Part shown: positions 1 through 64,000 of the stretch, one piece after another
How the letters are laid out: each line of letters starts with the position of its first letter
How positions within the stretch are numbered: position 1 is the first letter of the stretch
Assembly (NCBI RefSeq): GCF_030811715.1
Contig: NZ_JAUSRH010000001.1
Span: forward strand, 310,001-374,000
Direction: 5' to 3'
DNA length: 64,000 nucleotides
From: Sinomonas atrocyanea
Lineage (GTDB): Bacteria > Actinomycetota > Actinomycetes > Actinomycetales > Micrococcaceae
Program-made: the position numbers and the translations under genes
The notes under the pieces: generated by a model
The model's database searches: none
Told to the model about the DNA's origin: nothing
Seen by the model: the letters and a program-made list of their open reading frames with translations, nothing else

Positions 1-657
1 GCAGCTCCCCGACGGGCACCCCAGCCCCCCGCACCCGCATCCCGGCCTCAGGCACCCGCTGCCGCACGCGGCGCTGCTGCACCAAGCGCCGCCGCACGCG
101 GCGCCGCACCCAGCACTGCCGCCCCCAGCCAGGAGCCGCAAGGACCGCGGCAGCCGACACCTGGCGAAGCCCCGAAGGATCCCTGGGCCTACGCCCGGGA
201 GAGCACCCCCGGCGTCTGGACCATCGGCACCGAACCGAACACCCGCTCCGGGGACGACACCGCGGGAGCCGGCCCGGCGCCGTCGTCCGCATCGGGCGAG
301 GCGGCGGCGCCCCAGCTTCAGGGCGGCACCCGCCCGGCCCAGGCGGTCACCGCGGTCGCCGCCCAGCCGGCCTACGAGCCCGCCGCAGCCCAACCGCCCC
401 AGCGCGGCCCGTCCGGCCAGCCGGAGGCAGGCCGGAAGCTGAGCATGTACGAGCGGCTCAGCCGCAAGGCCGCAGCGGAACAGGCCCAGCCCCAGCCCCA
501 GCAGGCGCCGCGGGCGTATGTCGAGGACGTCGCGAGCGCGGACGACGAGACGATCGAGCACTCCGCCTTGTTCGGGCGCGCGGCCGTCGAGCGGATCCTC
601 GGCGGAAAGCTCATCGAGGAGCGGGGCCTGGACGGGACTGTCATTCCCCCGCGGTAG
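1..657 (+). CDS. dnaX: DNA polymerase III subunit gamma/tau, C-terminal part
   Basis: The frame is open from base 1 to the TAG at 655-657, giving the last 218 residues of a protein that begins before the window. The first part is an Ala/Pro/Gln-rich low-complexity linker. It ends in a conserved charged tail (MYERLSRKAAAEQ, then SALFGRAAVERILGGKLIEE), which is the usual end of actinobacterial DnaX. Tau/gamma load the beta clamp and tether the polymerase cores. The ATPase part is outside the window. The position just upstream of recR is the standard dnaX-recR order and supports the call. The stop codon lies inside the probable -10 box of recR. Confidence 0.88.
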   Translation, partial: AAPRRAPQPPAPASRPQAPAAARGAAAPSAAARGAAPSTAAPSQEPQGPRQPTPGEAPKDPWAYARESTPGVWTIGTEPNTRSGDDTAGAGPAPSSASGEAAAPQLQGGTRPAQAVTAVAAQPAYEPAAAQPPQRGPSGQPEAGRKLSMYERLSRKAAAEQAQPQPQQAPRAYVEDVASADDETIEHSALFGRAAVERILGGKLIEERGLDGTVIPPR

Positions 658-660
658 CGT
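655..660 (+). promoter_or_regulatory. Probable -10 box of recR (leaderless)
   Basis: TAGCGT is followed by six bases and then the GTG start at 667, so transcription would begin at the start codon. The box overlaps the dnaX stop codon. Confidence 0.45.
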
Positions 661-666
661 AGTGGG

Positions 667-1266
667 GTGTATGAAGGCGCAGTCCAAGACCTGATCGACG
701 AGCTCGGCAGGCTCCCCGGTATCGGCCCCAAGTCGGCCCAGCGGCTCGCCTTCCACATCCTCGAGGCCGACGCAGAGGACATGAAGCGCCTCGCCGCGGC
801 GATCGTGGGCGTCAAGGAGCGCGTGAAGTTCTGCCAGATCTGCGGCAACGTCTCGGAGCAGGACACGTGCGCGATCTGCCGCGACCCCCGCCGGGACCCG
901 AGCGTGATCTGCGTGGTGGAGGAGTCGAAGGATGTGCTCGCGGTCGAGCGGACGCGGGCCTACCGCGGCAGGTACCACGTGCTGGGCGGCGCCATCAATC
1001 CGATCGCAGGGATCGGCCCGGACCAGCTGCGCATCCGCGAGCTGCTCACGCGGCTCAACGACGAGCAGGTCACCGAGATCATCCTGGCCACGAACCCGAA
1101 CCTCGAGGGCGAGGCCACCTCGACGTACTTGGCGCGCATGCTCAAGTCCATCGGGGTCAAGGTCACCCGCCTCGCGTCCGGGCTCCCCGTGGGCGGCGAC
1201 CTCGAGTACGCCGACGAGGTCACGCTGGGCCGGGCCTTCGAGGGCCGGCGCAGCGCTATCGGCTGA
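667..1266 (+). CDS. recR: Recombination mediator protein RecR
   Basis: A 199-residue protein of the normal RecR length, acting with RecF/RecO to load RecA at gaps. The N-terminal helix-hairpin-helix ([18 protein letters not shown], residues 13-30) is followed by a C4 zinc finger at Cys56, Cys59, Cys68 and Cys71. A Toprim domain opens with ICVVEE near residue 81. It starts nine bases after dnaX at a GTG. No Shine-Dalgarno is visible, but a TAGCGT box lies six bases upstream, which favours a leaderless message. The next in-frame ATG is at residue 39, inside the conserved region, so the GTG start is preferred. Confidence 0.95.
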
Positions 1267-1343
1267 CGGAAGGGCATAGTAGCGCACCTGCGCTTCATGA
1301 CAGATTGTTAAGCGCCGGCCGCGGGCGGGCGCATGCTGGATCC

Positions 1344-2369
1344 ATGAGCACTGCACGCACGTCCATCCCGGTCCTCGACCTCTCGACCGCGAGGGGCGCC
1401 GACGGCGGATTCACCCCCGAGTTCCTCGACGCGCTGCGCGACGCGACCCACAGCGTCGGCTTCTTCCAGATCGTCGGATACGGGGGCCGGCCGGGGCAGG
1501 ACCAGGAGCTCCTCGACACGGTCGCCGAGTTCTTCCGCCTGCCCCTCGAGGAGCGCCTCGCCCTCGACAACCGCAACTCCGCCCAGTTCCGCGGGTACAC
1601 GCGCCTGGGCACCGAGGTGACGCGCGGCCGGGCGGACGCCCGTGAGCAGATCGACTACGGCCCCGAGCGCGCACCGCTCGAGCACGTCCCCGCAGACCAG
1701 CCCTACCTGCGCCTCCAGGGGCCGAACCAGTGGCCCGCAGCATTCCCCGCGCTCGAGAAGGCCGCGATGGACTGGGCCGAGCTCATGTCCGCGGTCGGCG
1801 CCGAGCTCCTCTCCGCCATCTCCGTCTCGCTCGGGCTGCCCGAGGACCACTTCGCCGAGCCCTTCGCCGGGACGCCGGCATGGATGGGCAAGCTCGTGCA
1901 CTACGTCGGCACCGGCGTGGTCCCCGAGGCGGGCCAGCAGGGCGTGGGCCTCCACGCCGACTACGGCTTCGTCACCCTGCTGCTGCAGGACCAGGTCGGC
2001 GGCCTCGAGGTCCAGCCGTACGGGCAGGAGGAGTGGATCGACGTCCCGCCGACTCCGGGCGCGCTCGTCGTGAACCTCGGCGAGATGCTCGAGGTCGCCA
2101 CCGACGGCTACCTCATGGCCACGATCCACCGCGTCACCGCCCCGCCCGCGGGCGTGGACCGCTACTCCGTGCCGTTCTTCTGGTCCCCCCGCCTGGACGC
2201 CGTCATCGACAGGGTGGAGCTGCCCGCGGACCTTGCCGTCCAGGCCCGCGGGGTTTCCGAGGACCCCGACAATCCGATGCTCTCCTCCTACGGCGAGAAC
2301 GTCCTCAAGGGGTGGCTGCGCGCCCATCCGCAGACGGCGCGGATCCACTATCCCGAGCTCGTGGGCTAG
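1344..2369 (+). CDS. Isopenicillin N synthase family 2-oxoglutarate/Fe(II) dioxygenase
   Basis: A 341-residue non-haem iron oxygenase. The DIOX_N region fills the N-terminal third, and the jelly-roll 2OG-FeII domain carries the metal triad His204, Asp206 (LHADYG) and His262 (IHRV), with Arg273-x-Ser275 for the 2-oxoglutarate carboxylate. The length and motifs match uncharacterised actinobacterial homologues rather than true penicillin synthases, and no beta-lactam genes are nearby, so the substrate is unknown. The frame stays open upstream to 867, but that part is a shadow of recR. The ATG at 1344 begins the recognisable protein (MSTARTSIPVLDLS). It has no strong ribosome site and a CATGCT box six bases upstream. 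Confidence 0.88.
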   Translation: MSTARTSIPVLDLSTARGADGGFTPEFLDALRDATHSVGFFQIVGYGGRPGQDQELLDTVAEFFRLPLEERLALDNRNSAQFRGYTRLGTEVTRGRADAREQIDYGPERAPLEHVPADQPYLRLQGPNQWPAAFPALEKAAMDWAELMSAVGAELLSAISVSLGLPEDHFAEPFAGTPAWMGKLVHYVGTGVVPEAGQQGVGLHADYGFVTLLLQDQVGGLEVQPYGQEEWIDVPPTPGALVVNLGEMLEVATDGYLMATIHRVTAPPAGVDRYSVPFFWSPRLDAVIDRVELPADLAVQARGVSEDPDNPMLSSYGENVLKGWLRAHPQTARIHYPELVG

Positions 2370-2453
2370 CGGTCACAATTCACCCGGGTCTGGGACCGAA
2401 GCGTAAACTGGCTGGGAACCCTGAAGTGTCTAGCCCCCTGTGAGTGTGCCTGC

Positions 2454-3767
<1,314 letters not shown>

Positions 3768-3816
3768 GCGCCGCGGCGGCGCCGCCACGGTGGTCGGGCC
3801 CAGCCGAAACCTGAGC

Positions 3817-3864
3817 ACGACGACGGCCGGCACCTTCCGCGCGGAAGGTGCCGGCCGTCGTCGT
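3817..3864. terminator. Bidirectional terminator hairpin after lysC
   Basis: A perfect 24-bp-per-arm palindrome centred at 3840/3841, with apex CCTTCCGC|GCGGAAGG. It lies 50 bases after the lysC stop and 26 bases from the end of the convergent gene at 3890. There is no U tract on either side. Hairpins of the same design recur at 59479 and 61164. Confidence 0.8.
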
Positions 3865-3889
3865 CCTCGCCCTATGCCGTAGGCGGGAC

Positions 3890-4120
3890 TCAGTGGTGGG
3901 TCATCGGGGGCTTCTCGTCCTTGCGGACTGCGTAGTGGTGTCCCTCGGAGTCGGTCTCGACGTCGAACGTGCGCAGCTCCGACTCGGAGGCCTGCTCGAA
4001 GTCGTCGTGCTTGTGGACCACCGGCGCACCGATGTCGCTGTGCGATGCGGGCCCCCAGACCGCGGCGGCGCGATCTGTGAGGTGCGTGAACGCGTGGAGC
4101 ACCTTGTGCGAGTGGGGCAT
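3890..4120 (-). CDS. Small hypothetical protein (76 aa)
   Basis: A His/Asp-rich 76-residue protein (starts MPHSHKVLHAFTHL, ends PPMTHH) with no signal peptide or membrane segment. It is convergent with lysC, sharing the hairpin terminator. A purine-rich stretch lies upstream of the ATG (ggaagggggtgatacg), with GGGGG about 8 bases before the start. The family is not recognised; the middle part (FDVETDSEGHHYAV) resembles short actinobacterial proteins that end in a similar beta-hairpin. No function can be given. Confidence 0.6.
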   Translation of the reverse strand: MPHSHKVLHAFTHLTDRAAAVWGPASHSDIGAPVVHKHDDFEQASESELRTFDVETDSEGHHYAVRKDEKPPMTHH

Positions 4121-4178
4121 CTCGTATCACCCCCTTCCGGTACGGGCATTGTACGCCCGGGGGTCACCGAGGGAAGGG

Positions 4179-4403
4179 TCAGCGCAGCGACTGGTCCCCC
4201 GGGTCCTTCGGGACCACGTAGGTGCTGCCGTCGGGGCGCGTGACGGTCTCGAACTGCTGCGCCTCGGCCTCGCGCTGCAGCAGGAGGCTCTTGTTCGCCT
4301 CGGTCATCTCGTGGGTGGCCGAGCTGCGGTTCGCGGGACCGAAGAAGAAGCGCAGCTTCCCCGTGGCCCGCATGAACCTCTGGGCGAAGTTCTCCTCCGA
4401 CAT
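4179..4403 (-). CDS. Small hypothetical protein (74 aa)
   Basis: A 74-residue protein beginning MSEENFAQRFMRATGKLRF, with a predicted helix rich in Glu/Gln in the middle and ending in a short motif (VTRPDGSTYVVPKDP) of the kind seen in many small actinobacterial proteins. A good AAGGAAGGA ribosome site precedes the ATG. It is divergent from the MarR regulator at 4480, with 76 bases between, so the operator there could control both genes. The function is unknown; a regulatory link to the neighbour is an inference. Confidence 0.65.
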   Translation of the reverse strand: MSEENFAQRFMRATGKLRFFFGPANRSSATHEMTEANKSLLLQREAEAQQFETVTRPDGSTYVVPKDPGDQSLR

Positions 4404-4449
4404 GGCGTCCTTCCTTCCTCACACGGAACATTCAGATAGTACACTCATC

Positions 4450-4463
4450 ATTAGTGGGCTAAT
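4450..4463. promoter_or_regulatory. Candidate operator of the MarR/OhrR regulator
   Basis: ATTAG-TGGG-CTAAT is a perfect inverted repeat 17 bases before the marR-type start and between two divergent genes, the usual position for autoregulation by this family. Confidence 0.5.
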
Positions 4464-4479
4464 CAATCGAAGGGCTGGT

Positions 4480-4935
4480 ATGAACGACGACGACCTCCTC
4501 CTCGAGCGGCAGCTCTGCTTCGCGCTCAGTGTGGCAAGCCGGAGCGTGGTGGCCTCCTACCGGCCCGTGCTCGAGAAGCTCGGCCTGACCCACCCCCAGT
4601 ACCTTGTGATGCTGGCCCTCTGGGAGCGCTCGCCGCGCACGGCAAAGGAGATCAGCGAGGCCCTCCTCCTCGAGCCCGCCACCGTCACCCCGCTGCTCAG
4701 GCGACTCGAGGACGCGGGCCTGCTCACGCGGGCACGGCAGCACGGCAACGAGCGCGCTCTCGACGTCGCCCTGACGCCCAAGGGCCGCGCCCTGCGCGCT
4801 CAGGCCCTCGCCGTGCCGACCACGATGATGGCCCGGCTCGGCATCAGCCGCGAGGAGGCAGCCGAGCTCCATGGGTCGATGATGCGCCTCATCGCCGCCG
4901 CCCAGGCCAGCCGCGAGGCCGACGCCCCTGCCTGA
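4480..4935 (+). CDS. MarR/OhrR-family transcriptional regulator
   Basis: A 151-residue winged-helix regulator. The N-terminal segment ERQLCFALSVASR has the lone Cys and surroundings of organic-peroxide sensors of the OhrR type. The HTH (TAKEISEALLLEPATVTPLLRRLE) and wing (GNERALDVALTPKG) follow. The reading frame extends upstream to 4222, but the ATG at 4480 is chosen for its AAGGG site and because it matches the family N-terminus. A palindrome ATTAGTGGGCTAAT sits just upstream. No ohr peroxidase gene is adjacent, so the target is unknown. The divergent small gene at 4403 is the nearest candidate. Confidence 0.9.
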   Translation: MNDDDLLLERQLCFALSVASRSVVASYRPVLEKLGLTHPQYLVMLALWERSPRTAKEISEALLLEPATVTPLLRRLEDAGLLTRARQHGNERALDVALTPKGRALRAQALAVPTTMMARLGISREEAAELHGSMMRLIAAAQASREADAPA

Positions 4936-4968
4936 CCCCCCGTCCCAACCCCACGCCCCCGCCCTCCA

Positions 4969-5114
4969 GGTGAGGGGTCACCTCCGCACCGTTGAGGAGC
5001 CACCTCCGCACCGGTGAGGGGTCACCTCCGCACCGGTGAGGGGTCACCTCCGCACCGTTGAGGAGCCACCTCCGCACCGTTGAGGAGCCACCTCCGCACC
5101 GTTGAGGAGCCACC
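4969..5114. repeat. Tandem array of 22-bp intergenic repeats (locus 1)
   Basis: Six full 22-bp units plus a partial seventh, in the order variant b, a, b, b, a, a, a. Variant a has core TTGAGGAGCCACCTCC and variant b GTGAGGGGTCACCTCC; both end CGCACC. All units have one orientation. The array fills the space between the marR-type gene and the lipoprotein gene. There are no unique spacers, so it is not CRISPR. Confidence 0.9.
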
Positions 5115-5163
5115 GAAGCGCCGAGCCGTGGGACAGTGGAGGCAACGCGGTCGGAGGGAAGCC

Positions 5164-5694
5164 ATGCGGTTCATCGGTCATCTCGTGGTCCCGGCAATGC
5201 TCGGGCTCGCTGCCACAACCTTGCTCCTCGCCGCCTGCTCCACGGGGCCACAGCGCCCGTCGGGAGCCAGCCCTTCGGAGCCGTCGGCGACGTCGGCGCC
5301 CTCGGCTGGCCCGTCGGGCTCAGCGCCATCCAGCGCCGCCGGCCGCACCCCGGGTGCGATGACGGCGGAACTGCAGGTCGTCGTCGTGCGCTCCCCCGGA
5401 GAGCCCGAACAGCGGTGGACGCTTCGCTGCTCCGGCGCCGAGGTGCTCCCGGGAAGCACCCATCCCACCGGGGCCGCGGCCTGCGCCCTCATCGCTGCCC
5501 GCCCCGAGGTCCTCTCGCCGCCGCCCAAGGACCAGCTGTGTACCCAGCAATATGGCGGCCCCGAGGTGGCCACGGTGACGGGAACGGTGAAGGGGACGCC
5601 AGTGGACCGGCGCTTCAGCCGTACCGATGGCTGCGGCATCTCGGCCTGGAGGATCGCGACTCCGCTGCTCGGAGCGCCCGGCGGCGCGGTCTAG
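5164..5694 (+). CDS. Lipoprotein with subtilisin-inhibitor-like (SSI) domain
   Basis: A 176-residue secreted lipoprotein. The signal peptide (residues 1-24) ends in the lipobox LLAAC with Cys25 as the lipidation site. A Ser/Pro/Ala-rich linker follows to about residue 60. The rest has the four-cysteine pattern and wording of Streptomyces subtilisin inhibitor proteins: WTLRC, THPTGAAACALI, DQLC and RTDGC. SSI proteins bind secreted subtilisin-like proteases. The secreted S8 protease 1.4 kb downstream is a possible partner, though not in the same operon. The ATG at 5164 follows GGAGGGAAGCC; the upstream frame extension runs into the repeat array and is not coding. Confidence 0.75.
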   Translation: MRFIGHLVVPAMLGLAATTLLLAACSTGPQRPSGASPSEPSATSAPSAGPSGSAPSSAAGRTPGAMTAELQVVVVRSPGEPEQRWTLRCSGAEVLPGSTHPTGAAACALIAARPEVLSPPPKDQLCTQQYGGPEVATVTGTVKGTPVDRRFSRTDGCGISAWRIATPLLGAPGGAV

Positions 5695-5832
5695 CCCCGT
5701 CCCTTCCTGCCCACGGTGGAAGGACGCCCGGCGAGCCGGAGCGGGACACGCCGCCCGGAAGCCGCTCGGCCCGGCCAAACCGGTCAGGAACGGACACCGT
5801 CAGCCCGAGGTGCGGGCCGCGGTCGCTCGGGG

Positions 5833-5838
5833 GATAAT
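5833..5838 (+). promoter_or_regulatory. -10 box of the gene at 5845 (leaderless)
   Basis: GATAAT, then six bases, then ATG. No ribosome site is present. Confidence 0.6.
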
Positions 5839-5844
5839 TGACCG

Positions 5845-6792
5845 ATGCCCTCCCCAGCTCCTCGCCCCGTCGCGTCCGTGCGCGCCGCCCTGGCGCAGGA
5901 CGAGTGGCTCCCGCGCGCCCGGGCCCACTCCACTCGGGCAGCACGGTTCGCCGAGCCGTTCGTCGCCCGGCGCAATGCGCGCGAGAAGCACCCCATCGAG
6001 GACTTCCTCTTCACGTACTACACCCACAAACCCGGACAGCTCGGCCGCTGGCACCCGGGCGCCGGGATCGCACTGGTGGGCGACGCCGCGCGGGAACGCC
6101 TGGGCTGGAAGCACTACCGTGCCCTCACCCATGACGAGCGCGCGGCGGCAGGCCTTGCGGAAGAGGACACGGCCGTGGTGCTCGACCTGTCCGCCTACGC
6201 CGCCGAGCGGGAGGAGACGATCCGGTTCTGCGGGGTCATCCTGCGCGGGACCGCGGCGAGGCCCGCACAGTTCGGATGCTTCGGACTGCACGAGTGGGCC
6301 ATGGCGTACCGGAGCGAGAAGTTCGGGATCCGGCACGAGTACCTCCCGCTGCGGCTCGGGGCGGAGGGGACAGATCGGGTCGTCGAGGAGCACCGCATCC
6401 GCTGCACGCACTTCGACGCGTTCCGCTTCTACTCCCCGGACGCAGTGCCGCTCAATGAGCTCCAGCCCACCCGCGCCGCGCAGCGGGACCTCGAGCAGCC
6501 CGGGTGCCTCCACGCCAATATGGACCTCTACAAGTGGGCGTACAAGCTCGGCCCCGCCGTCCCGGGCGAGCTGCTGATGGACTGCTTCGAGCTCGCCTGG
6601 CGCGTGCGGACCATGGACATGCAGGCCTCCCCCTACGACCTCTCGGACTGGGGCTTCGAGCCCATCCCCATCGAGACGCCGGCCGGGAAGGCCGCGTATG
6701 TCGAGGCCCAGCGCGGGTTCGCCTCAGAGGCGTCGGCGCTGCGGGAGCGGCTCACCGCTGCGCTCGCACCCCTGGAAGCCGTCCTCGCCTGA
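5845..6792 (+). CDS. Conserved actinobacterial protein, often annotated 3-methyladenine DNA glycosylase
   Basis: A 315-residue soluble protein. From memory it matches a family widespread in Actinobacteria that is commonly labelled 3-methyladenine DNA glycosylase. I see no helix-hairpin-helix-GPD or other known glycosylase motif, so the enzymatic label is doubtful. Conserved-looking stretches are HPIEDFLFTYYTHKPGQL, FGCFGLHEWAMAY, CTHFDAFRFYSP and the C-terminal NMDLYKWAYKLGP, which is followed by MDCFELAWRVRTMDMQ. These are rich in Asp, His and aromatic residues, as in an active site. A GATAAT box six bases before the ATG indicates a leaderless transcript and fixes the start. Confidence 0.75.
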   Translation: MPSPAPRPVASVRAALAQDEWLPRARAHSTRAARFAEPFVARRNAREKHPIEDFLFTYYTHKPGQLGRWHPGAGIALVGDAARERLGWKHYRALTHDERAAAGLAEEDTAVVLDLSAYAAEREETIRFCGVILRGTAARPAQFGCFGLHEWAMAYRSEKFGIRHEYLPLRLGAEGTDRVVEEHRIRCTHFDAFRFYSPDAVPLNELQPTRAAQRDLEQPGCLHANMDLYKWAYKLGPAVPGELLMDCFELAWRVRTMDMQASPYDLSDWGFEPIPIETPAGKAAYVEAQRGFASEASALRERLTAALAPLEAVLA

Positions 6793-6827
6793 GGCGGCCC
6801 GGGATTGCACGGTCGCACGGCGGCCGC

Positions 6828-6938
6828 GTTGGAGCTGGCTCCTCACACGGCGGACGTGGCTCCTCAACACGGCGGAGGTGACCCCTCAACACGGCGGAGG
6901 TGACCCCTCAACGCGGCGGAGGTGGCTCCTCAACGCGC
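6828..6938. repeat. 22-bp intergenic repeat array (locus 2)
   Basis: Five units in the reverse orientation to locus 1 (core GGAGGTGACCCCTCAAC, with GGAGGTGGCTCCTCAAC variants), period 22 bp. It lies between two convergent genes, just before the protease terminator hairpin. Confidence 0.88.
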
Positions 6939-6982
6939 ACTGCCCCGCAGCGTCCGTCTCGCGACGGCTGCTGCGGGGCAGT
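6939..6982. terminator. Terminator hairpin after the S8 protease gene
   Basis: Perfect 13-bp arms ACTGCCCCGCAGC / GCTGCGGGGCAGT with an 18-base loop, 57 bases past the end of the minus-strand protease gene. Confidence 0.7.
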
Positions 6983-7038
6983 CCTGGGTGCGGTGAGGTG
7001 GGCCGGGGCCCGAGCTGGCCGAGCCCCGGGTCAGCGGA

Positions 7039-10000
7039 TCACTGGCCCGGGACCCGGTCCGCGGTGGCCATCTTCGGGGCGCCGGCCGGAGCCGAGGCCG
7101 CCGCGCCGGAGCCGACCGTGAGATCGACCCAGCTTGTGATGCCGCTCGCGCCGAACGAGAGCCGTCCCATGTAGGCGCCGGCCGCGAGCCCGTTCCAGGA
7201 GAGGGTCTCCGTGGCCTGGGTGCCGTTCGCGGCCACGATCGGGTTCGGCGTCACGGTCGCGTTGCCGGCGTCGCCGGCCCACGCGGCCGCCTGGATCACC
7301 GCATCCGACGCACCGTTCCCGGGCGACGCGAAGAGGTTGGCGATGATGTAGTACGTGCCCGCGACCGGGTTGGGGATCTCGAGCGACTCGCTCGCGGACC
7401 CGGTGGCCGCGGTGAGCTGCTTGAGGCCGCCGGAGCCGTTGGGGGCGAGGACGTACATATCCCAGTCGGTCCTGCTGTCTGCGGCCTTGAGCACGAACCG
7501 CGCGGTCTTCTGGCCCGCGGGGACCGCGACCGAGACGAGCCCGTTGGACGCATCGTTGGCCGCGGCGACGGGCCCGGGCACCTTGTTGACGGCCTTCTGC
7601 GCGACGGGTGCGAGGCCCTCGAGGCCCACCGGGATCGGGCTGTTGGAGCCCGAGGTCACGGTGAACGTGCCGGAACCGGTACCCGTGGCCGAGGAGAAGC
7701 TGTAGGCCGGGTCGACCTTGGCCTCGACCGGCCGGACCGCGATCGGCGAGGTCACCGTGCGCGGGCCGACCCACGAGAGCGAGCCCGTGGTGAACGTGCC
7801 ATTGGGCGCGGAGACATTCTTGATCGTGATGGTGACCTCACGGGTCTGGCCCGCCTTGGCGAAGTTGAGCGCCTGCGGCTCGACGTGGAAGTCGATGCCG
7901 GGCAGGTTCACCTTGGGTCGGTACATCCCCGGAACAAGGGCGGTGATCTGCCGCTTGACCTGGACCTCGCCCACGAGCGAGCCGAGCGCGAAGGAGGGCA
8001 GGTTGACGTCCTTCGCCGCGATCGATCCGGCCTGCGGGGCACCGGTCGGGTAGCCCTGGCCGTTGAGGAACGCGAGCCAGTCCTTGGTGCCCGCGTTGTA
8101 GACGAGGCCCGGATCGGTGACCTTGGTGGTGTCCACGTGGCCGGCGCCGCCGTCGAACGGGTTGGTGTTCGGGGTGCCGTCCGCGTTGACGAGCGGATAC
8201 GCCGTGGTCATCATCGCGGACTTGACCATGGCCGGAGTCCACGTCGGGTTCTTGCTGAGCACGAGGGCGCCCACGCCCGCGATGTGCGGGGAGGCCATCG
8301 ACGTTCCCGACATGAAGCCGAACTGCTCGCCGTTGTTCGCGATCGGGGAGACGCCCGCGAGGACGTTCACGCCCGGGGCGGAGACATCCGGCTTGAGGAG
8401 GTCGCCGCCGGAGGCGAGCGAGGGCCCGCGCGAGGAGAACCCGGCGATCTGCGGCGCCGGGCTGGCCGGCTTGCCGGTGAGGTCTCCCTTGACGAGGCTC
8501 ACGGTCAGCGCCGGGTTCGCGGCGATCTTGGCCTTGAGCGCAGGGCCGTCGGGAGCGTTGACGTGGATGGTGGGAACCGAGTGGAGGTCGGAGTCCTCCG
8601 AGCTCGGGGTCAGGTTGACCAGGATCATGCCCACCCCGCCGGCCCGCTTGACCTCGGCGCTCTTGTCCACGCGGGCGTTGACGCCGCGGTCGCACACGAC
8701 GACCTTGCCGGAGGCCTTGGCCGGGTCGAGGGTGCCCGCCATGCAGAGGTTGGCGTCCTGCGCGCCGGCCACCGCGGCCTTCTCGGCCAGGACGGGCTGC
8801 TTGTCCTTGACCTCGCCGCTCATCACGGTCGCTCCTCGGTACTTGGAGCCGTCGGACACCACGACGGTGCCGACGAGGTCGCCCGGGAAGGTGCTGGCGG
8901 CGACGGAGGTCACCCACGGCGCGGCGTGGTTGACGGTCGAGGGGGTCGGCCCGGAGTTGCCGGCCGAGTTCGCGACGAAGATCCCGGCGGAGGCGGCGTT
9001 GAGGAACGCGAGTGCCACGGGGTCGGTGGTCGAGTCCGTGTTGCCTGAGATCGAGTAATTCAGGACGTCAACGCCGTCCTTGATCGCCGCATCGATGGCC
9101 GCGACCGAGGAGGAGGAGTAGCAGCCGCCCGTGTTGGGGTCGTCATCCTCCCAGCAGACCTTGTAGACGGCCACCTTGGCGGCCGGAGCGACCCCGGAGC
9201 TGACGCCGAAGTCGGTCCCGGAGATGCTCATGTGGACATCTGCGTTGCCCGCGGCGGTCGACGCCGTGTGCGTGCCGTGGGAGCCGACGTCCACCGGGGA
9301 GATGAGCTCCTCGGGGGCGCGGTGCTCCGGGGTCACGCTGGCCAGGAATGGATCGGCGAAGTACCGCGCCGAGAGGACCTTCGAGTTGCACGCGGACCCG
9401 TCGAACGCCGCACCGGTCCCCTGCCCGGGCTGGCATTCGCCCTTGAACGTCTGGCCGTCGCCCTTGAGCATGGCGATCGTGCCGTCGGTGTCGAGGTACG
9501 GGACCCCGACCTGCGGCGCGGCGCCGGGAGCGAGGGGCTTGACGGGGTCGCCCGTGAGGAACGGGTTGCTCGGGGTGTAGCCGGTGTCGATGACGCCGAC
9601 GACCGTGGCCTTGCCTGCGTTGGCCTTTCCCCCGAACTGCGTGGCCCAGGAGCCCTGCGGGCCGGTGAGCTTCATGAAGTCGTTGGAGGTGTAGTCGGGC
9701 GCGGACTGCACGTCCTTGGCGACGGTCAGGACCTTGGAGTCCTTGGCGAGGGAGGCGGCCTGCGCCCCGGTGAGGGTGGCGGTGAAGCCGTTGAGCGCCG
9801 TCGTGAACTGCTGCCCGACCTGCACTGCGTGCTTGCCGGCGACGTCGCGCTGCGCCTTGCGCAGGTGGGCGTCGTACGCCTTGACGTTCGGGGCGCCGGC
9901 GTCGACCTTGCGGCCCTTGCCCGGCTTGGTGGGCGCGTACCCGGGGGTTCCGCCGTCGTAGGCTGCGACGGCCTGCTCGGCGAGCACCACGATGTAGCGG

Positions 10001-10179
10001 CCGTCCTCGTAGACCTTGCCGGTATCGGCGGACGGCGCCGCCGACGGCGCGGCCGGCGTGATGTCCGGCGCGGCGTGCGCGGGTGCGGCCGCGACACTGA
10101 AGGCGAGCGGAAGGCCGACGGCGAGCGCGGCCAGGCGCTGACGCCGCGGCCTTGCGCCGCGAAGGGGTTGTCTCTTCAC
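7039..10179 (-). CDS. Secreted S8 (subtilisin-like) serine protease
   Basis: A 1046-residue exported protease. The signal peptide (residues 1-37) has an Arg-rich N-region and ends AHAA. An inhibitor-I9-type propeptide (RYIVVLAEQ, about 60-165) follows. The catalytic triad is Asp198 (VIDTG), His301 (GSHGTH) and Ser627 (SGTSMASPH), with oxyanion Asn408. A PA domain is inserted between His and Ser (about 430-570). A fibronectin-III-like domain and a C-terminal beta-rich region follow. The GTG at 10179 is chosen over the upstream in-frame start because it begins the signal peptide and has GAAAGG nine bases ahead. The likely role is extracellular protein degradation. The SSI-like lipoprotein at 5164 could be its inhibitor. 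Confidence 0.95.
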   Translation of the reverse strand: MKRQPLRGARPRRQRLAALAVGLPLAFSVAAAPAHAAPDITPAAPSAAPSADTGKVYEDGRYIVVLAEQAVAAYDGGTPGYAPTKPGKGRKVDAGAPNVKAYDAHLRKAQRDVAGKHAVQVGQQFTTALNGFTATLTGAQAASLAKDSKVLTVAKDVQSAPDYTSNDFMKLTGPQGSWATQFGGKANAGKATVVGVIDTGYTPSNPFLTGDPVKPLAPGAAPQVGVPYLDTDGTIAMLKGDGQTFKGECQPGQGTGAAFDGSACNSKVLSARYFADPFLASVTPEHRAPEELISPVDVGSHGTHTASTAAGNADVHMSISGTDFGVSSGVAPAAKVAVYKVCWEDDDPNTGGCYSSSSVAAIDAAIKDGVDVLNYSISGNTDSTTDPVALAFLNAASAGIFVANSAGNSGPTPSTVNHAAPWVTSVAASTFPGDLVGTVVVSDGSKYRGATVMSGEVKDKQPVLAEKAAVAGAQDANLCMAGTLDPAKASGKVVVCDRGVNARVDKSAEVKRAGGVGMILVNLTPSSEDSDLHSVPTIHVNAPDGPALKAKIAANPALTVSLVKGDLTGKPASPAPQIAGFSSRGPSLASGGDLLKPDVSAPGVNVLAGVSPIANNGEQFGFMSGTSMASPHIAGVGALVLSKNPTWTPAMVKSAMMTTAYPLVNADGTPNTNPFDGGAGHVDTTKVTDPGLVYNAGTKDWLAFLNGQGYPTGAPQAGSIAAKDVNLPSFALGSLVGEVQVKRQITALVPGMYRPKVNLPGIDFHVEPQALNFAKAGQTREVTITIKNVSAPNGTFTTGSLSWVGPRTVTSPIAVRPVEAKVDPAYSFSSATGTGSGTFTVTSGSNSPIPVGLEGLAPVAQKAVNKVPGPVAAANDASNGLVSVAVPAGQKTARFVLKAADSRTDWDMYVLAPNGSGGLKQLTAATGSASESLEIPNPVAGTYYIIANLFASPGNGASDAVIQAAAWAGDAGNATVTPNPIVAANGTQATETLSWNGLAAGAYMGRLSFGASGITSWVDLTVGSGAAASAPAGAPKMATADRVPGQ

Positions 10180-10659
10180 GCGATGAGACCTTTCACTGGG
10201 GCGATGTGACTTCCGCCACGGGCGGAATGACACCCAAGCTACCCGAATCGACTGCTTCACACCAGTAATTCTCCAGCTTCGTCACGGGCGGTTCACAGTG
10301 CTGTCACAGGCTTGTGGGGAGAATGCTCGCAGTCTCCGGGGCAACTCCCGGATGGGTTATAACGAAAGCAAGATGTGAGCTATTTATCGGGCGCTTTTGC
10401 CCTAGCGCCGGAGTATATTTCTGGGTACTTCTTCAGTCCTCATCAGTACGACGACGACATGGGAGGCACAGGCAGCGAGGGATGCAGACGCCGGAACACC
10501 GCAGCTGGGCTGAAGGCCTCGAGCCCCGAGCGGTCCGGATCCGAAGAGGCCGGATTTCACGTCAATCACTCAACAGAAAACCAGATGCCAACGAGGGGCG
10601 CGCCAGTGACGGCGCGCCCCTCTCTCTGTGCGATCCCGCTCTTGTGCGATTCCGCGCCG
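10180..10659. other. 480-bp intergenic region with an AT-richer patch
   Basis: No convincing gene. It must hold the promoter of the protease on its left. The part 10330-10440 is clearly richer in A/T than the surroundings (TTATAACGAAAGCAAG, CTATTTATCGGGCGC, GTATATTTC). It is followed by about 150 bases ending in a strong hairpin, so a non-coding transcript on the + strand is possible. Short + strand frames starting near 10460 and 10482 lack ribosome sites and recognisable products. Confidence 0.5.
10593..10622. terminator. Terminator hairpin with T-rich tail
   Basis: 12-bp arms GAGGGGCGCGCC / GGCGCGCCCCTC, loop AGTGAC, followed on the + strand by TCTCTGTG. It can serve the minus-strand YchJ gene, which ends at 10660, and any + strand transcript from 10.3-10.6 kb. 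Confidence 0.75.
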
Positions 10660-11076
10660 TCAGTCCGCCTCGGCGTCGCCGTCGAGGTAGAACCACCGGC
10701 CGCCCTCGCGGATGAATCGGGAGTGCTCGCGCTGGACCCCGCGCGCCGCGCCGTCGCGCCAGTGCGCGGCGAAGTCGACCGTCCCCTCCGAGTCGAAGGG
10801 GCCGCCGGCGCTGACGCGGACGACGTCGAGGCGTCGCCACTGCGTCGCCGCGTCGAGTTCCAGCGTGGCCGGGCGGGTGGACGGGTGCCACGTGGCGAGC
10901 AGGTAGGCGGCCATCTCCGGGCCGCCGACGGCGAACGCGCTGTAGCGCGAGCGCATGAGCGCCTCCGCCGTCGGGGCTGCCGTGCCGGGGGCAAGGCCGA
11001 GGTGGAACCGGCCGCAGCAGGAGCCGTAGGTGTCGCCGCTGCCGCAGGGGCAGCGGGAGTCAGCGTCGAAGGCCAT
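10660..11076 (-). CDS. YchJ/UPF0225-family SEC-C motif protein
   Basis: A 138-residue protein. The zinc-binding SEC-C-type motif CPCGSGDTYGSCCGRFH is at residues 9-25. The YchJ domain follows, with PTAEALMRSRYSAFAVG, TWHPSTRP and HSRFIREGGRWFYLDG. The family is widespread and its function is unresolved. The ATG at 11076 is chosen because the family starts right before the CPCGSG motif; the frame upstream overlaps the sialidase end. It lies 10 bases downstream of the sialidase gene on the same strand, so the two may be co-transcribed. Confidence 0.9.
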   Translation of the reverse strand: MAFDADSRCPCGSGDTYGSCCGRFHLGLAPGTAAPTAEALMRSRYSAFAVGGPEMAAYLLATWHPSTRPATLELDAATQWRRLDVVRVSAGGPFDSEGTVDFAAHWRDGAARGVQREHSRFIREGGRWFYLDGDAEAD

Positions 11077-11086
11077 GGTCCCCAGA

Positions 11087-12752
11087 CTACGGGGCCACGG
11101 CCACCGGGACGGACGCATCGAGGTGCCCCTGGGCGGCCGTGAACTGGGCCCGGGCTGCGACGGTGCCCGCGCGGGCGCCGGCGGGGGCCGTGACCCGGAC
11201 CGTCACGGTGGCGCTCTGCCCGGCGGGCAGCGCGGGGACGTCCGCCGAGGTCGTGCTCCAGCCCTGGGGCAGGGTGAGGGAGACGGTGCCACGCGAGAAC
11301 GCGTGGTCGTCCCGGTTCGTCACCGTCAGCGCGACGTCCGCGGAGCCGTCCGGGGCGACCCGCGCGCCGTCGGACGCGAGGGACCCGCAGAGGGGACCGA
11401 GCCACTGCGCGTCGAAGGTGTCGAACGTGATGGCGTTCCCGGCGCCCTCGTACAGGACCCCGAACCTGCCGTCCCCGAGTGCGGTCACGGTCGAGTAGCT
11501 CGTGGGCAGGCCGGGGGCGAAGGCGCGCGAGGTGCTCCACGTGGCGCCATCGTCACACGAGTAGCGGATGGTGCCGTTCACCCGCGCGAACGGGGGGTTG
11601 TCCGCATTGGAGAAGAGCAGCTTCTTCGCGTCCGCGGACCCCTCCGGCGCGTCCGGGACCATGCGGGCGATGCCCGCGTTGTTCCGCGGGTCGGTGAGGG
11701 TATGGTCGTAGGTGACCGGCCCATAGGTCGCCCCGCCGTCGTGCGAGATCGCGATCTTGCGTCCGCCGCCGCCGGCGCTGTCGCGCGAGTTGAGCATGAC
11801 GTCGCCGTTGGAGAGCTCCACGACCTTGTTCTCGTCCATCGCGGTGCCCACGGGCCGGCCCATCTGCCAGCTCCTGCCGTGGTCGTCGGAGTAGACGCTG
11901 TAGGCCTGGACCTGCCGCGAACCGTCCGGCTGGATGATCGTGCCGGCGAACTGCTGGATCAGGCGGCCCCTGTGCGGACCATACTTCAGCTGGATGCCCT
12001 CGCCGGAGGAGGCGAACTGGCCGACGACGCCGCCGACGTTGGCGACGCCGTTGACCGTGGCGCCCACCGGCTTGACCACGCCCGTGATGAGGGGCCCGGC
12101 GAAGCCCGAGTAGGCGGAGCCCGCCGGGTAGGCCGTGGGCGTGGGGAGCGCGGGCTGGTTGGCCGGGTCGGTGGACCAGGTCTGGCCGCCGTCGGTGGAC
12201 ACGGAGACCTCGGAGCTGATCACCGAGCGGTCGGCGTCGTCGTTGCCGAGGCGGCTCGACCCGAAGCCTGCGCCCTTCGAATAGACGTGGAAGTTGAAGA
12301 CCGTCCCGGTCTCGCGGTCCACGACATAGCTCGGGTCGGAGAAGCCGTAGGCGGCCACGCCGGGGGCCGCGACCTGGCCGCGCGCGATGTACGTCGGCGC
12401 GCCCCACGTCCTGCCGCCATCCGTGCTGCGCCGCTGGATGATCGAGTTCGGCGCCGGCGAGTCGCCGCCCGTGGGCCTGCCGTCGTAGGAGGCCAGGACC
12501 ACGCCGTCGCCGAGGCTCGCGAGCCCCACGATCCTGTAGTACTTCCCCAGCACCGGGTCCATGGCGTTGTCCCCGTTGGACGCGAGGACCTGGCTGCTGA
12601 AGTGCCCCGGGGCGCCGTCGTTGCCCGTGCCCGGCGTGGCCTGGGCGGGGGGCCCCGAACGCGGCCAGGCTTCCGGCGGCGAGCACCGCGGCGCCGAGCC
12701 CGGCGATCGCGGCGCGGGGCCGGCGTCGTGCGTTCTGTCCCATCGTGTCCAT
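11087..12752 (-). CDS. Secreted sialidase (GH33), one-base frameshift in the signal peptide region
   Basis: An exo-alpha-sialidase releasing terminal sialic acids. Four or more Asp boxes are present (STDGGRTWG, STDGGQTWS, SHDGGATYG, SCDDGATWS), and the C-terminal 110 residues form a NEW3-type domain. The ATG at 12752 has an AAAGGAGAG site and encodes a proper signal peptide (RRRPRAAIAGLGAAVLAAG), but in a different frame from the catalytic domain. Removing one C from the C6 run (G6 at 12647-12652 on the + strand) joins the frames and yields AFGAPAQA as the cleavage site. The gene as read is therefore broken at its start. The alternatives are a homopolymer sequencing error or a phase-variable tract. 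An uninterrupted frame from 12784 exists but has no ribosome site or signal peptide. Confidence 0.85.
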
Positions 12753-12871
12753 GAACTCTCCTTTGAAGATTCGACGTTGGACATCCTACAAACTACCTGT
12801 GGTCTGCATCACCGTCGAGGGGCTGCCGGTTCATGACGGCGGCCGATCGCAGCCCCGCGGAGGCCCTCCGG

Positions 12872-12877
12872 TAGAAT
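12872..12877 (+). promoter_or_regulatory. -10 box of the purSQL operon
   Basis: TAGAAT, 38 bases before the purS start codon and upstream of its CAGGAG ribosome site. Confidence 0.5.
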
Positions 12878-12915
12878 TGGGGTGCCCCCTCCCCTATCCA
12901 CAGGAGCCTGTCCCG

Positions 12916-13212
12916 ATGCCGCGGATCGTTGTCGACGTCATGCCCAAGCCCGAGATCCTCGACCCGCAGGGGAAGGCCATCGTCGGGGCGCTGCCGCGTC
13001 TGGGCTTCACCGCCTTCAGCGGCGTGCGCCAGGGCAAGCGCTTCGAACTGACCGTGGACGGCCCCGTGACCGAGGAGATCCTCGAGCAGGCCCGCAACGC
13101 GGCCGCCACGATGCTCTCCAACCCCGTCATCGAGGACGTCGTCAACGTCGAGGTCCTGCCCGAGGACAGCGCCGAGGTGCGCGCGGACGCCGACGCTGCC
13201 GAGGTGGACTGA
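12916..13212 (+). CDS. purS: Phosphoribosylformylglycinamidine synthase subunit PurS
   Basis: A 98-residue small subunit of the three-part FGAM synthase (fourth step of purine synthesis), bridging PurQ and PurL. It starts [19 protein letters not shown] and contains [16 protein letters not shown], the hallmark PurS sequence. It carries a short acidic C-terminal extension ([16 protein letters not shown]) beyond the usual 80 residues. The ATG at 12916 has CAGGAG nine bases upstream. It heads purS-purQ-purL, with four bases to purQ. Confidence 0.95.
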
Positions 13213-13216
13213 ACAC

Positions 13217-13996
13217 ATGAGCGAGACCCCCCTCATCGCAGACCTCCGCGGGCCGGAGCCGGCCCCGCTCTCCGGCGCCAAGATCGGCGTCGTGACCTTC
13301 CCGGGCACCCTCGACGACCGCGACGCCGCGCGCGCCGTCCGCCTCGCGGGCGCGACCCCCGTCCCGCTCTGGCACGCGGACGACGCGCCCAGCGCTCTCG
13401 GCGACGTGGACGCCGTGGTGCTCCCCGGCGGCTTCTCCTACGGCGACTACCTCCGCGCCGGCGCCATCGCCCGGTTCGCCCCGCTCATGGGCCGCATCGT
13501 CGACGCCGCGAACTCGGACGCCAAGCTGCCCGTGCTGGGCATCTGCAACGGCTTCCAGGTCCTCACCGAGAGCCACCTCCTGCCGGGCTCGATGATCAAG
13601 AACGACCACCTCAAGTTCATCTGCCGCGACCAGGTGCTGCGCGTCGAGAACGCCTCCACCGCGTGGACCAACCAGTACGAGGTCGGCCAGGAGATCACGA
13701 TCGTCCTGAAGAACCAGGACGGCCAGTACGTCGCAGACGAGAAGACGCTCGACGAGCTCGAGGGCGAGGGCCGCGTCGCGTTCCGGTACGTCGGCTGGAA
13801 CCCGAACGGCTCGCGCCGCAACATCGCGGGCATCACCAACGCCGCCGGCAACGTGGTGGGCCTCATGCCGCACCCCGAGCACGCCGTCGAGCCCGGCTTC
13901 GGGCCCCTCAGCGCCGACTCCGGCGACTACTCGACCGACGGGCTCGGGTTCTTCACGTCCGTCCTGACCACGCTCGTCGCAGGGGGCACCAAGTGA
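13217..13996 (+). CDS. purQ: Phosphoribosylformylglycinamidine synthase subunit PurQ (glutaminase)
   Basis: A 259-residue class I glutamine amidotransferase supplying ammonia to PurL. The fold signature is [20 protein letters not shown]. The nucleophile Cys lies in [12 protein letters not shown], and the His/Glu pair in [10 protein letters not shown]. It is slightly longer than the usual 220-230 residues, with a 20-residue N-terminal lead ([15 protein letters not shown]). The ATG at 13217 is four bases after purS. The stop codon overlaps the purL GTG, suggesting translational coupling. Confidence 0.96.
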
Positions 13997-16323
13997 CCGG
14001 AGGGAACACCAACGCCGTGACCGCCCGCAAGTTCAACATCGACACGGTCGAGCACGCGGCGCAGACGCCGGAGACCGAGCTGCCCTGGGCCGAGCTCGGG
14101 CTGAAGGAGAACGAGTTCGAGGAGATCGTCAAGCTCCTCGGCCGCCGCCCCACCGCCGCCGAGCTCGCCATGTACTCCGTCATGTGGAGCGAGCACTGCT
14201 CCTACAAGTCCTCCAAGGTGCACCTGCGCCAGTTCGGCGAGAAGCTCACCGACGAGATGAAGAAGGACATGATGGTGGGCATCGGCGAGAACGCCGGTGT
14301 GACCGACCTCGGCGACGGCTGGGCCGTCACGTTCAAGGTGGAGTCCCACAACCACCCCTCCTTCGTCGAGCCCTACCAGGGCGCCGCGACCGGGATCGGC
14401 GGGATCGTGCGCGACATCATCTCGATGGGCGCGCGCCCCGTCGCGGTCATGGACCCGCTGCGCTTCGGCGCGATCGACCACCCCGACACTGCCCGCCTCG
14501 TGCACGGGATCGTCTCCGGAATCGGCGGCTACGGCAACTCGCTGGGCCTGCCGAACATCGGCGGCGAGGTCGTCTTCGACTCGGTCTACCAGGCCAACCC
14601 GCTCGTGAACGCGCTCGCCGTCGGCGTCCTCCGCCACGAGGACCTGCGCCTCGCGAACGCCTCCGGCGTCGGCAACAAGGTAGTCCTCTTCGGCGCCCGC
14701 ACGGGCGGCGACGGGATCGGCGGCGCCTCGGTGCTGGCCTCGGAGTCCTTCGACGACTCCAAGCCTTCCAAGCGCCCCGCCGTCCAGGTCGGCGATCCGT
14801 TCGCCGAGAAGGTGCTCATCGAGTGCTGCCTCGAGCTGTTCAAGCACTCCCTCGTCGAGGGCATCCAGGACCTCGGCGCCGCGGGCATCTCCTGCGCCAC
14901 GAGCGAGCTCGCCTCCAACGGCGACGGCGGCATGCAGGTCGAGCTGACTGACGTGCTCCTGCGCGACCCCACCCTGACCCCGGGCGAGATCCTCATGTCC
15001 GAGTCGCAGGAGCGCATGATGGCGGTCGTCACGCCCGAGAACGTCGCCGCGTTCGAGAGGGTCATGGACAAGTGGGACGTCGAGTACTCGTGGCTCGGCG
15101 AGGTCACTGACACCGGCCGCCTCGTCATCACGTGGGACGGCGAGACGATCGTGGACGTCGATCCCCGCACCGTGGCCCACGAGGGGCCCGTCTACCACCG
15201 CCCGTTCAACCGCCCCGAGTGGCTCGACGGCGTCCAGGCGGACACCTTCCGCGCCTCCGAGGCCGGCAAGGGCCTGCCCGCGGCCGGTGACGAGCTCAAG
15301 GCCGCCGTGCTCGAGCTCATGGCCAGCCCGAACATGTGCGACAAGTCCTGGGTGACCAGCCAGTACGACCACTACGTGGGCGGCAACACGGCCCTCGCCT
15401 CCCCCGACGACGCCGGCGTGATCCGGGTCGACGAGGAGACCGGCATGGGCGTGGGCCTCTCCACGGATGCCAACGGCCGCTACGCGTACCTCGATCCCTA
15501 CACGGGCGCCCAGCTCGCCCTCGCCGAGTCCTACCGCAACGTCGCCACCTCGGGGGCCGTGCCGATGGCCGTCACCGACTGCCTCAACTTCGGCTCCCCC
15601 GAGGACCCCGAGGTCATGTGGCAGTTCGCCGAGGCCGTCCGTGGCCTGGCCGATGCGTGCCAGGTGCTCGGCATCCCGGTCACCGGCGGCAACGTCTCGC
15701 TGTACAACCAGACGGGGACCACTCCGATCCACCCCACCCCGGTGGTCGGCGTCCTCGGAAGGTTCGACGACGTGGCACGGCGCACGCCCTCGGGCTGGCA
15801 GAAGGACGCGGACGGGCAGGCGATCTACCTGCTCGGCACCACGCGCGACGAGCTCGACGGCTCCGAGTTCGCCAACCTCCGCGGCCATCTCGGCGGCCTG
15901 CCGCCCGCGCTCGACCTCGAGGCCGAGAAGACGCTCGGCGCGATCCTCATCAACGCCTCGCGCGACGGCATGATCGACTCGGCGCACGACCTCTCCGAGG
16001 GCGGCCTCGCCGCCGCCCTGTCCGAGATGGTGCTGCGCTTCGGCGTGGGCGCCCGGGTGGCGCTCGGCGACCTGTGCGAGCGGGACGGCGTGGACGCGTT
16101 CACGGCGCTCTTCTCCGAGTCGCAGGGCCGCGCCATCGTCGCGGTCCCCCGCTCCGAGGAGGTCCGGTTCAACGACATGGCCGCCGCCCGGAACTACCCG
16201 GTGGTGCGGCTGGGCATCGTGGACGTGCTCGCGACGAGCCTCGAGGTGCAGGGCCTGTTCGACCTGCCCATCAACGAGCTCCGCGAGGCCCACGAGGGGA
16301 CCCTTCCGAAGTACTTCGGCTGA
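13993..16323 (+). CDS. purL: Phosphoribosylformylglycinamidine synthase subunit PurL
   Basis: A 776-residue synthetase subunit of the small PurL type, making FGAM from FGAR, ATP and PurQ ammonia. Typical elements are [15 protein letters not shown], the substrate loop [22 protein letters not shown] and the second-half [26 protein letters not shown]. The GTG at 13993 forms a GTGA overlap with the purQ stop and has AGGGGG six bases ahead. A GTG at 14017 preceded by GGAGGG is an alternative that would shorten it by eight residues. It ends the pur operon. Confidence 0.96.
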
Positions 16324-16348
16324 CCCCGCCCCGACGAGGCAGACCACG

Positions 16349-18811
16349 GTGGCCCCGCCAGAGGACAGGCCGCGTTCCGACGCGGCGACGTCCCCGGCGG
16401 GGCCGCTGCCGTCCCCGGCGGGTCCGCTCGCGGGGCTCGACGCCGCCGCGGTCGCCGCACGGCAGGCGGCCGGGCTCGTCAACATCCTCGACCGGCGCAC
16501 CTCCCGCCCGGTGTGGCAGATCGCCCGCAGCCACCTCTTCACCGTCTTCAACCTCATCCTCGGGCTGTGCGGGGCCACGCTCGTGGTGCTCGGCCGCTGG
16601 CTGGACCTCATGTTCCTCGCTGCCGCGGCGGCGAACATCGCCATCGGCTTCGCCCAGGAGCTGCAGGCCAAGCGGCGCCTGGACCGCCTCGCGGTGCTCG
16701 TGCGCAGCCCCGTCCGGGTGATCCGCGACGGCGCGCCCGTGGAGGTGGCCCCCGATCAGGTGGTGATGGATGACGTCGTGCTCCTGGCCCGCGGCGACCA
16801 GATCCCCGTGGACGGCACGGTGCTGGGCGCCGAGGAGCTCGACGTGGACGAGTCGATGCTCACCGGCGAGTCGGCGCCCGTGTCCAAGGCCGCCGGCGCC
16901 TCGGTCTCCTCGGGCTCGTCCGTGGTCGCGGGCCGCGGCAGCATCCGGGTGACGGCCCTCGGGGCCGGCTCGCGCGCCGAACGGCTCACTGCCGAGGCTC
17001 GGCGCTTCACCCAGGTCGCCTCCGAGCTCCGGCAGGCCCTCGCGCGCGTGGTCCGGTGGATCAGCGTGGCCATCGTGCCGATGATCGCGGTGGTGCTCAA
17101 CGGCCAGCTGCAGGCGGCCGGAGGATGGGGGGCGGCCTTCGCCTCCGGGGCCTGGCGCGATGCCCTCGTGGCCGCGGTCGCCTCGGTGACGATCATGGTC
17201 CCGCAGGGCCTCGCCCTGTTGACCACGGTCTCCTTTGCCGTCGCGGCCCTGCGCCTCGCCCGCGGCCAGGTGCTCGTCGAGGAACTCGCCGCCGTCGAGG
17301 TGCTCGCCCGCGTGGACGTGCTGTGCTTCGACAAGACCGGGACCCTCACCGAGGGCGGGATCCACGTCGAGGACGCGATCCCGGTGCACGGCCCCGCCGG
17401 CCCCGTGCCCGGCTGGGACCGCGCCCTCGCGTGGATCGGCGCTGACCCGGACGCCAATCCCACCGCGGCGGCCCTCGCCGAGCGGTTCTCCGCCCCGCCG
17501 GACCGCGCGCCCTCGCGGGTTATCCCGTTCTCGTCGGCCCGCCGCTGGAGCGCTGTCCAGTTCGACGGAGGCGAGGCCAACGGCGCGTGGCTGCTGGGCG
17601 CCCCCGAGGCCCTGCTCGGACAGGACCCCTCGGCAGGCCCCGCGCGGCGGGCCGCTGGCGACGCCGCGGAGCGGGGGCTGCGCACCGTGGTCCTGTGCCG
17701 AGCCGACCGGCTCCCCGCGGACGGCGCCCTGCCCGCGCAGGTGCGCCCCGCCGTCGTGCTTGCCCTCCGCGAGCGCCTGCGGCCCGATGCGGCCGACACG
17801 CTCGCCTATTTCCGTGACCAGGGAGTGGGCCTCAAGGTCGTCTCCGGGGACAGCCCGCGCACCGTCGCGGCCGCGGCGCGGGCAGCGGGGATGGACGCCG
17901 CGGAGCCGGTGGACGGGCGGACCCTGCCCGAGGATCCGGCCGGGCTCGCGGACGCGCTCGAGCGGCACAGCGTGTTCGGCCGGGTCGGGCCGGAGCAGAA
18001 GGAGGCGATGGTGCATGCCCTGCAGGCGCGCGGCCACGTCGTGGCGATGACCGGGGACGGGGTGAACGACGCGCTCGCGCTCAAGGCCGCGGACCTCGGG
18101 ATCGCGATGGGCACCGCCGCCCCGGCGACCAAGGCGGTCGCCCGGCTCGTGCTCCTCGACGGCCGGTTCTCGCGGCTGCCGGCCGTGGTCGCGGAGGGGC
18201 GGCGGGTCATCGCGAACATCGAGCGCGTCTCGCAGCTGTTCCTCACGAAGACGGTCTACGCGTTCGTGCTGGGAATCAGCTTCGGCGCGCTGGCCTGGGC
18301 GTTCCCGTTCCTGCCGCGGCAGCTCTCGACCTCGGACTTCCTCATGCTCGGCTTCCCGGCCTCCGTGCTGGCCCTGGCGCCCAATGCGCGCCGCTATGTG
18401 CCGGGCTTCCTGCGGCGGGCGGTCATCGCGGCGCTGCCCTCCGGCCTCGCGATGGCGGCGGCGATCCTCGGCGTGTACGCCTACGGGCGGTGGGCCACCG
18501 AGGCGTCCCAGGAGCAGATCGAGGCCGCCGCGTTCTTCACGCTCACGGTGTCCGGGCTGTGGGTCCTGGTGATCGCGGCGCGCCCGCTCACCGGCTGGCG
18601 GCTGCTCCTGGTGGGGTCGATGTACGCGGGCACCGTCGCGGTGCTCACCGTGCCGGCTTCCCTCCAGTACCACCAGCTCGAGGACCCGGGCACCCAGCTC
18701 ACGGTCGCCGCCTTCGCCTTCGCCGCTGGCGCGTGCGCTGCCATCGAGGCAGCCCACCGCCTGCTCAGGCGCCGCCTGCGGGCCCGACCTCGAGGACGGC
18801 GGCCCCGGTGA
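16349..18811 (+). CDS. HAD-type cation-transporting P-type ATPase (CtpE-like)
   Basis: An 820-residue membrane pump. The phosphorylation site DKTGTLTE has Asp328. The actuator loop LTGESAP, the P-domain [22 protein letters not shown] and TM4 VPQGLALLT are all intact. There is no N-terminal metal-binding domain. The PQGL in TM4, in place of the CPC of copper pumps, and the overall layout resemble mycobacterial CtpE, a calcium transporter, so calcium or another hard cation is a reasonable guess. The start is a GTG 26 bases after purL. The last 47 bases overlap the convergent dehydrogenase gene, and the Arg-rich tail ([14 protein letters not shown]) is encoded there. Confidence 0.9.
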
Positions 18812-19787
18812 TCCTGTCTCCGGCGAGGTCCGCGAGCGCCCGGGCCGCGTCCTCGAACGCGTAGGGCACCGTGGTGGTGCGGACGGGGATCTCGGCGGCC
18901 AGGCGGAAGAACTCCTCGCCGTCGAGGCGGGTGTTGGCAGTGACGCTGCGCAGCTGCCGCTCCTGGAAGAGGTGCTCCTGGTAGTTCAGGGGCGGGATGT
19001 CGCTGAGGTGGATCCCGGCGACGGCCAGGGTCCCGCCGCGGTCCAGCGCAGCCAGGGCCGGCGGGACGAGCGTGCCGACGGGTGCGAAGAGGATCGCCGC
19101 GTCGAGCTTCTCGGGCGGCGGCTCGTCGGCGCCGCCGGCCCACACCGCGCCCAGGTCCAGCGCGAGCTGCCGTGCCTCCGGGGCGCGGGTCATGACGTAG
19201 ACGGAGGCACCGCGGTGCATCGCGAGCTGGGCGGTGAGGTGGGCGCTGCCGCCGAACCCGTAGATCCCCAGGCGGCCGCCGTCCGGGAGGGCCGCCCGCT
19301 GCAGCGCCCGGTAGCCGATGATCCCCGAGCACAGCAGCGGCGCTGCCTCGCGGTCGCCGAACGCCTCCGGGATCGGGTACGCGAAGTCCTCGCGCACGAC
19401 GGCGAGCTCCGCGTACCCGCCGTCGTCGTCCCACCCCGTGAACCGGGGTGCTTCGCAGAGGTTCTCCCGTCCGGAGCGGCAGAACCGGCAGGTCCCACAG
19501 GTGCCGCGCAGCCAGGCGATGCCGACGCGGTCCCCGGGCTGGAAGCGGGTGGCGGCGGGGCCGAGCGCCTCGACGCGGCCCACGGCCTCGTGCCCGGGGA
19601 CCACGCCGTGGCGGCGGGGGGCCAGGTCGCCTTCGGCGAGGTGCAGGTCCGTGCGGCAGACCCCGCACGCCGAAACGCGCACGAGGATCTCCCCGGGACC
19701 GGGCACCGGGTCCGGCCGCTCGCCGAACACCAGCGGCCCGGGGCTGCCGCCGGCCGGCCCCGGCCTGTCCACCCACCATGCGCGCAT
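18765..19787 (-). CDS. Zinc-dependent alcohol dehydrogenase
   Basis: A 340-residue medium-chain dehydrogenase. The catalytic zinc ligand Cys is in [11 protein letters not shown] and GHEAVG carries the His. The structural zinc lobe has the four-Cys pattern [15 protein letters not shown]. The NAD(P) fold is [16 protein letters not shown]. It resembles the mycobacterial AdhA group (zinc-binding alcohol dehydrogenase family), which acts on primary alcohols/aldehydes. Convergent with the ATPase gene, it overlaps it by 47 bases and shares no terminator. The start has no strong ribosome site; the next upstream element is the repeat array at 19872. Confidence 0.92.
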
Positions 19788-19871
19788 GGCGCCATTCTCG
19801 CGCGGGCGCCGTCCGTGGGGACAGGGGCGACCGGCCTCCCCCGCCCCCGGCCCCGCCCCGCCACCGACTAG

Positions 19872-19966
19872 GTTGAGGGGTCATATCCCTGCGCTGAGGG
19901 GTCACATCCCTACGTTGAGGGGTCACATCCCTGACCGTTCAACGCAGGGACATGACCCCTCAACCA
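19872..19966. repeat. Variant intergenic repeat array (locus 3)
   Basis: Three direct units with core TTGAGGGGTCACATCCCT (about 21 bp period), then one inverted unit (AGGGACATGACCCCTCAAC), so the end can fold into a hairpin. It lies between the dehydrogenase start and the amylase stop, six bases from the amylase stop codon. Confidence 0.85.
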
Positions 19967-19971
19967 GAGGG

Positions 19972-22900
19972 TCAGCCCGAGACGATGGTGACGAGGTGCG
20001 TCGTCGGGTCGTAGCGGAAGGCGAGCGGGCCGCCCGGATGGTCGAAGCCGATGTTCGGCCCGTTGAGGGCCCCGTTGGTCCCGTAGTTCACGTCCCACGA
20101 CCCGTTGAGCGCGGCCTTGAACGAGTACGAACCGGCGGGCAGCGAGGCGAGCTTCAGGATCCAGCCCTGCGAGCGCTGGTCCCACGAGGCCGCCGTGGCC
20201 GTGCACGCCGGGTCCCAGTCGGCCGCACAGCCGGCGAGGTGCTGGTATGTGCCCGGGAAGTTCACCGCGGAGGGCTGGCTGGCCGGCTGGCCCGCCGAGA
20301 CCAGGTGGGTCGAGTCGTTGTAGCTGAAGACGACGGTCCCGCCGGGATGGTCGAGGGAGATATTCGGCCCGTTCGGCGCCCCACCCGCACCATAGTTGAC
20401 GTCCCAGGACTTGTTGAGCGCCGCCTTGTACGAGTAGCTGCCCTGCGGGAGCGTGTAGGTCCCGCGCCAGACCCCCTGCGCGGGATCGAACGCAAGCTGC
20501 GCCTGCGGGCAGGCGGGCTGCCAGTCGGCCGGGCAGCCCATGGCGGTGTTGAGCGTCCCTGCCACCGCTACCGCGGAGGGCTGGGCGGCGTGCTCGCCGA
20601 CGGTGGTCTCGTGGGTGTCCTGCCGGTACGTGAAGGTGAGCCGGCCCCCCGGGTGCTTGAGTGTGATGTTCGCGCCGTTCGCCGCTCCCCCGTCGCCGTA
20701 GTTCTGGCTCCAGGACCCGTTGAGCGCCGCCTTGAACTGGTAGGTGCCGGTCGGGAGGTCGAGGGTGAGGCGCCACTCGGATGCGATCGGGTCATACTGC
20801 GCCATGGTGGCCTGGCATGCGGGGTCCCAGTCGCCGGGGCAGCCGGCCAGGTGCTGGAAGTCGCCGGCCACGGTCACCGAGAGCGGCTGCGGGGCCGGGC
20901 CCTTGGGCGCGTCCGGGTCGACCGGCGTGGGCACGACGGCGGAGACGGTCGCCGAGGTGGCCGTGTGCCCGGCGTTGTCGAGCGAGACGGCCCGGTATTC
21001 GAGCGGGGTCCCCGGCGTCATGCCCTTGGTGGCGTCGAAGACCTGGTACGGGTAGGTGTCATCGGTGCCGATGCTGTGCCACTGGCCGGCGGCTCCCGCG
21101 GCACCGGGGACCCGGGCCTGGAACGTGACCTCGTAGAACGAGTCGTGTGGGAGGTCCGCGGTGACGTTGACGCGGGTGTTGTCCCCGCCGGCCGCGGTCG
21201 GGGTGCCGAGGGTCGGCACGGGGGCAGCCGCCGAGTCGGGGATGCGGCCCGCGGACTCGTAGACCACCGCGGAGAATGCCGGGACCGTCACCGTCAGCGT
21301 CTTGTCCGCTGCAGTCTTGAGCCGGTCCCCTGCGCCGGCGCCGAACACCTTCGCGAACGGGCGCTGGGCGATGTACGTGGGCACGGCCGCCGTGCGGGCG
21401 GCGGCGGTGTTGTTCAGGGCGACGACGTATTCGCGCTGGGCCTTCGCATCGATGCGCGAGAACGCGTACACGCCGGCCGTCGTCTCGGCGTACCGGTCCT
21501 GGTGGGCGCCGGTGCGCAGGGCCGGATTGTCCTTGACCACCTTCGCGAGGTCCGCGATCGAGGTGTAGAGCGGGTGCGTGGTGACGTAGTTGTCCGAGGC
21601 GTGCGTCGCCGTCGTGCCCAAGAGCGGATCTGCGAGGTATTCGGGGGTCTTCGAGGCGAACATGTCCTGCCGCGCGAGCTGGTCCCCGCCGGTGCCGGTG
21701 AAGCCCTGCTCGTCGCCGTAGTAGACGATCGGGTTGCCGCGGGAGAAGTACATGAGCTCGTTGGCGAGCCTGTCGCGGGCCACCTTCTCGGCGTCGGACG
21801 CCGTCGGGTTGTCCTGGTCGATGAAGGACCCGATGCGGCCCATGTCGTGATTCCCGAGGAACGTGGGGAGCTGGTAGACGTTCGAGGTCGCGGTCGTGTA
21901 CCAGTCGTCGCCCTGGAAGAGCTTCTGCAGGGTGGTGGCGGGCGAGGACGCCGAGGCGTAGGAGCGTGCCGCCTGCTGGAACGGGAAGTCGAGGACGGCC
22001 TGGACGCCGTCGGACGTGGTGAACTTCGACGTGAAGTCGCGCGAGGTGTCGTAGACCTCGCCGAACATGAAGAAGTCCTTCTTCCCGACCGAGTGGGCGT
22101 AATCGAGGATCGCGGGCGAGAACTTCTGCCAGAACGCGTCGTTGACGTGCTTCATCGTGTCGATCCGGAAGCCGTCGATCCCGAAGTCGCCGATCCACTT
22201 CTTGTACACGTCGATGAAGCCGTTGAGGACCTTGGGGTTCTCGGTGAAGAGGTCGTCCAGGCCCGAGAAGTCGCCGTAGTTGGCGCTCTCCCCCGCGAAC
22301 GTCGAGTCGCCGCGGTTGTGGTACAGGCTCACGTCGTTGAGCCAGGCGGGCACCTTGGCGTTCTCCTCGCCGGCCGGGATGTACGGGCGGTACGGGAACG
22401 ACGTGGCCGGGTCCAGGGCCGGGAATCCCGGCTGGTCGGCGACCGCGGCGTCGTCGAACGTCTTCCCCGAGGCGTACTTGTACGGGGCGGCGGTCTTGCT
22501 CAGGTAGGGCATCCGGCCGCCCTCCTGGTACTTGATGACGTCCGCGGTGTGGTTGGTGATGATGTCGAAGTAGACCTTCATGCCGCGCGCGTGCGCCTGG
22601 CTGATCAGGTTCCCGAGCTCGGCATTGGTGCCGAGGTGCGGGTCGATCTGGGTGAAGTCCGTGATCCAGTACCCGTGGTACCCGGCGCTGTGGTCCTCGG
22701 GCTGGACGGCCTTGTTCTTGAAGCTGGGGGTGAGCCAGATGGCGGTGGTGCCCAGCCCCTGGATGTAGTCCAGCTTGCCGGTGAGTCCCTTGAGGTCGCC
22801 GCCGTGGTAGAAGCCCTTGTTGGCCGCGTCGAAGCCGGAGACCATCGGGGCGGAGCCCAGGCCGCCCTGGTCGTTGGCGGAGGTCCCGTTCGCGAAGCGG

Positions 22901-23109
22901 TCCGTCATCACGAAGTAGTAGTTCTCGGTGCCCGCCGCGGTGCGGAACGAGTGGGTCGCCGCGGGGCCGGCGTCGGGCGACGGCGGCGGGGCGGCTGTGG
23001 CGGCTGTCGCACCTCCGAGGGCGAGGGCGGCGGCGAGGACGACGGCGGTGCTGGCCGCCCTCGCCCTCGGCATGCGGGCTGGGCGCGGGCAGACAGGGCG
23101 GTACCGCAT
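19972..23109 (-). CDS. Secreted alpha-amylase (GH13) with three C-terminal X25-like modules
   Basis: A 1045-residue exported glycoside hydrolase. The signal peptide (residues 1-40) ends ATAA. The GH13 barrel carries DIITNH, nucleophile Asp317 (GFRIDTMKH), acid Glu351 (MFGEVYD) and Asp422 (FLGNHD). A beta-sandwich and an Fn3-like domain follow. From about residue 745 there are three tandem repeats of roughly 95 residues. Each has a GCxxDWxPAC start, an LxxGxYxxKAALNxSWxxNYG core and an HPGGxxxFxY end, as in pullulanase X25 modules. The paired cysteines in each suggest a disulfide. Role: extracellular starch or maltodextrin hydrolysis. CTGGAGG precedes the ATG. Confidence 0.95.
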   Translation of the reverse strand: MRYRPVCPRPARMPRARAASTAVVLAAALALGGATAATAAPPPSPDAGPAATHSFRTAAGTENYYFVMTDRFANGTSANDQGGLGSAPMVSGFDAANKGFYHGGDLKGLTGKLDYIQGLGTTAIWLTPSFKNKAVQPEDHSAGYHGYWITDFTQIDPHLGTNAELGNLISQAHARGMKVYFDIITNHTADVIKYQEGGRMPYLSKTAAPYKYASGKTFDDAAVADQPGFPALDPATSFPYRPYIPAGEENAKVPAWLNDVSLYHNRGDSTFAGESANYGDFSGLDDLFTENPKVLNGFIDVYKKWIGDFGIDGFRIDTMKHVNDAFWQKFSPAILDYAHSVGKKDFFMFGEVYDTSRDFTSKFTTSDGVQAVLDFPFQQAARSYASASSPATTLQKLFQGDDWYTTATSNVYQLPTFLGNHDMGRIGSFIDQDNPTASDAEKVARDRLANELMYFSRGNPIVYYGDEQGFTGTGGDQLARQDMFASKTPEYLADPLLGTTATHASDNYVTTHPLYTSIADLAKVVKDNPALRTGAHQDRYAETTAGVYAFSRIDAKAQREYVVALNNTAAARTAAVPTYIAQRPFAKVFGAGAGDRLKTAADKTLTVTVPAFSAVVYESAGRIPDSAAAPVPTLGTPTAAGGDNTRVNVTADLPHDSFYEVTFQARVPGAAGAAGQWHSIGTDDTYPYQVFDATKGMTPGTPLEYRAVSLDNAGHTATSATVSAVVPTPVDPDAPKGPAPQPLSVTVAGDFQHLAGCPGDWDPACQATMAQYDPIASEWRLTLDLPTGTYQFKAALNGSWSQNYGDGGAANGANITLKHPGGRLTFTYRQDTHETTVGEHAAQPSAVAVAGTLNTAMGCPADWQPACPQAQLAFDPAQGVWRGTYTLPQGSYSYKAALNKSWDVNYGAGGAPNGPNISLDHPGGTVVFSYNDSTHLVSAGQPASQPSAVNFPGTYQHLAGCAADWDPACTATAASWDQRSQGWILKLASLPAGSYSFKAALNGSWDVNYGTNGALNGPNIGFDHPGGPLAFRYDPTTHLVTIVSG

Positions 23110-23390
23110 GGAGACCTCCAGGGAAGCAGTGACCCGGCCAACTATGGTCTATGTCACACGGCGTGACAAGGAGGTCACGCGCGAGTCACTCGACAGCGGT
23201 ATTCGGTGACGTCCTGCGGCGGGCATGACGAGCCGATTCAGGCGCCAGTACCGCTGCGGGTCTGCGGTGGGCCGGCGGATGCCCGCAAATCCGGGCGGCG
23301 CTCGTTACGACGGGCGGTGGCACCTGCCGGTGCTGCCGCCGGCTGTTCCTAGAATCCGCCCTCCGGGAGCGTCGCCACTGGAGGCGGTAA
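23110..23390. promoter_or_regulatory. Divergent promoter region of the amylase and the small gene at 23391
   Basis: The amylase side contains GTCAC-ACGGC-GTGAC at 23153-23167, a possible operator. The right side holds TAGAAT at 23350-23355, 35 bases before the GTG at 23391. The rest shows no gene. Confidence 0.4.
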
Positions 23391-23705
23391 GTGGACGACG
23401 AGATGAGGCGGGAGCTGGCCATGCAGATGACGGGCATGGACGGCCCCAGCCCGGCAAGGCCGGGTTCGCGTCCGCTGCCCCACCGGATCGAGGACTTGGT
23501 CACCGAGCACCGCGAGGCACGGGCGGGGCGGAGGACAGGTGCCAGGGTACGGCGCAGCCTGCGCCGGCGCACGCGTCAGCCGGACCAGATGTCCCCGGCC
23601 GCAAGGCGCGCTAGCTGTTCCCGCGCGGTCTGCTCGCTCAGACCGGCACCCATCAGGGCGCGGAGCGCGCGGTCCTCCCCGCCCCCGGCCCCCTCCCCGT
23701 CCTGA
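23391..23705 (+). CDS. Small basic hypothetical protein, C-terminus uncertain
   Basis: A GTG start with GGAGGCG seven bases upstream and a TAGAAT box suggest a real gene. The first 60 residues (MDDEMRRELAMQMTGMDG, then HRIEDLVTEHREARAGRR) look like a charged helical protein. The remainder is Arg/Ser/Pro-rich low-complexity sequence lying antisense to the gene at 23576, so the authentic end may be elsewhere through a frameshift. No function can be given. Confidence 0.4.
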   Translation: MDDEMRRELAMQMTGMDGPSPARPGSRPLPHRIEDLVTEHREARAGRRTGARVRRSLRRRTRQPDQMSPAARRASCSRAVCSLRPAPIRARSARSSPPPAPSPS

Positions 23706-23764
23706 CGCCGCACCATTGCGGACATCCCCCGGCCGGTAGTACGGGAATCGGCGATGATCGTCAT
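23576..23764 (-). CDS. Small hypothetical protein (62 aa)
   Basis: A 62-residue protein starting MTIIADSRTTGRGMSAMV and ending LSEQTAREQLARLAAGDIWSG. The second half is one or two amphipathic helices. GGGGGAG precedes the ATG at 23764 by six bases, which decides the start against an upstream one. It overlaps the tail of the + strand frame at 23391; one of the two may not be real over the overlap, and this one has the better coding character there. No family recognised. Confidence 0.5.
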   Translation of the reverse strand: MTIIADSRTTGRGMSAMVRRQDGEGAGGGEDRALRALMGAGLSEQTAREQLARLAAGDIWSG

Positions 23765-24038
23765 TGATCTCCCCCTTCTTTCAACACTGCGATGGCACCG
23801 GCCAGTCAGCACAGGAGGACCAGCTCCGCTTCGCTGGAGCCCTGGCCCGGTCTGACCTGCCGTCGGCGGACGCCTTGGCGTCGCCCCGCCGCAGCGTGAC
23901 CAATTCTGTCACATGAGGTTAGCAGGCCGACTCGTCGGCGGCCAGAGCATTACATAGAGGAACTCCCCACGCGGGAGGATCCGCGCCCACTGGCCGCGCG
24001 CATTGTGGCCGGGGAGGATACCCGGCCTCCGATGGGAC

Positions 24039-24269
24039 TCAGCGAGACAGTAGCGGGCCGCGCGGGCCCTCGACCTGCTCCCACGCTTCAAAACCATGTT
24101 GCTTTTCCACGAGTCTCCTGACATCGCTGTGGGGATGGATCCAAAGTATGCGGCCATCGTTGGTAACGCAGTCCACCACTCCGGCGCAGACGGTCATGTT
24201 CTGAAAGCGAATGTGAACGAGGCTGCCGGGAAGGCTTCCCCAGTCTTCAACCTTGTTGAATTCCATCAT
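24039..24269 (-). CDS. Small hypothetical protein (76 aa)
   Basis: A 76-residue protein of lower GC than its neighbours. It contains LVHIRFQNMTVCAGVVDCV followed by RILWIHPHSD, a short beta-rich core that could form a small barrel. AGGAG lies just ahead of two adjacent ATG codons (24269 and 24266), either of which could be used. It stands alone between the uncertain small genes and the island. The different base composition hints at acquisition. Family not recognised. Confidence 0.55.
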   Translation of the reverse strand: MMEFNKVEDWGSLPGSLVHIRFQNMTVCAGVVDCVTNDGRILWIHPHSDVRRLVEKQHGFEAWEQVEGPRGPLLSR

Positions 24270-24398
24270 CAGCTCCTATTGCCCATTGGGGGGGTGCATT
24301 TTTGTCGCGACTGATGGAGGTGACTGATGACTGACTGAGGACCTGGGCGCCTTCTCACGTTCAATGGCGTGGTTCGAAGGGGGCCGAACAGTGTCGTG

Positions 24399-25208
24399 TC
24401 ATCCCTCGCGCCCAGTGTCCGTGATCTGGTGGGCAAAGCCGGCGATAGCTTCGCTCATCGCGGTGGGCTGCTCGGGCACCAGTGCGTGTCCTGCGCCCCT
24501 GACCACCTGGACGGTGACGCGTTGTCCGAGGAGCGGCTTGAAGACGTTCGGCACGACGACGGCGTCGTGCTCGGCCTGCAGATCGAGGAGCGGAACGGTG
24601 CCACCGTGGAAGTATGAGTCGACTGGGGTGGCCTCGCGCGCACGGCCCTGGGCTTCGTGCGTCTCTGGCCACCAGCCGGTGAGCCATGGCCGCGGGTCGT
24701 TCCCCGGGGCGAAGAACGCCTGCTTCAAGAATTCAAGACGCTGCGCCTCTGGCAGGCTGAGGTCCCCTGCTCCGTCGATCGCCGTCCGCAGCCGGCTGTA
24801 GGGCTTCTCGTTCAGGCCGGGCGGCAGCTTGCCGGCTGAAGCGGCGGCCAGGACGAGTCCGCTGACGAGGCCGGGCCTTGTCGTGGCGAGCATCCGCGCT
24901 GGTTGGCTTCCCCATGCGTGGCCGACGACGAGTGCTGGACCGCTCCCCTCGTGCTCGATGACCAGCGCGATGTCCGATGCGAAGTCGTGCAGGTCGAGGT
25001 TCTCCATGGGGCCCCGGCTTGCCCCGATGCCCCGAGGCTGAGGGCGGAGAACACGGAATCCCTCGTGAGCGAGATGTCGGGCGACTTCGTCGTAGTCTTC
25101 GGCGCCGCGGCCGAGTGATGGAAGGATCACGATGAGGGGTCCACGTCCCTCGCTGATCACTTCGATCTGGACGTCTCCGTCAGAGACTGTGGTTATGGTG
25201 CGCTGCAT
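24399..25208 (-). CDS. Alpha/beta-hydrolase fold protein lacking the nucleophilic Ser
   Basis: A 269-residue alpha/beta-hydrolase. The nucleophile elbow reads VVGHAWGSQ, so the usual GxSxG Ser is Ala. The oxyanion region is ILPSLGRGAEDY. The acid appears as AEHDAVV, and the His as GAGHALVPEQP near the end. Similar proteins with GHAFG elbows exist in proteobacteria, so this looks like a family trait rather than damage. They may bind ligands or use another nucleophile. GGAGG precedes the ATG. The gene follows the MHS permease by 24 bases and is probably co-transcribed with it as the first part of the catabolic island. Confidence 0.85.
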   Translation of the reverse strand: MQRTITTVSDGDVQIEVISEGRGPLIVILPSLGRGAEDYDEVARHLAHEGFRVLRPQPRGIGASRGPMENLDLHDFASDIALVIEHEGSGPALVVGHAWGSQPARMLATTRPGLVSGLVLAAASAGKLPPGLNEKPYSRLRTAIDGAGDLSLPEAQRLEFLKQAFFAPGNDPRPWLTGWWPETHEAQGRAREATPVDSYFHGGTVPLLDLQAEHDAVVVPNVFKPLLGQRVTVQVVRGAGHALVPEQPTAMSEAIAGFAHQITDTGREG

Positions 25209-25232
25209 GGGTCCTCCAGGGATCGGTGTTCG

Positions 25233-26564
25233 TCAGCCGTCGGCCAGGCTCTTGCCCGCCGTCTCGGGACTCCACCAGGCAGCCGCTGCGGCGCCGAGGC
25301 TCATCACGATGGCATAGGCGGTGAAGACTGCGGAGAGGCCGATGCTGTGCAGCCAGGTGTCGATGAGCGGGGACGTGCCGCCGAATACGGCGATGCCGAT
25401 TCCGTAGGGGATCGCGATGCCTCGGGATCGGAGGCCGGTGGGAAAAAGTTCGGCGTAGAAGGCGGTGTTGGCTGCGGTGGCTGCGGACAGCAGCACCAGC
25501 GGGATCGACATCGCAATCAGCATCTGCCACCACTGGTTTCCCATGATCCATAGGACGGGGAAGGCGAAGACGGCGTTGAAGATTCCGTAGACCAGGAAGT
25601 TCGCTCGACGCCCGAAGCGGTCCGAGAATCGGCCCCACAGTGGAGTGGTCACCACGTACAGCACCTGGGCTACCAGTGCGACGATGAAGGCTGTCTGCTG
25701 GTTGACTCCGTACGACACGATCGCGTTGGCCGCGCCGTTGACGACCCAGGCGTAGAAGGTCACCGTGATGCCGGCGGTCATGAGGAGAACCCTGAGCATC
25801 CCAGACCGGTGGCGCCAGAGCTCCCCGGATGCCGAGGTCTTGACGGCCGGCTCCGGCAGCTTCCTGCGCTCTGCCTCGGCCTTGAGGTGCTCGGTGAACG
25901 CGGCCGATTCTGTGAGCTTGCGGCGCAGATAGAGGGCGAACAGGCCGGTGCAGCCGGCTAGGAGGAACGGGACCCGCCACGCCCATGCCTCCAGCTGCTT
26001 GGAATCGAAGACGGTCGTCAGTAGAGCGCCTACAGCAGTGGCGGCGAGGGTTCCCAGGATGAGCGCCATGCCGTTGAAGCTCATCCAGAGGCCCCGGCGC
26101 TTCGGAGGCGCGATCTCTGCAGAGTACGAGTAGGCGCTGGCGTTCTCGCCGCCGTAGCCGAGCCCCTGCATGATGCGGGCGACGACCAGGATGACCACCG
26201 CCAAGGCCCCAATTGCCGACGAGGTCGGGCTGATGCCGATCATCAGGCTTCCAGCTGCGGTGACGGCCATCGCGATCATCATCGAATTCTTGCGCCCACT
26301 CCTGTCGGCCAACCAGCCGAAGAAGACCGAGCCGAGGGGACGGAAGATGAACCCCACTGCGAAGACCGTCAGGACCGAAAGCGTGGCGCCGAGAGTTCCG
26401 GCTCCCGCGAAGAACTGGTGTGAGAAGAAGGGGGTGAAGATGCCGAAGACCGAGAAGTCGTAGTACTCCAGGACGATGCCGACAACCGTCAGCACCATTG
26501 CGCCCCGTGGGGCCGCAGACGTGGCTGCACGTGCGCGGACGTCTCCCTGTGCGAGATCTTCCAT
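25233..26564 (-). CDS. MHS-family (MFS) metabolite:proton symporter
   Basis: A 443-residue, 12-TM major facilitator of the metabolite:H+ symporter branch (ShiA/ProP/KgtP relatives). The first TM carries LEYYDFSVFGIF, with the loop signature GWLADRSGRKNSMM and IMQGLGYGGENASAYSYSAE. MHS permeases import organic acids, betaines or aromatic acids. The ATG at 26564 has GAGG seven bases ahead. The frame extends to a GTG at 26729, but that segment has no membrane or conserved sequence. The gene is the first of an operon with the hydrolase, and a half-match of the GntR-type operator lies 190 bases upstream. Confidence 0.9.
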   Translation of the reverse strand: MEDLAQGDVRARAATSAAPRGAMVLTVVGIVLEYYDFSVFGIFTPFFSHQFFAGAGTLGATLSVLTVFAVGFIFRPLGSVFFGWLADRSGRKNSMMIAMAVTAAGSLMIGISPTSSAIGALAVVILVVARIMQGLGYGGENASAYSYSAEIAPPKRRGLWMSFNGMALILGTLAATAVGALLTTVFDSKQLEAWAWRVPFLLAGCTGLFALYLRRKLTESAAFTEHLKAEAERRKLPEPAVKTSASGELWRHRSGMLRVLLMTAGITVTFYAWVVNGAANAIVSYGVNQQTAFIVALVAQVLYVVTTPLWGRFSDRFGRRANFLVYGIFNAVFAFPVLWIMGNQWWQMLIAMSIPLVLLSAATAANTAFYAELFPTGLRSRGIAIPYGIGIAVFGGTSPLIDTWLHSIGLSAVFTAYAIVMSLGAAAAAWWSPETAGKSLADG

Positions 26565-26755
26565 AACATTCCTCGATCCAGTGGGGGTAGGAGAATCGGC
26601 AACAGCAACTGGAGAGCTGCGTCCAAGCGCAGCGTCTGCGGAGAGGCGGGCGGGCTTGAAGCCCTGGACTTCAGGGATCTCCAGCTGCAGGTCGTTTTCG
26701 TGGTTTCCCGGTGCCATGACCCCGGTCACACTCCGACGCTATCGACTCTACACAC

Positions 26756-26772
26756 TGTTGTCTATAGAGTTG
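26756..26772. promoter_or_regulatory. Candidate GntR-type operator (site 1)
   Basis: TGTTGTCTATAGAGT on the + strand. On the other strand it reads ACTCTATAGACAACA, sharing ACTCTATAG with sites at 34406 and 44784. Symmetry is weaker here. Confidence 0.45.
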
Positions 26773-26890
26773 CTGGTCAAAGTCCTGCGCCTTAGGGAGC
26801 GGACACGGTCCGCGTCATCCGCCGCGTTTGGCCAGGACCCACCCGAAGGGGGTCGGAGCGTTTGACAAGGCAGCGTGACGGGCGCAACTA

Positions 26891-26928
26891 TTGTACGTCC
26901 GTCAAACATTTGTACGCAAGACGTACAA
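26891..26928. promoter_or_regulatory. Candidate IclR-type operator of the symporter operon
   Basis: TTGTACG-CAAGA-CGTACAA at 26910-26928 is a perfect inverted repeat with 7-bp arms, and a third half-site TTGTACG lies at 26891. The position 26 bases before the start codon suggests repression or close-range activation. Confidence 0.6.
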
Positions 26929-26953
26929 GAGGGTTCATAATGGAGTGGATCTC

Positions 26954-28321
26954 ATGAGAAGTGCCTTGAAGTCGGCGTTCGGGCCGCGCCTGTACATCAC
27001 CGTTGCGGTGGCCATTGTCCTGGGCGCCGCCGTCGGGTTCGTCTTCCCGTCGTTCGGGGCCTCGCTGGCTCCGATCGGTACCGGGTTCATCCAGCTGATC
27101 CAGATGCTCATCGCCCCGGTGGTGTTCTGCACCATCGTCACGGGCATCGCAGGGGCTGGAAAGCTGACCTCGGTGGGACGGATCGGCGTCAAGGCGCTCG
27201 TCTACTTCGAGCTCATGACCACGGTCGCCCTCGCCATCGGTCTGGTCGTCATGAACCTCCTCAAGCCCGGGGCCGGGATCCACGCGAAGGCCAGCGAGCT
27301 CAAGCTCAGCGAGGCGGCCCAGGGCTACGTGAGCACCGGCCAGCACCAGAACTGGTACGACTTCATCCTGAACATCATCCCCAAGAGCTTCGTCGGCGCC
27401 TTCACCGACGGCAACGTGCTGCAGGTCCTGCTCATCGCGGTCCTGTTCGCCGTCGCGCTGAAGATGCTCGGCGCCAAGGGCGAGCCGGTCGTCGCGGCGG
27501 TCGGGAGGATCAACGACGCGATTTTCGGCATCATCAAGCTCATCATGTACTTGGCCCCGCTTGGTGCGTTCGGCGCGATGGCCTACACCACGGGCAAGTT
27601 CGGCATCTCGACGCTCGTGAGCCTCGGCTCCATCGTGGTCCTCTTCTGGGTCGTCGGAATCCTGTTCTGCCTCCTCGCCTTTGGCGCAATGGCCCGGATC
27701 TGCGGCCTGCGTGTGCTCCCCGTGTACCGATACTTCAAGGACGAGATCCTCATCACCCTCGGCACATCCAACTACGAGGCGGTCATGCCGCAGCTGATGC
27801 GCAAGCTCGAGGGAGTCGGCTGCCCCAAGCCGATCGTCGGCCTCGTGGTGCCCTCGGGCTACGCCTTCAACGGCGACGGGGTGTGCCTCTACCTCGGGTT
27901 CGCCTCCCTCTACATCGCCCAGGCCTTCGACATCAACCTGAGCATCTGGCAGCAGATCGCCCTTCTGGCCGTCTTCATGCTCACCTCCAAGGGCAGCGCC
28001 GGGGTCGCAGGCGCAGGCTTCGTCATCCTGGCCGCCACCCTCTCCTCCACCGGCGCCGTTCCGGTGGTGGGCATCATGCTCCTCCTTGGCATCGACCGCT
28101 TCCTCTCCACGATGCGGGGCCTGATCAGCCTCGCCGGCCAGATGATGGGCAGCCTCGTCGTCAGCGTCTGGGAACAGCAGCTCGACCGGCCCCGTGCGCT
28201 GAGGATCATGCGCGGCCACGAGGCCCCGCTCGTGCAGGCTCCCCTCCCGGCGGCCGCCACCGCTTCCCCAGCCGCGGACTCCCGCCAGGGCGACGCCGCC
28301 CCCGTCCCCGCAGCGCACTGA
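26954..28321 (+). CDS. DctA-type C4-dicarboxylate/cation symporter
   Basis: A 455-residue DAACS-family symporter with eight predicted TM segments and re-entrant loops. Family markers are FIQLIQMLIAPVVFCTIVTGIAG, GTSNYEAVMPQL, VVPSGYAFNGDG and MLTSKGSAGVAGAGFV. It imports C4-dicarboxylates or similar acids with sodium or protons. The ATG at 26954 (MRSALKSAFGPRLY) has GGAG nine bases upstream and matches the DctA N-terminus; the ATG-less stretch upstream is leader. It heads an operon with the two enzymes at 28374 and 28923. The C-terminal 30 residues are Ala/Pro-rich. Confidence 0.93.
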   Translation: MRSALKSAFGPRLYITVAVAIVLGAAVGFVFPSFGASLAPIGTGFIQLIQMLIAPVVFCTIVTGIAGAGKLTSVGRIGVKALVYFELMTTVALAIGLVVMNLLKPGAGIHAKASELKLSEAAQGYVSTGQHQNWYDFILNIIPKSFVGAFTDGNVLQVLLIAVLFAVALKMLGAKGEPVVAAVGRINDAIFGIIKLIMYLAPLGAFGAMAYTTGKFGISTLVSLGSIVVLFWVVGILFCLLAFGAMARICGLRVLPVYRYFKDEILITLGTSNYEAVMPQLMRKLEGVGCPKPIVGLVVPSGYAFNGDGVCLYLGFASLYIAQAFDINLSIWQQIALLAVFMLTSKGSAGVAGAGFVILAATLSSTGAVPVVGIMLLLGIDRFLSTMRGLISLAGQMMGSLVVSVWEQQLDRPRALRIMRGHEAPLVQAPLPAAATASPAADSRQGDAAPVPAAH

Positions 28322-28373
28322 CCCGCACTCCTCCGCAACCCGTCCCCTCGCAAAGCTCAGAGAAACAGAGACC

Positions 28374-28910
28374 ATGCCCCGCATTTCCTACACCGCCCCC
28401 ACTGGCGCCACCGCCGAGAAGATGATCGAACGCCGCGGCGGGTTCCTCACCCCGCTCGACCAGCTGCTGGCCCACAACGACGGGCTCGCCTCCGGGTGGA
28501 ACACGCTCCTCGGCGCGGTGAGGCAGGGCTTCTCCATCCCCGGGGACCTGCGCGAGCTCATCATCCTGCGGGTCGCCGTCCTGAACCGTGCCGACTACGA
28601 ATGGGCAGCACATGTCGGCCTCGGCCGGGCCAGCGGCATCCCCGAGACGACCATCGAGGCCATCGCCCATGACCGCGCCGTGACCACCGGCGACGAGCGC
28701 TACGACGCCGTGCTGGCCTACACCGACGCCATGACCCGCAACATCACGGTGGACGAGGAGACCTTCGAGCACCTCCGCCGCCACTTCACCGAGACCGAGA
28801 CCATCGAGCTCACTGCGACCGTGGCGTCCTACAACATGGTCTCGAGGTTCCTCGTGGCCCTCGGCGTCACAGCCGCAGACCGCGAGTCCCTCCTCACCCC
28901 CAACGTCTAG
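28374..28910 (+). CDS. Carboxymuconolactone decarboxylase family protein without redox cysteines
   Basis: A 178-residue all-helical protein of the CMD/AhpD superfamily. The conserved site reads ADYEWAAHVGLGRASGI. The EW..H arrangement is kept, but the CxxC of AhpD-type peroxidases is absent, so this belongs to the non-redox branch that includes decarboxylases and isomerase-like members. It is 52 bases after the symporter and 12 bases before the amidohydrolase, within one operon. Its substrate is probably an intermediate of the same pathway. Confidence 0.85.
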   Translation: MPRISYTAPTGATAEKMIERRGGFLTPLDQLLAHNDGLASGWNTLLGAVRQGFSIPGDLRELIILRVAVLNRADYEWAAHVGLGRASGIPETTIEAIAHDRAVTTGDERYDAVLAYTDAMTRNITVDEETFEHLRRHFTETETIELTATVASYNMVSRFLVALGVTAADRESLLTPNV

Positions 28911-28922
28911 GAAGGAGGACCG

Positions 28923-29816
28923 ATGACGGACACCCTCGAGGCCACCACACCCGGCCCCGACCGGAACCCCCACAAGCCGCAGCTCCAGCTGCCGCCGCAC
29001 GCCTGCGACGCCCACGTGCACATCTTCGGACCCCACAAGAAGTTCCCGTACGCCGAAGGCCGCACCTTCACCCCCGAGGACGTTCCGCTCGAAGACCTCG
29101 AGAGGCTCCACCGGTTCCTCGGATTCGAGCGCTCAGTCCTAGTCCAGTCCGCCTGCCACGGATCCGACCACCGCGCAGTCCTCGACGCCCTCGACCGCGG
29201 CGAGGGCAGATACCGCGGCGTGGCCCTCATCGGCCCCGAGACGACCGCCCGGGACATCGAGCGCTGGCACCAGGCCGGCATGCGCGGGGCACGGATCCAC
29301 TTCGCGGCCCATCTCGGCGCGCCCCCCACCCGCTCGGAGATCGCGCGCATCGTGGACCTCATCGGGCCCTTCGGATGGCACCTCGCCGTCCACGTGACGG
29401 GCCCCTCGATCCTCGCCTTCGCCGAGCGCCTCGACGAGATTCCCCTCAGGATCGTCTTCGACCACATGGGGCGTTTCGACATCTCCCCCAGCCGCGTCCA
29501 GCCCGAGCGCGAGGCCCTCAAGCAGCTGCTCACCGGGAACGACGACGTATGGGTCAAGCTCAGCGGCGCGGACCGGATCGCAGTCCACCCCCCGAAGCTG
29601 GACGACGCCGTCGCGCTCGCCCGCGAGCTGTTCACCACCCGGCCGGACCGGTGCGTGTGGGGCACGGACTTCCCGCACCCGAACACCCACGGCTTCATGC
29701 CCAACGACGGCGACCTCGTCGACACCCTCCGTGGCATCGCACCCAGCCAGGAGGACCTCGACCTCCTCCTGGTGCGCAACCCCGAGGCCTGCTTCGACTT
29801 CGCCCCTAGTGCATGA
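28923..29816 (+). CDS. Amidohydrolase-family lactonase (LigI/PDC hydrolase-like)
   Basis: A 297-residue TIM-barrel hydrolase of the amidohydrolase-2 group. The metal-site His pair is in CDAHVHIFGP. Further conserved parts are SVLVQSACHGSDH, HVTGPS, IVFDHMGRFD and WGTDFPHPN with the catalytic Asp. This set is typical of 2-pyrone-4,6-dicarboxylate lactonase (LigI) and related lactonases of aromatic-acid pathways. A strong AAGGAGG lies four bases before the ATG. Its last 11 bases overlap the convergent IclR gene. The exact substrate is not determined. Confidence 0.88.
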   Translation: MTDTLEATTPGPDRNPHKPQLQLPPHACDAHVHIFGPHKKFPYAEGRTFTPEDVPLEDLERLHRFLGFERSVLVQSACHGSDHRAVLDALDRGEGRYRGVALIGPETTARDIERWHQAGMRGARIHFAAHLGAPPTRSEIARIVDLIGPFGWHLAVHVTGPSILAFAERLDEIPLRIVFDHMGRFDISPSRVQPEREALKQLLTGNDDVWVKLSGADRIAVHPPKLDDAVALARELFTTRPDRCVWGTDFPHPNTHGFMPNDGDLVDTLRGIAPSQEDLDLLLVRNPEACFDFAPSA

Positions 29817-30585
29817 CTGTGACGGCACCGATCTCCTCGGAGATCGCGCGGGCCGTCTCGAGCAGGGCAGGAACGTACTCGGAGACCAGCTTCTCGTGCG
29901 AGACCCGGGCCGCGTTGGCGGAGACGTTGACGGCCGCCACGACACTGCCGCCGCGGGCGAACACCGGGGCGGCCGCGGAGCGGATCCCCTCCTCCCGCTC
30001 GCCGTCGGCCGTCGCATACCCCCTCGCCCGCGCCTCCGCCAGGACGCCGCGCAGCTCCTCCGGGTCTGTGATTGTGCTCGGCGTCAGCGCCATGAGCTGG
30101 ACCTCGGACAGGTACCGGTCCAACGCGGCGGGCTTGAGGTGAGCCAGCAGGATCTTGCCCATGGAGGTGGCGTAGGCGGGAAGCCGCGAACCGGTGTTCA
30201 GGGTGGTGACCATGCTGCGGTTGCCGGGAACGCGGGTCAGGTAGACGATCTCGTTCCCGTCCAGGGTCGCCATGGAGCAAGACTCGTTCAGCTCCGAGGC
30301 GAGTCTGCGCATGTGCGGCTGGGCGGTCTCCCAGTAGGGCAGCGCGGAGAGGTAGGCGAAGCCGAGCCGCATGACCTTCGGGGTGAGGCTGAAGTGCTTG
30401 CCCTGGGCCTCGGCGAACCCGAGGCTGACCATGGTCAGGAGGATCCGCCGCGCCGTCGGACGCGTCAGCCCGGACAGCTCGGCGGCCTCGCTGATGGTGA
30501 GGGAGGGGTGCTCGTGGGAGAAGACCTGCAGGAGGCGGAAGGCCTTCTCGAGCGAGTCGATCACATCCGGATTCTCACGAGACAC
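29806..30585 (-). CDS. IclR-family transcriptional regulator
   Basis: A 259-residue IclR protein. The N-terminal winged helix (LTISEAAELSGLTRPTARRILLTM, residues 29-52) resembles PcaR/PobR regulators of protocatechuate and hydroxybenzoate use. The effector domain contains MATLDGNEIVYLTRVPGNR, LPAYATSMGKILLA and GYATADGEREEGIRSAAAPVF. It is convergent with the symporter-CMD-lactonase operon and divergent from the gene at 30693. It is the likely controller of one or both, possibly through the TTGTACG palindrome at 26910. Confidence 0.93.
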   Translation of the reverse strand: MSRENPDVIDSLEKAFRLLQVFSHEHPSLTISEAAELSGLTRPTARRILLTMVSLGFAEAQGKHFSLTPKVMRLGFAYLSALPYWETAQPHMRRLASELNESCSMATLDGNEIVYLTRVPGNRSMVTTLNTGSRLPAYATSMGKILLAHLKPAALDRYLSEVQLMALTPSTITDPEELRGVLAEARARGYATADGEREEGIRSAAAPVFARGGSVVAAVNVSANAARVSHEKLVSEYVPALLETARAISEEIGAVTVMH

Positions 30586-30692
30586 TGCCGCTCCCTCTCA
30601 CCTGCACGTCGGCGCGTCGCTCGCCCCTGGGCCCTGACCGCCAGTGTAGCGACTGCCGGACCCCGCCCCCGCGAAGCTGGAAGGACAACACC

Positions 30693-31316
30693 GTGAACCA
30701 GGACTTCCTCGTCGTTTTCTCCGACCCTGGCCCCGTGCCCGGCGAGGAATTCCACGACTGGTACGACCACGAGCACCTGCCGCTGCGGATGCAGTTCAGC
30801 CAGTTCAGAACCGGCTACCGGTTCCAGGCAGCGGACGGCCGCACCCCCGGCTGGCTCGCGACGTACGACGTCGACCCCGGTTTCCTCGGCAGCGACGCCT
30901 ACACGGCCCTGCGGAGCCACCGCAGCGAACGCGAGCAGGCCCTCGTGGCACGGCTGACCGCCCTCGACCGCCGCATCTACTCCCTCGACTACGAGACCGG
31001 AAGCCTCGAGGGCCACCCCCGCTACCAGATCCTCGTCGGGCTCACCTCCACCGACGAGGCCGGCCTCATCGAGTGGTACCGGGAGGAGCACATCCCCCTC
31101 CTGACCGCGATCGAGGGCTGGGACAGGATCCGCCAGTTCCGGCTCCGGGACGGAGCCGGCGAGGCGCTCCTGACCGTCCACGACATCGACGACCCGTCCC
31201 TGTGCGAGACGCCGGAGTGGAAGCACGCCACGTCAACGCCCTGGCGCGCAGAGGCCATGGCCTCGGTCACCTCGGCCTCCCGCCGGGTCTTCGCCTTCCA
31301 CAACTCGGGCCGCTGA
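30693..31316 (+). CDS. EthD/dimeric alpha-beta barrel family protein (tandem)
   Basis: A 207-residue protein with two ferredoxin-like halves. Each carries a variant of the same motif: FHDWYDHEHLPLRM in the first and LIEWYREEHIPLLT in the second. The pattern W-Y-x-x-E-H is the active-site strand of EthD/DUF4286-like dimeric alpha-beta barrels, which often serve as small monooxygenases or isomerases in aromatic and lactone pathways. The GTG start follows GGAAGGACAACACC. It is 50 bases upstream of the SDR gene and divergent from iclR, so it probably heads a two-gene operon. Confidence 0.7.
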   Translation: MNQDFLVVFSDPGPVPGEEFHDWYDHEHLPLRMQFSQFRTGYRFQAADGRTPGWLATYDVDPGFLGSDAYTALRSHRSEREQALVARLTALDRRIYSLDYETGSLEGHPRYQILVGLTSTDEAGLIEWYREEHIPLLTAIEGWDRIRQFRLRDGAGEALLTVHDIDDPSLCETPEWKHATSTPWRAEAMASVTSASRRVFAFHNSGR

Positions 31317-31366
31317 CCCACACGACTCAATCCTCAACCACCACGACAAACAACAGGAGAAGAAGC

Positions 31367-32167
31367 ATGGCAGACCGCCTCAAGGACAAAGTGGCCCTCG
31401 TCGTCGGGGCCGGGAGCGTGGGGCCCGGCTGGGGCAACGGACGCGCCTGCGCCTCCGTCTTCGCAGCCGAAGGAGCCGCCGTCTTCGCGGCAGACATCAG
31501 CCAGGACGCCCTGGACCCGACCCTCGACCTCATCCGCTCAGCCGGGGGCACCGTGGAAGGCCACCTCGCCGACGTCACCGACACCGGCTCCGTGAAGGAC
31601 CTCGTCACGGCCTGCATCGACCGCTTCGGACGGATCGACGTGCTCGTCAACGTCGTCGGCGGATCCCGCAAGGGCGGTGCCGCCGAGCTCACCGAGGAGG
31701 AATGGGCGCGCCAGCTCGACATCAACCTCACCAGCGTCTACCGGACCTGCCACGAGGTGATCCCCCGCATGGCCGCCAACGGCGGCGGAGCGATCGTGAA
31801 CATCGCCTCCACCTCCGGAATCCGCTGGACCGGATCCGCGCAGGTCGCCTACGCCGCCTCCAAGGCCGCGGTCATCTCCTTCTCCCGCGTCACCGCCGTC
31901 CAGTACGCCCCCGACCGGATCCGGGCCAACACCGTCGTCCCGGGCCAGCTCCACACCCCCATGGTCGAAGCCCGCCTCGCCGGACAGCGCACCGGCGGGG
32001 ACACCGAGACGCTCATCAAGCAGCGGCAGTCCCGGATCCCCCTCCCCTACGAGGGCGACGGACGCGACACGGCCCACGCGGCGCTCTTCCTGGCCTCCGA
32101 CGAAGCCCGCTTCGTCACGGGCACCGAAATCATCGTCGACGGCGGGATGACAGCGCGCTGCGACTGA
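31367..32167 (+). CDS. Short-chain dehydrogenase/reductase
   Basis: A 266-residue classical SDR. The nucleotide motif is VALVVGAGSVGPGWGNGRA, the longer GxGxxGxGxGNG form. NIAST carries the structural Asn/Ser, and the catalytic YAASKAA has Tyr and Lys four apart. The C-terminus EARFVTGTEIIVDGGMTA is standard. AGGAGAAGAAGC precedes the ATG at 31367; the frame upstream is a shadow of the EthD gene. It presumably oxidises a hydroxy acid or alcohol intermediate of the island pathway with NAD(P). Confidence 0.92.
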   Translation: MADRLKDKVALVVGAGSVGPGWGNGRACASVFAAEGAAVFAADISQDALDPTLDLIRSAGGTVEGHLADVTDTGSVKDLVTACIDRFGRIDVLVNVVGGSRKGGAAELTEEEWARQLDINLTSVYRTCHEVIPRMAANGGGAIVNIASTSGIRWTGSAQVAYAASKAAVISFSRVTAVQYAPDRIRANTVVPGQLHTPMVEARLAGQRTGGDTETLIKQRQSRIPLPYEGDGRDTAHAALFLASDEARFVTGTEIIVDGGMTARCD

Positions 32168-32195
32168 GACCTGTTGTCCGCGGTGGAAGACCGCA

Positions 32196-32232
32196 AGGCG
32201 CCGCTCGCCTCCTGAGGAGGCAAGCGGCGCCT
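32196..32232. terminator. Bidirectional terminator between the SDR and acyl-CoA dehydrogenase genes
   Basis: Arms AGGCGCCGCT / AGCGGCGCCT enclose a second stem GCCTCC / GGAGGC. It lies between two convergent genes. Confidence 0.75.
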
Positions 32233-32271
32233 CTGCTGTCCGGGATGCCGCCGGCTGCAGCGCAGCCGGGC

Positions 32272-33420
32272 TCAGCTGGGCCGCTGGCTGAACCGTCGGT
32301 CGAAGACGTGCTCGGCGATCCGGTTCTTGAGGATCTCGGTGGAGCCGCCCGCGATCATCCATCCGCGCGTGCGCCGGAAGCAGTACTCGACAAGCGACTT
32401 GGAACTGAAGCCCAGGGCGCCCATAGCCTGCATCGCCTCATGGGCGACCTTGAATCCCGTCTCGTTGGAGGCAAGCTTGGCCACCGCGGTGTCATACGCC
32501 GAGGGCAGCCCGCCGGAGGCTCCCCTCACGGCGCGCTCGAGGAGGAGCTGAGCCCCGTCAAGGGCGACGCTCATCTCCGCGAACTTCCACTGCAGTCCCT
32601 GGAACTCCATCAGCGGCCGGCCGAACTGCTCGCGGGCCGCCACATGGTCTCTGGCAATCTCGAACGCGAGCTGGGCCAGGGCGAGCGACCTCGCGGCATT
32701 GCCGATCCTTTCGACGTTGAAACCGCTGATCTGGCGCTTGAAGCCGCCCTCCCCCAGCAGGACGTTGGAGGCCGGGATGCGGCAGTCGGTGAACCGGAGG
32801 GGCGCCCACAGCTCGCCGCTCATGTAGGCGGAGGCCTCCCCCACCTCGAAGCCGGGTGTGTCACGCTCGACGATCACCGAGCCGATGCCCCCGACACCGG
32901 GGCCGAAGCGGACGTAGACGAGGAACAGCGGGGCATCCGCGCTGTAGCCGGACCACACCTTGGTTCCGTTGATGACCACCTCGTCGCCGTCGCGAGTGGC
33001 CGTCGTGTGGAGGTCCGTGATCGCGGAGCCCGTCTCCGGCTCACTCATGCCCAGGGCGAGCAGGCTCTGGCCCGAGAGCAGGCCGGGCAGGTACCTGGCC
33101 TTCTGCTCTTCGCTCGCATACTCGGCGAAGGTCCGGAGGGCACCGAAGTTCCCCGCCTGGACGACGTCTGCGCTCTTCGGGCAGGCCAGGCCGATCTCCT
33201 GGATCGCGATCACTGCTTCCATGAGCGTGGCGCCCTGGCCGCCGTCCTCCTTGGGGACCGTCAGGCCCAGCAGCCCCTCGTCGGCGAGGAGCTTGGCCGT
33301 ATCCCACGGGAAGTGCGGCTCGTGGGCGCGCTCGAGGGCGGTGGGGGCCAGCCGCTCCTGGGCGAAGGCGCGCACCCTGTCACGGAACTGGGCCTCTTCA
33401 GGTGTGAGGTCGGAGAACAT
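32272..33420 (-). CDS. Acyl-CoA dehydrogenase
   Basis: A 382-residue FAD enzyme of the normal acyl-CoA dehydrogenase length. It shows LGMSEPETGSAITDLHTTA (FAD/substrate loop), TKVWSGYSADAP, RDHVAAREQFGRPLMEFQGLQWKFAEM and the C-terminal EYCFRRTRGWMIAGGSTEILKNRIAE. The catalytic base region ends in GGSTEI, as in butyryl- and glutaryl-type members, though the exact chain length cannot be read. The ATG at 33420 (MFSDLTPEEAQF) is chosen; AAAGGACC precedes it. It follows the TesB gene by 20 bases, forming a two-gene operon below the 34406 palindrome. Confidence 0.93.
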   Translation of the reverse strand: MFSDLTPEEAQFRDRVRAFAQERLAPTALERAHEPHFPWDTAKLLADEGLLGLTVPKEDGGQGATLMEAVIAIQEIGLACPKSADVVQAGNFGALRTFAEYASEEQKARYLPGLLSGQSLLALGMSEPETGSAITDLHTTATRDGDEVVINGTKVWSGYSADAPLFLVYVRFGPGVGGIGSVIVERDTPGFEVGEASAYMSGELWAPLRFTDCRIPASNVLLGEGGFKRQISGFNVERIGNAARSLALAQLAFEIARDHVAAREQFGRPLMEFQGLQWKFAEMSVALDGAQLLLERAVRGASGGLPSAYDTAVAKLASNETGFKVAHEAMQAMGALGFSSKSLVEYCFRRTRGWMIAGGSTEILKNRIAEHVFDRRFSQRPS

Positions 33421-33440
33421 GTGCGTTGGTCCTTTCATCT

Positions 33441-34379
33441 TCATTTCATCGGTTCGACGCGCTCGGCAGCCCGAGCGCCTCGGGAGAAGACGCCCTGCTG
33501 GGCGACGCTTGCAACGATCTGCCCGCCGCGGCCGTAGATGAGCCCGCGGGCGAGGCCGAGGCCCGCCGTGCTGACCGGGCTCTCCTGCACGTACAGGCAC
33601 CAGCTGCCCACAGGGGCATCACCGTGGAACCACATGGCGTGGTCGACGCTGGCGACCTTCGGCTCTGGCGCCGAACCCTGGTCACCGCGGGCCACCGTCA
33701 CCGCCGGCAGCAGGGAGCGGTCCGAGGCGAACGCCAGCATCGCGCGCCGGGTGTTCGCGTCGGCGCCGGAGACGGGCGCCATGCGGAACCAGAAGCAGCG
33801 CCGCGGCGGCCGCGACTGCTCGAGCGCCTCGACATAGCGGATGTCCATCGGCCTCGACGCGGTCTCCCAGTCCCGCCGGGCCGGCCACCGGATCCCGTCC
33901 CAGCCCGCCGGCTGCTGGGCGCGGCGCTCATGCAGCGGCGGGAGTTCCTCGGGGGCAGGGACATCAGGCATCGGAGCCGACAGTGGGACCTCGGGCTGCC
34001 TCTCCGCCACGAACGAGGCATTCGCGGTCAGCAGCAGCCGTTCTCCCTGAACCGCACGGAGCGCCCGCAGGGAGAACGATGCGCCCTCGCGCAGTGTCTC
34101 GACCTCGTACGTGATGGGAACGCCGGGGATGCCGGGGGCCACGAAGTAGGCCTGGATGGAATTGGCCGCACGGCCGGCGTCCACCGTCCGCCCCGCCGCA
34201 AGGACAGCCTGCCCCAGAAGGTGCCCCCCGAATAGCCTCCCCCGGAACCCCTGCGGCGGCATGCCCTTGAAGGCCCCCCGCTGCCCGGCCGGCTCCAGCC
34301 TTAGGCGGTCGACCAGAGGGGCCGCATTGAGCACCCCTTCTTCCGAGAGCTCGTCGCCCTGAGTCGCACGGTCAAGCAT
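33441..34379 (-). CDS. Acyl-CoA thioesterase II (TesB-like)
   Basis: A 312-residue double-hotdog thioesterase, hydrolysing acyl-CoA to acid and CoA. Conserved parts are FGGHLLGQAVLAAGRTVD in the first hotdog, with SIQAYFVAPG, and the second hotdog DHAMWFHGDAPVGSWCLYVQESP, where DHAMWFH carries the catalytic Asp. AGGAGG lies before the ATG. A thioesterase in a CoA-dependent degradation cluster may recycle CoA from dead-end intermediates. The palindromic operator ATACTCTATAGAGTAT lies 27 bases upstream. Confidence 0.92.
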   Translation of the reverse strand: MLDRATQGDELSEEGVLNAAPLVDRLRLEPAGQRGAFKGMPPQGFRGRLFGGHLLGQAVLAAGRTVDAGRAANSIQAYFVAPGIPGVPITYEVETLREGASFSLRALRAVQGERLLLTANASFVAERQPEVPLSAPMPDVPAPEELPPLHERRAQQPAGWDGIRWPARRDWETASRPMDIRYVEALEQSRPPRRCFWFRMAPVSGADANTRRAMLAFASDRSLLPAVTVARGDQGSAPEPKVASVDHAMWFHGDAPVGSWCLYVQESPVSTAGLGLARGLIYGRGGQIVASVAQQGVFSRGARAAERVEPMK

Positions 34380-34405
34380 TGCGCAGACCTCCTAGTAGGT
34401 AGACA

Positions 34406-34421
34406 ATACTCTATAGAGTAT
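34406..34421. promoter_or_regulatory. Candidate GntR-type operator (site 2)
   Basis: ATACTCTATAGAGTAT is a perfect 16-bp palindrome between the divergent tesB-type and CoA ligase genes. The flanking CAATA and TGTAA, read in reverse complement, match site 3 at 44784 out to GTCTAC. Confidence 0.65.
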
Positions 34422-34571
34422 GTAACGATCCTCACACGGATCAGAGGGGACCGCAAGGACGGCCCATTCACTCCCGGCGTCAGGTGCTCCGGCAGATGCC
34501 GCGTGGCCCGCCTCCCCTCCGATCGCTGCCGCCGGCACCGCCGCCGGTCCTCTCAACGACAGGAGACGAAG

Positions 34572-36710
34572 ATGAGCGAATACGGTTCGGACCTTGCCGG
34601 CCCCCTCTTGGCCCCGCGCAGTGTGGCGATCATCGGGGCATCGAACGATCCCGCCAAGACGACCGGGCGGCCCCAGCAGTTCCTGGCCCAATCGGGCTTC
34701 ACAGGCGAGGCCTACTTCATCAACCCACGCCGGGAAAGCGTGCAGGGGGTGAAGGCGTGGCCGAGCGTGTCCTCGCTCCCGGAGGTCCCGGACCACGTGT
34801 ACATCATGACCGGGGCGGAGGCGGCGATCGAGGCGGTGCGAGAATGCGCACGGGCCGGCGTCCGAGTCGCAACAGTGCTCTCCTCAGGGTTCGCCGAGGA
34901 CGGCGAGGCCGGACGCGAGCGGGAGGACCGCCTCCGAGCCGCGGCAGCCGAAGGGAATCTGCGCCTCATCGGGCCCAGCAGCCTCGGGGTGGTCAACCCG
35001 CGCAATGGACTGATGCTCACGGGGAACGCCGCCTTCGGCGAGCCCGGGACGCCGTGCGGGGGGATCTTCGTCGCGTCCCAGTCCGGCAGCGTCATCGGCG
35101 CCTTGGTCAGCCGGGCCCGCCAGAGGGGCATCGGCTTCGCGGGGCTCGTCTCCACAGGCGGTGAGGCGGACCTGTCGCTCGGCGCAATCTGCGAGTCGAC
35201 GCTCCAGGACCCGGGCATCACCTCGTACGCGCTCTTCCTGGAGTCCCTGCGCCACTCCGAGGACCTGGCGTCGTTCGCCCATGCGGCCCATCTGGCGGGG
35301 AAGCCCGTGGCGGTGTACAAGCTGGGACGATCGCAGGAGGCGGCGGAGCTGTCCGTCTCGCACACCGGGGCGCTGGCGGGCGAGGACAGCGAGTCCCAGG
35401 CCTTCTTCGAGGCGTGCGGATTCGCCCGCGTGAACCACTTCGAAGGGCTCATCGAGGCCCCCGCCGTCCTGGCAAAGGTCCCCGCCTCCGACCGCAGGAG
35501 GTCACCTCGGATCGGCGTTGTCACGACGACCGGCGGCGGAGCGGCCATCATGGTCGACCAGCTGGCAGTGCGCGGCATGAAGATCGCCGGCCCGAGCCAT
35601 GAGCTGGTGACGGCGATGCGAGAGGCGGGCGTGTCGCTTCCCCACAGCCTGATCGCGGACCTGGGCCTGGCGGGGGCGCGGCACGACATCGTCAGCAACG
35701 CCCTGCAGCTGATGCAGGACAGCGGGGAATTCGACCTCATCGTGTTCGTCATCGGCTCCTCTGCACGCCTGAACCCGGAGCTGGCAGTGCAGGCCATCGC
35801 GGAGCGGGGAGGCCACGGGGTCCCGCTCATCGCCTTCGCGCTCCCCGAGGCCCCCGCGGCCGCCGAGCTGCTGAACAGCTCCGGTGTGCCCGCCTTCCGC
35901 ACGCCTGAGTCGTGCGCGGACGTGATCGCCGCAGCGTTCGCGCGGCGCGCTGCAACGATCAGCCAGAGCCCGGCCTTCGCCCTCGACCCGGGTGCGTCCT
36001 CCGCAGTCCTCGACGAGCACGCCTCCTCGGCGCTGCTTTCCCGCCAGGGAATCTCCTCTAGCCCCTCTGTGGTCCTCACACGTGAAGATCTGGGGCGAGC
36101 CATCGAGCTTCCCTTCGAGTATCCGGTGGTCGTGAAGGTCCTCTCCGAAGAGATCGCCCACAAGAGCGACGTCGGAGGAGTGGTACTCAATGTCGAGGAC
36201 GCCGAGGGGATCCGCAGGGCCGCGGCCTCCATCACGGCCAATGTGGGAGCCCACAGGCCGGAGGTGGCCGTTGAGCGGTTCCTGGTGCAGAAGATGGCTC
36301 CTCGGGGCGCGGCCGAGGCGCTCGTGGGCTACCGGGTCAGCCGAGACGTCGGTCCGATGGTGGTCCTCTCCGCCGGAGGGGTCCTCGCGGAGATCTTCGC
36401 GGACTCCAGCGTCCGGCTGGCTCCCACCACCCACCAAGAGGCACTCGACATGATCGCCGAGGTCAAGAGCCTGCGGGTCCTGGACGGATACCGGGGCGCC
36501 CCGGCCGGGGCCGTGGACGAGCTGGCAGAGGCCATCGTTGCGATGTCCCGCCTGGCCCTCACCGAACCCGACGTCCTTGAAGCGGAAGCCAACCCCGTCT
36601 ACGTCGGCTACGCCAGCGAAGGCGTCTGCGCCCTCGATGCGCTCGTCCGCCGCCGGGAGAATCCTTCCGTTCCCGCTGAGCGGCCAGTGGCGGTGTCCAA
36701 GGCTGGGTGA
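34572..36710 (+). CDS. Acetate--CoA ligase family protein (fused ADP-forming acyl-CoA synthetase)
   Basis: A 712-residue single-chain synthetase. The N-terminal CoA-binding domain opens with RSVAIIGASNDPAKTTGRPQ. The succinyl-CoA-ligase-like domain holds the phosphohistidine loop SHTGALAGED. A C-terminal ATP-grasp domain contains YPVVVKVLSEEIAHKSDVGG and VGYRVSRDVGPMVVLSAGG. Such enzymes activate carboxylic acids as CoA thioesters with ATP to ADP. AGGAGACGAAG precedes the ATG at 34572. It is divergent from tesB and shares its operator region, so it is probably the activating step of the island pathway. No separate beta subunit is needed. Confidence 0.9.
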   Translation: MSEYGSDLAGPLLAPRSVAIIGASNDPAKTTGRPQQFLAQSGFTGEAYFINPRRESVQGVKAWPSVSSLPEVPDHVYIMTGAEAAIEAVRECARAGVRVATVLSSGFAEDGEAGREREDRLRAAAAEGNLRLIGPSSLGVVNPRNGLMLTGNAAFGEPGTPCGGIFVASQSGSVIGALVSRARQRGIGFAGLVSTGGEADLSLGAICESTLQDPGITSYALFLESLRHSEDLASFAHAAHLAGKPVAVYKLGRSQEAAELSVSHTGALAGEDSESQAFFEACGFARVNHFEGLIEAPAVLAKVPASDRRRSPRIGVVTTTGGGAAIMVDQLAVRGMKIAGPSHELVTAMREAGVSLPHSLIADLGLAGARHDIVSNALQLMQDSGEFDLIVFVIGSSARLNPELAVQAIAERGGHGVPLIAFALPEAPAAAELLNSSGVPAFRTPESCADVIAAAFARRAATISQSPAFALDPGASSAVLDEHASSALLSRQGISSSPSVVLTREDLGRAIELPFEYPVVVKVLSEEIAHKSDVGGVVLNVEDAEGIRRAAASITANVGAHRPEVAVERFLVQKMAPRGAAEALVGYRVSRDVGPMVVLSAGGVLAEIFADSSVRLAPTTHQEALDMIAEVKSLRVLDGYRGAPAGAVDELAEAIVAMSRLALTEPDVLEAEANPVYVGYASEGVCALDALVRRRENPSVPAERPVAVSKAG

Positions 36711-36761
36711 ACAGACGGCGGCCATGATGTAGAAGGGCTAGGAGGACATCGGCGCGGCGCA

Positions 36762-36834
36762 CGCAGGGCGCCTGCTCCCCTACGAGGACGGACGATGAAA
36801 ACCGCTCCCGGACAAGGGGGGCAGGCGCCCTGCG
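36762..36834. repeat. Long inverted repeat, 19-bp arms
   Basis: Left arm CGCAGGGCGCCTGC then TCCCC, right arm GGGGG then GCAGGCGCCCTGCG, around a 35-base centre. It is just downstream of the CoA ligase gene and could be its terminator. The arm sequence shares GCCCTGCG with the repeat at 48116. Confidence 0.7.
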
Positions 36835-37031
36835 CTGCATGTGGCGCTGTGCGGGCGCGAAGGAGACTGGAGGGTTTCCCGGGTCAGAGCCATTCCCGGT
36901 GCCCCGTTGACGGGGGTTGCCCGCAGGCATGAGGGGGCCGGTCGCCGGGGCCCAGGCAGTCGCCCGGGATGGCGCCTCGGGGGAAGTCCGCGTTGCGCGC
37001 CTGCGCGGAGAGGCACGACGTGGACATGCCG

Positions 37032-37062
37032 GGGCCCGCCGAGGATGATCCTCGGCGGGCCC
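37032..37062. terminator. Terminator hairpin after the fused hydratase/dehydrogenase gene
   Basis: 14-bp arms GGGCCCGCCGAGGA / TCCTCGGCGGGCCC with loop TGA, 23 bases past the minus-strand stop. It ends the five-gene operon starting at 44701. Confidence 0.8.
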
Positions 37063-37085
37063 ATTACTGGCCTGACCGTAGCGGA

Positions 37086-39188
37086 TCAGGCGAGGAGGAT
37101 CGTGGGATCCGCTCGGCGGAAGCCGGGCCCTGCAGCCTCTTCGAGGGCGTCCAGGGCTTCGGCGAGGCGCACTGGGCCCAGGTTCGACGCCCAGAATGTG
37201 ATTCCCCCTTCGTGGGCGGGGAACCCGTACCCGAGGGTGAGCAGCAGATCGACGTCGCCGGCGCGCTCGGCGATGCCCTCCCCGAGCAGCAGGGCCGCCT
37301 CGTTGGCCATCGCGGCAAGCGCCCGCTCGACGATTTCCTGACCGGAGAAGGTCCGCTGGGGGGTCTTCTTCGCCGCAGCGGAGTGCTTGATGAGGGCCTC
37401 GACTTCGGGATCGGGAAGGGGGACCCGGGAGCCTTCCTGGTAGCGGTACCAGCCGCGGCCGCTCTTCTGTCCGAACCGGCCCAGCTCGCACAGGGCGTCC
37501 GCGACGTCCGGGTAGCGCTCTCCCGTTCGGCGCACTACCGTCCTGGCCTTTCGCATCCTCCACGCGACATCCAGGCCGGACATATCGGCTACGGCGAAGG
37601 GTCCCATGGCGAACCCGAAGTCCTCCAGAGCAGCGTCGACCTGCTGCGGCAGTGCGCCTTCTTCGACCATGAGCTCGCACTGGCGGCGGTAGGCGTTGAA
37701 AATCCTGTTCCCGATGAAGCCGTCGCACACCCGGGCCACAACGGGAAGCTTGCCCAGGGTACGGGCAGCCGCGAAGGCTGTGTCGAGGGCCTGCTGTCCG
37801 GTCCGCGCGGCCCTGACGACTTCGAGGACCGGTGTCCGGTGCGCGGGGCTGAAGAAGTGCATCCCGACAACCCTCGTCGGATCGTCCAGGCCGGCGGCCA
37901 GCTCGTCGATGTCCAGATAGGACGTGTTGGTCGCCAACGGCACCCCTGGCCGGACAATGCCTTCCAGGTCCTCCAGGACGGCCTTCTTCACGCCGGCGTC
38001 TTCGAATACCGCCTCGACGACGAGGTCTGCCCCGGCGAGAGCGGACAGCGACCCGGAACCTTTGAGGCGGGATGTCCTCGCAACGGCTTCCTCCTCTCCC
38101 AGCCGTCCCTGCGCCACCATCTGCGCGTAGGACTTCGAGAGACGGTCCGCCACAGCGGCGGCAGCAGAGGGGTCGGTGTCCACCACAGTGGCGAGAATGC
38201 CAGCCTCGACGAATGCCCGGGCGATGGCGGCCCCCATGGTCCCGGCGCCGACGATCCCGGCTGAGCGGATCTCGACGGGGACGCTCGCCCGGTTCGCCTT
38301 CTCGGCAGCCTTACGGGCGAAGAACAGGTGACGGAGCGCCGCCGCCTCCACGCCCTCCCGCAGCCGGCTGAACTCCCTGCGCTCATGGGCCAGCGCCTCA
38401 GCGGCAGGGAGCACGAGGCCCGCAAAGACCGCACCGACGGCGGCCACCGTCTGCGGCCGGGCGCCACGGCGGGACAGCACCGAAAGGGCCGCCTGCTCGA
38501 GGGCACCGCACTCGTCCTCCGGAACTGGCAGGTCGCGGAGGACCCGCTTCCCGGCCATCCCCCGGGCGTATGACACTGCTTCGTCGCGGAGCGAGGCGTC
38601 GACGACCTTGTCGACCAGTCCTTCGGCGAGGGCGGCCTCGGCCGGGATGCGCCTGCCGGAGGTGACCAGGTCGAGCGTACGGGCACCGCCGAGGATGCGC
38701 AGGGGCCGCTGGGTGCCCCCTGCGCCGGGAATCATGCCCAGAGTGATTTCGGGGAGTCCGACCACCGCCCCGCCGAGCGCCACCCTGGCGTCGCAGCCCA
38801 GGGCGAGCTCGAAGCCGCCCCCAAGTGTGGCGCCCGAGAGGGCGGCCACGACCGGCTTCGGACAGGATTCGATCGCCTCGATGACTGCTGGCAGCTCGGG
38901 CGGAGGCAGAGGACCGGCGAATTCGCGGAGGTCTGAGCCTGAGATGAAGTTCGCGCCTGCGCCGATGAGCACCAGTGCCACGACTTCGGAGTCCGAGGAC
39001 GCCGTGCGGACGCCGGACAGGAGGCCTGAACGGACCTGAGCGGTGCTGGCGTTCACCGGCGGGTTGTCGATCGTTAGAACGGCGACGCGGTCCTCGACCT
39101 CGTAGCGCACGCAGGCCGGACCGGCGTATACCGGGGCGGGAGCGGGGCTTCCAGACGTTGGCTGCAGGGCCCGGGTGGATGTCGTCAT
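37086..39188 (-). CDS. Bifunctional enoyl-CoA hydratase / 3-hydroxyacyl-CoA dehydrogenase (FadB/FadJ-type)
   Basis: A 700-residue fusion. The N-terminal crotonase domain has the oxyanion site GANFISGSDLREFAG and the acid region GLPEITLGMIPGAGGTQR. The NAD domain has the motif GIVGAGTMGAAIARAF, and GMHFFSPAHRTPVLEVV carries the catalytic His. The C-terminal domain contains GFIGNRIFNAYRRQCELM. It converts enoyl-CoA to 3-ketoacyl-CoA. AAAGGAC precedes the ATG. It is the last gene of the operon that starts with the MmgE/PrpD gene. No thiolase is encoded nearby, so chain cleavage must rely on a gene elsewhere or on a different reaction. Confidence 0.93.
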   Translation of the reverse strand: MTTSTRALQPTSGSPAPAPVYAGPACVRYEVEDRVAVLTIDNPPVNASTAQVRSGLLSGVRTASSDSEVVALVLIGAGANFISGSDLREFAGPLPPPELPAVIEAIESCPKPVVAALSGATLGGGFELALGCDARVALGGAVVGLPEITLGMIPGAGGTQRPLRILGGARTLDLVTSGRRIPAEAALAEGLVDKVVDASLRDEAVSYARGMAGKRVLRDLPVPEDECGALEQAALSVLSRRGARPQTVAAVGAVFAGLVLPAAEALAHERREFSRLREGVEAAALRHLFFARKAAEKANRASVPVEIRSAGIVGAGTMGAAIARAFVEAGILATVVDTDPSAAAAVADRLSKSYAQMVAQGRLGEEEAVARTSRLKGSGSLSALAGADLVVEAVFEDAGVKKAVLEDLEGIVRPGVPLATNTSYLDIDELAAGLDDPTRVVGMHFFSPAHRTPVLEVVRAARTGQQALDTAFAAARTLGKLPVVARVCDGFIGNRIFNAYRRQCELMVEEGALPQQVDAALEDFGFAMGPFAVADMSGLDVAWRMRKARTVVRRTGERYPDVADALCELGRFGQKSGRGWYRYQEGSRVPLPDPEVEALIKHSAAAKKTPQRTFSGQEIVERALAAMANEAALLLGEGIAERAGDVDLLLTLGYGFPAHEGGITFWASNLGPVRLAEALDALEEAAGPGFRRADPTILLA

Positions 39189-39229
39189 GGGTGTCCTTTC
39201 GCGAGTGGCGGATCCGGTGCGGGCAGCGG

Positions 39230-40363
39230 TCAGCCCATGAAGTTGAAGGCCTTCTTCCAGACCGCTTCGTCCTTGTCCGCGTACTTGGCGAAGTCCTGCT
39301 CAGTGAAGAGGTGGAACTGCGGGGTGCCGGCCTTGGGCAGCTGGTAGTCCCCGGACTTGACCTGGTCGATGTCCGTCCGGGACGGGGCGAAGCCCTGCGC
39401 CGCGGCGAACTTCTGGCCTGCCTTGGACATCGTCCAGTTCATGAAGACCTGCGCGGCCGGGCTCTTGGCGCCTGCCGGCGTCAGGCCGAGGACGCCCGCC
39501 GAGGCGGAGACGCCCGCCTCGGGGATGACGAGCTTGATCGGGGCCCCGCTGAGTTCGGTGGCCAGGGCGTTGTTGAAGCTGACGGATGCGATGGTGATCT
39601 CACCGCGTGCCAGGGCATCGACCTGGGTGGCGGTGGAGTCGTAGATCTTGGGCTGGTTCTTCGCCTGGGCGGCGAGGAAGTCAGGGCCGAAAGCACTGAT
39701 CTGGAAGTGGGCCAGGGCGTTCAGCGTCCCGCCTGTCGTGATGGCGTCGATGCCCAGCTTTCCCTTGTACTTCGGGTCGGCGAGGTCTTCCCACTTGGTG
39801 GGCGGATCCTGGGTGATCGCGGAGGAGTTGTAGGCCATCGCATTGACGAAGTAGTAGCAGGTGACGAAGTTGTCGCTGGTCCACGCCTTCTCCGCTGCGA
39901 GAGCGGCGTACGAGGGGGTGCGGTAGGGGACGAAGACGCCCTTGTCGGTGAACTGCCGGGCGAGCCTGATGTCCGTCATGCGGACCAGCCCGGCGGTGAG
40001 CTTGCCGGCGCCGAACTCGGACAGGGCCCGCTCGGCGAGCTTGTTCGTCGCCAGACGGGTCAGGTCGACCTTGATGCCGGTCTCGGCGAGGAACCGGGCG
40101 TCTGTCAGGTCCTCGGCCTCCTTGCCTGTGCCCGAGTAGAGCTTGACGGTGTCTTTCTTGGCCGCCTCGTACAGTGCCTTGTCGGCGATCAGCTCGCCGT
40201 CGATCCGGAGCCCGTCCGAGGTGTCGACCTTCGGCATCGGCAGCAGCTGCTGCGCGGCCGAACCGGTGCCCTGGTCGCCGGCGCCAGCGGCGCCGCCGCA
40301 GCCGCTGAGGGAAGCGGCGAGGCCGATGGAAAGAATCAGGGCTGCAAGGTGTTTTCTCATCAT
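39230..40363 (-). CDS. ABC transporter substrate-binding lipoprotein
   Basis: A 377-residue periplasmic-type binding protein (SBP_bac family, related to iron/thiamine/2-aminoethylphosphonate binders). The signal peptide ends in the lipobox LSGC, followed by a Gly/Ala-rich linker. The body has KLYSGTGKEAEDLTDARF, NAMAYNSSAI, WEDLADPKYKGKLGID and AQVFMNWTMSKAGQKFAAAQ. No clear iron-binding Tyr pair was seen, so an organic ligand is as likely. AAGGAAAC precedes two adjacent ATG codons (40363, 40360). It is 32 bases after the permease gene in the same operon. Confidence 0.9.
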   Translation of the reverse strand: MMRKHLAALILSIGLAASLSGCGGAAGAGDQGTGSAAQQLLPMPKVDTSDGLRIDGELIADKALYEAAKKDTVKLYSGTGKEAEDLTDARFLAETGIKVDLTRLATNKLAERALSEFGAGKLTAGLVRMTDIRLARQFTDKGVFVPYRTPSYAALAAEKAWTSDNFVTCYYFVNAMAYNSSAITQDPPTKWEDLADPKYKGKLGIDAITTGGTLNALAHFQISAFGPDFLAAQAKNQPKIYDSTATQVDALARGEITIASVSFNNALATELSGAPIKLVIPEAGVSASAGVLGLTPAGAKSPAAQVFMNWTMSKAGQKFAAAQGFAPSRTDIDQVKSGDYQLPKAGTPQFHLFTEQDFAKYADKDEAVWKKAFNFMG

Positions 40364-40395
40364 TGAGGTTTCCTTCGTGGTGTAGGAGCGAACAT

Positions 40396-42165
40396 TCAGA
40401 GGCGGCCGGCGCTGCCGCGCGCCCCGAGCAGCCGGGGCAGGAGGCTGAGGACGAACATGAGCAGGCAGTACATGAGCGCCAGCGCTGCTGCGCTGCGGAG
40501 CGCCCCGCCGTTCTCGAACTGGTCGTAGATGGCGATCGAGAGGATCCGGGTGTCGTTGGTGTAGAGGAAGAGCGGGACGGTGATCTCCCGCATGCTCAGC
40601 ATCATCAGGAGCAGGAAGGTCGAGGAGATCGAGACCCGCAGGAGGGGGACGGTGACCGCCGAGATCGCCCTGATCCGCCGTGCTCCCAGGAGGACTGCAC
40701 TGTCCTCGAGGTCCCTGTCGGTGGCCTGGATCGCGGCAGCGATGCCGCGGAAGCCCTGGGGCAGCTGGATCGCGACGAATCCGATGACCAGCACCCACAG
40801 GGTCCCGTACACGGGGACGGGCATCACGAGCCAGGTCCACAGCAGGCCGATGCCAAGGACGACAGCGGGGATCGCGAGCGGGACCATGGAGATGGCCTCG
40901 AGCGTGCCCCTCGCCGACAGCTTCGTCCGGTACACGGTGTAGCCGAGGATGAAGGCCAGTGCCGTCCCTGCGAGGGCGGCCGCCACCGCGACGATGACGC
41001 TGTTGGCGGTCGCCTTCGCGAAGACGTCAGAGCTCAGGGCCTGGGCGAAGGACGAGAAGTCCACGGCACCGGGCCTTCCCAGGGCCGAGAAGGACTGCAT
41101 GTACGGCGAGGTGCGCACGGCCGTGAGCAGCAATGCCGACAGCGGGAGCACCATGGACATCATGAAGTAGGCGAAGGCCAGGGCCAGGGCCGGGAGACGG
41201 AGCGAGCCGAGGGGGAGCACCCGCGCCTTGACGCCCTTCCCGGAGACCGTGGTGTACGAGCGCCGGGCCAGTATCCTGCGCTGGACGAGCGTCATCACCA
41301 CGACGGCGGCCACGAGGACGACCGAGACCACGGCCGCCTCGTTGCCCCGGGACGGTGTGGTGTTGATCAGCCGGTAGATGAAGGTGGGCAGGGTATCGAT
41401 CTGGCCCGGCGTGGCGAGCACCTGGGCGACGGGGAAGTTCTCGAGGACGTGGATGAAGATCAGCAGCCCCGACCCGAGGATGGCCGGCAGCGCCAGGGGG
41501 ACCGTCACCGATCGGATGGTCCGCCAGGTGGAGCCTCCGTGGACACCGGCGGCGTCTTCGAGATCGGGGTTCATCAGGGACATGGCGCCGTGGATGAGGA
41601 GGAAGGCATAGGGCGCGTAGTACATGGCCATGACCATGGTGACCCCGGGCAGCGAGTAGACGTCGACGCGGACGCCCAGGCCCAGATCGTGGAGGGCGAC
41701 ATTCAGCAGCCCGGATCCGGGGCTCCCCAGGACCGCCCAGGAGAGCGCTCCCACGTAGGAGGGCAGGAAGAGCGGCATCATCCCCGATAGGAAGACAAGC
41801 CGTCTGAGCGGGGTGTCGGTGCGCGCGCAGATGAAGGCCAGGGACCCCCCGATGAGAAGCGCCAGGACGGTCGCCCCGGCAGCCATCAACACCGAGTTCC
41901 CCGCTGCACCGAGCAGGCCGCCCTCTGCCAGCACCTTGAAGTTGCGCAGGGTCAGGCTAAAGCTGAAGTTGCCCGGACGCGGCACGTCGCTGCTCACCGA
42001 AGCCAGCAGGATGAACCCGGCCGGGACAAGGACGAGGAACGCCACCACGAGCACCAGCGGCAGGCTCGCGAACCGGCCCTTGCTGCGGGCCCTGCGGGCA
42101 GGCGGAGTCCCGCCCGCTGCTTCTGTCGGTGGCGTCTCCGTCGCGGGGTCAAGGACGGTGCTCAC
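40396..42165 (-). CDS. ABC transporter permease, two fused membrane units
   Basis: A 589-residue permease with about 12 TM segments, two BPD_transp_1 domains in one chain as in FbpB/ThiP. EAA loops appear in each half (EDAAGVHGGSTWRTIRSVTVPLALP and EDSAVLLGARRIRAISAVTVPLL, where they contact the ATPase). The GTG at 42165 overlaps the stop of the ATPase gene as GTGA, which fixes the start and implies translational coupling. The frame upstream is a shadow of the ATPase gene. It forms the channel for the importer of the catabolic island. Confidence 0.92.
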   Translation of the reverse strand: MSTVLDPATETPPTEAAGGTPPARRARSKGRFASLPLVLVVAFLVLVPAGFILLASVSSDVPRPGNFSFSLTLRNFKVLAEGGLLGAAGNSVLMAAGATVLALLIGGSLAFICARTDTPLRRLVFLSGMMPLFLPSYVGALSWAVLGSPGSGLLNVALHDLGLGVRVDVYSLPGVTMVMAMYYAPYAFLLIHGAMSLMNPDLEDAAGVHGGSTWRTIRSVTVPLALPAILGSGLLIFIHVLENFPVAQVLATPGQIDTLPTFIYRLINTTPSRGNEAAVVSVVLVAAVVVMTLVQRRILARRSYTTVSGKGVKARVLPLGSLRLPALALAFAYFMMSMVLPLSALLLTAVRTSPYMQSFSALGRPGAVDFSSFAQALSSDVFAKATANSVIVAVAAALAGTALAFILGYTVYRTKLSARGTLEAISMVPLAIPAVVLGIGLLWTWLVMPVPVYGTLWVLVIGFVAIQLPQGFRGIAAAIQATDRDLEDSAVLLGARRIRAISAVTVPLLRVSISSTFLLLMMLSMREITVPLFLYTNDTRILSIAIYDQFENGGALRSAAALALMYCLLMFVLSLLPRLLGARGSAGRL

Positions 42166-43280
42166 GCGGCCACCGCCTGTTCGGTCGGCTGGGGCACCTC
42201 GTCGGGCAGGACCAGGATGTGGTCCGGATCGACCCGGACCCGGACCCGGCTGCCGGGCGCGAGGCCGGCGGCCGCCTCGGAGGGCACCAGCGCGTCCAGA
42301 GTCAGCCCGGAAGGGAGCAGGGACAGCCTGCACCGCAGCGACGCACCCTGGAACACCGCCACCTCGACTACTGCCGCGAAGGTGTTGATGCCGTCCTGGC
42401 CGTCCCCCGGCTCCGCCTCGACGCGGATGTCCTCAGGACGCAGGCACACGCTGGCTGGGGCCGGCGCGCCAGTTCGGCTCGCCCTCAGCGCGATGTCGTG
42501 TCCTTTGACCTTGAGCACCCCGTGATGGGTCTGGCCCTCGAGGGGAAAGACGTTGGTGACGCCGAGGAAGGAGGCGATCGAAGCGCTTGCCGGCGTCCGG
42601 TAGATGCTCTGCGGGGTGCCGAGCTGGGTGATGCGCCCGGACTGCATGATGGCGATCCTGTCCGCCAGCGCCAGGGCTTCCTGCTGGTCGTGGGTCACGT
42701 AGAGGCTGGTGAGCCCCTGCTCGAGCTGGATCCGCCGGAGCTCGACCCGGAGGTCGTCCCTGAGCCGAGCATCGAGGTTGGACAGCGGCTCGTCCAGCAG
42801 GAGGACACTGGGGGCCATCGCCATCGATCGGGCCAGCGCGACGCGCTGCATCTGGCCGCCGCTGAGCATGCTCGCACCCCGGTCCGCGAGGTGGGCCAGC
42901 CCGACTGTCTCGAGGACCTCCAGGGCCCTCGTGCGCTGCTGCTGGCGTGAGGCTCCCTTCATCTTCAGGGGGAAGGCCACATTCTCGAGCACGCTCTTGT
43001 GGGGCCACACCGCGTACGACTGGAAGACCATTCCGACGTTGCGCCTGAAGGCCGGGACCGACTTGCCGGCAGCGCCGTCGAAGACCACCCTGTTCCCGAT
43101 CGTTATCGTCCCCGCTGTCGGCGTCTCGAGCCCGGCGATCGATCGCATGGTGCTGGTCTTGCCGCAGCCGGACTGTCCCAGGAGGACCAGGGACTCCCCG
43201 TCGGGGATCGTCAGGTCGAGGTCCTGGATGGCAGCGTGGCTGCCGTAGCGGAGCTCGAGTCCCCTCACTGTCACTTCCAT
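42162..43280 (-). CDS. ABC transporter ATP-binding protein (PotA/FbpC type)
   Basis: A 372-residue ATPase. Walker A is GQSGCGKTS, the Q-loop is MVFQSYAVWPHKSV, the signature is LSGGQMQR, Walker B is VLLLDEPLSNLD, and the His switch is VTHDQQEAL. A C-terminal TOBE domain covers roughly residues 280-360. The Fbp/Pot type imports ferric iron, polyamines, phosphonates or similar solutes. The ATG at 43280 has AAAGGGACG ahead and matches the family N-terminus (MEVTVRGLELRYG). It lies between the MmgE/PrpD gene (23 bases) and the permease (overlap). Confidence 0.95.
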   Translation of the reverse strand: MEVTVRGLELRYGSHAAIQDLDLTIPDGESLVLLGQSGCGKTSTMRSIAGLETPTAGTITIGNRVVFDGAAGKSVPAFRRNVGMVFQSYAVWPHKSVLENVAFPLKMKGASRQQQRTRALEVLETVGLAHLADRGASMLSGGQMQRVALARSMAMAPSVLLLDEPLSNLDARLRDDLRVELRRIQLEQGLTSLYVTHDQQEALALADRIAIMQSGRITQLGTPQSIYRTPASASIASFLGVTNVFPLEGQTHHGVLKVKGHDIALRASRTGAPAPASVCLRPEDIRVEAEPGDGQDGINTFAAVVEVAVFQGASLRCRLSLLPSGLTLDALVPSEAAAGLAPGSRVRVRVDPDHILVLPDEVPQPTEQAVAA

Positions 43281-43303
43281 GGCACGTCCCTTTCCGTTCG
43301 GCT

Positions 43304-44701
43304 TCAGACCGCTGCCGGCGACCGAGTGAGCGAGATGGCGCGATCGATGTCGTCGAGGAAGGCGAGTCCTGCGAAGTTCCACGCTCCATCGATGAGGTCG
43401 CGTGTCCCCTCCTCCCCGATCACCGGCTCAGCCAGTCCCCGCGCCTTCCGCTCCAGGTCTTGGTCGGACATGGGGTTGTCGGGTTCGCCGTACGGCTGCT
43501 CGACCCGGTGGCTCACCTTCGTTCCGTCAGCGAGGCGGATGGTGACCTCGGCCGGGCGGCCGGTCTTCGGGTAGGCGGCATCTGCCGCCTCGTCCAGGTA
43601 GACACGGACCTTCTCCATCACGCGGCGTACCCCCGGATCGGAGCGGCTGGATTCGTCGAAGTCCGTCAGGGTCACCCCTCCGCGGACGAGAGCCAGCGCG
43701 ACGGTGTATGGCAGGCTCAGCTGGGCGTCGAGGACGGTGCCGGTCTCCGTGTGGGCGTGGCGGGTCGCGATGCCGAAGGTGCCGACCTCGATGGAGTCGA
43801 TCTGGGCGATGTCGAGCGTGTGCTCCTGCGACAGGGCGAGGACCGCGTCGATCGCACCGTGGAGGTGGCGGCAGCAGGGGTAGGGCTTGACGTATGTCCT
43901 CCGGATCACCCAGTTCGCACCCAGGCCATCGCGCACGGTCGCCGGGTTCCAGTCAGTGCCGGGCTTCCCGGCGAAGGCGGCGAAATAGCCGTCCGTTCCC
44001 TCCAGGACGGTCGTCGGGCCGGTCAGCCCCGCCTCTGCCAGGTCGGCGCTGACGATCCCGTCCCGCGCAGCCTTGCCGGGGTGGAGGCGCTTGACCTCGG
44101 CCGACTGGCCGAGGAACTCGAACAGGCCGCCCGCGTGCGATCCAGCGATGCCCAGGGCATTCGCCGTGAGCTCGGCGTCGAAGCCGCGGAGGGCGCTCAC
44201 GGCTGCAGCTGCGCCGAGGACACCTGCGATGGGCGTGTTGTGGAAGTGGTTGTTGCGCGTCGCGGGGTGGCCCGCGTCGGCGATCCTGCAGGCCAGCTCC
44301 ATCCCGATGGCCGAGGCACGCAGGATGGCCTCCGCGGAGGATCCCGCCTCCTGCGCCACGGCGAAGACGGCAGGCAGGACAGCGGAGGTCGGATGCATGC
44401 TCCCCGGCGTGTAGCCCTCATCGGATTCGATCCCGTGCCCATTGGTGCCGTTGATGAGAGCTGCCCCCAGCACGGAGCTGCGCCCGAAGCCCAGAGCCGT
44501 GGCGGACCCACCCGGGTACATGCGGCCGACGTGCTTCCCGACAGCGGCCGAGACCGGGCCGACCGCGCTGGCGACGACCCCGGCCAGATGGTCCAGGATC
44601 AGCCGCCGCGCATGATGGTCCACCTCGGGAGGCAGTGCCCTGTCCCGCTGCACGGCAACCCACTCGGCGACATCCCTGGTCAAACGCGTCTCATCGGTCA
44701 T
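43304..44701 (-). CDS. MmgE/PrpD family protein (2-methylcitrate dehydratase / cis-aconitate decarboxylase fold)
   Basis: A 465-residue protein of the MmgE/PrpD superfamily. Typical stretches are DHHARRLILDHLAGVVAS, FGRSSVLGAALINGTNGHGIESDEG, SAVLPAVFAVAQEAG and KPYPCCRHLHGAIDAVLAL, with NNHFHNTPIAGVLGAAAA. Members dehydrate 2-methylcitrate or related tricarboxylates, or decarboxylate cis-aconitate. No prpB/prpC genes are nearby, so methylcitrate is not obviously the substrate. The ATG at 44701 is chosen (MTDETRLTRDVAEWV), with GGGAG upstream. It is the first gene of the operon with the ABC importer and the fused hydratase/dehydrogenase, under the palindrome at 44784. Confidence 0.9.
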   Translation of the reverse strand: MTDETRLTRDVAEWVAVQRDRALPPEVDHHARRLILDHLAGVVASAVGPVSAAVGKHVGRMYPGGSATALGFGRSSVLGAALINGTNGHGIESDEGYTPGSMHPTSAVLPAVFAVAQEAGSSAEAILRASAIGMELACRIADAGHPATRNNHFHNTPIAGVLGAAAAVSALRGFDAELTANALGIAGSHAGGLFEFLGQSAEVKRLHPGKAARDGIVSADLAEAGLTGPTTVLEGTDGYFAAFAGKPGTDWNPATVRDGLGANWVIRRTYVKPYPCCRHLHGAIDAVLALSQEHTLDIAQIDSIEVGTFGIATRHAHTETGTVLDAQLSLPYTVALALVRGGVTLTDFDESSRSDPGVRRVMEKVRVYLDEAADAAYPKTGRPAEVTIRLADGTKVSHRVEQPYGEPDNPMSDQDLERKARGLAEPVIGEEGTRDLIDGAWNFAGLAFLDDIDRAISLTRSPAAV

Positions 44702-44783
44702 TCTTCGGCTCTCCCAACTCTGAAGGAACGGCCGCGGCAGAGCCCGGCCCGTCATCGCACCTGCTGGACGTGAGCCAGACTAC

Positions 44784-44799
44784 ATACTCTATAGAGTGT
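44784..44799. promoter_or_regulatory. Candidate GntR-type operator (site 3)
   Basis: ATACTCTATAGAGTGT with flank TGTCTACGG, between the divergent prpD-type and gntR genes. It matches the reverse complement of site 2 over about 22 bases with one or two differences. Confidence 0.65.
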
Positions 44800-44875
44800 T
44801 GTCTACGGAACATTGGATACCTAGAGGCGATCTGGCACACTATGGACTATTGAGCAGCTTGGGAAGGAGTGGGAC

Positions 44876-45589
44876 GTGAGCAGTGGAATCGAAGGTGTCG
44901 CCCCGCCCATGAGCCGGACCGCCTATGTCGCGGAGCGGATCAAGGACGATGTCGCGAACGGCGTCATCAAGCCAGGCGAACTCATCAAGCAGACAGTGAT
45001 CGCCAAGCGGTACGGTGTGAGCGCCACTCCCGTCCGTGAGGCCCTCCGGCTGCTGGAGTCCGATGGGGTCATCACCTATTCGGCCCATCGCGGGGCGTCC
45101 GTCCGAGAGCTCAATCCCGAGTCCGCAGGAGACCTGTACCGGCTGCGGGCGGCAGCAGAGGCCGTGGCCGCGCAGATCGCCGTGGAACGCATGACTCCCG
45201 CCGGACTGCAGAAGGTGCGGAGCAAACACGAGAGGCTCGAATCAGCGCTCGGACAGGGAGGCGCGACCCCCGCCGAACTGTCCGTTCTGAATCGCGAGTT
45301 CCACTTCGCGATCTACGAGATGTCCTCGCCCATCATCGTCCAGCACCTCGAGATCCTCTGGTCGCGCTTCACTCCCGGCTCCACGGTCTGGCGGGACCAG
45401 GAGGACGCGGCCGAGCTGCAGAAGGAACACGACCAGATCCTCGCAGCCGTCGAAGCCAGGGACGCGGGGGCCGCGGCAGCCCTCACCGCCGCCCACATCG
45501 AACATGCGGCGCAGATCCGTGAACGGCATCCTGAAACGCGCGCAGCAGGCACCGACGACCGCCAGGTCTTCCCCCCTGACCCGCGCTGA
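44876..45589 (+). CDS. GntR-family (FCD) transcriptional regulator
   Basis: A 237-residue regulator. The N-terminal winged helix reads IAKRYGVSATPVREALRLLESDGVI, the standard GntR recognition helix. The C-terminal FCD effector domain contains LYRLRAAAEAVAAQIAVERM, NREFHFAIYEMS and EHDQILAAVEARD. FCD proteins usually repress and release DNA on binding an organic acid. It starts with GTG after GAAGGAG. It is divergent from the prpD-ABC-hydratase operon, with a palindrome between them. The same element at two further promoters in the island makes it the probable regulator of the whole pathway. Confidence 0.94.
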   Translation: MSSGIEGVAPPMSRTAYVAERIKDDVANGVIKPGELIKQTVIAKRYGVSATPVREALRLLESDGVITYSAHRGASVRELNPESAGDLYRLRAAAEAVAAQIAVERMTPAGLQKVRSKHERLESALGQGGATPAELSVLNREFHFAIYEMSSPIIVQHLEILWSRFTPGSTVWRDQEDAAELQKEHDQILAAVEARDAGAAAALTAAHIEHAAQIRERHPETRAAGTDDRQVFPPDPR

Positions 45590-45601
45590 CCTCCACGCGG
45601 C

Positions 45602-46777
45602 ATGGAGGCAAAGAGACCAGATGCCTGGTTCGCCTATCTCTGCGTGATCACCGGCAGCCTGAACGGGGTATTCTCCGGGGCCAGGCTCATCGTCTCCTAC
45701 CGTGCGCTTGAGCTCGGCGGCGACGGAACCACCGTCGGGCTCATCACAGCTGCCTACTCCCTGCTCCCACTCGTCGTGGCCCTGCCGATCGGAAGGGCAG
45801 CAGACGGGCGCCACATCGGGCTGATGGTCCGTCTGGGATCAGGCATCACGGTAGCCGCGCTGGTCATGACGGGTGCCAGCGAGAACATCCCCTCGCTCGC
45901 GGTAGGAAGTGTCCTGCTGGGGCTGGGGCAGGTCCTGACTGCCGTGTCGGCCCAAAGCTTCATCCCCGCTAAGTCGCCCCCAGCACAATACGACCGCCGG
46001 TTCGCGGGCTTGGCCCTGGCGATCTCCGCGGGCCAGGCCGTGGGCATCCCCATCGCGGGATCCTTGGCATCGGTCCCGCCCCTCCTCGGACACCGGACGT
46101 CACTTCCTCTCCTCGCGATGGCAGTCCTGATTGCCGGCTCCACGGTTTTGGCCTTCTCCCGGCACCTGAGTGGAGGTCCTCGGGCCGACGCGGGGGCGGA
46201 GCGCCGTCAGAGCGCGCTCAATATGCTCATGACGCCGGGGATGCGCCCGGCGATCTTCAGCAGTCTGATCGTGCTGGCGTCTGTGGACTTGATGACCGCA
46301 TACCTCCCGGTCTTCGGCGAGCAGTACCGCTACCCGGTCGAGGTAGTGACCCTCATCCTCACGGCCCGCTCCGTGTCCTCTGTGGTCTCCCGGTTCTTCC
46401 TGACGCGCCTCATGGCGGCTGTGCCCCGTCGTCTGCTCCTGACATCGGCGACCCTCTGCTCGTCACTGCCGATCGCCCTGGTCCCAGCCTTCCCCAACCC
46501 GCTGGCCGTGGTCGCCCTGCTGACAGCGGCGGGCTTCTTCTGGGGAATCGGCCAGCCGATGACGATGACCTGGGTAGCGACCCTCGTCGCGCCTTCCAAC
46601 CGAGGTTCTGCCCTTTCACTTCGGTTGACCGGGAACAGGCTCGGGCAGGTGTTCATCCCCATGGTCACTGGCACAGTGGCCGGTTCGACGGGAGTCGGCT
46701 CTGTCTTTGTCATCACCAGCCTCCTTCTCGCCGGAGCGGGGATCTCCACCCTCCACTCGCTGAAGGGCCCGCCATAA
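45602..46777 (+). CDS. MFS transporter
   Basis: A 391-residue, 12-TM major facilitator. The loop 2-3 signature is present (PIGRAADGRHIGLMVRLG). It has further blocks GLGQVLTAVSAQSF and AGFFWGIGQPMTMTWVATLVAP. The substrate cannot be read from sequence. It begins 12 bases after gntR and is probably co-transcribed with it; no ribosome site is clear. It could import or export a compound of the island pathway. It is the last island gene; base composition and gene style change afterwards. Confidence 0.9.
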   Translation: MEAKRPDAWFAYLCVITGSLNGVFSGARLIVSYRALELGGDGTTVGLITAAYSLLPLVVALPIGRAADGRHIGLMVRLGSGITVAALVMTGASENIPSLAVGSVLLGLGQVLTAVSAQSFIPAKSPPAQYDRRFAGLALAISAGQAVGIPIAGSLASVPPLLGHRTSLPLLAMAVLIAGSTVLAFSRHLSGGPRADAGAERRQSALNMLMTPGMRPAIFSSLIVLASVDLMTAYLPVFGEQYRYPVEVVTLILTARSVSSVVSRFFLTRLMAAVPRRLLLTSATLCSSLPIALVPAFPNPLAVVALLTAAGFFWGIGQPMTMTWVATLVAPSNRGSALSLRLTGNRLGQVFIPMVTGTVAGSTGVGSVFVITSLLLAGAGISTLHSLKGPP

Positions 46778-46959
46778 CAGGTGTCGCTCAGGCTAAGCGC
46801 TCGCGTGTGGCTGTCGTCGGGGCCGCACCCTTCGAACGGGCCTCTGGCTGAGAGGAGGAAGGCCGCGTGGCCAGCCGACCGCGGGCGAGTCCCCTTGGAA
46901 GCGACGAAGCCAGCCGGCATGACTCGACAGCATGGGGGCCGGCTGCCACGATCGTGAGC

Positions 46960-47403
46960 ATGACCTCGAGTGCGCCTGCCGACCCGCGGCTGCGGGACCT
47001 GGCCCTGCTGCGGCGCGTGCGGGACCGGATCGACCGCGAGTACGCCCAGCCGCTCAACGTCGAGGCCCTCGCCCGCGGCGTCCACTTCTCGGCCGGCCAC
47101 CTGAGCCGCCAGTTCCGGGCCGCATACGGCGAGTCCGTGTACCAGTACCTCATGACCCGGCGCATCGAGCGGGCCATGGCCCTGCTCCGCGTCGGGGAGC
47201 TGAGCGTGACGGACGTGTGCTTCGAGGTCGGCTTCTCGTCCCTCGGGACGTTCAGCACGCGGTTCGCCGAGCTCGTCGGCGTCCCGCCGAGCGTCTACCG
47301 GGACCAGGGCGCGGACATCACCGAGGGGATGCTCCCGTGCATCGCCAAGCAGGTGACACGTCCGATCAGGAATCGAGAAGCGTGGCCAGCCCGCACGTCC
47401 TAG
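46960..47403 (+). CDS. AraC-family HTH regulator (single-domain)
   Basis: A 147-residue protein consisting mainly of an AraC/XylS double HTH. The first HTH is LNVEALARGVHFSAGHLSRQF and the second LSVTDVCFEVGFSSLGTFSTRF, ending GVPPSVYR. There is no effector domain, and a short tail follows. The ATG at 46960 starts MTSSAPADPRLR. Ten bases separate it from the glyoxalase-like gene; this AraC-VOC pairing is common in Actinobacteria, so it likely controls that gene. Confidence 0.9.
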   Translation: MTSSAPADPRLRDLALLRRVRDRIDREYAQPLNVEALARGVHFSAGHLSRQFRAAYGESVYQYLMTRRIERAMALLRVGELSVTDVCFEVGFSSLGTFSTRFAELVGVPPSVYRDQGADITEGMLPCIAKQVTRPIRNREAWPARTS

Positions 47404-47406
47404 CGT
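47401..47406 (+). promoter_or_regulatory. -10 box of the VOC gene (leaderless)
   Basis: TAGCGT, overlapping the araC stop codon, seven bases before the ATG at 47414. It favours that ATG over the GTG at 47405 and the ATG at 47408. Confidence 0.45.
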
Positions 47407-47413
47407 GATGGGT

Positions 47414-47824
47414 ATGGAACTCACCATTCACGCAAGCGCACTCCCCCACGTCGACCCGGAGGAGTCTCTGGCCTTCTACCGCGACGTGCTCGGTTTCGAG
47501 GTCCGTCAGGACGTCGGCAAGGGCACCATGCGGTGGATCACCGTGGGGCCCGCGGGCCAGCCTGACACCTCGATCCTGCTCGCCCCGCCGGCCATCGACC
47601 CGGGCATCACGGACGACGAGCGGCGCACCATCTCCGAGATGATGGCCAAGGGCACCTACGGCTGGGTCCTGCTCGCGACGCCCGACATCGACGAGGTCTT
47701 CGACAAGGTGCAGGCCGCCGAGGCCGAGGTCATCCAGGAGCCCACCCTGCAGCCCTACGGCCTGCGCGACTGCGCCTTCCGCGACCCCGCCGGCAACCAG
47801 ATCCGCATCCAAGAGATCCGCTGA
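47414..47824 (+). CDS. VOC (glyoxalase/bleomycin resistance) family protein
   Basis: A 136-residue two-beta-alpha-beta-beta-beta protein. It carries HVDPEESLAFYRDVLGFEVR, GWVLLATPDIDEVFDKVQAAEAEV and the C-terminal CAFRDPAGNQIRIQE. His, Glu and further metal-site residues are at the usual ends of each half. The substrate is unknown; paired AraC-VOC genes are often linked to resistance or aldehyde detoxification. The stop overlaps the ATG of the next gene as TGATG. Confidence 0.88.
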   Translation: MELTIHASALPHVDPEESLAFYRDVLGFEVRQDVGKGTMRWITVGPAGQPDTSILLAPPAIDPGITDDERRTISEMMAKGTYGWVLLATPDIDEVFDKVQAAEAEVIQEPTLQPYGLRDCAFRDPAGNQIRIQEIR

Positions 47825-48165
47825 TGTGCCACCCCGCGTGGGCCGCGGCCCACGCGCCCGCGCCGTACCCGTACGAGCTCGTGCGGGTGCGGCGGGTCCG
47901 GGACCTGCTCGACCGGGACCGAGCGAAGACGGTCCCGGCCGCGCACGACGGCGCCCGGCGGCTCCCGCTCGACGTCGCCGCCCTCGCGGCGTGCTCCGGC
48001 ATCCCCTCGGCCCAGCTCACGCGCGAGTTCACGCGCGCGTACGGAGTGTCACCGGAGGAGTACGCGTCGGCCGCGCGCCATGAGGAGCCGAGCGTCCATG
48101 GCATCTGCGGAGAAGAGATGCCCTGCGCTTCGGTCGTTGCCCCCGCCTTCAGCGCAGGGCTATGA
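47824..48165 (+). CDS. Truncated AraC-like HTH protein
   Basis: A 113-residue frame whose core (LDVAALAACSGIPSAQLTREFTRAYGVSPEEYA) matches only the first HTH of AraC proteins. The upstream piece YELVRVRRVRDLLDRDR parallels the helix before the HTH in the neighbour at 46960. It looks like a duplicated and cut-down copy of that regulator. The last 20 residues are encoded by an inverted repeat (48116-48183), so the original end has probably been replaced. It overlaps the VOC stop by one base. Confidence 0.6.
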   Translation: MCHPAWAAAHAPAPYPYELVRVRRVRDLLDRDRAKTVPAAHDGARRLPLDVAALAACSGIPSAQLTREFTRAYGVSPEEYASAARHEEPSVHGICGEEMPCASVVAPAFSAGL

Positions 48166-48183
48166 CCGAAGCGCAGGGCATCT
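48116..48183. repeat. Perfect 20-bp inverted repeat
   Basis: Arms AGATGCCCTGCGCTTCGGTC at 48116-48135 and its complement at 48164-48183, with AGCGCAGGGC also present in the 28-base centre. It forms the 3' end of the truncated AraC frame and could also stop transcription. Confidence 0.85.
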
Positions 48184-48247
48184 TGTGGCGCCCACGGTTG
48201 AGGGTCTGCTCAGGGTGAACCCTGAGGACGCGCGCGGCCGCCGCCGC

Positions 48248-48253
48248 CATAAT
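48248..48253 (+). promoter_or_regulatory. -10 box of the gene at 48260 (leaderless)
   Basis: CATAAT, six bases, then GTG. No ribosome site. Confidence 0.5.
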
Positions 48254-48259
48254 GGGACG

Positions 48260-48721
48260 GTGACCACCCCCGGCAACGCCCCTCGGCGGAATCCCTACCG
48301 GGACCCCAGCGCCTACTGGCCCGACGGGGTCCCGCCCGGCGCTGCCGCGTCCGGCCGCGGGCTGGACGGGCTCCTGCCGGATGCCAGCCGCCGCGGCGAG
48401 GTCGTCCGCGCGGGCGCGGGCCCGGCGTCGCCCGCCCCCGCCCAGCAGCGGCGAGCGGCCGAGCGGAGGCCGCCCAAGCCCGTCTCCCGGCTCGCGACCG
48501 GCCTGGGCGCGGTCGCGCTCGGCTTCGGCATCCTGGCCCTGACCCTCGGCGCCGTGCCGTGGATCGGCGCCTTCCTCGCGGCCGGCCCCCTCTTGGGCTC
48601 GGCGTTCGCCGCGTGGGGATCGTTCGCGCGGTCCAAGGTGCGGGCGGCGCGGGTGTCGGCGATGGCGGTCGCGGGCGTCGCCCTGAGCGCGCTGCACGTG
48701 GTCCTGCTGTTCGTGCGCTGA
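48260..48721 (+). CDS. Small membrane protein with DUF4190-like tail
   Basis: A 153-residue protein. The N-terminal 75 residues are Pro/Arg/Ala-rich and cytoplasmic (RRNPYRDPSAYWPDGVPPG). Then come two TM hairpins from about residue 78 (LGAVALGFGILALTLGAVPWIGAFLAAGPLLGS in part) and a last TM near the C-terminus (AVAGVALSALHVVLLFV). The layout resembles DUF4190-type proteins. The GTG at 48260 is favoured by the CATAAT box six bases upstream; a longer frame from 48080 runs through the inverted repeat. Confidence 0.7.
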   Translation: MTTPGNAPRRNPYRDPSAYWPDGVPPGAAASGRGLDGLLPDASRRGEVVRAGAGPASPAPAQQRRAAERRPPKPVSRLATGLGAVALGFGILALTLGAVPWIGAFLAAGPLLGSAFAAWGSFARSKVRAARVSAMAVAGVALSALHVVLLFVR

Positions 48722-48747
48722 CACCCCTCCGGCCCGAGGCCGCCGGG

Positions 48748-49041
48748 TCAGTCGTCGCTGCGCGCCTCGCGCCGGCGGGCGCTGAGCAGCTCGACCTCCG
48801 GGCGGCCCGCGACGAGGCGTTCGACGGCGTCGAGCACCTCGACCGCGTGAGCCCTGTCCGCGCTCACGATGCCGACGCCGATGCGCGCGCGGCGGTGCAG
48901 GTCCATGTCCCCGACCTCGGCCGCTGAGACGTCGAACCGCCGGCGCAGCTCCGCGACGATCGGCCGGACTACTGAGCGTTTCTCCTTGAGGGAGTGCACG
49001 TCGCCGAGGAGCAGGTCGAACTCGATCCAGGCGATCCACAT
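48748..49041 (-). CDS. DUF503 family protein (YlxP-like)
   Basis: A 97-residue protein with the DUF503 signature (IEFDLLLGDVHSLKEKRSVVRPI, then RRRFDVSAAEVGDMDLHRRARIGV). Elsewhere the family is found beside infB and rbfA and is loosely linked to ribosome maturation. The ATG at 49041 (MWIAWIEFD) is the family start; GAGAAT lies six bases ahead, another leaderless-type arrangement. The much longer frame in which it sits is an artefact of GC-rich antisense DNA. Confidence 0.85.
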   Translation of the reverse strand: MWIAWIEFDLLLGDVHSLKEKRSVVRPIVAELRRRFDVSAAEVGDMDLHRRARIGVGIVSADRAHAVEVLDAVERLVAGRPEVELLSARRREARSDD

Positions 49042-49068
49042 GGGACCATTCTCCAGCTCCGGACGCGG

Positions 49069-49095
49069 CGCTGCAGGGACATGACCCCTCAACGC
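49069..49095. repeat. Single variant repeat unit (locus 4)
   Basis: TGCAGGGACATGACCCCTCAACG, given in two parts: TGCAGGGACATGACC and CCTCAACG. It is the same unit as the inverted copy at 19940-19965. It lies between DUF503 and the downstream MpaB gene. Confidence 0.7.
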
Positions 49096-49121
49096 TCGGA
49101 CGGGGCGGAAGGTGGGGGCGC

Positions 49122-50033
49122 TCAGAGGACGCCGAGGCGGCCCAGGCGGCGCCGGGCGGCGGCCTCGCTCGGCGCCATCGGGCCGAGGGCCCGGCCGACG
49201 ACGGCGAGCGTCGCCTTCGCAGCCCCGACCAACGGCAGCGGCACAGGCCCGAGCCGAGGGCGCGAGAGCCCCAGAAGCTCCAGGTGCCGCGGCGGCAGCG
49301 TCTGGAGGACGGCGCCGAAGAGCATCGCGTAGCCGGGCTTCAGGAGCGGATCGAGCGGCGGTCGCCGGATGAAGGCGACCACGTCGTCGACGCGAGGTCC
49401 GCCGGAGAGCTGCCCCGCGGCGTCGTACGCCCTGATCCGTTCCACGAGGGCTGCCTCGGTGCGGGGCGGGTCCGGGATCCCCATGAGCTCGCCGGCCGTG
49501 GCCCACTCGGCCACGTAGCGGTCGGCGCCGCCGGGAACCGGCCCGTGGAAAGCCTCGTAGCTGCGCAGGAAAGCGTCGGTGAACGCGATGTGCACCCACT
49601 CGGCCAGCGCCGGATCGTTCGCGGAGTACTGCTCGTGCCCGCCGCCCCGCGAGACATAGGTCCCGGTCACTGGCACGTGCACGCGGCGCACCCACGCGCA
49701 GGCGGCCCGCGCGGCCGCGGTGTCGCCGTACGTGACGGTGAAGATCCACCGGATGGTCCCGGCGAGGCGGCCGAGGGGGTCGGCACGGTAGTTGGAGTGG
49801 TCCACGACGCCGGCCAGGACGCCGGGGTGGAGTGCCTGGGTCAGGAGTGCCCGGATGCCGGCGGCGATCGTGGACATCGACCCGTGCACGGCCCAGACGG
49901 CGGAGTCTGGCGGGAAGAAGCCCGCGTCGTCGCCGTCCTCGAGGGCGGTCTCCCAAGCCGGAATCGTCTCGGACTCGCCGGCGAAGGTCAGGCGGAGCCG
50001 CTGCCGCAGCGGCCCGAGCACGTCAGGGGACAC
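49122..50033 (-). CDS. Oxygenase MpaB family protein (DUF2236)
   Basis: A 303-residue protein of the MpaB/DUF2236 family (haem-dependent oxygenases such as the latex-clearing and mycophenolate-side-chain enzymes). Markers are MSTIAAGIRALLTQALHPGVLAGVVDHSNY, RWIFTVTYGDTAAA and EWVHIAFTDAFLRSYEAF, with the His residues of the family in HPGV and WVHIAF. The GTG at 50033 is preceded by TACTCT at six bases, so it is probably leaderless. The substrate is unknown. Confidence 0.85.
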   Translation of the reverse strand: MSPDVLGPLRQRLRLTFAGESETIPAWETALEDGDDAGFFPPDSAVWAVHGSMSTIAAGIRALLTQALHPGVLAGVVDHSNYRADPLGRLAGTIRWIFTVTYGDTAAARAACAWVRRVHVPVTGTYVSRGGGHEQYSANDPALAEWVHIAFTDAFLRSYEAFHGPVPGGADRYVAEWATAGELMGIPDPPRTEAALVERIRAYDAAGQLSGGPRVDDVVAFIRRPPLDPLLKPGYAMLFGAVLQTLPPRHLELLGLSRPRLGPVPLPLVGAAKATLAVVGRALGPMAPSEAAARRRLGRLGVL

Positions 50034-50039
50034 CCCTCC

Positions 50040-50045
50040 AGAGTA
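50040..50045 (-). promoter_or_regulatory. -10 box of the MpaB-family gene (leaderless)
   Basis: On the minus strand TACTCT, then GGAGGG, then GTG. GGAGGG is too close to the start to act as a ribosome site. Confidence 0.45.
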
Positions 50046-50129
50046 CGTCGCGATGCGGCGGGAATGCCGGGGCCCCCTCCGTGGAGGCGGAGCCGGGGCC
50101 CCGGCAGCCCGTGGCTGTGCGCCGTCGGT

Positions 50130-50612
50130 CTACTTTGCCCAGTACACGTGGTTGGTGAGGGGGCGGAAATCGTCCTGGTCCGAGATGCTGGCCACCTCGC
50201 CGATCAGGATGACGTGGTCCCCCGCGTCCACCCGCTGCCAGAGGCGACACTCAACACGCGGGACGTCGCGGGCCACGATGGGCGAGCCCAGCACGCCGGG
50301 CTCCCAGGCCAGTCCCGCGAACTTGTCCGTCCCCTTCGCCGCGAACCGCTGCACGAGGTCCTGGCGGGACTCGGAGAGGATGTGCACGGCGTAGTTGTCG
50401 GTGTTGAGCCAGGTCGCGAACGAGCTCGACTTCTTGTCCACCGCCCATGAGACGAGCGGCGGATCCAGGCTGATCGACGTGAACGAGTTGCTCACGAGGC
50501 CGGCCAGGGTGCCGCCGTCCGAGGTGGTGATGACGGCGATCCCCGTGGCCCAGCACCCCATGGCCCGGCGCAGGTCGGCACCGGTCACGAGGTCGAGCGG
50601 GGTCGCAGTCAT
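50130..50612 (-). CDS. Flavin reductase family protein
   Basis: A 160-residue FMN-binding split-barrel reductase. The N-terminal block is RRAMGCWATGIAVITT. SNSFTSISLDPPLVSWAV is the flavin-binding loop, and NYAVHILSES and GDHVILIGEV follow. It supplies reduced flavin to two-component monooxygenases; the candidates here are the SfnG-type (56369) and DszC/SfnB-like (54847) enzymes. GGAGG precedes the ATG at 50612. It is divergent from acs, and its upstream region contains the element at 50831. Confidence 0.9.
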   Translation of the reverse strand: MTATPLDLVTGADLRRAMGCWATGIAVITTSDGGTLAGLVSNSFTSISLDPPLVSWAVDKKSSSFATWLNTDNYAVHILSESRQDLVQRFAAKGTDKFAGLAWEPGVLGSPIVARDVPRVECRLWQRVDAGDHVILIGEVASISDQDDFRPLTNHVYWAK

Positions 50613-50830
50613 GGGTTCCTCCAGCGAAACGGCCGGACGCCCGCGGTCCCGGGCGCCGTACTTGCCGCGGATGGCCACCGCGGCCGGATCCTCATCTGGG
50701 GCACCCCACTACGGGAGAGGGTTGCCGCCCGGCCAGCCAGAGCTTCGCGCCGGGACTCTTGATCCTGTCTTCCACCCTACGGAAGGCGGCTCCGTGGAGT
50801 CCACCATCCGTCGCGGGAGCGGGAAACAGA

Positions 50831-50853
50831 ACGAAACATTGATGTTTGTTACG
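50831..50853. promoter_or_regulatory. Shared element ACGAAA-N11-GTTACG (copy 1)
   Basis: ACGAAA, 11 bases, GTTACG. The same two blocks with the same spacing occur at 56154, also just upstream of a SAM riboswitch and of a divergent flavin-linked gene. Confidence 0.4.
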
Positions 50854-50904
50854 CAGGGCGCGGCGTCTCTTTTGTCGCGCTTGCGCTCGGCGCGCGAAGG
50901 TGAG

Positions 50905-51003
50905 GTGACCATCCCGAGCGGCCGAGAGATCTGGCTCCGTGACGCCGCAGCAACCATGGCCCTCTGCAGAGGACCACAGGTGCTACCGCCAGGACCGATG
51001 GAG
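50905..51003 (+). ncRNA. SAM-I (S-box) riboswitch upstream of acetyl-CoA synthetase
   Basis: It contains the S-box core in order: ACCATC (P1), GAGCGGCCGAGAGAT, GACGCCGCAGCAACC, GGTGCTACCGCC and GATGG (P1 closing strand). P2 is GCGGC/GCCGC. The closing strand GATGG ends ten bases before the ATG and abuts the weak ribosome site GAGCGAGAG, so ligand binding could hide the start of translation. The core is nearly identical to the copy at 56201. Confidence 0.88.
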
Positions 51004-51011
51004 CGAGAGCC

Positions 51012-52991
51012 ATGACTTCTGTCCTTGAACCGCACACGCCCGCCCACGCGCTGGCATCCCACGCGCTGCCGCCGAAGACCCAGACGGATCCCGCCCGGAT
51101 CGCGTTCTGGGAGGACGCCGCGCGGCGCCTGACGTGGGAGCGCGAGTGGGACGCCGCCCACACGTGGGTCCCGGCGGACCTCGAGGCGGACGAGCCTCCG
51201 GTGATCCGCTGGTTCGAGGGCGGGCGCCTCAACGCGGCCGTGAACTGCGCCGACCGGCACGTGGCGGCCGGGCGCGGGGACAAGGTCGCCCTGCACTTCG
51301 AGGGCGAGCCGGGCGACCGCACCACCGTCACGTACGCGGACCTGCAGCGGCGGGTCTCCCAGGCCGCCAACGCGCTGCTCGCGCTCGGGGTCGGCAAGGG
51401 CGACCGCGTGGTGGTCTACCTGCCCGTGCTCGTCGAGACCGTGGTCATCACCCTCGCGTGCGCCCGGATCGGCGCGGTCCACTCGCTCGTGTTCGGCGGC
51501 TTCTCCGCCGAGGCCCTGCGCTTCCGGGTCGAGGACACCGGCGCCAAGCTGCTCGTCACCACGGACGGCCAGTACCGCCGTGGCAAGGCCGTGCCGGTCA
51601 AGGACAACGCCGACGCCGCGGTGCGCGGCGGGGCGGAAGGCGGGGACAACGCCGTCGAACATGTCCTGGTGATCAGGCGGACCGGTTCCGAGATCGCGTG
51701 GACGCCGGGCCGCGACGTGTGGTGGCACGAGCTCGTCGACGCGCAGCCCGAGGTGCATGTGGCGGAGGCGTTCGACGCCGAGACGCAGCTGTTCATCATG
51801 TACACGTCCGGGACCACGGGGAAGCCGAAGGGCCTGGTCCACACGACCGGCGGCTACCTCACGCAGGCGTCGTGGAGCCACGAGTACCTGTTCGCCAACC
51901 CGGACCCGGCGCTCCGCGACGCGGACGTGCACTGGTGCACGGCGGACCTCGCGTGGGTCACGGCGCACACGTACGAGATCTACGGGCCGCTCTCCAACGG
52001 TGTCACCCAGGTGATCTTCGAGGGCACCCCCAACACGCCGCACCCGGGCCGGCACTTCGAGATCATCCAGCGCTACGGCGTCACGAGCTACTACACCGCG
52101 CCCACGCTCGTGCGCTCGCTCATGGGCTGGTTCCCGGATGGGGTGCCCGCCGAGTACGACTTCTCCTCGGTCCGGGTCTGCGGCACGGTCGGGGAGGCCG
52201 TGAACCCCGAGGCGTGGCGGTGGCTGCGCTCCACCGTGGGTCGCGGAGAGGTGCCGATGGTGGACACCTGGTGGCAGTCCGAGACCGGCGCGACCGTGCT
52301 CTCGCCGCGGCAGACCGACGCCGCGTTCAAGCCCGGGTGTGCCACGAGGGCGCTGCCGGGCCTCGCCACGGCGATCGTGGACGACGCCGGCACGCCGGTC
52401 GCGCCGGGCGTGCAGGGGAACATCGTGGTCACCGCGACCGGCCCCGCGATGGCGCGGACGGTGTGGGGCAACCCCCAGCGGTACCTCGACTCCTACTGGC
52501 GCAAGTACGCCGAGCAGGGCTGGTTCCTCGCCGGCGACGGCGCGAAGTACGACGCCGACGGCGACACCTGGATCCTCGGCCGCACCGACGACGTCCTCAA
52601 CGTCTCGGGGCACCGCCTCTCCACGATCGAGATCGAGTCGGCCCTCGTCTCGCACCCGGCCGTGGTCGAGGCCGGCGTGTGCCCCGTCGCGGATGCGGTG
52701 ACGGGGCACGCGGTGGCGGCGTTCGTCGTCGTGAATCCGGAGGCGGTCGCGGCGGTGGAGCGGCGCGGGGACCTCGCGGAGGAGCTCCGTGCCCACGTAG
52801 CGCGGGAGATCGGGCCGATCGCGAAGCCGCGGGAGATCGTCGTGGTGCCGGATGTGCCCAAGACGCGCTCCGGGAAGATCATGCGCAGGCTCCTGACGCA
52901 GCTGTTCGAGGGCAGCCCGCTGGGGGACACGACGAGCCTGCAGAACGAGCCGTGCATCGCCGGGATTGCGGAGGCCTTGGCCGCCCACTGA
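51012..52991 (+). CDS. acsA: Acetyl-CoA synthetase (AMP-forming)
   Basis: A 659-residue ANL enzyme making acetyl-CoA from acetate, ATP and CoA. The P-loop is YTSGTTGKPKGLVHTTGGYL. Other markers are WVTAHTYEIYGPL, VDTWWQSETGA, GWFLAGDGAKYD, GRTDDVLNVSGHRLST and the acetylatable Lys in KTRSGKIMRR. Length and motifs are full Acs. It is directly preceded by a SAM-I riboswitch, unusual for this enzyme. It might act on a sulfur-containing or short acid, or have been placed by duplication under sulfur control. A repeat array follows the stop. Confidence 0.94.
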   Translation: MTSVLEPHTPAHALASHALPPKTQTDPARIAFWEDAARRLTWEREWDAAHTWVPADLEADEPPVIRWFEGGRLNAAVNCADRHVAAGRGDKVALHFEGEPGDRTTVTYADLQRRVSQAANALLALGVGKGDRVVVYLPVLVETVVITLACARIGAVHSLVFGGFSAEALRFRVEDTGAKLLVTTDGQYRRGKAVPVKDNADAAVRGGAEGGDNAVEHVLVIRRTGSEIAWTPGRDVWWHELVDAQPEVHVAEAFDAETQLFIMYTSGTTGKPKGLVHTTGGYLTQASWSHEYLFANPDPALRDADVHWCTADLAWVTAHTYEIYGPLSNGVTQVIFEGTPNTPHPGRHFEIIQRYGVTSYYTAPTLVRSLMGWFPDGVPAEYDFSSVRVCGTVGEAVNPEAWRWLRSTVGRGEVPMVDTWWQSETGATVLSPRQTDAAFKPGCATRALPGLATAIVDDAGTPVAPGVQGNIVVTATGPAMARTVWGNPQRYLDSYWRKYAEQGWFLAGDGAKYDADGDTWILGRTDDVLNVSGHRLSTIEIESALVSHPAVVEAGVCPVADAVTGHAVAAFVVVNPEAVAAVERRGDLAEELRAHVAREIGPIAKPREIVVVPDVPKTRSGKIMRRLLTQLFEGSPLGDTTSLQNEPCIAGIAEALAAH

Positions 52992-52999
52992 GGGGACGG

Positions 53000-53102
53000 T
53001 CGCTGACTCCGCAACGCGACGGAGCTGACTCCTAGACCCGACGTAGGTGACTCCCCAACCATTCGCGTTGAGGAGTCACCTCCGCACCGTTCAGGAGTCA
53101 CA
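53000..53102. repeat. 22-bp intergenic repeat array, head-to-head (locus 5)
   Basis: Two or three units in the GGTGACTCCCCAAC orientation (52999-53060), then two in the opposite TTGAGGAGTCACCTCC orientation (53067-53102), separated by ATTCGC. The opposed halves can form a long hairpin between the convergent acs and the gene at 53098. Confidence 0.85.
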
Positions 53103-53595
53103 TGAGGCGTCCCGGGATCACCCCGGTGCGGGCCATCAGGGCCGAATCCTCCTCGTGGCGCCGGCGCAGCCGGGCGTCGATCTCGGCGGACGCCCGCACC
53201 TGCCCCACGAACCATGCCCAGCCCGCGCGCAGCGCCCGGGTGAGCTGGCCGAAGTCGGGCAGGCCGAGCAGGTCTCCGGAGGTGTCCGGGAGGGACGTGG
53301 GCGGAACCAGGTCGCGCGCTGTCTGTTCCCGATCCGCGGCGAGCGGGAGGCGGGCGGCCGACGGCGGGTTCGTGGCCGCCGTCGTGCGCGCCGCGGCCGC
53401 TGCGGGTACGGGGTGAGGACGGCGCGCGGGCCTGCGCTCGGCGGGGCGGAGCGGGTGGGCGAGCCGCTCGTGGACGGGCGAGCCGGCGCGGTCCGCGGCA
53501 TCGCCGCGGCGCGCGTCGAGGGCGTGGGCGTCGGGGATCCGTGCGGCCGAGCCGTGGTCGGAGGAGGAGGGTGCGGTGCTGGTCTTCGTTGCCAT
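53098..53595 (-). CDS. Hypothetical protein (165 aa)
   Basis: A 165-residue protein. The first 90 residues are Ala/Pro/Arg-rich and probably disordered. The C-terminal part (VPPTSLPDTSGDLLGLPDF, LTRALRAGWAWFVGQVRASAEIDARL) is helical, with conserved Trp and Arg. The ATG at 53595 (MATKTSTAPSSSD) is chosen over a far longer artefactual frame. The stop lies inside the repeat array at 53098. It is divergent from the ArsR-type regulator. Family not recognised. Confidence 0.55.
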   Translation of the reverse strand: MATKTSTAPSSSDHGSAARIPDAHALDARRGDAADRAGSPVHERLAHPLRPAERRPARRPHPVPAAAAARTTAATNPPSAARLPLAADREQTARDLVPPTSLPDTSGDLLGLPDFGQLTRALRAGWAWFVGQVRASAEIDARLRRRHEEDSALMARTGVIPGRLM

Positions 53596-53676
53596 GTCCA
53601 GAAGTCTGCGCGGCCCGCACCGACTGCGAAACGATTCGGCCCTCACCGAATCCTCGACCGGGGCGGGGGCGAAACC

Positions 53677-53682
53677 TACGCT
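53677..53682 (+). promoter_or_regulatory. -10 box of the regulator at 53689 (leaderless)
   Basis: TACGCT, six bases, ATG. Confidence 0.5.
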
Positions 53683-53688
53683 GATCCC

Positions 53689-54678
53689 ATGCTGATCACG
53701 CTCACGAGCGAGGACCTCACGAAGGTCCACTTCCAGGCCTCCCCGCTCTGGGAGACGGTGACGAGCCTGCGGGCGCTGCAGGCCGGGACGCCGCTGCACC
53801 GGCCCTGGATCACCGAGGCACGCCAGCGCATCTCCGCGAGCGGCGACCCGCTCTCCCGCGAGCACCTGCGCGTCCTCACGACCCTCGTGCAGCCCAAGGG
53901 CTTCATCGCCGATTCCCTGACGCCGACCCCTACCCGGGCGGACACCTTCGCGGAGGCCCTGGACGCCGTCGCCGAGGTCCCCGCCGAGCTGTGGGCCCGC
54001 GACTTCGACAGCCTCGAGAAATGCCAGCTCGCGGGCTACATGCGGGCCACCCTCACCGAGCTGCGGGCCGACATGGAGGCCTCGGTACCCCGCATCGTGG
54101 CGGCGCTGCGCTGGTACTGGACCACGGCGCTCGAGCCCTACTGGCCACGGCTGCGCTCGGTGCTGCTCGCCGACATCGACTCGCGCCTGGACGACCTCGC
54201 GCGGTTCGGGATCCAGGAGGTGTTCAAGACCCTGCACCCGAGCGTGCGCCCCACGGACACCGGCCTGGAGATCACCCGCGGCTGCGAGGCGACGGAGCGG
54301 CCCAAGCCGGGCAGCGGCCTCATTCTCGTGCCCAACGCCTTCGTGTGGCCCAACACGCTCGTGCTCAACATCGCCCCGTTCGTCCCCACGATCACGTACG
54401 CGCCGCGGGGCGTCGGGCGACTGTGGGAGGCGACGCGGGAGACGCGCGAGTCCCCGGTCTCGCGGCTGCTCGGGCGCACGCGGGCGCAGATCCTCGCCCA
54501 GCTGGACGTGCCGATGACGACGACGCAGCTCGCCTGCGCGCTCGACCTCGCCGCCGGGACGGTCAACGCGCACCTCAAGGTGCTCGCGGAGTCGGGGCTG
54601 ACGGAGCCGGTGCGAGCCGGGCGCGAGGTGTTCTACCAGCGCGGGCGCGTGGGCGAGGAGCTCCTGGCCCGGGCCTGA
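53689..54678 (+). CDS. ArsR-type HTH regulator with long N-terminal domain (DUF5937-like)
   Basis: A 329-residue protein. The N-terminal 240 residues form an uncharacterised effector-like domain (VHFQASPLWETVTSLRAL, then DIDSRLDDLARFGIQEVFKTLHP). The C-terminal 75 residues are an ArsR-type winged helix (MTTTQLACALDLAAGTVNAHLKVLAESGL, then GREVFYQRG). Such proteins usually control an adjacent exporter, but none is next to it here. The ATG at 53689 has TACGCT six bases upstream and no ribosome site, so it is leaderless. Confidence 0.85.
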   Translation: MLITLTSEDLTKVHFQASPLWETVTSLRALQAGTPLHRPWITEARQRISASGDPLSREHLRVLTTLVQPKGFIADSLTPTPTRADTFAEALDAVAEVPAELWARDFDSLEKCQLAGYMRATLTELRADMEASVPRIVAALRWYWTTALEPYWPRLRSVLLADIDSRLDDLARFGIQEVFKTLHPSVRPTDTGLEITRGCEATERPKPGSGLILVPNAFVWPNTLVLNIAPFVPTITYAPRGVGRLWEATRETRESPVSRLLGRTRAQILAQLDVPMTTTQLACALDLAAGTVNAHLKVLAESGLTEPVRAGREVFYQRGRVGEELLARA

Positions 54679-54687
54679 CTTCTCATG

Positions 54688-54846
54688 GCGACGTAGGTGA
54701 CTCCCCAACCCGACGGAGGTGGCTCCTCAACGTGGGTCCGTTCAGGAGTCACCTCCGCCCTGTCGAGGAGTCACGTCCGCTCCGTTGAGGAGTCACCTAC
54801 GCTCCGTCGAGGAGTCAGCTACGCACCGTTGGGGAGTCAGGTCCGC
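54688..54846. repeat. 22-bp intergenic repeat array, head-to-head (locus 6)
   Basis: Two units in GGTGACTCC orientation, then about five in the opposite GGAGTCACC orientation, with several base changes (CTCCC, CAGCT, CAGGT variants). The array abuts the stop codon of the acyl-CoA-dehydrogenase-like gene at 54847. Confidence 0.88.
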
Positions 54847-56070
54847 CTAGCGGGCGCCCGCGGGCGTCGCCTCGCCGATGCTGTGCAGGGCCACGGGCGA
54901 GGTCCCGTTGACGAACCAGTCCCCCAGCCCGCGGGCCTTGAACGCCACCGGGTTGTGCGTCGCCACGGTGCGGGCGTTGCGCCAGTGCCGGTCGAGCGCC
55001 TTGCCGCGGGACACCGCGGAGGCTCCGGCCGTGTCGAAGAGCTGCTGCGCTGCGTCGATCACGAGCGGCGGCACGGCTACCTGGGCGAGGTCGACGGCGA
55101 CCGCTCCCCGCGCGTAGCGGTCCTCGGCGGAGGCGTCGGGGCCGAGCGCGAGGGCGGCGTCGAGCTCGCGGGCCGCGGCGAGCACCGAAGACTCCGCGGC
55201 GAACGACTTCGCCGCCAGCTGGCCCACGAGGTTCAGGATGAGCGGGTCCTCGCGGAACAGCTGCCCGGACCCGGTCGAGAACGTGCGGGTCCGCTTCGCC
55301 ACGAGCGCCGACGCGTCGCGCACCACGGCCTTGCCGATCCCCGCGAGCACGGACAGGAGCATGAGCTGGAGGAAGGCCGGCTCATGAGTGGTCGACTCCG
55401 TGCGCGGCACGACGTCCTCGGCCGGGATGGGCACATCGCGGAACACGGCCGTGCCCGTGCCGGTCATCTGCTGGCCGAACCCGTCCCAGTCGTCGCGGAC
55501 CTCCACGCCGGCGTGCCCGGTCGGCGCGATCGCGTACACCCTCGCCGCCGACCCCTCGGGCGAGGCCATGACGGCCACTGCGTCGGCGAAGATCGTCCCG
55601 GTCGTGTAGTACTTCTCGCCGGTGAGCAGCCACCCGCCCTCGGCCGCGGGGACGAGGCTGGTCGCCACGGTGCCGAGCGCGTTGCCGGACCGCTCGGTGG
55701 CGGCGTTGCCGAAGATCACGCCGTCGACGACGCGGCCGAACCACCGCGCGCGGAACGCCTCGTCCTGCAGCGCGATGGTCTCGACGAACGCGAAGTGCGA
55801 GCGCAGCAGGTGCCCCACCGAGGAGTCCGCCGCGGCGAGGTCGATGAGCAGCCGGACGAGGGTCTCGATGGACGCGCCGAAGCCGCCGTACTCGACAGGC
55901 ACCCGCAGGCGACCGAACCCGGTGTCCTTGAGCCACCCGACCTGCTCGAACGGCAGGTTCCTGGCCAGCTCGCGGTCGAGTGCACCCCCCTCGATCCGCG
56001 CGAAGACCGGTGCGAAGCGCTCGGCGAGCTCCACGTACGAGGCGGAACCGCCCGACGTCGTGCGTCCCAT
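54847..56070 (-). CDS. Acyl-CoA-dehydrogenase-fold flavoprotein (DszC/SfnB-like monooxygenase)
   Basis: A 407-residue protein of the acyl-CoA dehydrogenase superfamily. It is closest in style to DszC/SfnB: LPFEQVGWLKDTGFGRLRVPVEYGG, DSSVGHLLRSHFAFVE, WLLTGEKYYTTGTIFAD and HWRNARTVATHNPVAFKARGLGDW. These group-D flavin monooxygenases use reduced FMN to oxidise organosulfur compounds. The ATG at 56070 has GAGGGG upstream. It is divergent from sfnG and its riboswitch, and the flavin reductase at 50130 could supply FMNH2. Confidence 0.88.
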   Translation of the reverse strand: MGRTTSGGSASYVELAERFAPVFARIEGGALDRELARNLPFEQVGWLKDTGFGRLRVPVEYGGFGASIETLVRLLIDLAAADSSVGHLLRSHFAFVETIALQDEAFRARWFGRVVDGVIFGNAATERSGNALGTVATSLVPAAEGGWLLTGEKYYTTGTIFADAVAVMASPEGSAARVYAIAPTGHAGVEVRDDWDGFGQQMTGTGTAVFRDVPIPAEDVVPRTESTTHEPAFLQLMLLSVLAGIGKAVVRDASALVAKRTRTFSTGSGQLFREDPLILNLVGQLAAKSFAAESSVLAAARELDAALALGPDASAEDRYARGAVAVDLAQVAVPPLVIDAAQQLFDTAGASAVSRGKALDRHWRNARTVATHNPVAFKARGLGDWFVNGTSPVALHSIGEATPAGAR

Positions 56071-56368
56071 CAGTGCATTCCCCTCTCCGGCGGGCCGCCC
56101 GGCGGGCTCGCCACCGAACAGTATTCGGCGAGGCGGCCGCCCCCGCGAGTGTGACGAAATAATTTGCATCGTTACGACCCTTCCGGCCAGAATCAGACTG
56201 ACCATCCCGAGCGGCCGAGAGATCTGGATCTGTGACGCCGCAGCAACCCTGGCCCCGACGTCCGCAGACACGGCGGCGGAGCCGAAGGTGCTACTGCCAG
56301 AAGCGATGGTGAGAGCTATGGAGCCTCGGCCCGAGCCCCACGTCGCGCCCGCACGTAAGGAGCGCACT
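56071..56368. promoter_or_regulatory. Divergent promoter region of the sulfur genes
   Basis: 298 bases holding ACGAAA-N11-GTTACG at 56154-56176 and the SAM riboswitch at 56201. The bases 56311-56368 link the riboswitch to the sfnG start and contain AAGGAG. Confidence 0.6.
56201..56310 (+). ncRNA. SAM-I (S-box) riboswitch upstream of sfnG
   Basis: P1 ACCATC/GATGGT, then GAGCGGCCGAGAGAT, GACGCCGCAGCAACC and GGTGCTACTGCC in S-box order, P2 GCGGC/GCCGC. The P3/P4 region is longer than in the copy at 50905. It lies 58 bases before sfnG, so transcriptional or ribosome-site control of the sulfur operon is expected when SAM is abundant. Confidence 0.92.
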
Positions 56369-57562
56369 ATGTCCTTGTCTGGGATCGACCTCGAGACCCC
56401 GCTGAAGTTTGCCTACTGGGTCCCCAACGTCTCCGGCGGCCTCGTCGTCTCGACCATCGAGCAGCGGACCAACTGGGAGTTCGAGTACAACCGGAAGCTC
56501 GCCCGCATCGCGGAGAACTCGGGCTTCGAGTACGCGCTGACGCAGACCCGCTACGCCGCGAGCTACGGCGCGGACAAGCAGCACGAGGCCACCTCGTTCA
56601 GCCTCGCGCTCCTGCTGGCCACCGAGCGGCTCAAGGTCATCTCGGCCGTGCACCCGGGCATGTGGCACCCGGGGGTGCTCGCGAAGTTCATCATCACCGC
56701 GGACCACCTCTCCGGCGGCCGCGCGGCTGTGAACGTCGTCTCCGGGTGGCTCAAGGACGAGTTCGTGAACTTCGGCCTCGAGTGGCTCGAGCACGACGAG
56801 CGGTACGTCCGCACCGAGGAGTTCATCGACGTCCTCCGCGGCCTGTGGACGCAGAAGGAGTACTCGCAGTCGGGCAAGTACTACAACATCTCCGACTTCA
56901 CCCTGAACCCCGCCCCGGTGGACGTCCCGGGCCGCGCGCACCCGGAGATCTTCTTCGGCGGCAACTCGACGGCCGCGCAGGCCGCCGCCGGCCGCACCGC
57001 GGACTGGTACTTCTCCAACGGCCGCGACATCGAGGGCTTCAAGGAGAACATCGCCGGCGTCCTGGCCGCCGCGCAGCACGGGCGCACGGCCCCCGCCGCC
57101 CCGCGCTTCGGCCTCAACGGCTTCGTGATCGCCCGCGGCACGGAGAAGGAGGCCCAGGACACGCTCCGCGAGATCATCGCCAAGGCGCACCGGCCTGCCG
57201 TCGAGGGCTTCGCCGCCGCGGTCAAGGAGGCCGGCCAGTCCACCAAGGACGGCAAGGGCATGTGGGAGGACTCGACGTTCGAGGACCTCGTCCAGTACAA
57301 CGACGGCTTCCGGACCAAGCTGATCGGCACCCCCGAGCAGATCGCCGAGCGGATCGTCGAGTACAAGAAGATCGGGGTGAACCTCTTCCTCACCGGCTAC
57401 CTGCACTTCCAGGAGGAGCTCGAGGCGTTCGGCCGCGACGTCCTCCCGATCGTGCGCGAGCTCGAGGCGGACCTCGCCCGCGCCCACGGCACGGAGCTGC
57501 GCACGGACCTCCTGCCGGTGACGAACTTCAGCTCGCCCGACCTCGCCGGGGCGAGCGCCTGA
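56369..57562 (+). CDS. sfnG: LLM-class flavin monooxygenase, dimethylsulfone monooxygenase SfnG
   Basis: A 397-residue FMN-dependent TIM-barrel monooxygenase. It carries FAYWVPNVSGGLVVSTIEQR, SAVHPGMWHPGVLAKF, GRAAVNVVSGWLKDEFVNFG and FFGGNSTAAQAAAGRTADWYF. These agree with SfnG, which cleaves dimethylsulfone to methanesulfinate with reduced FMN during sulfur starvation. AAGGAG is seven bases before the ATG at 56369. The stop overlaps the next start as TGATG, and the gene is first in a three-gene operon under the SAM-I riboswitch. Confidence 0.9.
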   Translation: MSLSGIDLETPLKFAYWVPNVSGGLVVSTIEQRTNWEFEYNRKLARIAENSGFEYALTQTRYAASYGADKQHEATSFSLALLLATERLKVISAVHPGMWHPGVLAKFIITADHLSGGRAAVNVVSGWLKDEFVNFGLEWLEHDERYVRTEEFIDVLRGLWTQKEYSQSGKYYNISDFTLNPAPVDVPGRAHPEIFFGGNSTAAQAAAGRTADWYFSNGRDIEGFKENIAGVLAAAQHGRTAPAAPRFGLNGFVIARGTEKEAQDTLREIIAKAHRPAVEGFAAAVKEAGQSTKDGKGMWEDSTFEDLVQYNDGFRTKLIGTPEQIAERIVEYKKIGVNLFLTGYLHFQEELEAFGRDVLPIVRELEADLARAHGTELRTDLLPVTNFSSPDLAGASA

Positions 57563-58929
57563 TGGCGGAGCGCCAGTTCGGCTTCCGCACCCGCGCCCTG
57601 CACGCCGGCGGAACGCCCGACGCCGAGCACGGCGCCCGGGCTGTCCCCATCTACCAGTCGACCTCGTTCGTGTTCAAGGACTCGGACGACGCCGCGAACC
57701 TCTTCGCCCTGCAGAAGTACGGCAACATCTACTCGCGCATCGGCAACCCCACCGTCGCGGCCTTCGAGGAGCGCATCGCCTCGCTCGAGGGCGGCATCGG
57801 CGCGGTCGCGACGAGCTCGGGCATGGCCGCGGAGTTCATCACGTTCGCCGCGCTCACCCAGGCCGGGGACCACATCGTCGCCTCCTCCAAGCTGTACGGC
57901 GGCACCATCACCCAGCTCGACGTGACGCTGCGCCGGTTCGGGGTCGAGACCACGTTCGTGGACTCGACCGACCCGGCCGCGTTCAGGGCGGCCCTGCGCG
58001 AGAACACCAAGGCCGTGTACACCGAGGTGGTGGCCAACCCCTCCGGCGACATCGCCGACCTGGCCGGCCTCGCCGCCGTCGCCCATGAGCACGGCGTGCC
58101 GCTCGTGGTCGACTCGACGCTCACGCCGCCGTATATCCTGCGGCCGATCGAGCACGGGGCGGACATCGTGATCCACTCCGCCACGAAGTTCCTCGGGGGC
58201 CACGGCACCACGCTCGGCGGCGTGGTGGTCGAGTCCGGCACGTTCGACTGGGGCAACGGCAAGTTCCCCTCCATGACCGAGCCGGTGCCCAGCTACGGCA
58301 ACGTCTCGTGGTGGGGCAACTTCGGCGAGTACGGGTTCCTCACCAAGCTGCGCTCCGAGCAGCTGCGCGACATCGGCCCGTCCCTGTCCGCGCAGTCCGC
58401 GTTCCAGCTCCTGCAGGGCCTCGAGACGCTCCCGCAGCGCATGGACAACCACCTCGCCAACGCCCAGCGCGTCGCGGAGTGGCTCGAGGCCGACCCGCGC
58501 GTCACCTACGTGAACTACGCCGGGCTGCCCTCGCACCCGCAGCACGCATACGCGAAGGAGCTCCTCCCCCTCGGCGTGGGCTCCGTGTTCAGCTTCGGGG
58601 TGAAGGGCGGCCGCGAGGCCGGGGCCCGGTTCATCGAGGCGCTCCAGCTCGCCTCGCACCTGGCCAACATCGGCGACGCGCGCACCCTCGTGCTGCACCC
58701 GGGGTCCACCACCCACCAGCAGCTCTCCGCGGACCAGCTCGTCGCGGCGGGTGTCCCGGCGGACCTCATCCGCCTCTCCGTGGGGCTCGAGGACGTCGAG
58801 GACATCATCTGGGACCTGGACCAGGCGCTCGCCGCCTCGCAGGAAGTGGTGCAGCTCGAGCAGGAATTCGCGGCCCCGACGTACGACGGCGAAGCGTGCT
58901 CCCTGCCCGTGAAGGGAGCGAAGAAGTGA
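57562..58929 (+). CDS. O-acetylhomoserine sulfhydrylase-type PLP enzyme
   Basis: A 455-residue Cys/Met-metabolism PLP enzyme. The lysine is in HSATKFLGGHGTTLGG and the phosphate loop is SSGMAAEFI. It also has YGNIYSRIGNPTVAAFE, VVDSTLTPPY and HPGSTTHQQL. The size and these motifs fit O-acetylhomoserine or O-succinylhomoserine sulfhydrylase (MetY/MetZ) or methionine gamma-lyase; the first is favoured by the 455-residue length and the riboswitch. It overlaps sfnG by one base and the next gene by four, so the three are coupled. Confidence 0.92.
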   Translation: MAERQFGFRTRALHAGGTPDAEHGARAVPIYQSTSFVFKDSDDAANLFALQKYGNIYSRIGNPTVAAFEERIASLEGGIGAVATSSGMAAEFITFAALTQAGDHIVASSKLYGGTITQLDVTLRRFGVETTFVDSTDPAAFRAALRENTKAVYTEVVANPSGDIADLAGLAAVAHEHGVPLVVDSTLTPPYILRPIEHGADIVIHSATKFLGGHGTTLGGVVVESGTFDWGNGKFPSMTEPVPSYGNVSWWGNFGEYGFLTKLRSEQLRDIGPSLSAQSAFQLLQGLETLPQRMDNHLANAQRVAEWLEADPRVTYVNYAGLPSHPQHAYAKELLPLGVGSVFSFGVKGGREAGARFIEALQLASHLANIGDARTLVLHPGSTTHQQLSADQLVAAGVPADLIRLSVGLEDVEDIIWDLDQALAASQEVVQLEQEFAAPTYDGEACSLPVKGAKK

Positions 58930-59435
58930 GCGCCATCGGAACGACAGAACCGGCGCGCACGTGGGTGGGTCCCTCCGCCCCCGAGCGCCTGAGGATCCTG
59001 CGGGAGACGAAGGTCATCGCGATCGTCGGTGCCTCGGACAAGCCGAGCCGCGCGAGCTACTTCGTGGCCACGTACCTGCTCTCGTCCACGAAGTACCGCG
59101 TGTACTTCGTCAACCCGGTCGTGAAGACCATCCTGGGCCAGCCGGTCTACGCCTCGCTCGCGGAACTGCCCGAGACGCCGGACCTCGTCGAGGTGTTCCG
59201 CCGGCACGATGACCTCCCCGGCGTGCTCGAGGAGGCCAAGGCCGTGGGCGCCAAGACCATCTGGCTCCAGCTGGGCTCGTGGCACGAGGGGGTCGCGGCG
59301 GACGCCGAGGCCGCCGGCCTGAACGTGGTCATGGACCGCTGCGTGAAGATCGAGCACGCGCGCTTCCACGGCGGCCTGCACCTCGCGGGCTTCAACACGG
59401 GGGTCATCTCGAGCAAGCGCCAGGTCCTCGCCTAA
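58926..59435 (+). CDS. CoA-binding domain protein (YccU-like)
   Basis: A 169-residue Rossmann protein. It has KVIAIVGASDKPSRASYF, VYFVNPVVKTILGQPVYASLAEL, AKTIWLQLGSWHEG and VMDRCVKIEHARF. These match the CoA-binding family (PF02629-like/YccU), function unknown. The GTG at 58926 overlaps the previous stop as GTGA. It is commonly found behind MetY-type genes in Actinobacteria, which suggests a sulfur role. A paralogue is at 62619. It ends at the hairpin at 59479. Confidence 0.9.
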   Translation: MSAIGTTEPARTWVGPSAPERLRILRETKVIAIVGASDKPSRASYFVATYLLSSTKYRVYFVNPVVKTILGQPVYASLAELPETPDLVEVFRRHDDLPGVLEEAKAVGAKTIWLQLGSWHEGVAADAEAAGLNVVMDRCVKIEHARFHGGLHLAGFNTGVISSKRQVLA

Positions 59436-59478
59436 ACGTCTCGGGTACACATCTCGTCGCGGTTTCGCCCTTTCGGGT

Positions 59479-59527
59479 ACGACGCCGGCCGGTCGCCTTC
59501 GCGCAGAAGGTGGCCGGCCGGCGTCGT
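59479..59527. terminator. Terminator hairpin after the sulfur operon
   Basis: Long arms ACGACGCCGGCCGG...CCTTC / GAAGG...CCGGCCGGCGTCGT around GCGCA, with two mismatched pairs. It has the same design as the hairpins at 3817 and 61164. Confidence 0.8.
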
Positions 59528-59651
59528 CTGACTCCTCAGGGCGACGTAGCTGACTCCTCGTGGCGACGTAGGTGGCTCCTCAACACTGCGGAGGTGACTC
59601 CTCAACCGAGCGGAGGTGACTCCTCAACACTGCGCAGGTGACTCCTCAACG
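59528..59651. repeat. 22-bp intergenic repeat array (locus 7)
   Basis: About five and a half units in one orientation (core GGAGGTGACTCCTCAAC, early units with GTAGCTGACTCC), period 22 bp, directly following the terminator hairpin. Confidence 0.88.
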
Positions 59652-59702
59652 CATGGGGCGGCCGGGACGGGACGATCCGCACAGCGGCGACCCCTCGGCG
59701 TC

Positions 59703-59714
59703 GTACTTAAGTAC
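59703..59714. promoter_or_regulatory. Palindrome in the aldehyde dehydrogenase promoter
   Basis: GTACTTAAGTAC, a perfect 12-bp palindrome 36 bases before the start codon and AT-rich against its surroundings. It may be a regulator site or core promoter. Confidence 0.45.
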
Positions 59715-59750
59715 AGTGATCTGCGCCACCAAACAGGGCAAGATGGTGCC

Positions 59751-61139
59751 ATGACTAGCAGTGAGCCCGGATACCGTGTCCTGAATCCCGCCACCGGCGA
59801 GGTCGTCGAGACGTTCCCCACCGCGACAGACGCCGACGTCGAGTCCGCCCTCGCCTCCGCCCAGAGCGCCTTCGAGTCCTGGCGCGAGACCCCCATCGAG
59901 ACGCGCGCCAAGGTCGTCGCGCGCATCGCCGAGCTGTTCACCGAGCGCGCCGACGAGCTCGCCGCGATCATCACCGAGGAGATGGGCAAGCCGCTCTCCC
60001 AGTCCAAGGGCGAGGCCGAGTTCTGCACCGACATCTTCAACTACTTCGCCACCGAGGGCCCCGCCCTCGCAGCGGATACGGAGATCAAGACGTTCTCCGG
60101 CGGCCGGGCCGTGGTGCAGAAGCTGCCCGTGGGCCCGCTGCTGGGGATCATGCCGTGGAACTACCCGTACTACCAGGTGGCCCGCTTCGCGGCGCCGAAC
60201 CTCATGCTCGGCAACACGATCATCCTCAAGCACGCCGAGAACTGCCCCCGCTCGGCCCTCGCGATCCAGCAGATCATGGACGACGCCGGGGTGCCCCAGG
60301 GCGCCTACGTGAACCTCTTCGCCTCGCACGCGCAGATCGCGGACATCATCGCCGACCCGCGCCTCCAGGGCGTCTCCCTCACCGGCTCGGAGCGGGCCGG
60401 CGCGATCATCGGCGAGCTCGCCGGCAAGAACCTCAAGAAGGCCGTCCTCGAGCTCGGCGGCTCGGACCCGTTCGTGGTCCTCGACGCCGCCGACGTGGCC
60501 GCGGTCGCCGACACCGCCTGGGACACGCGCATGGAGAACACGGGCCAGGCCTGCAACTCCAACAAGCGCATGATCGTCATGGAGGACATCTTCGATGGCT
60601 TCGTGGCCCAGCTGACCGCCCGCGCCCAGGCCCTCACCCCGGGCGACCCGGCCGCCGACGCCGAGAACACCTACGCCCCGCTGTCCTCCCGCGCCGCGGC
60701 CGAAGGCCTCGCGGCCCAGGTGCAGGACGCCGTGGACAAGGGTGCCACGCTCCACGCAGGCGGCGTGCTCGGCGAGGGCGACGCCGCCTACTACGCCCCC
60801 GCGGTCCTCACCGGGGTCACCCCGGAGATGCGCGCCTACCGCGAGGAGCTGTTCGGCCCGGTCGCGGTCGTGTACAAGGTCGGCAGCGACGAGGAGGCCC
60901 TCCGCCTCGCCAACGACACCCCGTACGGCCTCGGCGGCGCCGTCTTCTCCACGGACACGGCCCGCGCGGAGAAGGTCGCCTCGCGCCTCGAGAGCGGCAT
61001 GTCCAACGTCAACACCCCGGCCGCCGAGGGCGCGGAGATGCCGTTCGGCGGGGTCAAGCGCTCGGGCTTCGGCCGCGAGCTCGGCCCCCTCGGCATGGAC
61101 GAGTTCGTCAACAAGCGCCTCTACTACGTCGCCGACTGA
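59751..61139 (+). CDS. NAD(P)-dependent succinate-semialdehyde/aldehyde dehydrogenase
   Basis: A 462-residue aldehyde dehydrogenase. The catalytic Cys is in NTGQACNSNKR and the Glu in LELGGSD. MPWNYPYYQVARF is the usual NAD-side motif, and EGAEMPFGGVKRSGFGRELG closes the protein. The sequence resembles the short NAD-dependent succinate-semialdehyde dehydrogenases (GabD/Sad group) of Actinobacteria; the substrate is inferred. The ATG at 59751 starts MTSSEPGYRVLNPATGEVV, after GATGGTGCC with no ribosome site, and a palindrome lies upstream. Confidence 0.93.
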   Translation: MTSSEPGYRVLNPATGEVVETFPTATDADVESALASAQSAFESWRETPIETRAKVVARIAELFTERADELAAIITEEMGKPLSQSKGEAEFCTDIFNYFATEGPALAADTEIKTFSGGRAVVQKLPVGPLLGIMPWNYPYYQVARFAAPNLMLGNTIILKHAENCPRSALAIQQIMDDAGVPQGAYVNLFASHAQIADIIADPRLQGVSLTGSERAGAIIGELAGKNLKKAVLELGGSDPFVVLDAADVAAVADTAWDTRMENTGQACNSNKRMIVMEDIFDGFVAQLTARAQALTPGDPAADAENTYAPLSSRAAAEGLAAQVQDAVDKGATLHAGGVLGEGDAAYYAPAVLTGVTPEMRAYREELFGPVAVVYKVGSDEEALRLANDTPYGLGGAVFSTDTARAEKVASRLESGMSNVNTPAAEGAEMPFGGVKRSGFGRELGPLGMDEFVNKRLYYVAD

Positions 61140-61163
61140 CCCGGAAGGACTCCCAGAAGGAGC

Positions 61164-61215
61164 ACGACGGCGGCCCGGTCGCCTTCCGCACGGAAGGTGA
61201 CCGGGCCGCCGTCGT
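61164..61215. terminator. Bidirectional terminator between convergent genes
   Basis: Arms ACGACGGCGGCCCGGTC...CCTTCCG / CGGAAGG...GACCGGGCCGCCGTCGT around CA, one internal mismatch. It lies 24 bases after the dehydrogenase stop and 28 before the end of the convergent gene. Confidence 0.85.
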
Positions 61216-61243
61216 ACTCCCGGGCCGCCGTGGGGCTGGGGTG

Positions 61244-61564
61244 CTAGCCGATCTGCAGCTCGCCCATCTCGCCCCAGCCCTCGCCGTCGACCTGACGCGA
61301 GATGATGCTCGGCGTCTTCACCAGGCACGGCCGCATGGACTCGAGGCCCTTCGCGAAGTGCTCGCTCTGCACGTGCGGGGCGGCGCCGTCGTCGGTGAAG
61401 CCCTCGACGAGGACGTACTCCGCCGGGTTCTCGAGCGACCGGGACCACTCGAAGAACAGGTTCCCGGGCTCCCTGCGCGTGGACTCGGTGAACTCGCGCA
61501 CGATCTCCGGGAACTGCTCCGTGTACTCGGGCTTGGTCTCGAACTTCACGACGATGAAGTACAT
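61244..61564 (-). CDS. Antibiotic biosynthesis monooxygenase (ABM) domain protein
   Basis: A 106-residue dimeric alpha-beta barrel of the ABM/YgiN group (MYFIVVKFETKPEYTEQFPE, then FFEWSRSLENPAEYVLVEGF). Such small proteins act as quinol monooxygenases or haem/aldehyde handlers. The ATG at 61564 has AAAGGAC upstream and matches the family start; the longer frame is part of the TPR gene region. It is 20 bases downstream of the TPR gene, so it is likely co-transcribed. Confidence 0.85.
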   Translation of the reverse strand: MYFIVVKFETKPEYTEQFPEIVREFTESTRREPGNLFFEWSRSLENPAEYVLVEGFTDDGAAPHVQSEHFAKGLESMRPCLVKTPSIISRQVDGEGWGEMGELQIG

Positions 61565-61584
61565 GGTGTCCTTTCGGTAGTTGG

Positions 61585-62205
61585 TCAGCCGCCGGTGGCG
61601 CGGCAGGCCGCGAGCCCCTCGCGCGCCCACTCGGCCTGGGCCGGGGTGCCCACGCGCTCGGCCCACTGCTCGGCGAGCTGGAACTCGACGAGCGCGCGGT
61701 GGGGCTCGCCGGCATCGAGGAACAGCCATCCGAGGTTGCCGTGGAGCGAGGCGCACCAGCGCTGGGTGCGCCGGCTGTGGGAGCTGCTGGCGTACTCGAT
61801 CCCGGCGCGGGCCCAGGACTCGGCGTTCTCGGCGTCGGCGATCGCGAGCATGTGGAACGCGTCCGCGGCGAGGAACTCCTCCCCGAGGTGCTCGCCGAGC
61901 TCGGCGGCCTGCTCGAAGAGCGGCACGGCCATGGCGGCGTGCCCGGAGGAGTTGAGGAGGCGGCCGCGTTCGAGGATGATGCGAACGCCGATCGTGGGGT
62001 CCAGCTCGCTCTCGATCCCGTCGAGGAGCGCGTCGGCCTCCTCGAAGCGGCCCTGGAGGCCGATCGCCCGGCCCAGCTGGGTCGCGAGCTCGCAGCGCTC
62101 CGCCGGATCGAACGACGGATCCTCAAGGGCGCGGCGGAACGCCGCCTCCGAGGCGGCCGGGTCGGAGAAGTCCCACAGGGCATCGAGCGTGGACTGTTCG
62201 AGCAC
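61585..62205 (-). CDS. Tetratricopeptide-like hypothetical protein
   Basis: A 206-residue helical protein with TPR-like pairs: RCELATQLGRAIGLQGRFEEADALLDGI, RGRLLNSSGHAAMAVPLFEQAAELG and HGNLGWLFLDAGEPHRALVEFQLAEQW. The repeats suggest protein-protein binding. The GTG at 62205 is preceded by TAGGGT at six bases on the minus strand, hence leaderless. No known partner. Confidence 0.75.
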   Translation of the reverse strand: MLEQSTLDALWDFSDPAASEAAFRRALEDPSFDPAERCELATQLGRAIGLQGRFEEADALLDGIESELDPTIGVRIILERGRLLNSSGHAAMAVPLFEQAAELGEHLGEEFLAADAFHMLAIADAENAESWARAGIEYASSSHSRRTQRWCASLHGNLGWLFLDAGEPHRALVEFQLAEQWAERVGTPAQAEWAREGLAACRATGG

Positions 62206-62211
62206 GCTCCC

Positions 62212-62217
62212 ACCCTA
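62212..62217 (-). promoter_or_regulatory. -10 box of the TPR gene (leaderless)
   Basis: TAGGGT, GGGAGC, then GTG on the minus strand. Confidence 0.5.
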
Positions 62218-62223
62218 GCGCGC

Positions 62224-62619
62224 TCAGCGGGCGAGCCGGCTCCAGCCCAGAGCCTCGCGGTGCGCCCTGGGCAGCCCGGCCACGACGAGGTCGTACGAGT
62301 CCTCGACCAGGTTGCGGACGTCCTCCACGGCGAGGGCCCCGTCGAGGCGCACGTCGCTCCAGTGCCTCTTGTTCATGTGCCACGCGCCGGTGATCTCGGG
62401 ATGCGCGGCCCGCAGCTGCACCGCCAGCGCGGGGTCGCACTTGAGCGCCACGGTGAGGGGGACCGCGTCGAGGTTCGCGAGCGCGAACATCTTGCCGGGC
62501 CAGTCGTCGCCCCCGGCCGTGGACCGGACTTTGAACACCGAGGCCTCCGGTCCGAACGGGAAGTCCTCGTAGGCCCCGGGGAAGCCCAGACACAGTTCGC
62601 GGAGCAGGGCGGCGTCCAT
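62224..62619 (-). CDS. MmcQ/YjbR family DNA-binding protein
   Basis: A 131-residue MmcQ/YjbR fold protein. It carries LCLGFPGAYEDFPFGPEASVFKV, MFALANLDAVPLTVALKCDP and HMNKRHWSDVRLDGALAVEDV; the NKRHW motif is the family mark. The ATG at 62619 overlaps the stop of the CoA-binding gene (a GTG at 62622 is an alternative), so the two are coupled. It is described as DNA-binding in the family; no target is known. Confidence 0.87.
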   Translation of the reverse strand: MDAALLRELCLGFPGAYEDFPFGPEASVFKVRSTAGGDDWPGKMFALANLDAVPLTVALKCDPALAVQLRAAHPEITGAWHMNKRHWSDVRLDGALAVEDVRNLVEDSYDLVVAGLPRAHREALGWSRLAR

Positions 62620-63053
62620 CACGCAGTCCTGCGTCCGCGCCGCCACAGCTCGCGCTCGGGGCAGGCGTCCATGACGACGTCGAGCCCGGCCGCCTCCGCC
62701 CGCTCCGCCGCGGCCTCGTCCACGACGCCGAGCTGCATCCACACGGCCTTGGCGCCGACGGCGATCGCCTGGTCCACGACGTCCCCGACCCGGGCGGAGT
62801 TCACGAAGCAGTCCACCACGTCGATCGGGTGCAGCTGGGCGGGGATGTCTGCGAGCCGCGCGTAGCCCTTCTCCCCGTGCACGTCCTCGCCGCGCAGGTT
62901 CACCGGGATGATGCGGTTGCCCATGACGTCGCGGATGGTGAGGGAGACGGCGTGCGCGGCACGCCATTCGTTCTGGGTCAGCCCCACGATCGCCCATGTT
63001 CCGGGCGTGCTCATGAGGCGGTCGATGACAGCAGGATCATTCACGTGCCGCAT
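62619..63053 (-). CDS. CoA-binding domain protein (YccU-like), second copy
   Basis: A 144-residue CoA-binding protein (TWAIVGLTQNEWRAAHAV, RIIPVNLRGEDVHGEKGYA, AVWMQLGVVDEAAAERAE, VMDACPERE), the same family as the gene at 58926, with the typical VMDxC end. The ATG at 63053 has TAGCAT six bases upstream on the minus strand, hence leaderless. It precedes the MmcQ gene with a one-base overlap. Confidence 0.9.
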   Translation of the reverse strand: MRHVNDPAVIDRLMSTPGTWAIVGLTQNEWRAAHAVSLTIRDVMGNRIIPVNLRGEDVHGEKGYARLADIPAQLHPIDVVDCFVNSARVGDVVDQAIAVGAKAVWMQLGVVDEAAAERAEAAGLDVVMDACPERELWRRGRRTA

Positions 63054-63059
63054 GGGGCC

Positions 63060-63065
63060 ATGCTA
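63060..63065 (-). promoter_or_regulatory. -10 box of the second CoA-binding gene (leaderless)
   Basis: TAGCAT, GGCCCC, then ATG on the minus strand. Confidence 0.5.
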
Positions 63066-63074
63066 CTGCGGTCT

Positions 63075-63845
63075 CTACCGGCTGGCGTCCTGTCCGCCTG
63101 CCTCCCGGCCGTCCCCGTCCTGGCCGCTGGCGCCCCGGTCGCCCGGCTGCTGGGGGCCCTGGGACGGGCGGGCAGAGTCTGTCGGGCCCCGTCCGCTGCC
63201 CTGTCGGCCGCGGTCCTGGGGAGCCTGCTCCTGCGCATCGCGGCCCTGGTCCCGGGCGTCCCGCGCGGCCGGCGTTGCCCCTGCGTCCCGCCCCGGGTCC
63301 GAGGAGCCGGCCTCCCGGTCTGCGCCGTGGCCCGTCGCGGTGGGGCCCGTGGCCGCGCCTGCCGCACCGGCATCCTGCGGGAGCGGCGGGACGCCGGTGG
63401 GGGTGCTGGTGTGCGCGGTTCCGCCCGGGGCCGACGGCTCGGCCGCGTGGGTCAGCGAAGGGCCGACGGCGGGGTGCAGCGGCGCGTGCCAGTCCCAGAC
63501 CTGGCCCGTCATCGCGGCCACGCCGCTCGCGCCGAGGCCCATGCCGGCTGCGACGAGAACGCCGATCATCGCCCCGCGGTGGCGCTTGATCCAGTGCGGC
63601 TTGGCCGGCGCGGCTGCGGCCTCCGACTTCCTGGCCGCCGCCCGGGTGAGCGGAAGCACGACGGCGAGCGGCGCCGTCGTGCTCTCCCCCGCGGAGCCGC
63701 CGGCGAGGAGGCGTGCGAGCTCGCCCGTGGGTGTGGGCGGCTCGGCGAGCCGGAGCGCGGCGATCCGCTCGAGGGCGGCCGTCAGCGCGGCGTCGTGCTC
63801 GAGCCCCTCCTCGGCGAGCACCGCCTGCACCTGCGTCCTCTTCAC
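63075..63845 (-). CDS. Putative anti-sigma factor (RsdA-like) membrane protein
   Basis: A 256-residue protein. A soluble N-terminal part (about 1-90) contains helical TQVQAVLAEEGLEHDAALTAAL and a Leu-rich stretch. One TM segment follows near residue 95-115 (GAMIGVLVAAGMGLGASGVAAM). The C-terminal half is a long Gly/Gln/Arg-rich outer tail. The GTG at 63845 overlaps the stop of the upstream sigma factor as GTGA. Its position directly behind an ECF sigma factor and its single TM segment suggest a membrane anti-sigma factor, as in sigD-rsdA of mycobacteria. The sequence itself has no zinc-binding HxxxCxxC motif. Confidence 0.6.
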   Translation of the reverse strand: MKRTQVQAVLAEEGLEHDAALTAALERIAALRLAEPPTPTGELARLLAGGSAGESTTAPLAVVLPLTRAAARKSEAAAAPAKPHWIKRHRGAMIGVLVAAGMGLGASGVAAMTGQVWDWHAPLHPAVGPSLTHAAEPSAPGGTAHTSTPTGVPPLPQDAGAAGAATGPTATGHGADREAGSSDPGRDAGATPAARDARDQGRDAQEQAPQDRGRQGSGRGPTDSARPSQGPQQPGDRGASGQDGDGREAGGQDASR

Positions 63846-64000
63846 GCTGATCGGACCCACTCTTCCTCTACCACGTGCTCTCTCAGGGCCAGCAGTGCCC
63901 TGCGCTGGAGCTGTTTGACCGCGCCCGGCGTCTTGCCGAGCACGGAGGCGACTTCTTCGATGCTCAGTTCCGCGACGATGCGGAGCGTGAGCACTTCCTT
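63842..64000 (-). CDS. ECF sigma factor, C-terminal part
   Basis: The frame is open from the window end to the TGA at 63842-63844, giving 52 residues. They form sigma-70 region 4: KEVLTLRIVAELSIEEVAS, then VLGKTPGAVKQLQRRALLAL. The HTH with GKTPGAVKQ is the -35 recognition helix. The rest of the protein lies beyond base 64000. The stop overlaps the GTG of the putative anti-sigma gene. Confidence 0.88.
   Translation of the reverse strand, partial: KEVLTLRIVAELSIEEVASVLGKTPGAVKQLQRRALLALREHVVEEEWVRSA

Follow-up and report, generated by a model that had tools for sequence, protein, structure and literature searches.

Dispersed intergenic repeats of no known cause occur in many bacteria, and the best explained case, to our knowledge, is that of REP sequences and their RAYT enzymes. 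In these REPtrons, as in BIMEs, a gene lies between inverted repeats, many copies of the repeat are dispersed between genes in both orientations, and the repeats are specific to the lineage of the enzyme. The arrays described here, which were read in a 64,000-nucleotide stretch of Sinomonas DNA (the window), are alike in all these respects but differ in two others: the enzyme is an AbiEi/DUF559 (Vsr-type) nuclease and not the Y1 HUH transposase of a REPtron, and the repeats are tandem arrays, mostly of 13- to 32-bp units, or long hairpins. We consider it probable that arrays and nuclease form a REPtron-like two-part system built on an unrelated enzyme, which would keep and rewrite its repeats genome-wide, presumably by binding and cutting them.

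The genome of the window (G000) carries two unit types, type A of 22 bp (TTGAGGAGTCACCTCCGCACCG) and type B of 21 bp (TTGAGGGGTCATGTCCCTGCGT). With at most 3 mismatches allowed, the window contains 25 matches to the A unit (17 nt) and 4 to the B unit (19 nt), where shuffled sequence gave means of 0.31 and 0.02. The dispersed tandem arrays of a 22-bp unit that a sequence-only reading had reported are real, and those beginning at 4970, 6828, 52996, 54668, and 59521 are all type A. The first (4970..5123) consists of seven units at a 22-bp period, all on the plus strand and the last degenerate, and starts 34 bp past the stop of a MarR-like open reading frame (ORF; 4222-4935); the same gap holds an array in the genome G002 and 21-bp units in S. 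mesophila. The second (6828..6934) has five units, all on the minus strand, 38 bp past the stop of ORF 5845-6792, and CGACGAGTGG units adjoin the same gene end in the genome G014. The change of orientation within a locus and the position beside gene ends, also part of that reading, are evident in the array at 52996..53111, where three minus units are followed by two plus units 7 bp past the stop of an acyl-CoA synthetase-like ORF (51012-52991); at this gene end, units of type A stand in G002 and CGACGAGTGG units in G014. The array at 54668..54850, with three minus and then five plus units, sits at the stop of ORF 53047-54678, and S. notoginsengisoli has a type B array at the orthologous site. 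The last (59521..59650, minus strand) has six units approximately 90 bp past the stop of ORF 58308-59435, with an array in the same gap of G002. Beside it, near 59528, lies one copy of a third unit, CGGGTACRCATCTCGTCG, unrelated to A and B (59441..59459, plus strand; 1 match in the window with 3 mismatches allowed, compared to 0.02 on average after shuffling).

A supposed variant of the 22-bp unit at 19872 and 49069 proved to be a separate type: the array at the first position exists (19873..19963, three plus units and one minus unit), but its period is 21 bp, and the second position is a single B unit on the minus strand (49074..49092). The B array adjoins the 3′ end of ORF 19972-23109 (minus strand), and orthologous arrays are present in the loci L160 and L164. 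The claim that the core is nearly self-complementary holds approximately, and no more than that. At the gathering threshold, Rfam matched three SAM riboswitches in the window and none of the arrays.

A search with the consensus extended the dispersal to the whole genome, where 159 units match TTGAGGRGTCAYNTCC with at most 1 mismatch and the reversed pattern, used as control, matches none; these near-consensus copies are grouped in approximately 50 arrays. The arrays sit between genes, in both orientations and beside gene ends; by a home-made gene caller, which places 5 of 48 arrays inside genes, 19 of the 48 lie in convergent gaps (46 of 168 background gaps), 17 of these no more than 20 bp away from a predicted stop, and 3 of the 48 lie in divergent gaps (33 of 168 background gaps). 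One array searched against plasmid and phage DNA matched 12 plasmid records and 1 phage record, with a best E of 0.1 and no transposase named under a match, and we treated these matches as chance. Among viral contigs, 16 stretches each held one exact match to a short pattern.

The location close after stops, often in convergent gaps, fits the earlier suggestion of a transcription-end element, and so does the recurrence of array sites across species. Arrays of this kind would be host-selected elements of transcription end or chromosome structure, homogenized by ordinary recombination, with the nuclease genes merely lying between them. This account, however, leaves unexplained the bracketing of nuclease genes in 28 of 30 homologues spread over five syntenic groups and single sites, the units that follow nuclease clades and change with them, and the abundance of A units only in the two genomes with an A nuclease, as detailed below; we therefore regard it as quite unlikely.

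The type A nuclease gene, a single-copy gene elsewhere in the chromosome (G000:C3:528212-529135; approximately 307 amino acids), has inverted A arrays on both sides, and its paralogue, the single-copy type B gene (G000:C11:131181-132104; 62% identical), has inverted B arrays on both sides. The third unit likewise stands on both sides of a distant paralogue in the same genome (L260, G000:C2:307793-308641); another distant paralogue there, L259, has a palindrome on one side only. Of 53 Sinomonas matches found, 30 nuclease loci were fetched and examined; repeats lie on both sides in 28 of these, with a unit that differs by clade: tandem arrays were detected on both sides by TRF in 20 loci and by reading in 6 more (L187, L194, L198, L203, L205, and L209), while the bracketing of L206 and L207 consists of inverted matches, 22 and 15 nt long. 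The exceptions are L210, with repeats on one side only, and L204, with none. The idea that window genes between two arrays are themselves cassettes was dropped because these are ordinary-looking ORFs (lipoprotein-like, synthetase-like, and regulator-like) and the gene repeatedly bracketed is the nuclease.

The bracketed layout recurs in other actinobacterial families, and the 4 named records read (of 6 hits) were all bracketed. Outside the genus, with the best locus of each of 28 genomes taken and weaker homologues left out, the two 300-bp flanks have an exact inverted match of at least 14 nt in common in 12 of 28 loci, compared to 0.5% of 756 cross pairs. At a threshold of at least 12 nt, such a match is present in 15 of the 28 and absent in 13, against 2.4% of cross pairs and 0 of 29 ordinary window genes; within Sinomonas the same threshold gives 23 of 30 loci, yet 11.5% of cross pairs, because relatives share units. 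Most loci read occupy fixed chromosomal places (five syntenic groups and several single sites), and the nuclease genes thus do not appear to be mobile themselves. A TTATCCACA motif, which we take to be a DnaA box, lies 5′ of the gene in 28 of 30 Sinomonas loci; present in 6 of 28 loci elsewhere, it is not universal and was rejected as a general part of the system, and it may, speculatively, hint at replication-linked expression of the nuclease genes in Sinomonas.

The encoded protein is predicted to combine a Vsr/DUF559-type endonuclease with a winged-helix part resembling AbiEi. A Foldseek search of the PDB with the predicted model (mean pLDDT, 91.1) gave no match at E ≤ 0.001; the two best folds were AbiEi (6y8q; E of 1.5e-3), a modest match with TM-scores of 0.31/0.45 and an rmsd of 6.7, and the homing endonuclease I-Bth0305I (3r3p; E of 7.2e-3), the nearest solved nuclease, with a TM-score of 0.75 on the target; at the sequence level, the match to 3r3p is weak (E of 0.71) and the histidines are not aligned. 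PF04480 (DUF559) scored 21.9 bits in protein A and 18.2 bits in protein B against a curated cut-off of 20.6, PF09407 was found in protein A below its cut-off, and NCBIfam gave no match for either protein. All 29 aligned proteins share E207, H256, and D265, and D239 is nearly invariant as well, which suggests that a nuclease has been kept. Like the EDxHD (Vsr-like) enzyme I-Bth0305I, the protein is predicted to join a nuclease of this catalytic-domain fold to a DNA-binding part; unlike a homing endonuclease, its gene is free-standing and its presumed target, the unit, is uninterrupted, with intact units on both sides.

AbiEi is described in PMC3985639 as an abortive-infection protein, and AbiEi winged-helix proteins as binding inverted repeats at their own promoters. 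Compared to this antitoxin of a type IV toxin-antitoxin system, the protein here is fused to a nuclease domain. The abortive-infection role, together with the action of Vsr-like nucleases in DNA repair, could speak for a defence function, with foreign DNA as the target of the nuclease and the arrays serving to mark or titrate on self DNA; we know of no defence system that features dispersed copies tracking its nuclease, and consider this very unlikely. The binding of inverted repeats at own promoters, the abutment of arrays on gene ends, and the periods of 21 to 22 bp, which we take to be about two helical turns, were all counted in favor of a domesticated DNA-binding regulator or nucleoid protein, whose operators the arrays would be, with autoregulatory sites at both gene ends, units that follow the regulator, and a nuclease fold unused on the arrays. 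However, the 3′ side of the nuclease gene carries arrays as well, divergent (promoter) gaps seldom hold any, and the invariant residues point to a kept nuclease, all of which makes a regulator unlikely. The earlier notion of a protein-binding array itself is plausible, and we regard the arrays as putative protein-binding sites.

The unit type pairs with the nuclease clade, and the dispersed copies match the unit of the resident nuclease. Among 15 Sinomonas genomes, the A-clade nuclease was found only in G000 and G002, which have 65 and 49 A units, against 0 to 5 in the 13 others. G014 has 0 TTGAGG units and 95 copies of the unit of its own nuclease (reversed control, 8). Some counts speak against this pairing. 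The A unit was matched 4 times in G003 and 5 times in G004 (control, 0). The G014 unit matched 30 times in G007 and 14 times in G012 (controls, 7 and 4), and no nuclease bracketed by it was seen among the loci read in these two genomes. G009, in which the one nuclease has 21-bp units, has 7 matches to the 19-bp unit at no more than 1 mismatch. In other families, one genome (G365) has 25 unit copies against 0 to 1 in 11 others, and another (G298) has 23, with 9 in G316 of the same genus and 0 in 10 others.

Arrays beside the same gene ends carry different units in different species. Of 20 G014 arrays, 9 adjoin gene ends that in G000 are accompanied by an array of type A or B; sites were matched by BLAST (E of 1e-30, pieces above 250 bp, 700 bp in all), and the stretches of G000, G002, and G014 were fetched by their own units, so that the two sets behind the 9 of 20 were obtained with different units. 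A probability calculated for this overlap assumes 3500 gaps and is good to an order of magnitude only. The match is loose in three of the nine, as L272 has one G014 array against two G000 arrays with a gene between them (L068), and the gap at L274 and L286 has a far side that is different or longer. Orthologous sites between species show A/B differences and one 21/19-bp difference, the loci of other species having been fetched for holding a unit, which biases the share of conserved sites upwards.

The layout of inverted repeats around a gene with dispersed copies is that of a REPtron, according to PMC2817692 and PMC3733652, and a classical REP/BIME with its RAYT, or MITE-like insertion-sequence ends, could account for it. 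The arrays do behave in a REP/BIME-like manner, as had been proposed, evident by their intergenic position, both orientations, adjacency to gene ends, and bracketed dedicated gene, but they are not of the known REP kind. The REP-associated transposase TnpA-REP (PF01797, Y1 HUH transposase), also considered in the sequence-only reading, was not found in any of 15 Sinomonas genomes, with 5 of 14 control genomes positive; in Pfam, the gene between the repeats hits DUF559 but none of the transposase families; and the nuclease loci stand at fixed syntenic places. A RAYT-linked REP has a GTAG tag beside its palindrome, whereas the consensus of types A and B and of the 19-bp type is without GTAG, and CGTC, though present within some A units, is not a fixed tag. 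MITEs and insertion-sequence ends are likewise short dispersed inverted sequences; here, in contrast, units are tandem and sites recur across species while the unit differs. No target-site duplication was obvious at one clean empty site (L116 compared to L080; another, L089 compared to L039, was not clean and was left out). Altogether, these results make a classical REP or MITE highly improbable.

The change of the repeats together with the gene from species to species suggests that the nuclease spreads and rewrites them. In the two-part system that we favor, the dispersed arrays would be one part and the single-copy, self-flanked nuclease gene the other, working as in a REP/RAYT REPtron with a homing-type hydrolytic nuclease in place of the HUH transposase. 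The protein would bind its cognate unit and then cut or nick it, and the break would be repaired from another array, either the flanks of the gene itself or any cognate array, so that units are copied across; such copying would add, extend, and homogenize arrays, and the arrays of a genome would thereby change in step with its nuclease. One difficulty is that an enzyme flanked by its own target would attack the flanks of its gene as well, unless it nicks, is under tight regulation, or requires a special structure.

More broadly, we see about an even chance that selfish or domesticated nucleases, forming a class widespread in actinobacteria, drive the concerted evolution of their own target repeats genome-wide. 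Cutting and repair would copy units among dozens of gene-end arrays and the flanks of the gene, and drift in specificity would lead to rewriting in place, a bacterial counterpart of satellite homogenization and a convergent, non-HUH REPtron. A poorly characterized family (DUF559/MTES_1575 REase with an AbiEi-like part) is found with a REPtron layout and unit pairing in several actinobacterial families, which suggests what these functionally uncharacterized proteins may do and offers a way to explain orphan repeats in Actinobacteria. The natural series of nuclease-repeat pairs may allow a specificity code to be read, and the recurring gene-end arrays with differing units make concerted evolution in bacteria directly testable.

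Short tandem arrays lie between genes in the window (C1:310001-374000 of the 4.23-Mb, 27-contig Sinomonas atrocyanea genome G000) as the sequence-only reading had claimed, with two main corrections: the variant at 19872 and 49069, credited there with a 22-bp period, repeats every 21 bp, and the supposed array at 49069 is a single unit. The arrays in the G000 stretches read are made up of 22-bp units (A) or 21-bp units (B), and some are mixtures in which each unit keeps its own spacing. Among 48 arrays with at least two units, 20 were one-directional, 16 ran minus then plus, and 12 plus then minus; a crude gene caller placed 19 in convergent gaps, 21 in tandem gaps, 3 in divergent gaps, and 5 "inside" genes, compared to background gaps of 46 convergent, 89 tandem, and 33 divergent. 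Mapping against gene ends, which that reading had proposed, found a predicted stop codon within 20 bp of 17 of the 19 convergent-gap arrays. A third period, 19 bp, was found in S. cellulolyticus and Sinomonas sp. ASV486. Positions 59441-59459 of the window hold one copy of a further unit, the third seen there besides A and B, CGGGTACRCATCTCGTCG, which also flanks a distant nuclease paralogue in G000 (L260, C2:307793-308641) on both sides. Separately, three SAM riboswitches, one SAM-IV and two SAM/S-box, lie within 6 kb of each other in the window (50653-50764, minus; 50906-51004, plus; 56199-56312, plus), one of them directly preceding an acyl-CoA synthetase-like open reading frame at 51012.

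The consensus was then sought in the whole genome and related Micrococcaceae, as had also been suggested, and it was not confined to the window. At one mismatch or fewer, TTGAGGRGTCAYNTCC has 159 copies in G000 (reversed pattern, 0) and is present in 11 of 15 Sinomonas genomes (6 to 159 copies each), with none in G001, G006, G013, and G014 at this threshold. Among the matches listed in the genome collection scan, stretches with at least two exact units all came from Sinomonas, and 280 further genomes of the family held 0 to 8 copies, mostly control-like. In g9, a different genus of the family (G243, G227, G259, G210, G159, and others), about 4 to 6 listed copies per genome are of a single variant, ATGAGGAGTCATATCC, which may be a separate repeat family of this kind or the end of an insertion sequence.

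A 307-aa gene in L042 (C3:528212-529135) sits between inverted A arrays, and inverted B arrays flank a gene in L061 (C11:131181-132104) whose product is 62% identical to the L042 protein. In Pfam, DUF559 scored 21.9 bits in protein A, over the cut-off of 20.6, and below the cut-off in protein B; weak matches below cut-offs were MTES_1575-REase, DUF2726, and, in protein A, AbiEi_1. An AlphaFold model from a 29-sequence alignment had a mean pLDDT of 91.1. None of its PDB matches reached E 0.001; the two best were an AbiEi antitoxin (6y8q; E 1.5e-3, rmsd 6.7, TM-scores 0.31/0.45) and, from the homing endonuclease I-Bth0305I, the catalytic domain (3r3p; E 7.2e-3, TM-score on the target 0.75). E207, H255, H256, and D265 are invariant in the 29 aligned proteins, and D239 nearly so; the HMMER alignment to 3r3p was weak (E 0.71) and left the histidines unaligned. 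Another distant paralogue (L259, G000:C1:147600-151600) adjoins tRNA-like sequence, as judged by eye; one of its flanks, but not the other, carries a palindrome of roughly 57 bp.

Nuclease homologues at E 1e-10 or better occur in all 15 Sinomonas genomes (53 matches). The 30 loci analyzed out of these are distributed over five syntenic groups plus a few isolated positions. At these 30, TRF detected two-sided arrays in 20; two-sided arrays or long hairpins were recognized by reading at L187, L194, L198, L203, L205, and L209, inverted matches common to both flanks at L206 (22 nt) and L207 (15 nt), and repeats on one side only at L210, while no flanking repeats were seen at the fragment L204. Partial matches mark L204 (G005:C1) and G004:C1:2603369-2604096 as fragmentary copies, which suggests that nuclease genes are lost as well as kept. 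An inverted flank match of at least 12 nt was present at 23 of the 30 loci (cross pairs, 11.5% of 870), but at 0 of the 29 ordinary genes of the window. Beyond Sinomonas, a threshold of E 1e-25 recovered homologues in 74 of 118 genomes of the order (own genome excluded). At 28 such loci, an inverted exact match of at least 14 nt joined the 300-bp flanks in 12 (cross pairs, 0.5% of 756), and one of at least 12 nt was present in 15 (cross pairs, 2.4%) and absent in 13. Four named records of 6 matches, three on Arthrobacter plasmids and one on a Tsukamurella plasmid, had two-sided repeats by reading, with longest exact inverted matches in 400-bp flanks of 15, 10, 22, and 23 nt. The motif TTATCCACA, presumably DnaA-box-like, occurs within 160 bp 5' of the nuclease gene at 28 of the 30 Sinomonas loci (L181-L210) and 6 of the 28 others, compared with 3 copies over 307 kb of G000 sequence, nuclease loci included; a tie to replication is a guess.

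The repeat units track the nuclease tree, where support is 100/100 both for the clade of the 19-bp group and for that of the A pair. At a single syntenic place (L190, L191, L196-L201), the unit is, by species, CGACGAGTGG..., GTTGTGGGGTCTCGTCC..., TTGAGGAGTC..., or GTTG[TA]GGGGTC[TC]CTGG.... Among the 15 Sinomonas genomes, only G000 and G002 yielded the A-clade nuclease, and A units numbered 65 and 49 there and 0 to 5 in the other 13 (4 in G003 and 5 in G004, each against a control of 0), with controls of 0 to 3 over all genomes. In G014, which lacks the TTGAGG unit, the unit that flanks the resident nuclease occurs 95 times (reversed control, 8); it was found 0 times in G000, 30 in G007 (control, 7), 14 in G012 (control, 4), and 0 to 3 in other genomes. 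With up to two mismatches, the 19-bp unit had 58, 13, and 12 matches in G004, G010, and G011, the carriers of the 19-bp nuclease, and up to 19, mostly B units, elsewhere; at 0 to 1 mismatch, among the matches listed, these carriers had 22, 10, and 9, and non-carriers 7 (G009), 1 (G008), or 0. Because non-carriers are also matched, this pairing test is supportive but less sharp. Genome-wide counts of two outside-locus units gave 25 copies in G365 and 0 to 1 in 11 other genomes, and 23 in G298, 9 in its genus-mate G316, and 0 in 10 others.

Each of the 19 arrays or units examined in G002 sits in a gap that also has an array in G000, or, at L033, a single G000 unit. Of 20 G014 arrays examined, 9 adjoin gene ends where G000 carries an A or B array, window 6831 and 52999 included, although in 3 of the 9 one side matches loosely; for the remaining 11, no counterpart emerged among the G000 stretches compared at the thresholds used. 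The common gene end at 52999 carries A units in G000 and G002 and CGACGAGTGG units in G014. At window 54671 and 4970, L064, L058, and L039, G000 has A units and B units are seen elsewhere; at L116/L080, the difference is between 19-bp and 21-bp units. One clean array-free site was found, an array of about 65 bp in L116 being missing in L080 with no target duplication evident. A gap of S. notoginsengisoli homologous to 52999 (L143:3440-3620) holds a AACGCGAGGTCACC-like unit, by eye an inverted pair. At L068:2992-3902, two inverted arrays enclose a regulator-like gene in G000, as they do in S. atrocyanea; the matching G014 site (L272) has one array and lacks that gene.

Altogether, the repeats are real and are best read as part of a REPtron-like system built on an unrelated nuclease. 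RAYT genes (for TnpA-REP transposases) are described as invariably lying between two REPs in inverted orientation (PMC2817692), a unit termed a REPtron (PMC3733652, PMC8266576); the layout of the Sinomonas arrays and nuclease is alike, but by the tests made the system does not belong to the REP/RAYT family. EDxHD enzymes such as I-Bth0305I are described as homing endonucleases with long targets (PMC3943268); by the tests made, the Sinomonas nuclease is not a classical one. The accessible text of a 2025 REP survey (PMC12306157) has no words beginning with "rayt" or "nuclease" and names Arthrobacter in one table row, and in the listed titles and abstract openings of the openly licensed literature we recognized no publication linking dispersed repeats with nucleases of the DUF559/AbiEi type.

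What is observed is that arrays bracket the nuclease genes, that units pair with nucleases, that copies are dispersed, and that sites recur while their unit differs. AbiEi binds inverted repeats (PMC3985639). A reading of the protein as a regulator and one of the arrays as host elements are possible but less likely alternatives. In the REPtron-like reading, the winged-helix part would recognize the unit, the nuclease domain would cut or nick it, and repair would copy the units. The Sinomonas system would act like REP/RAYT, with an enzyme resembling a homing endonuclease.
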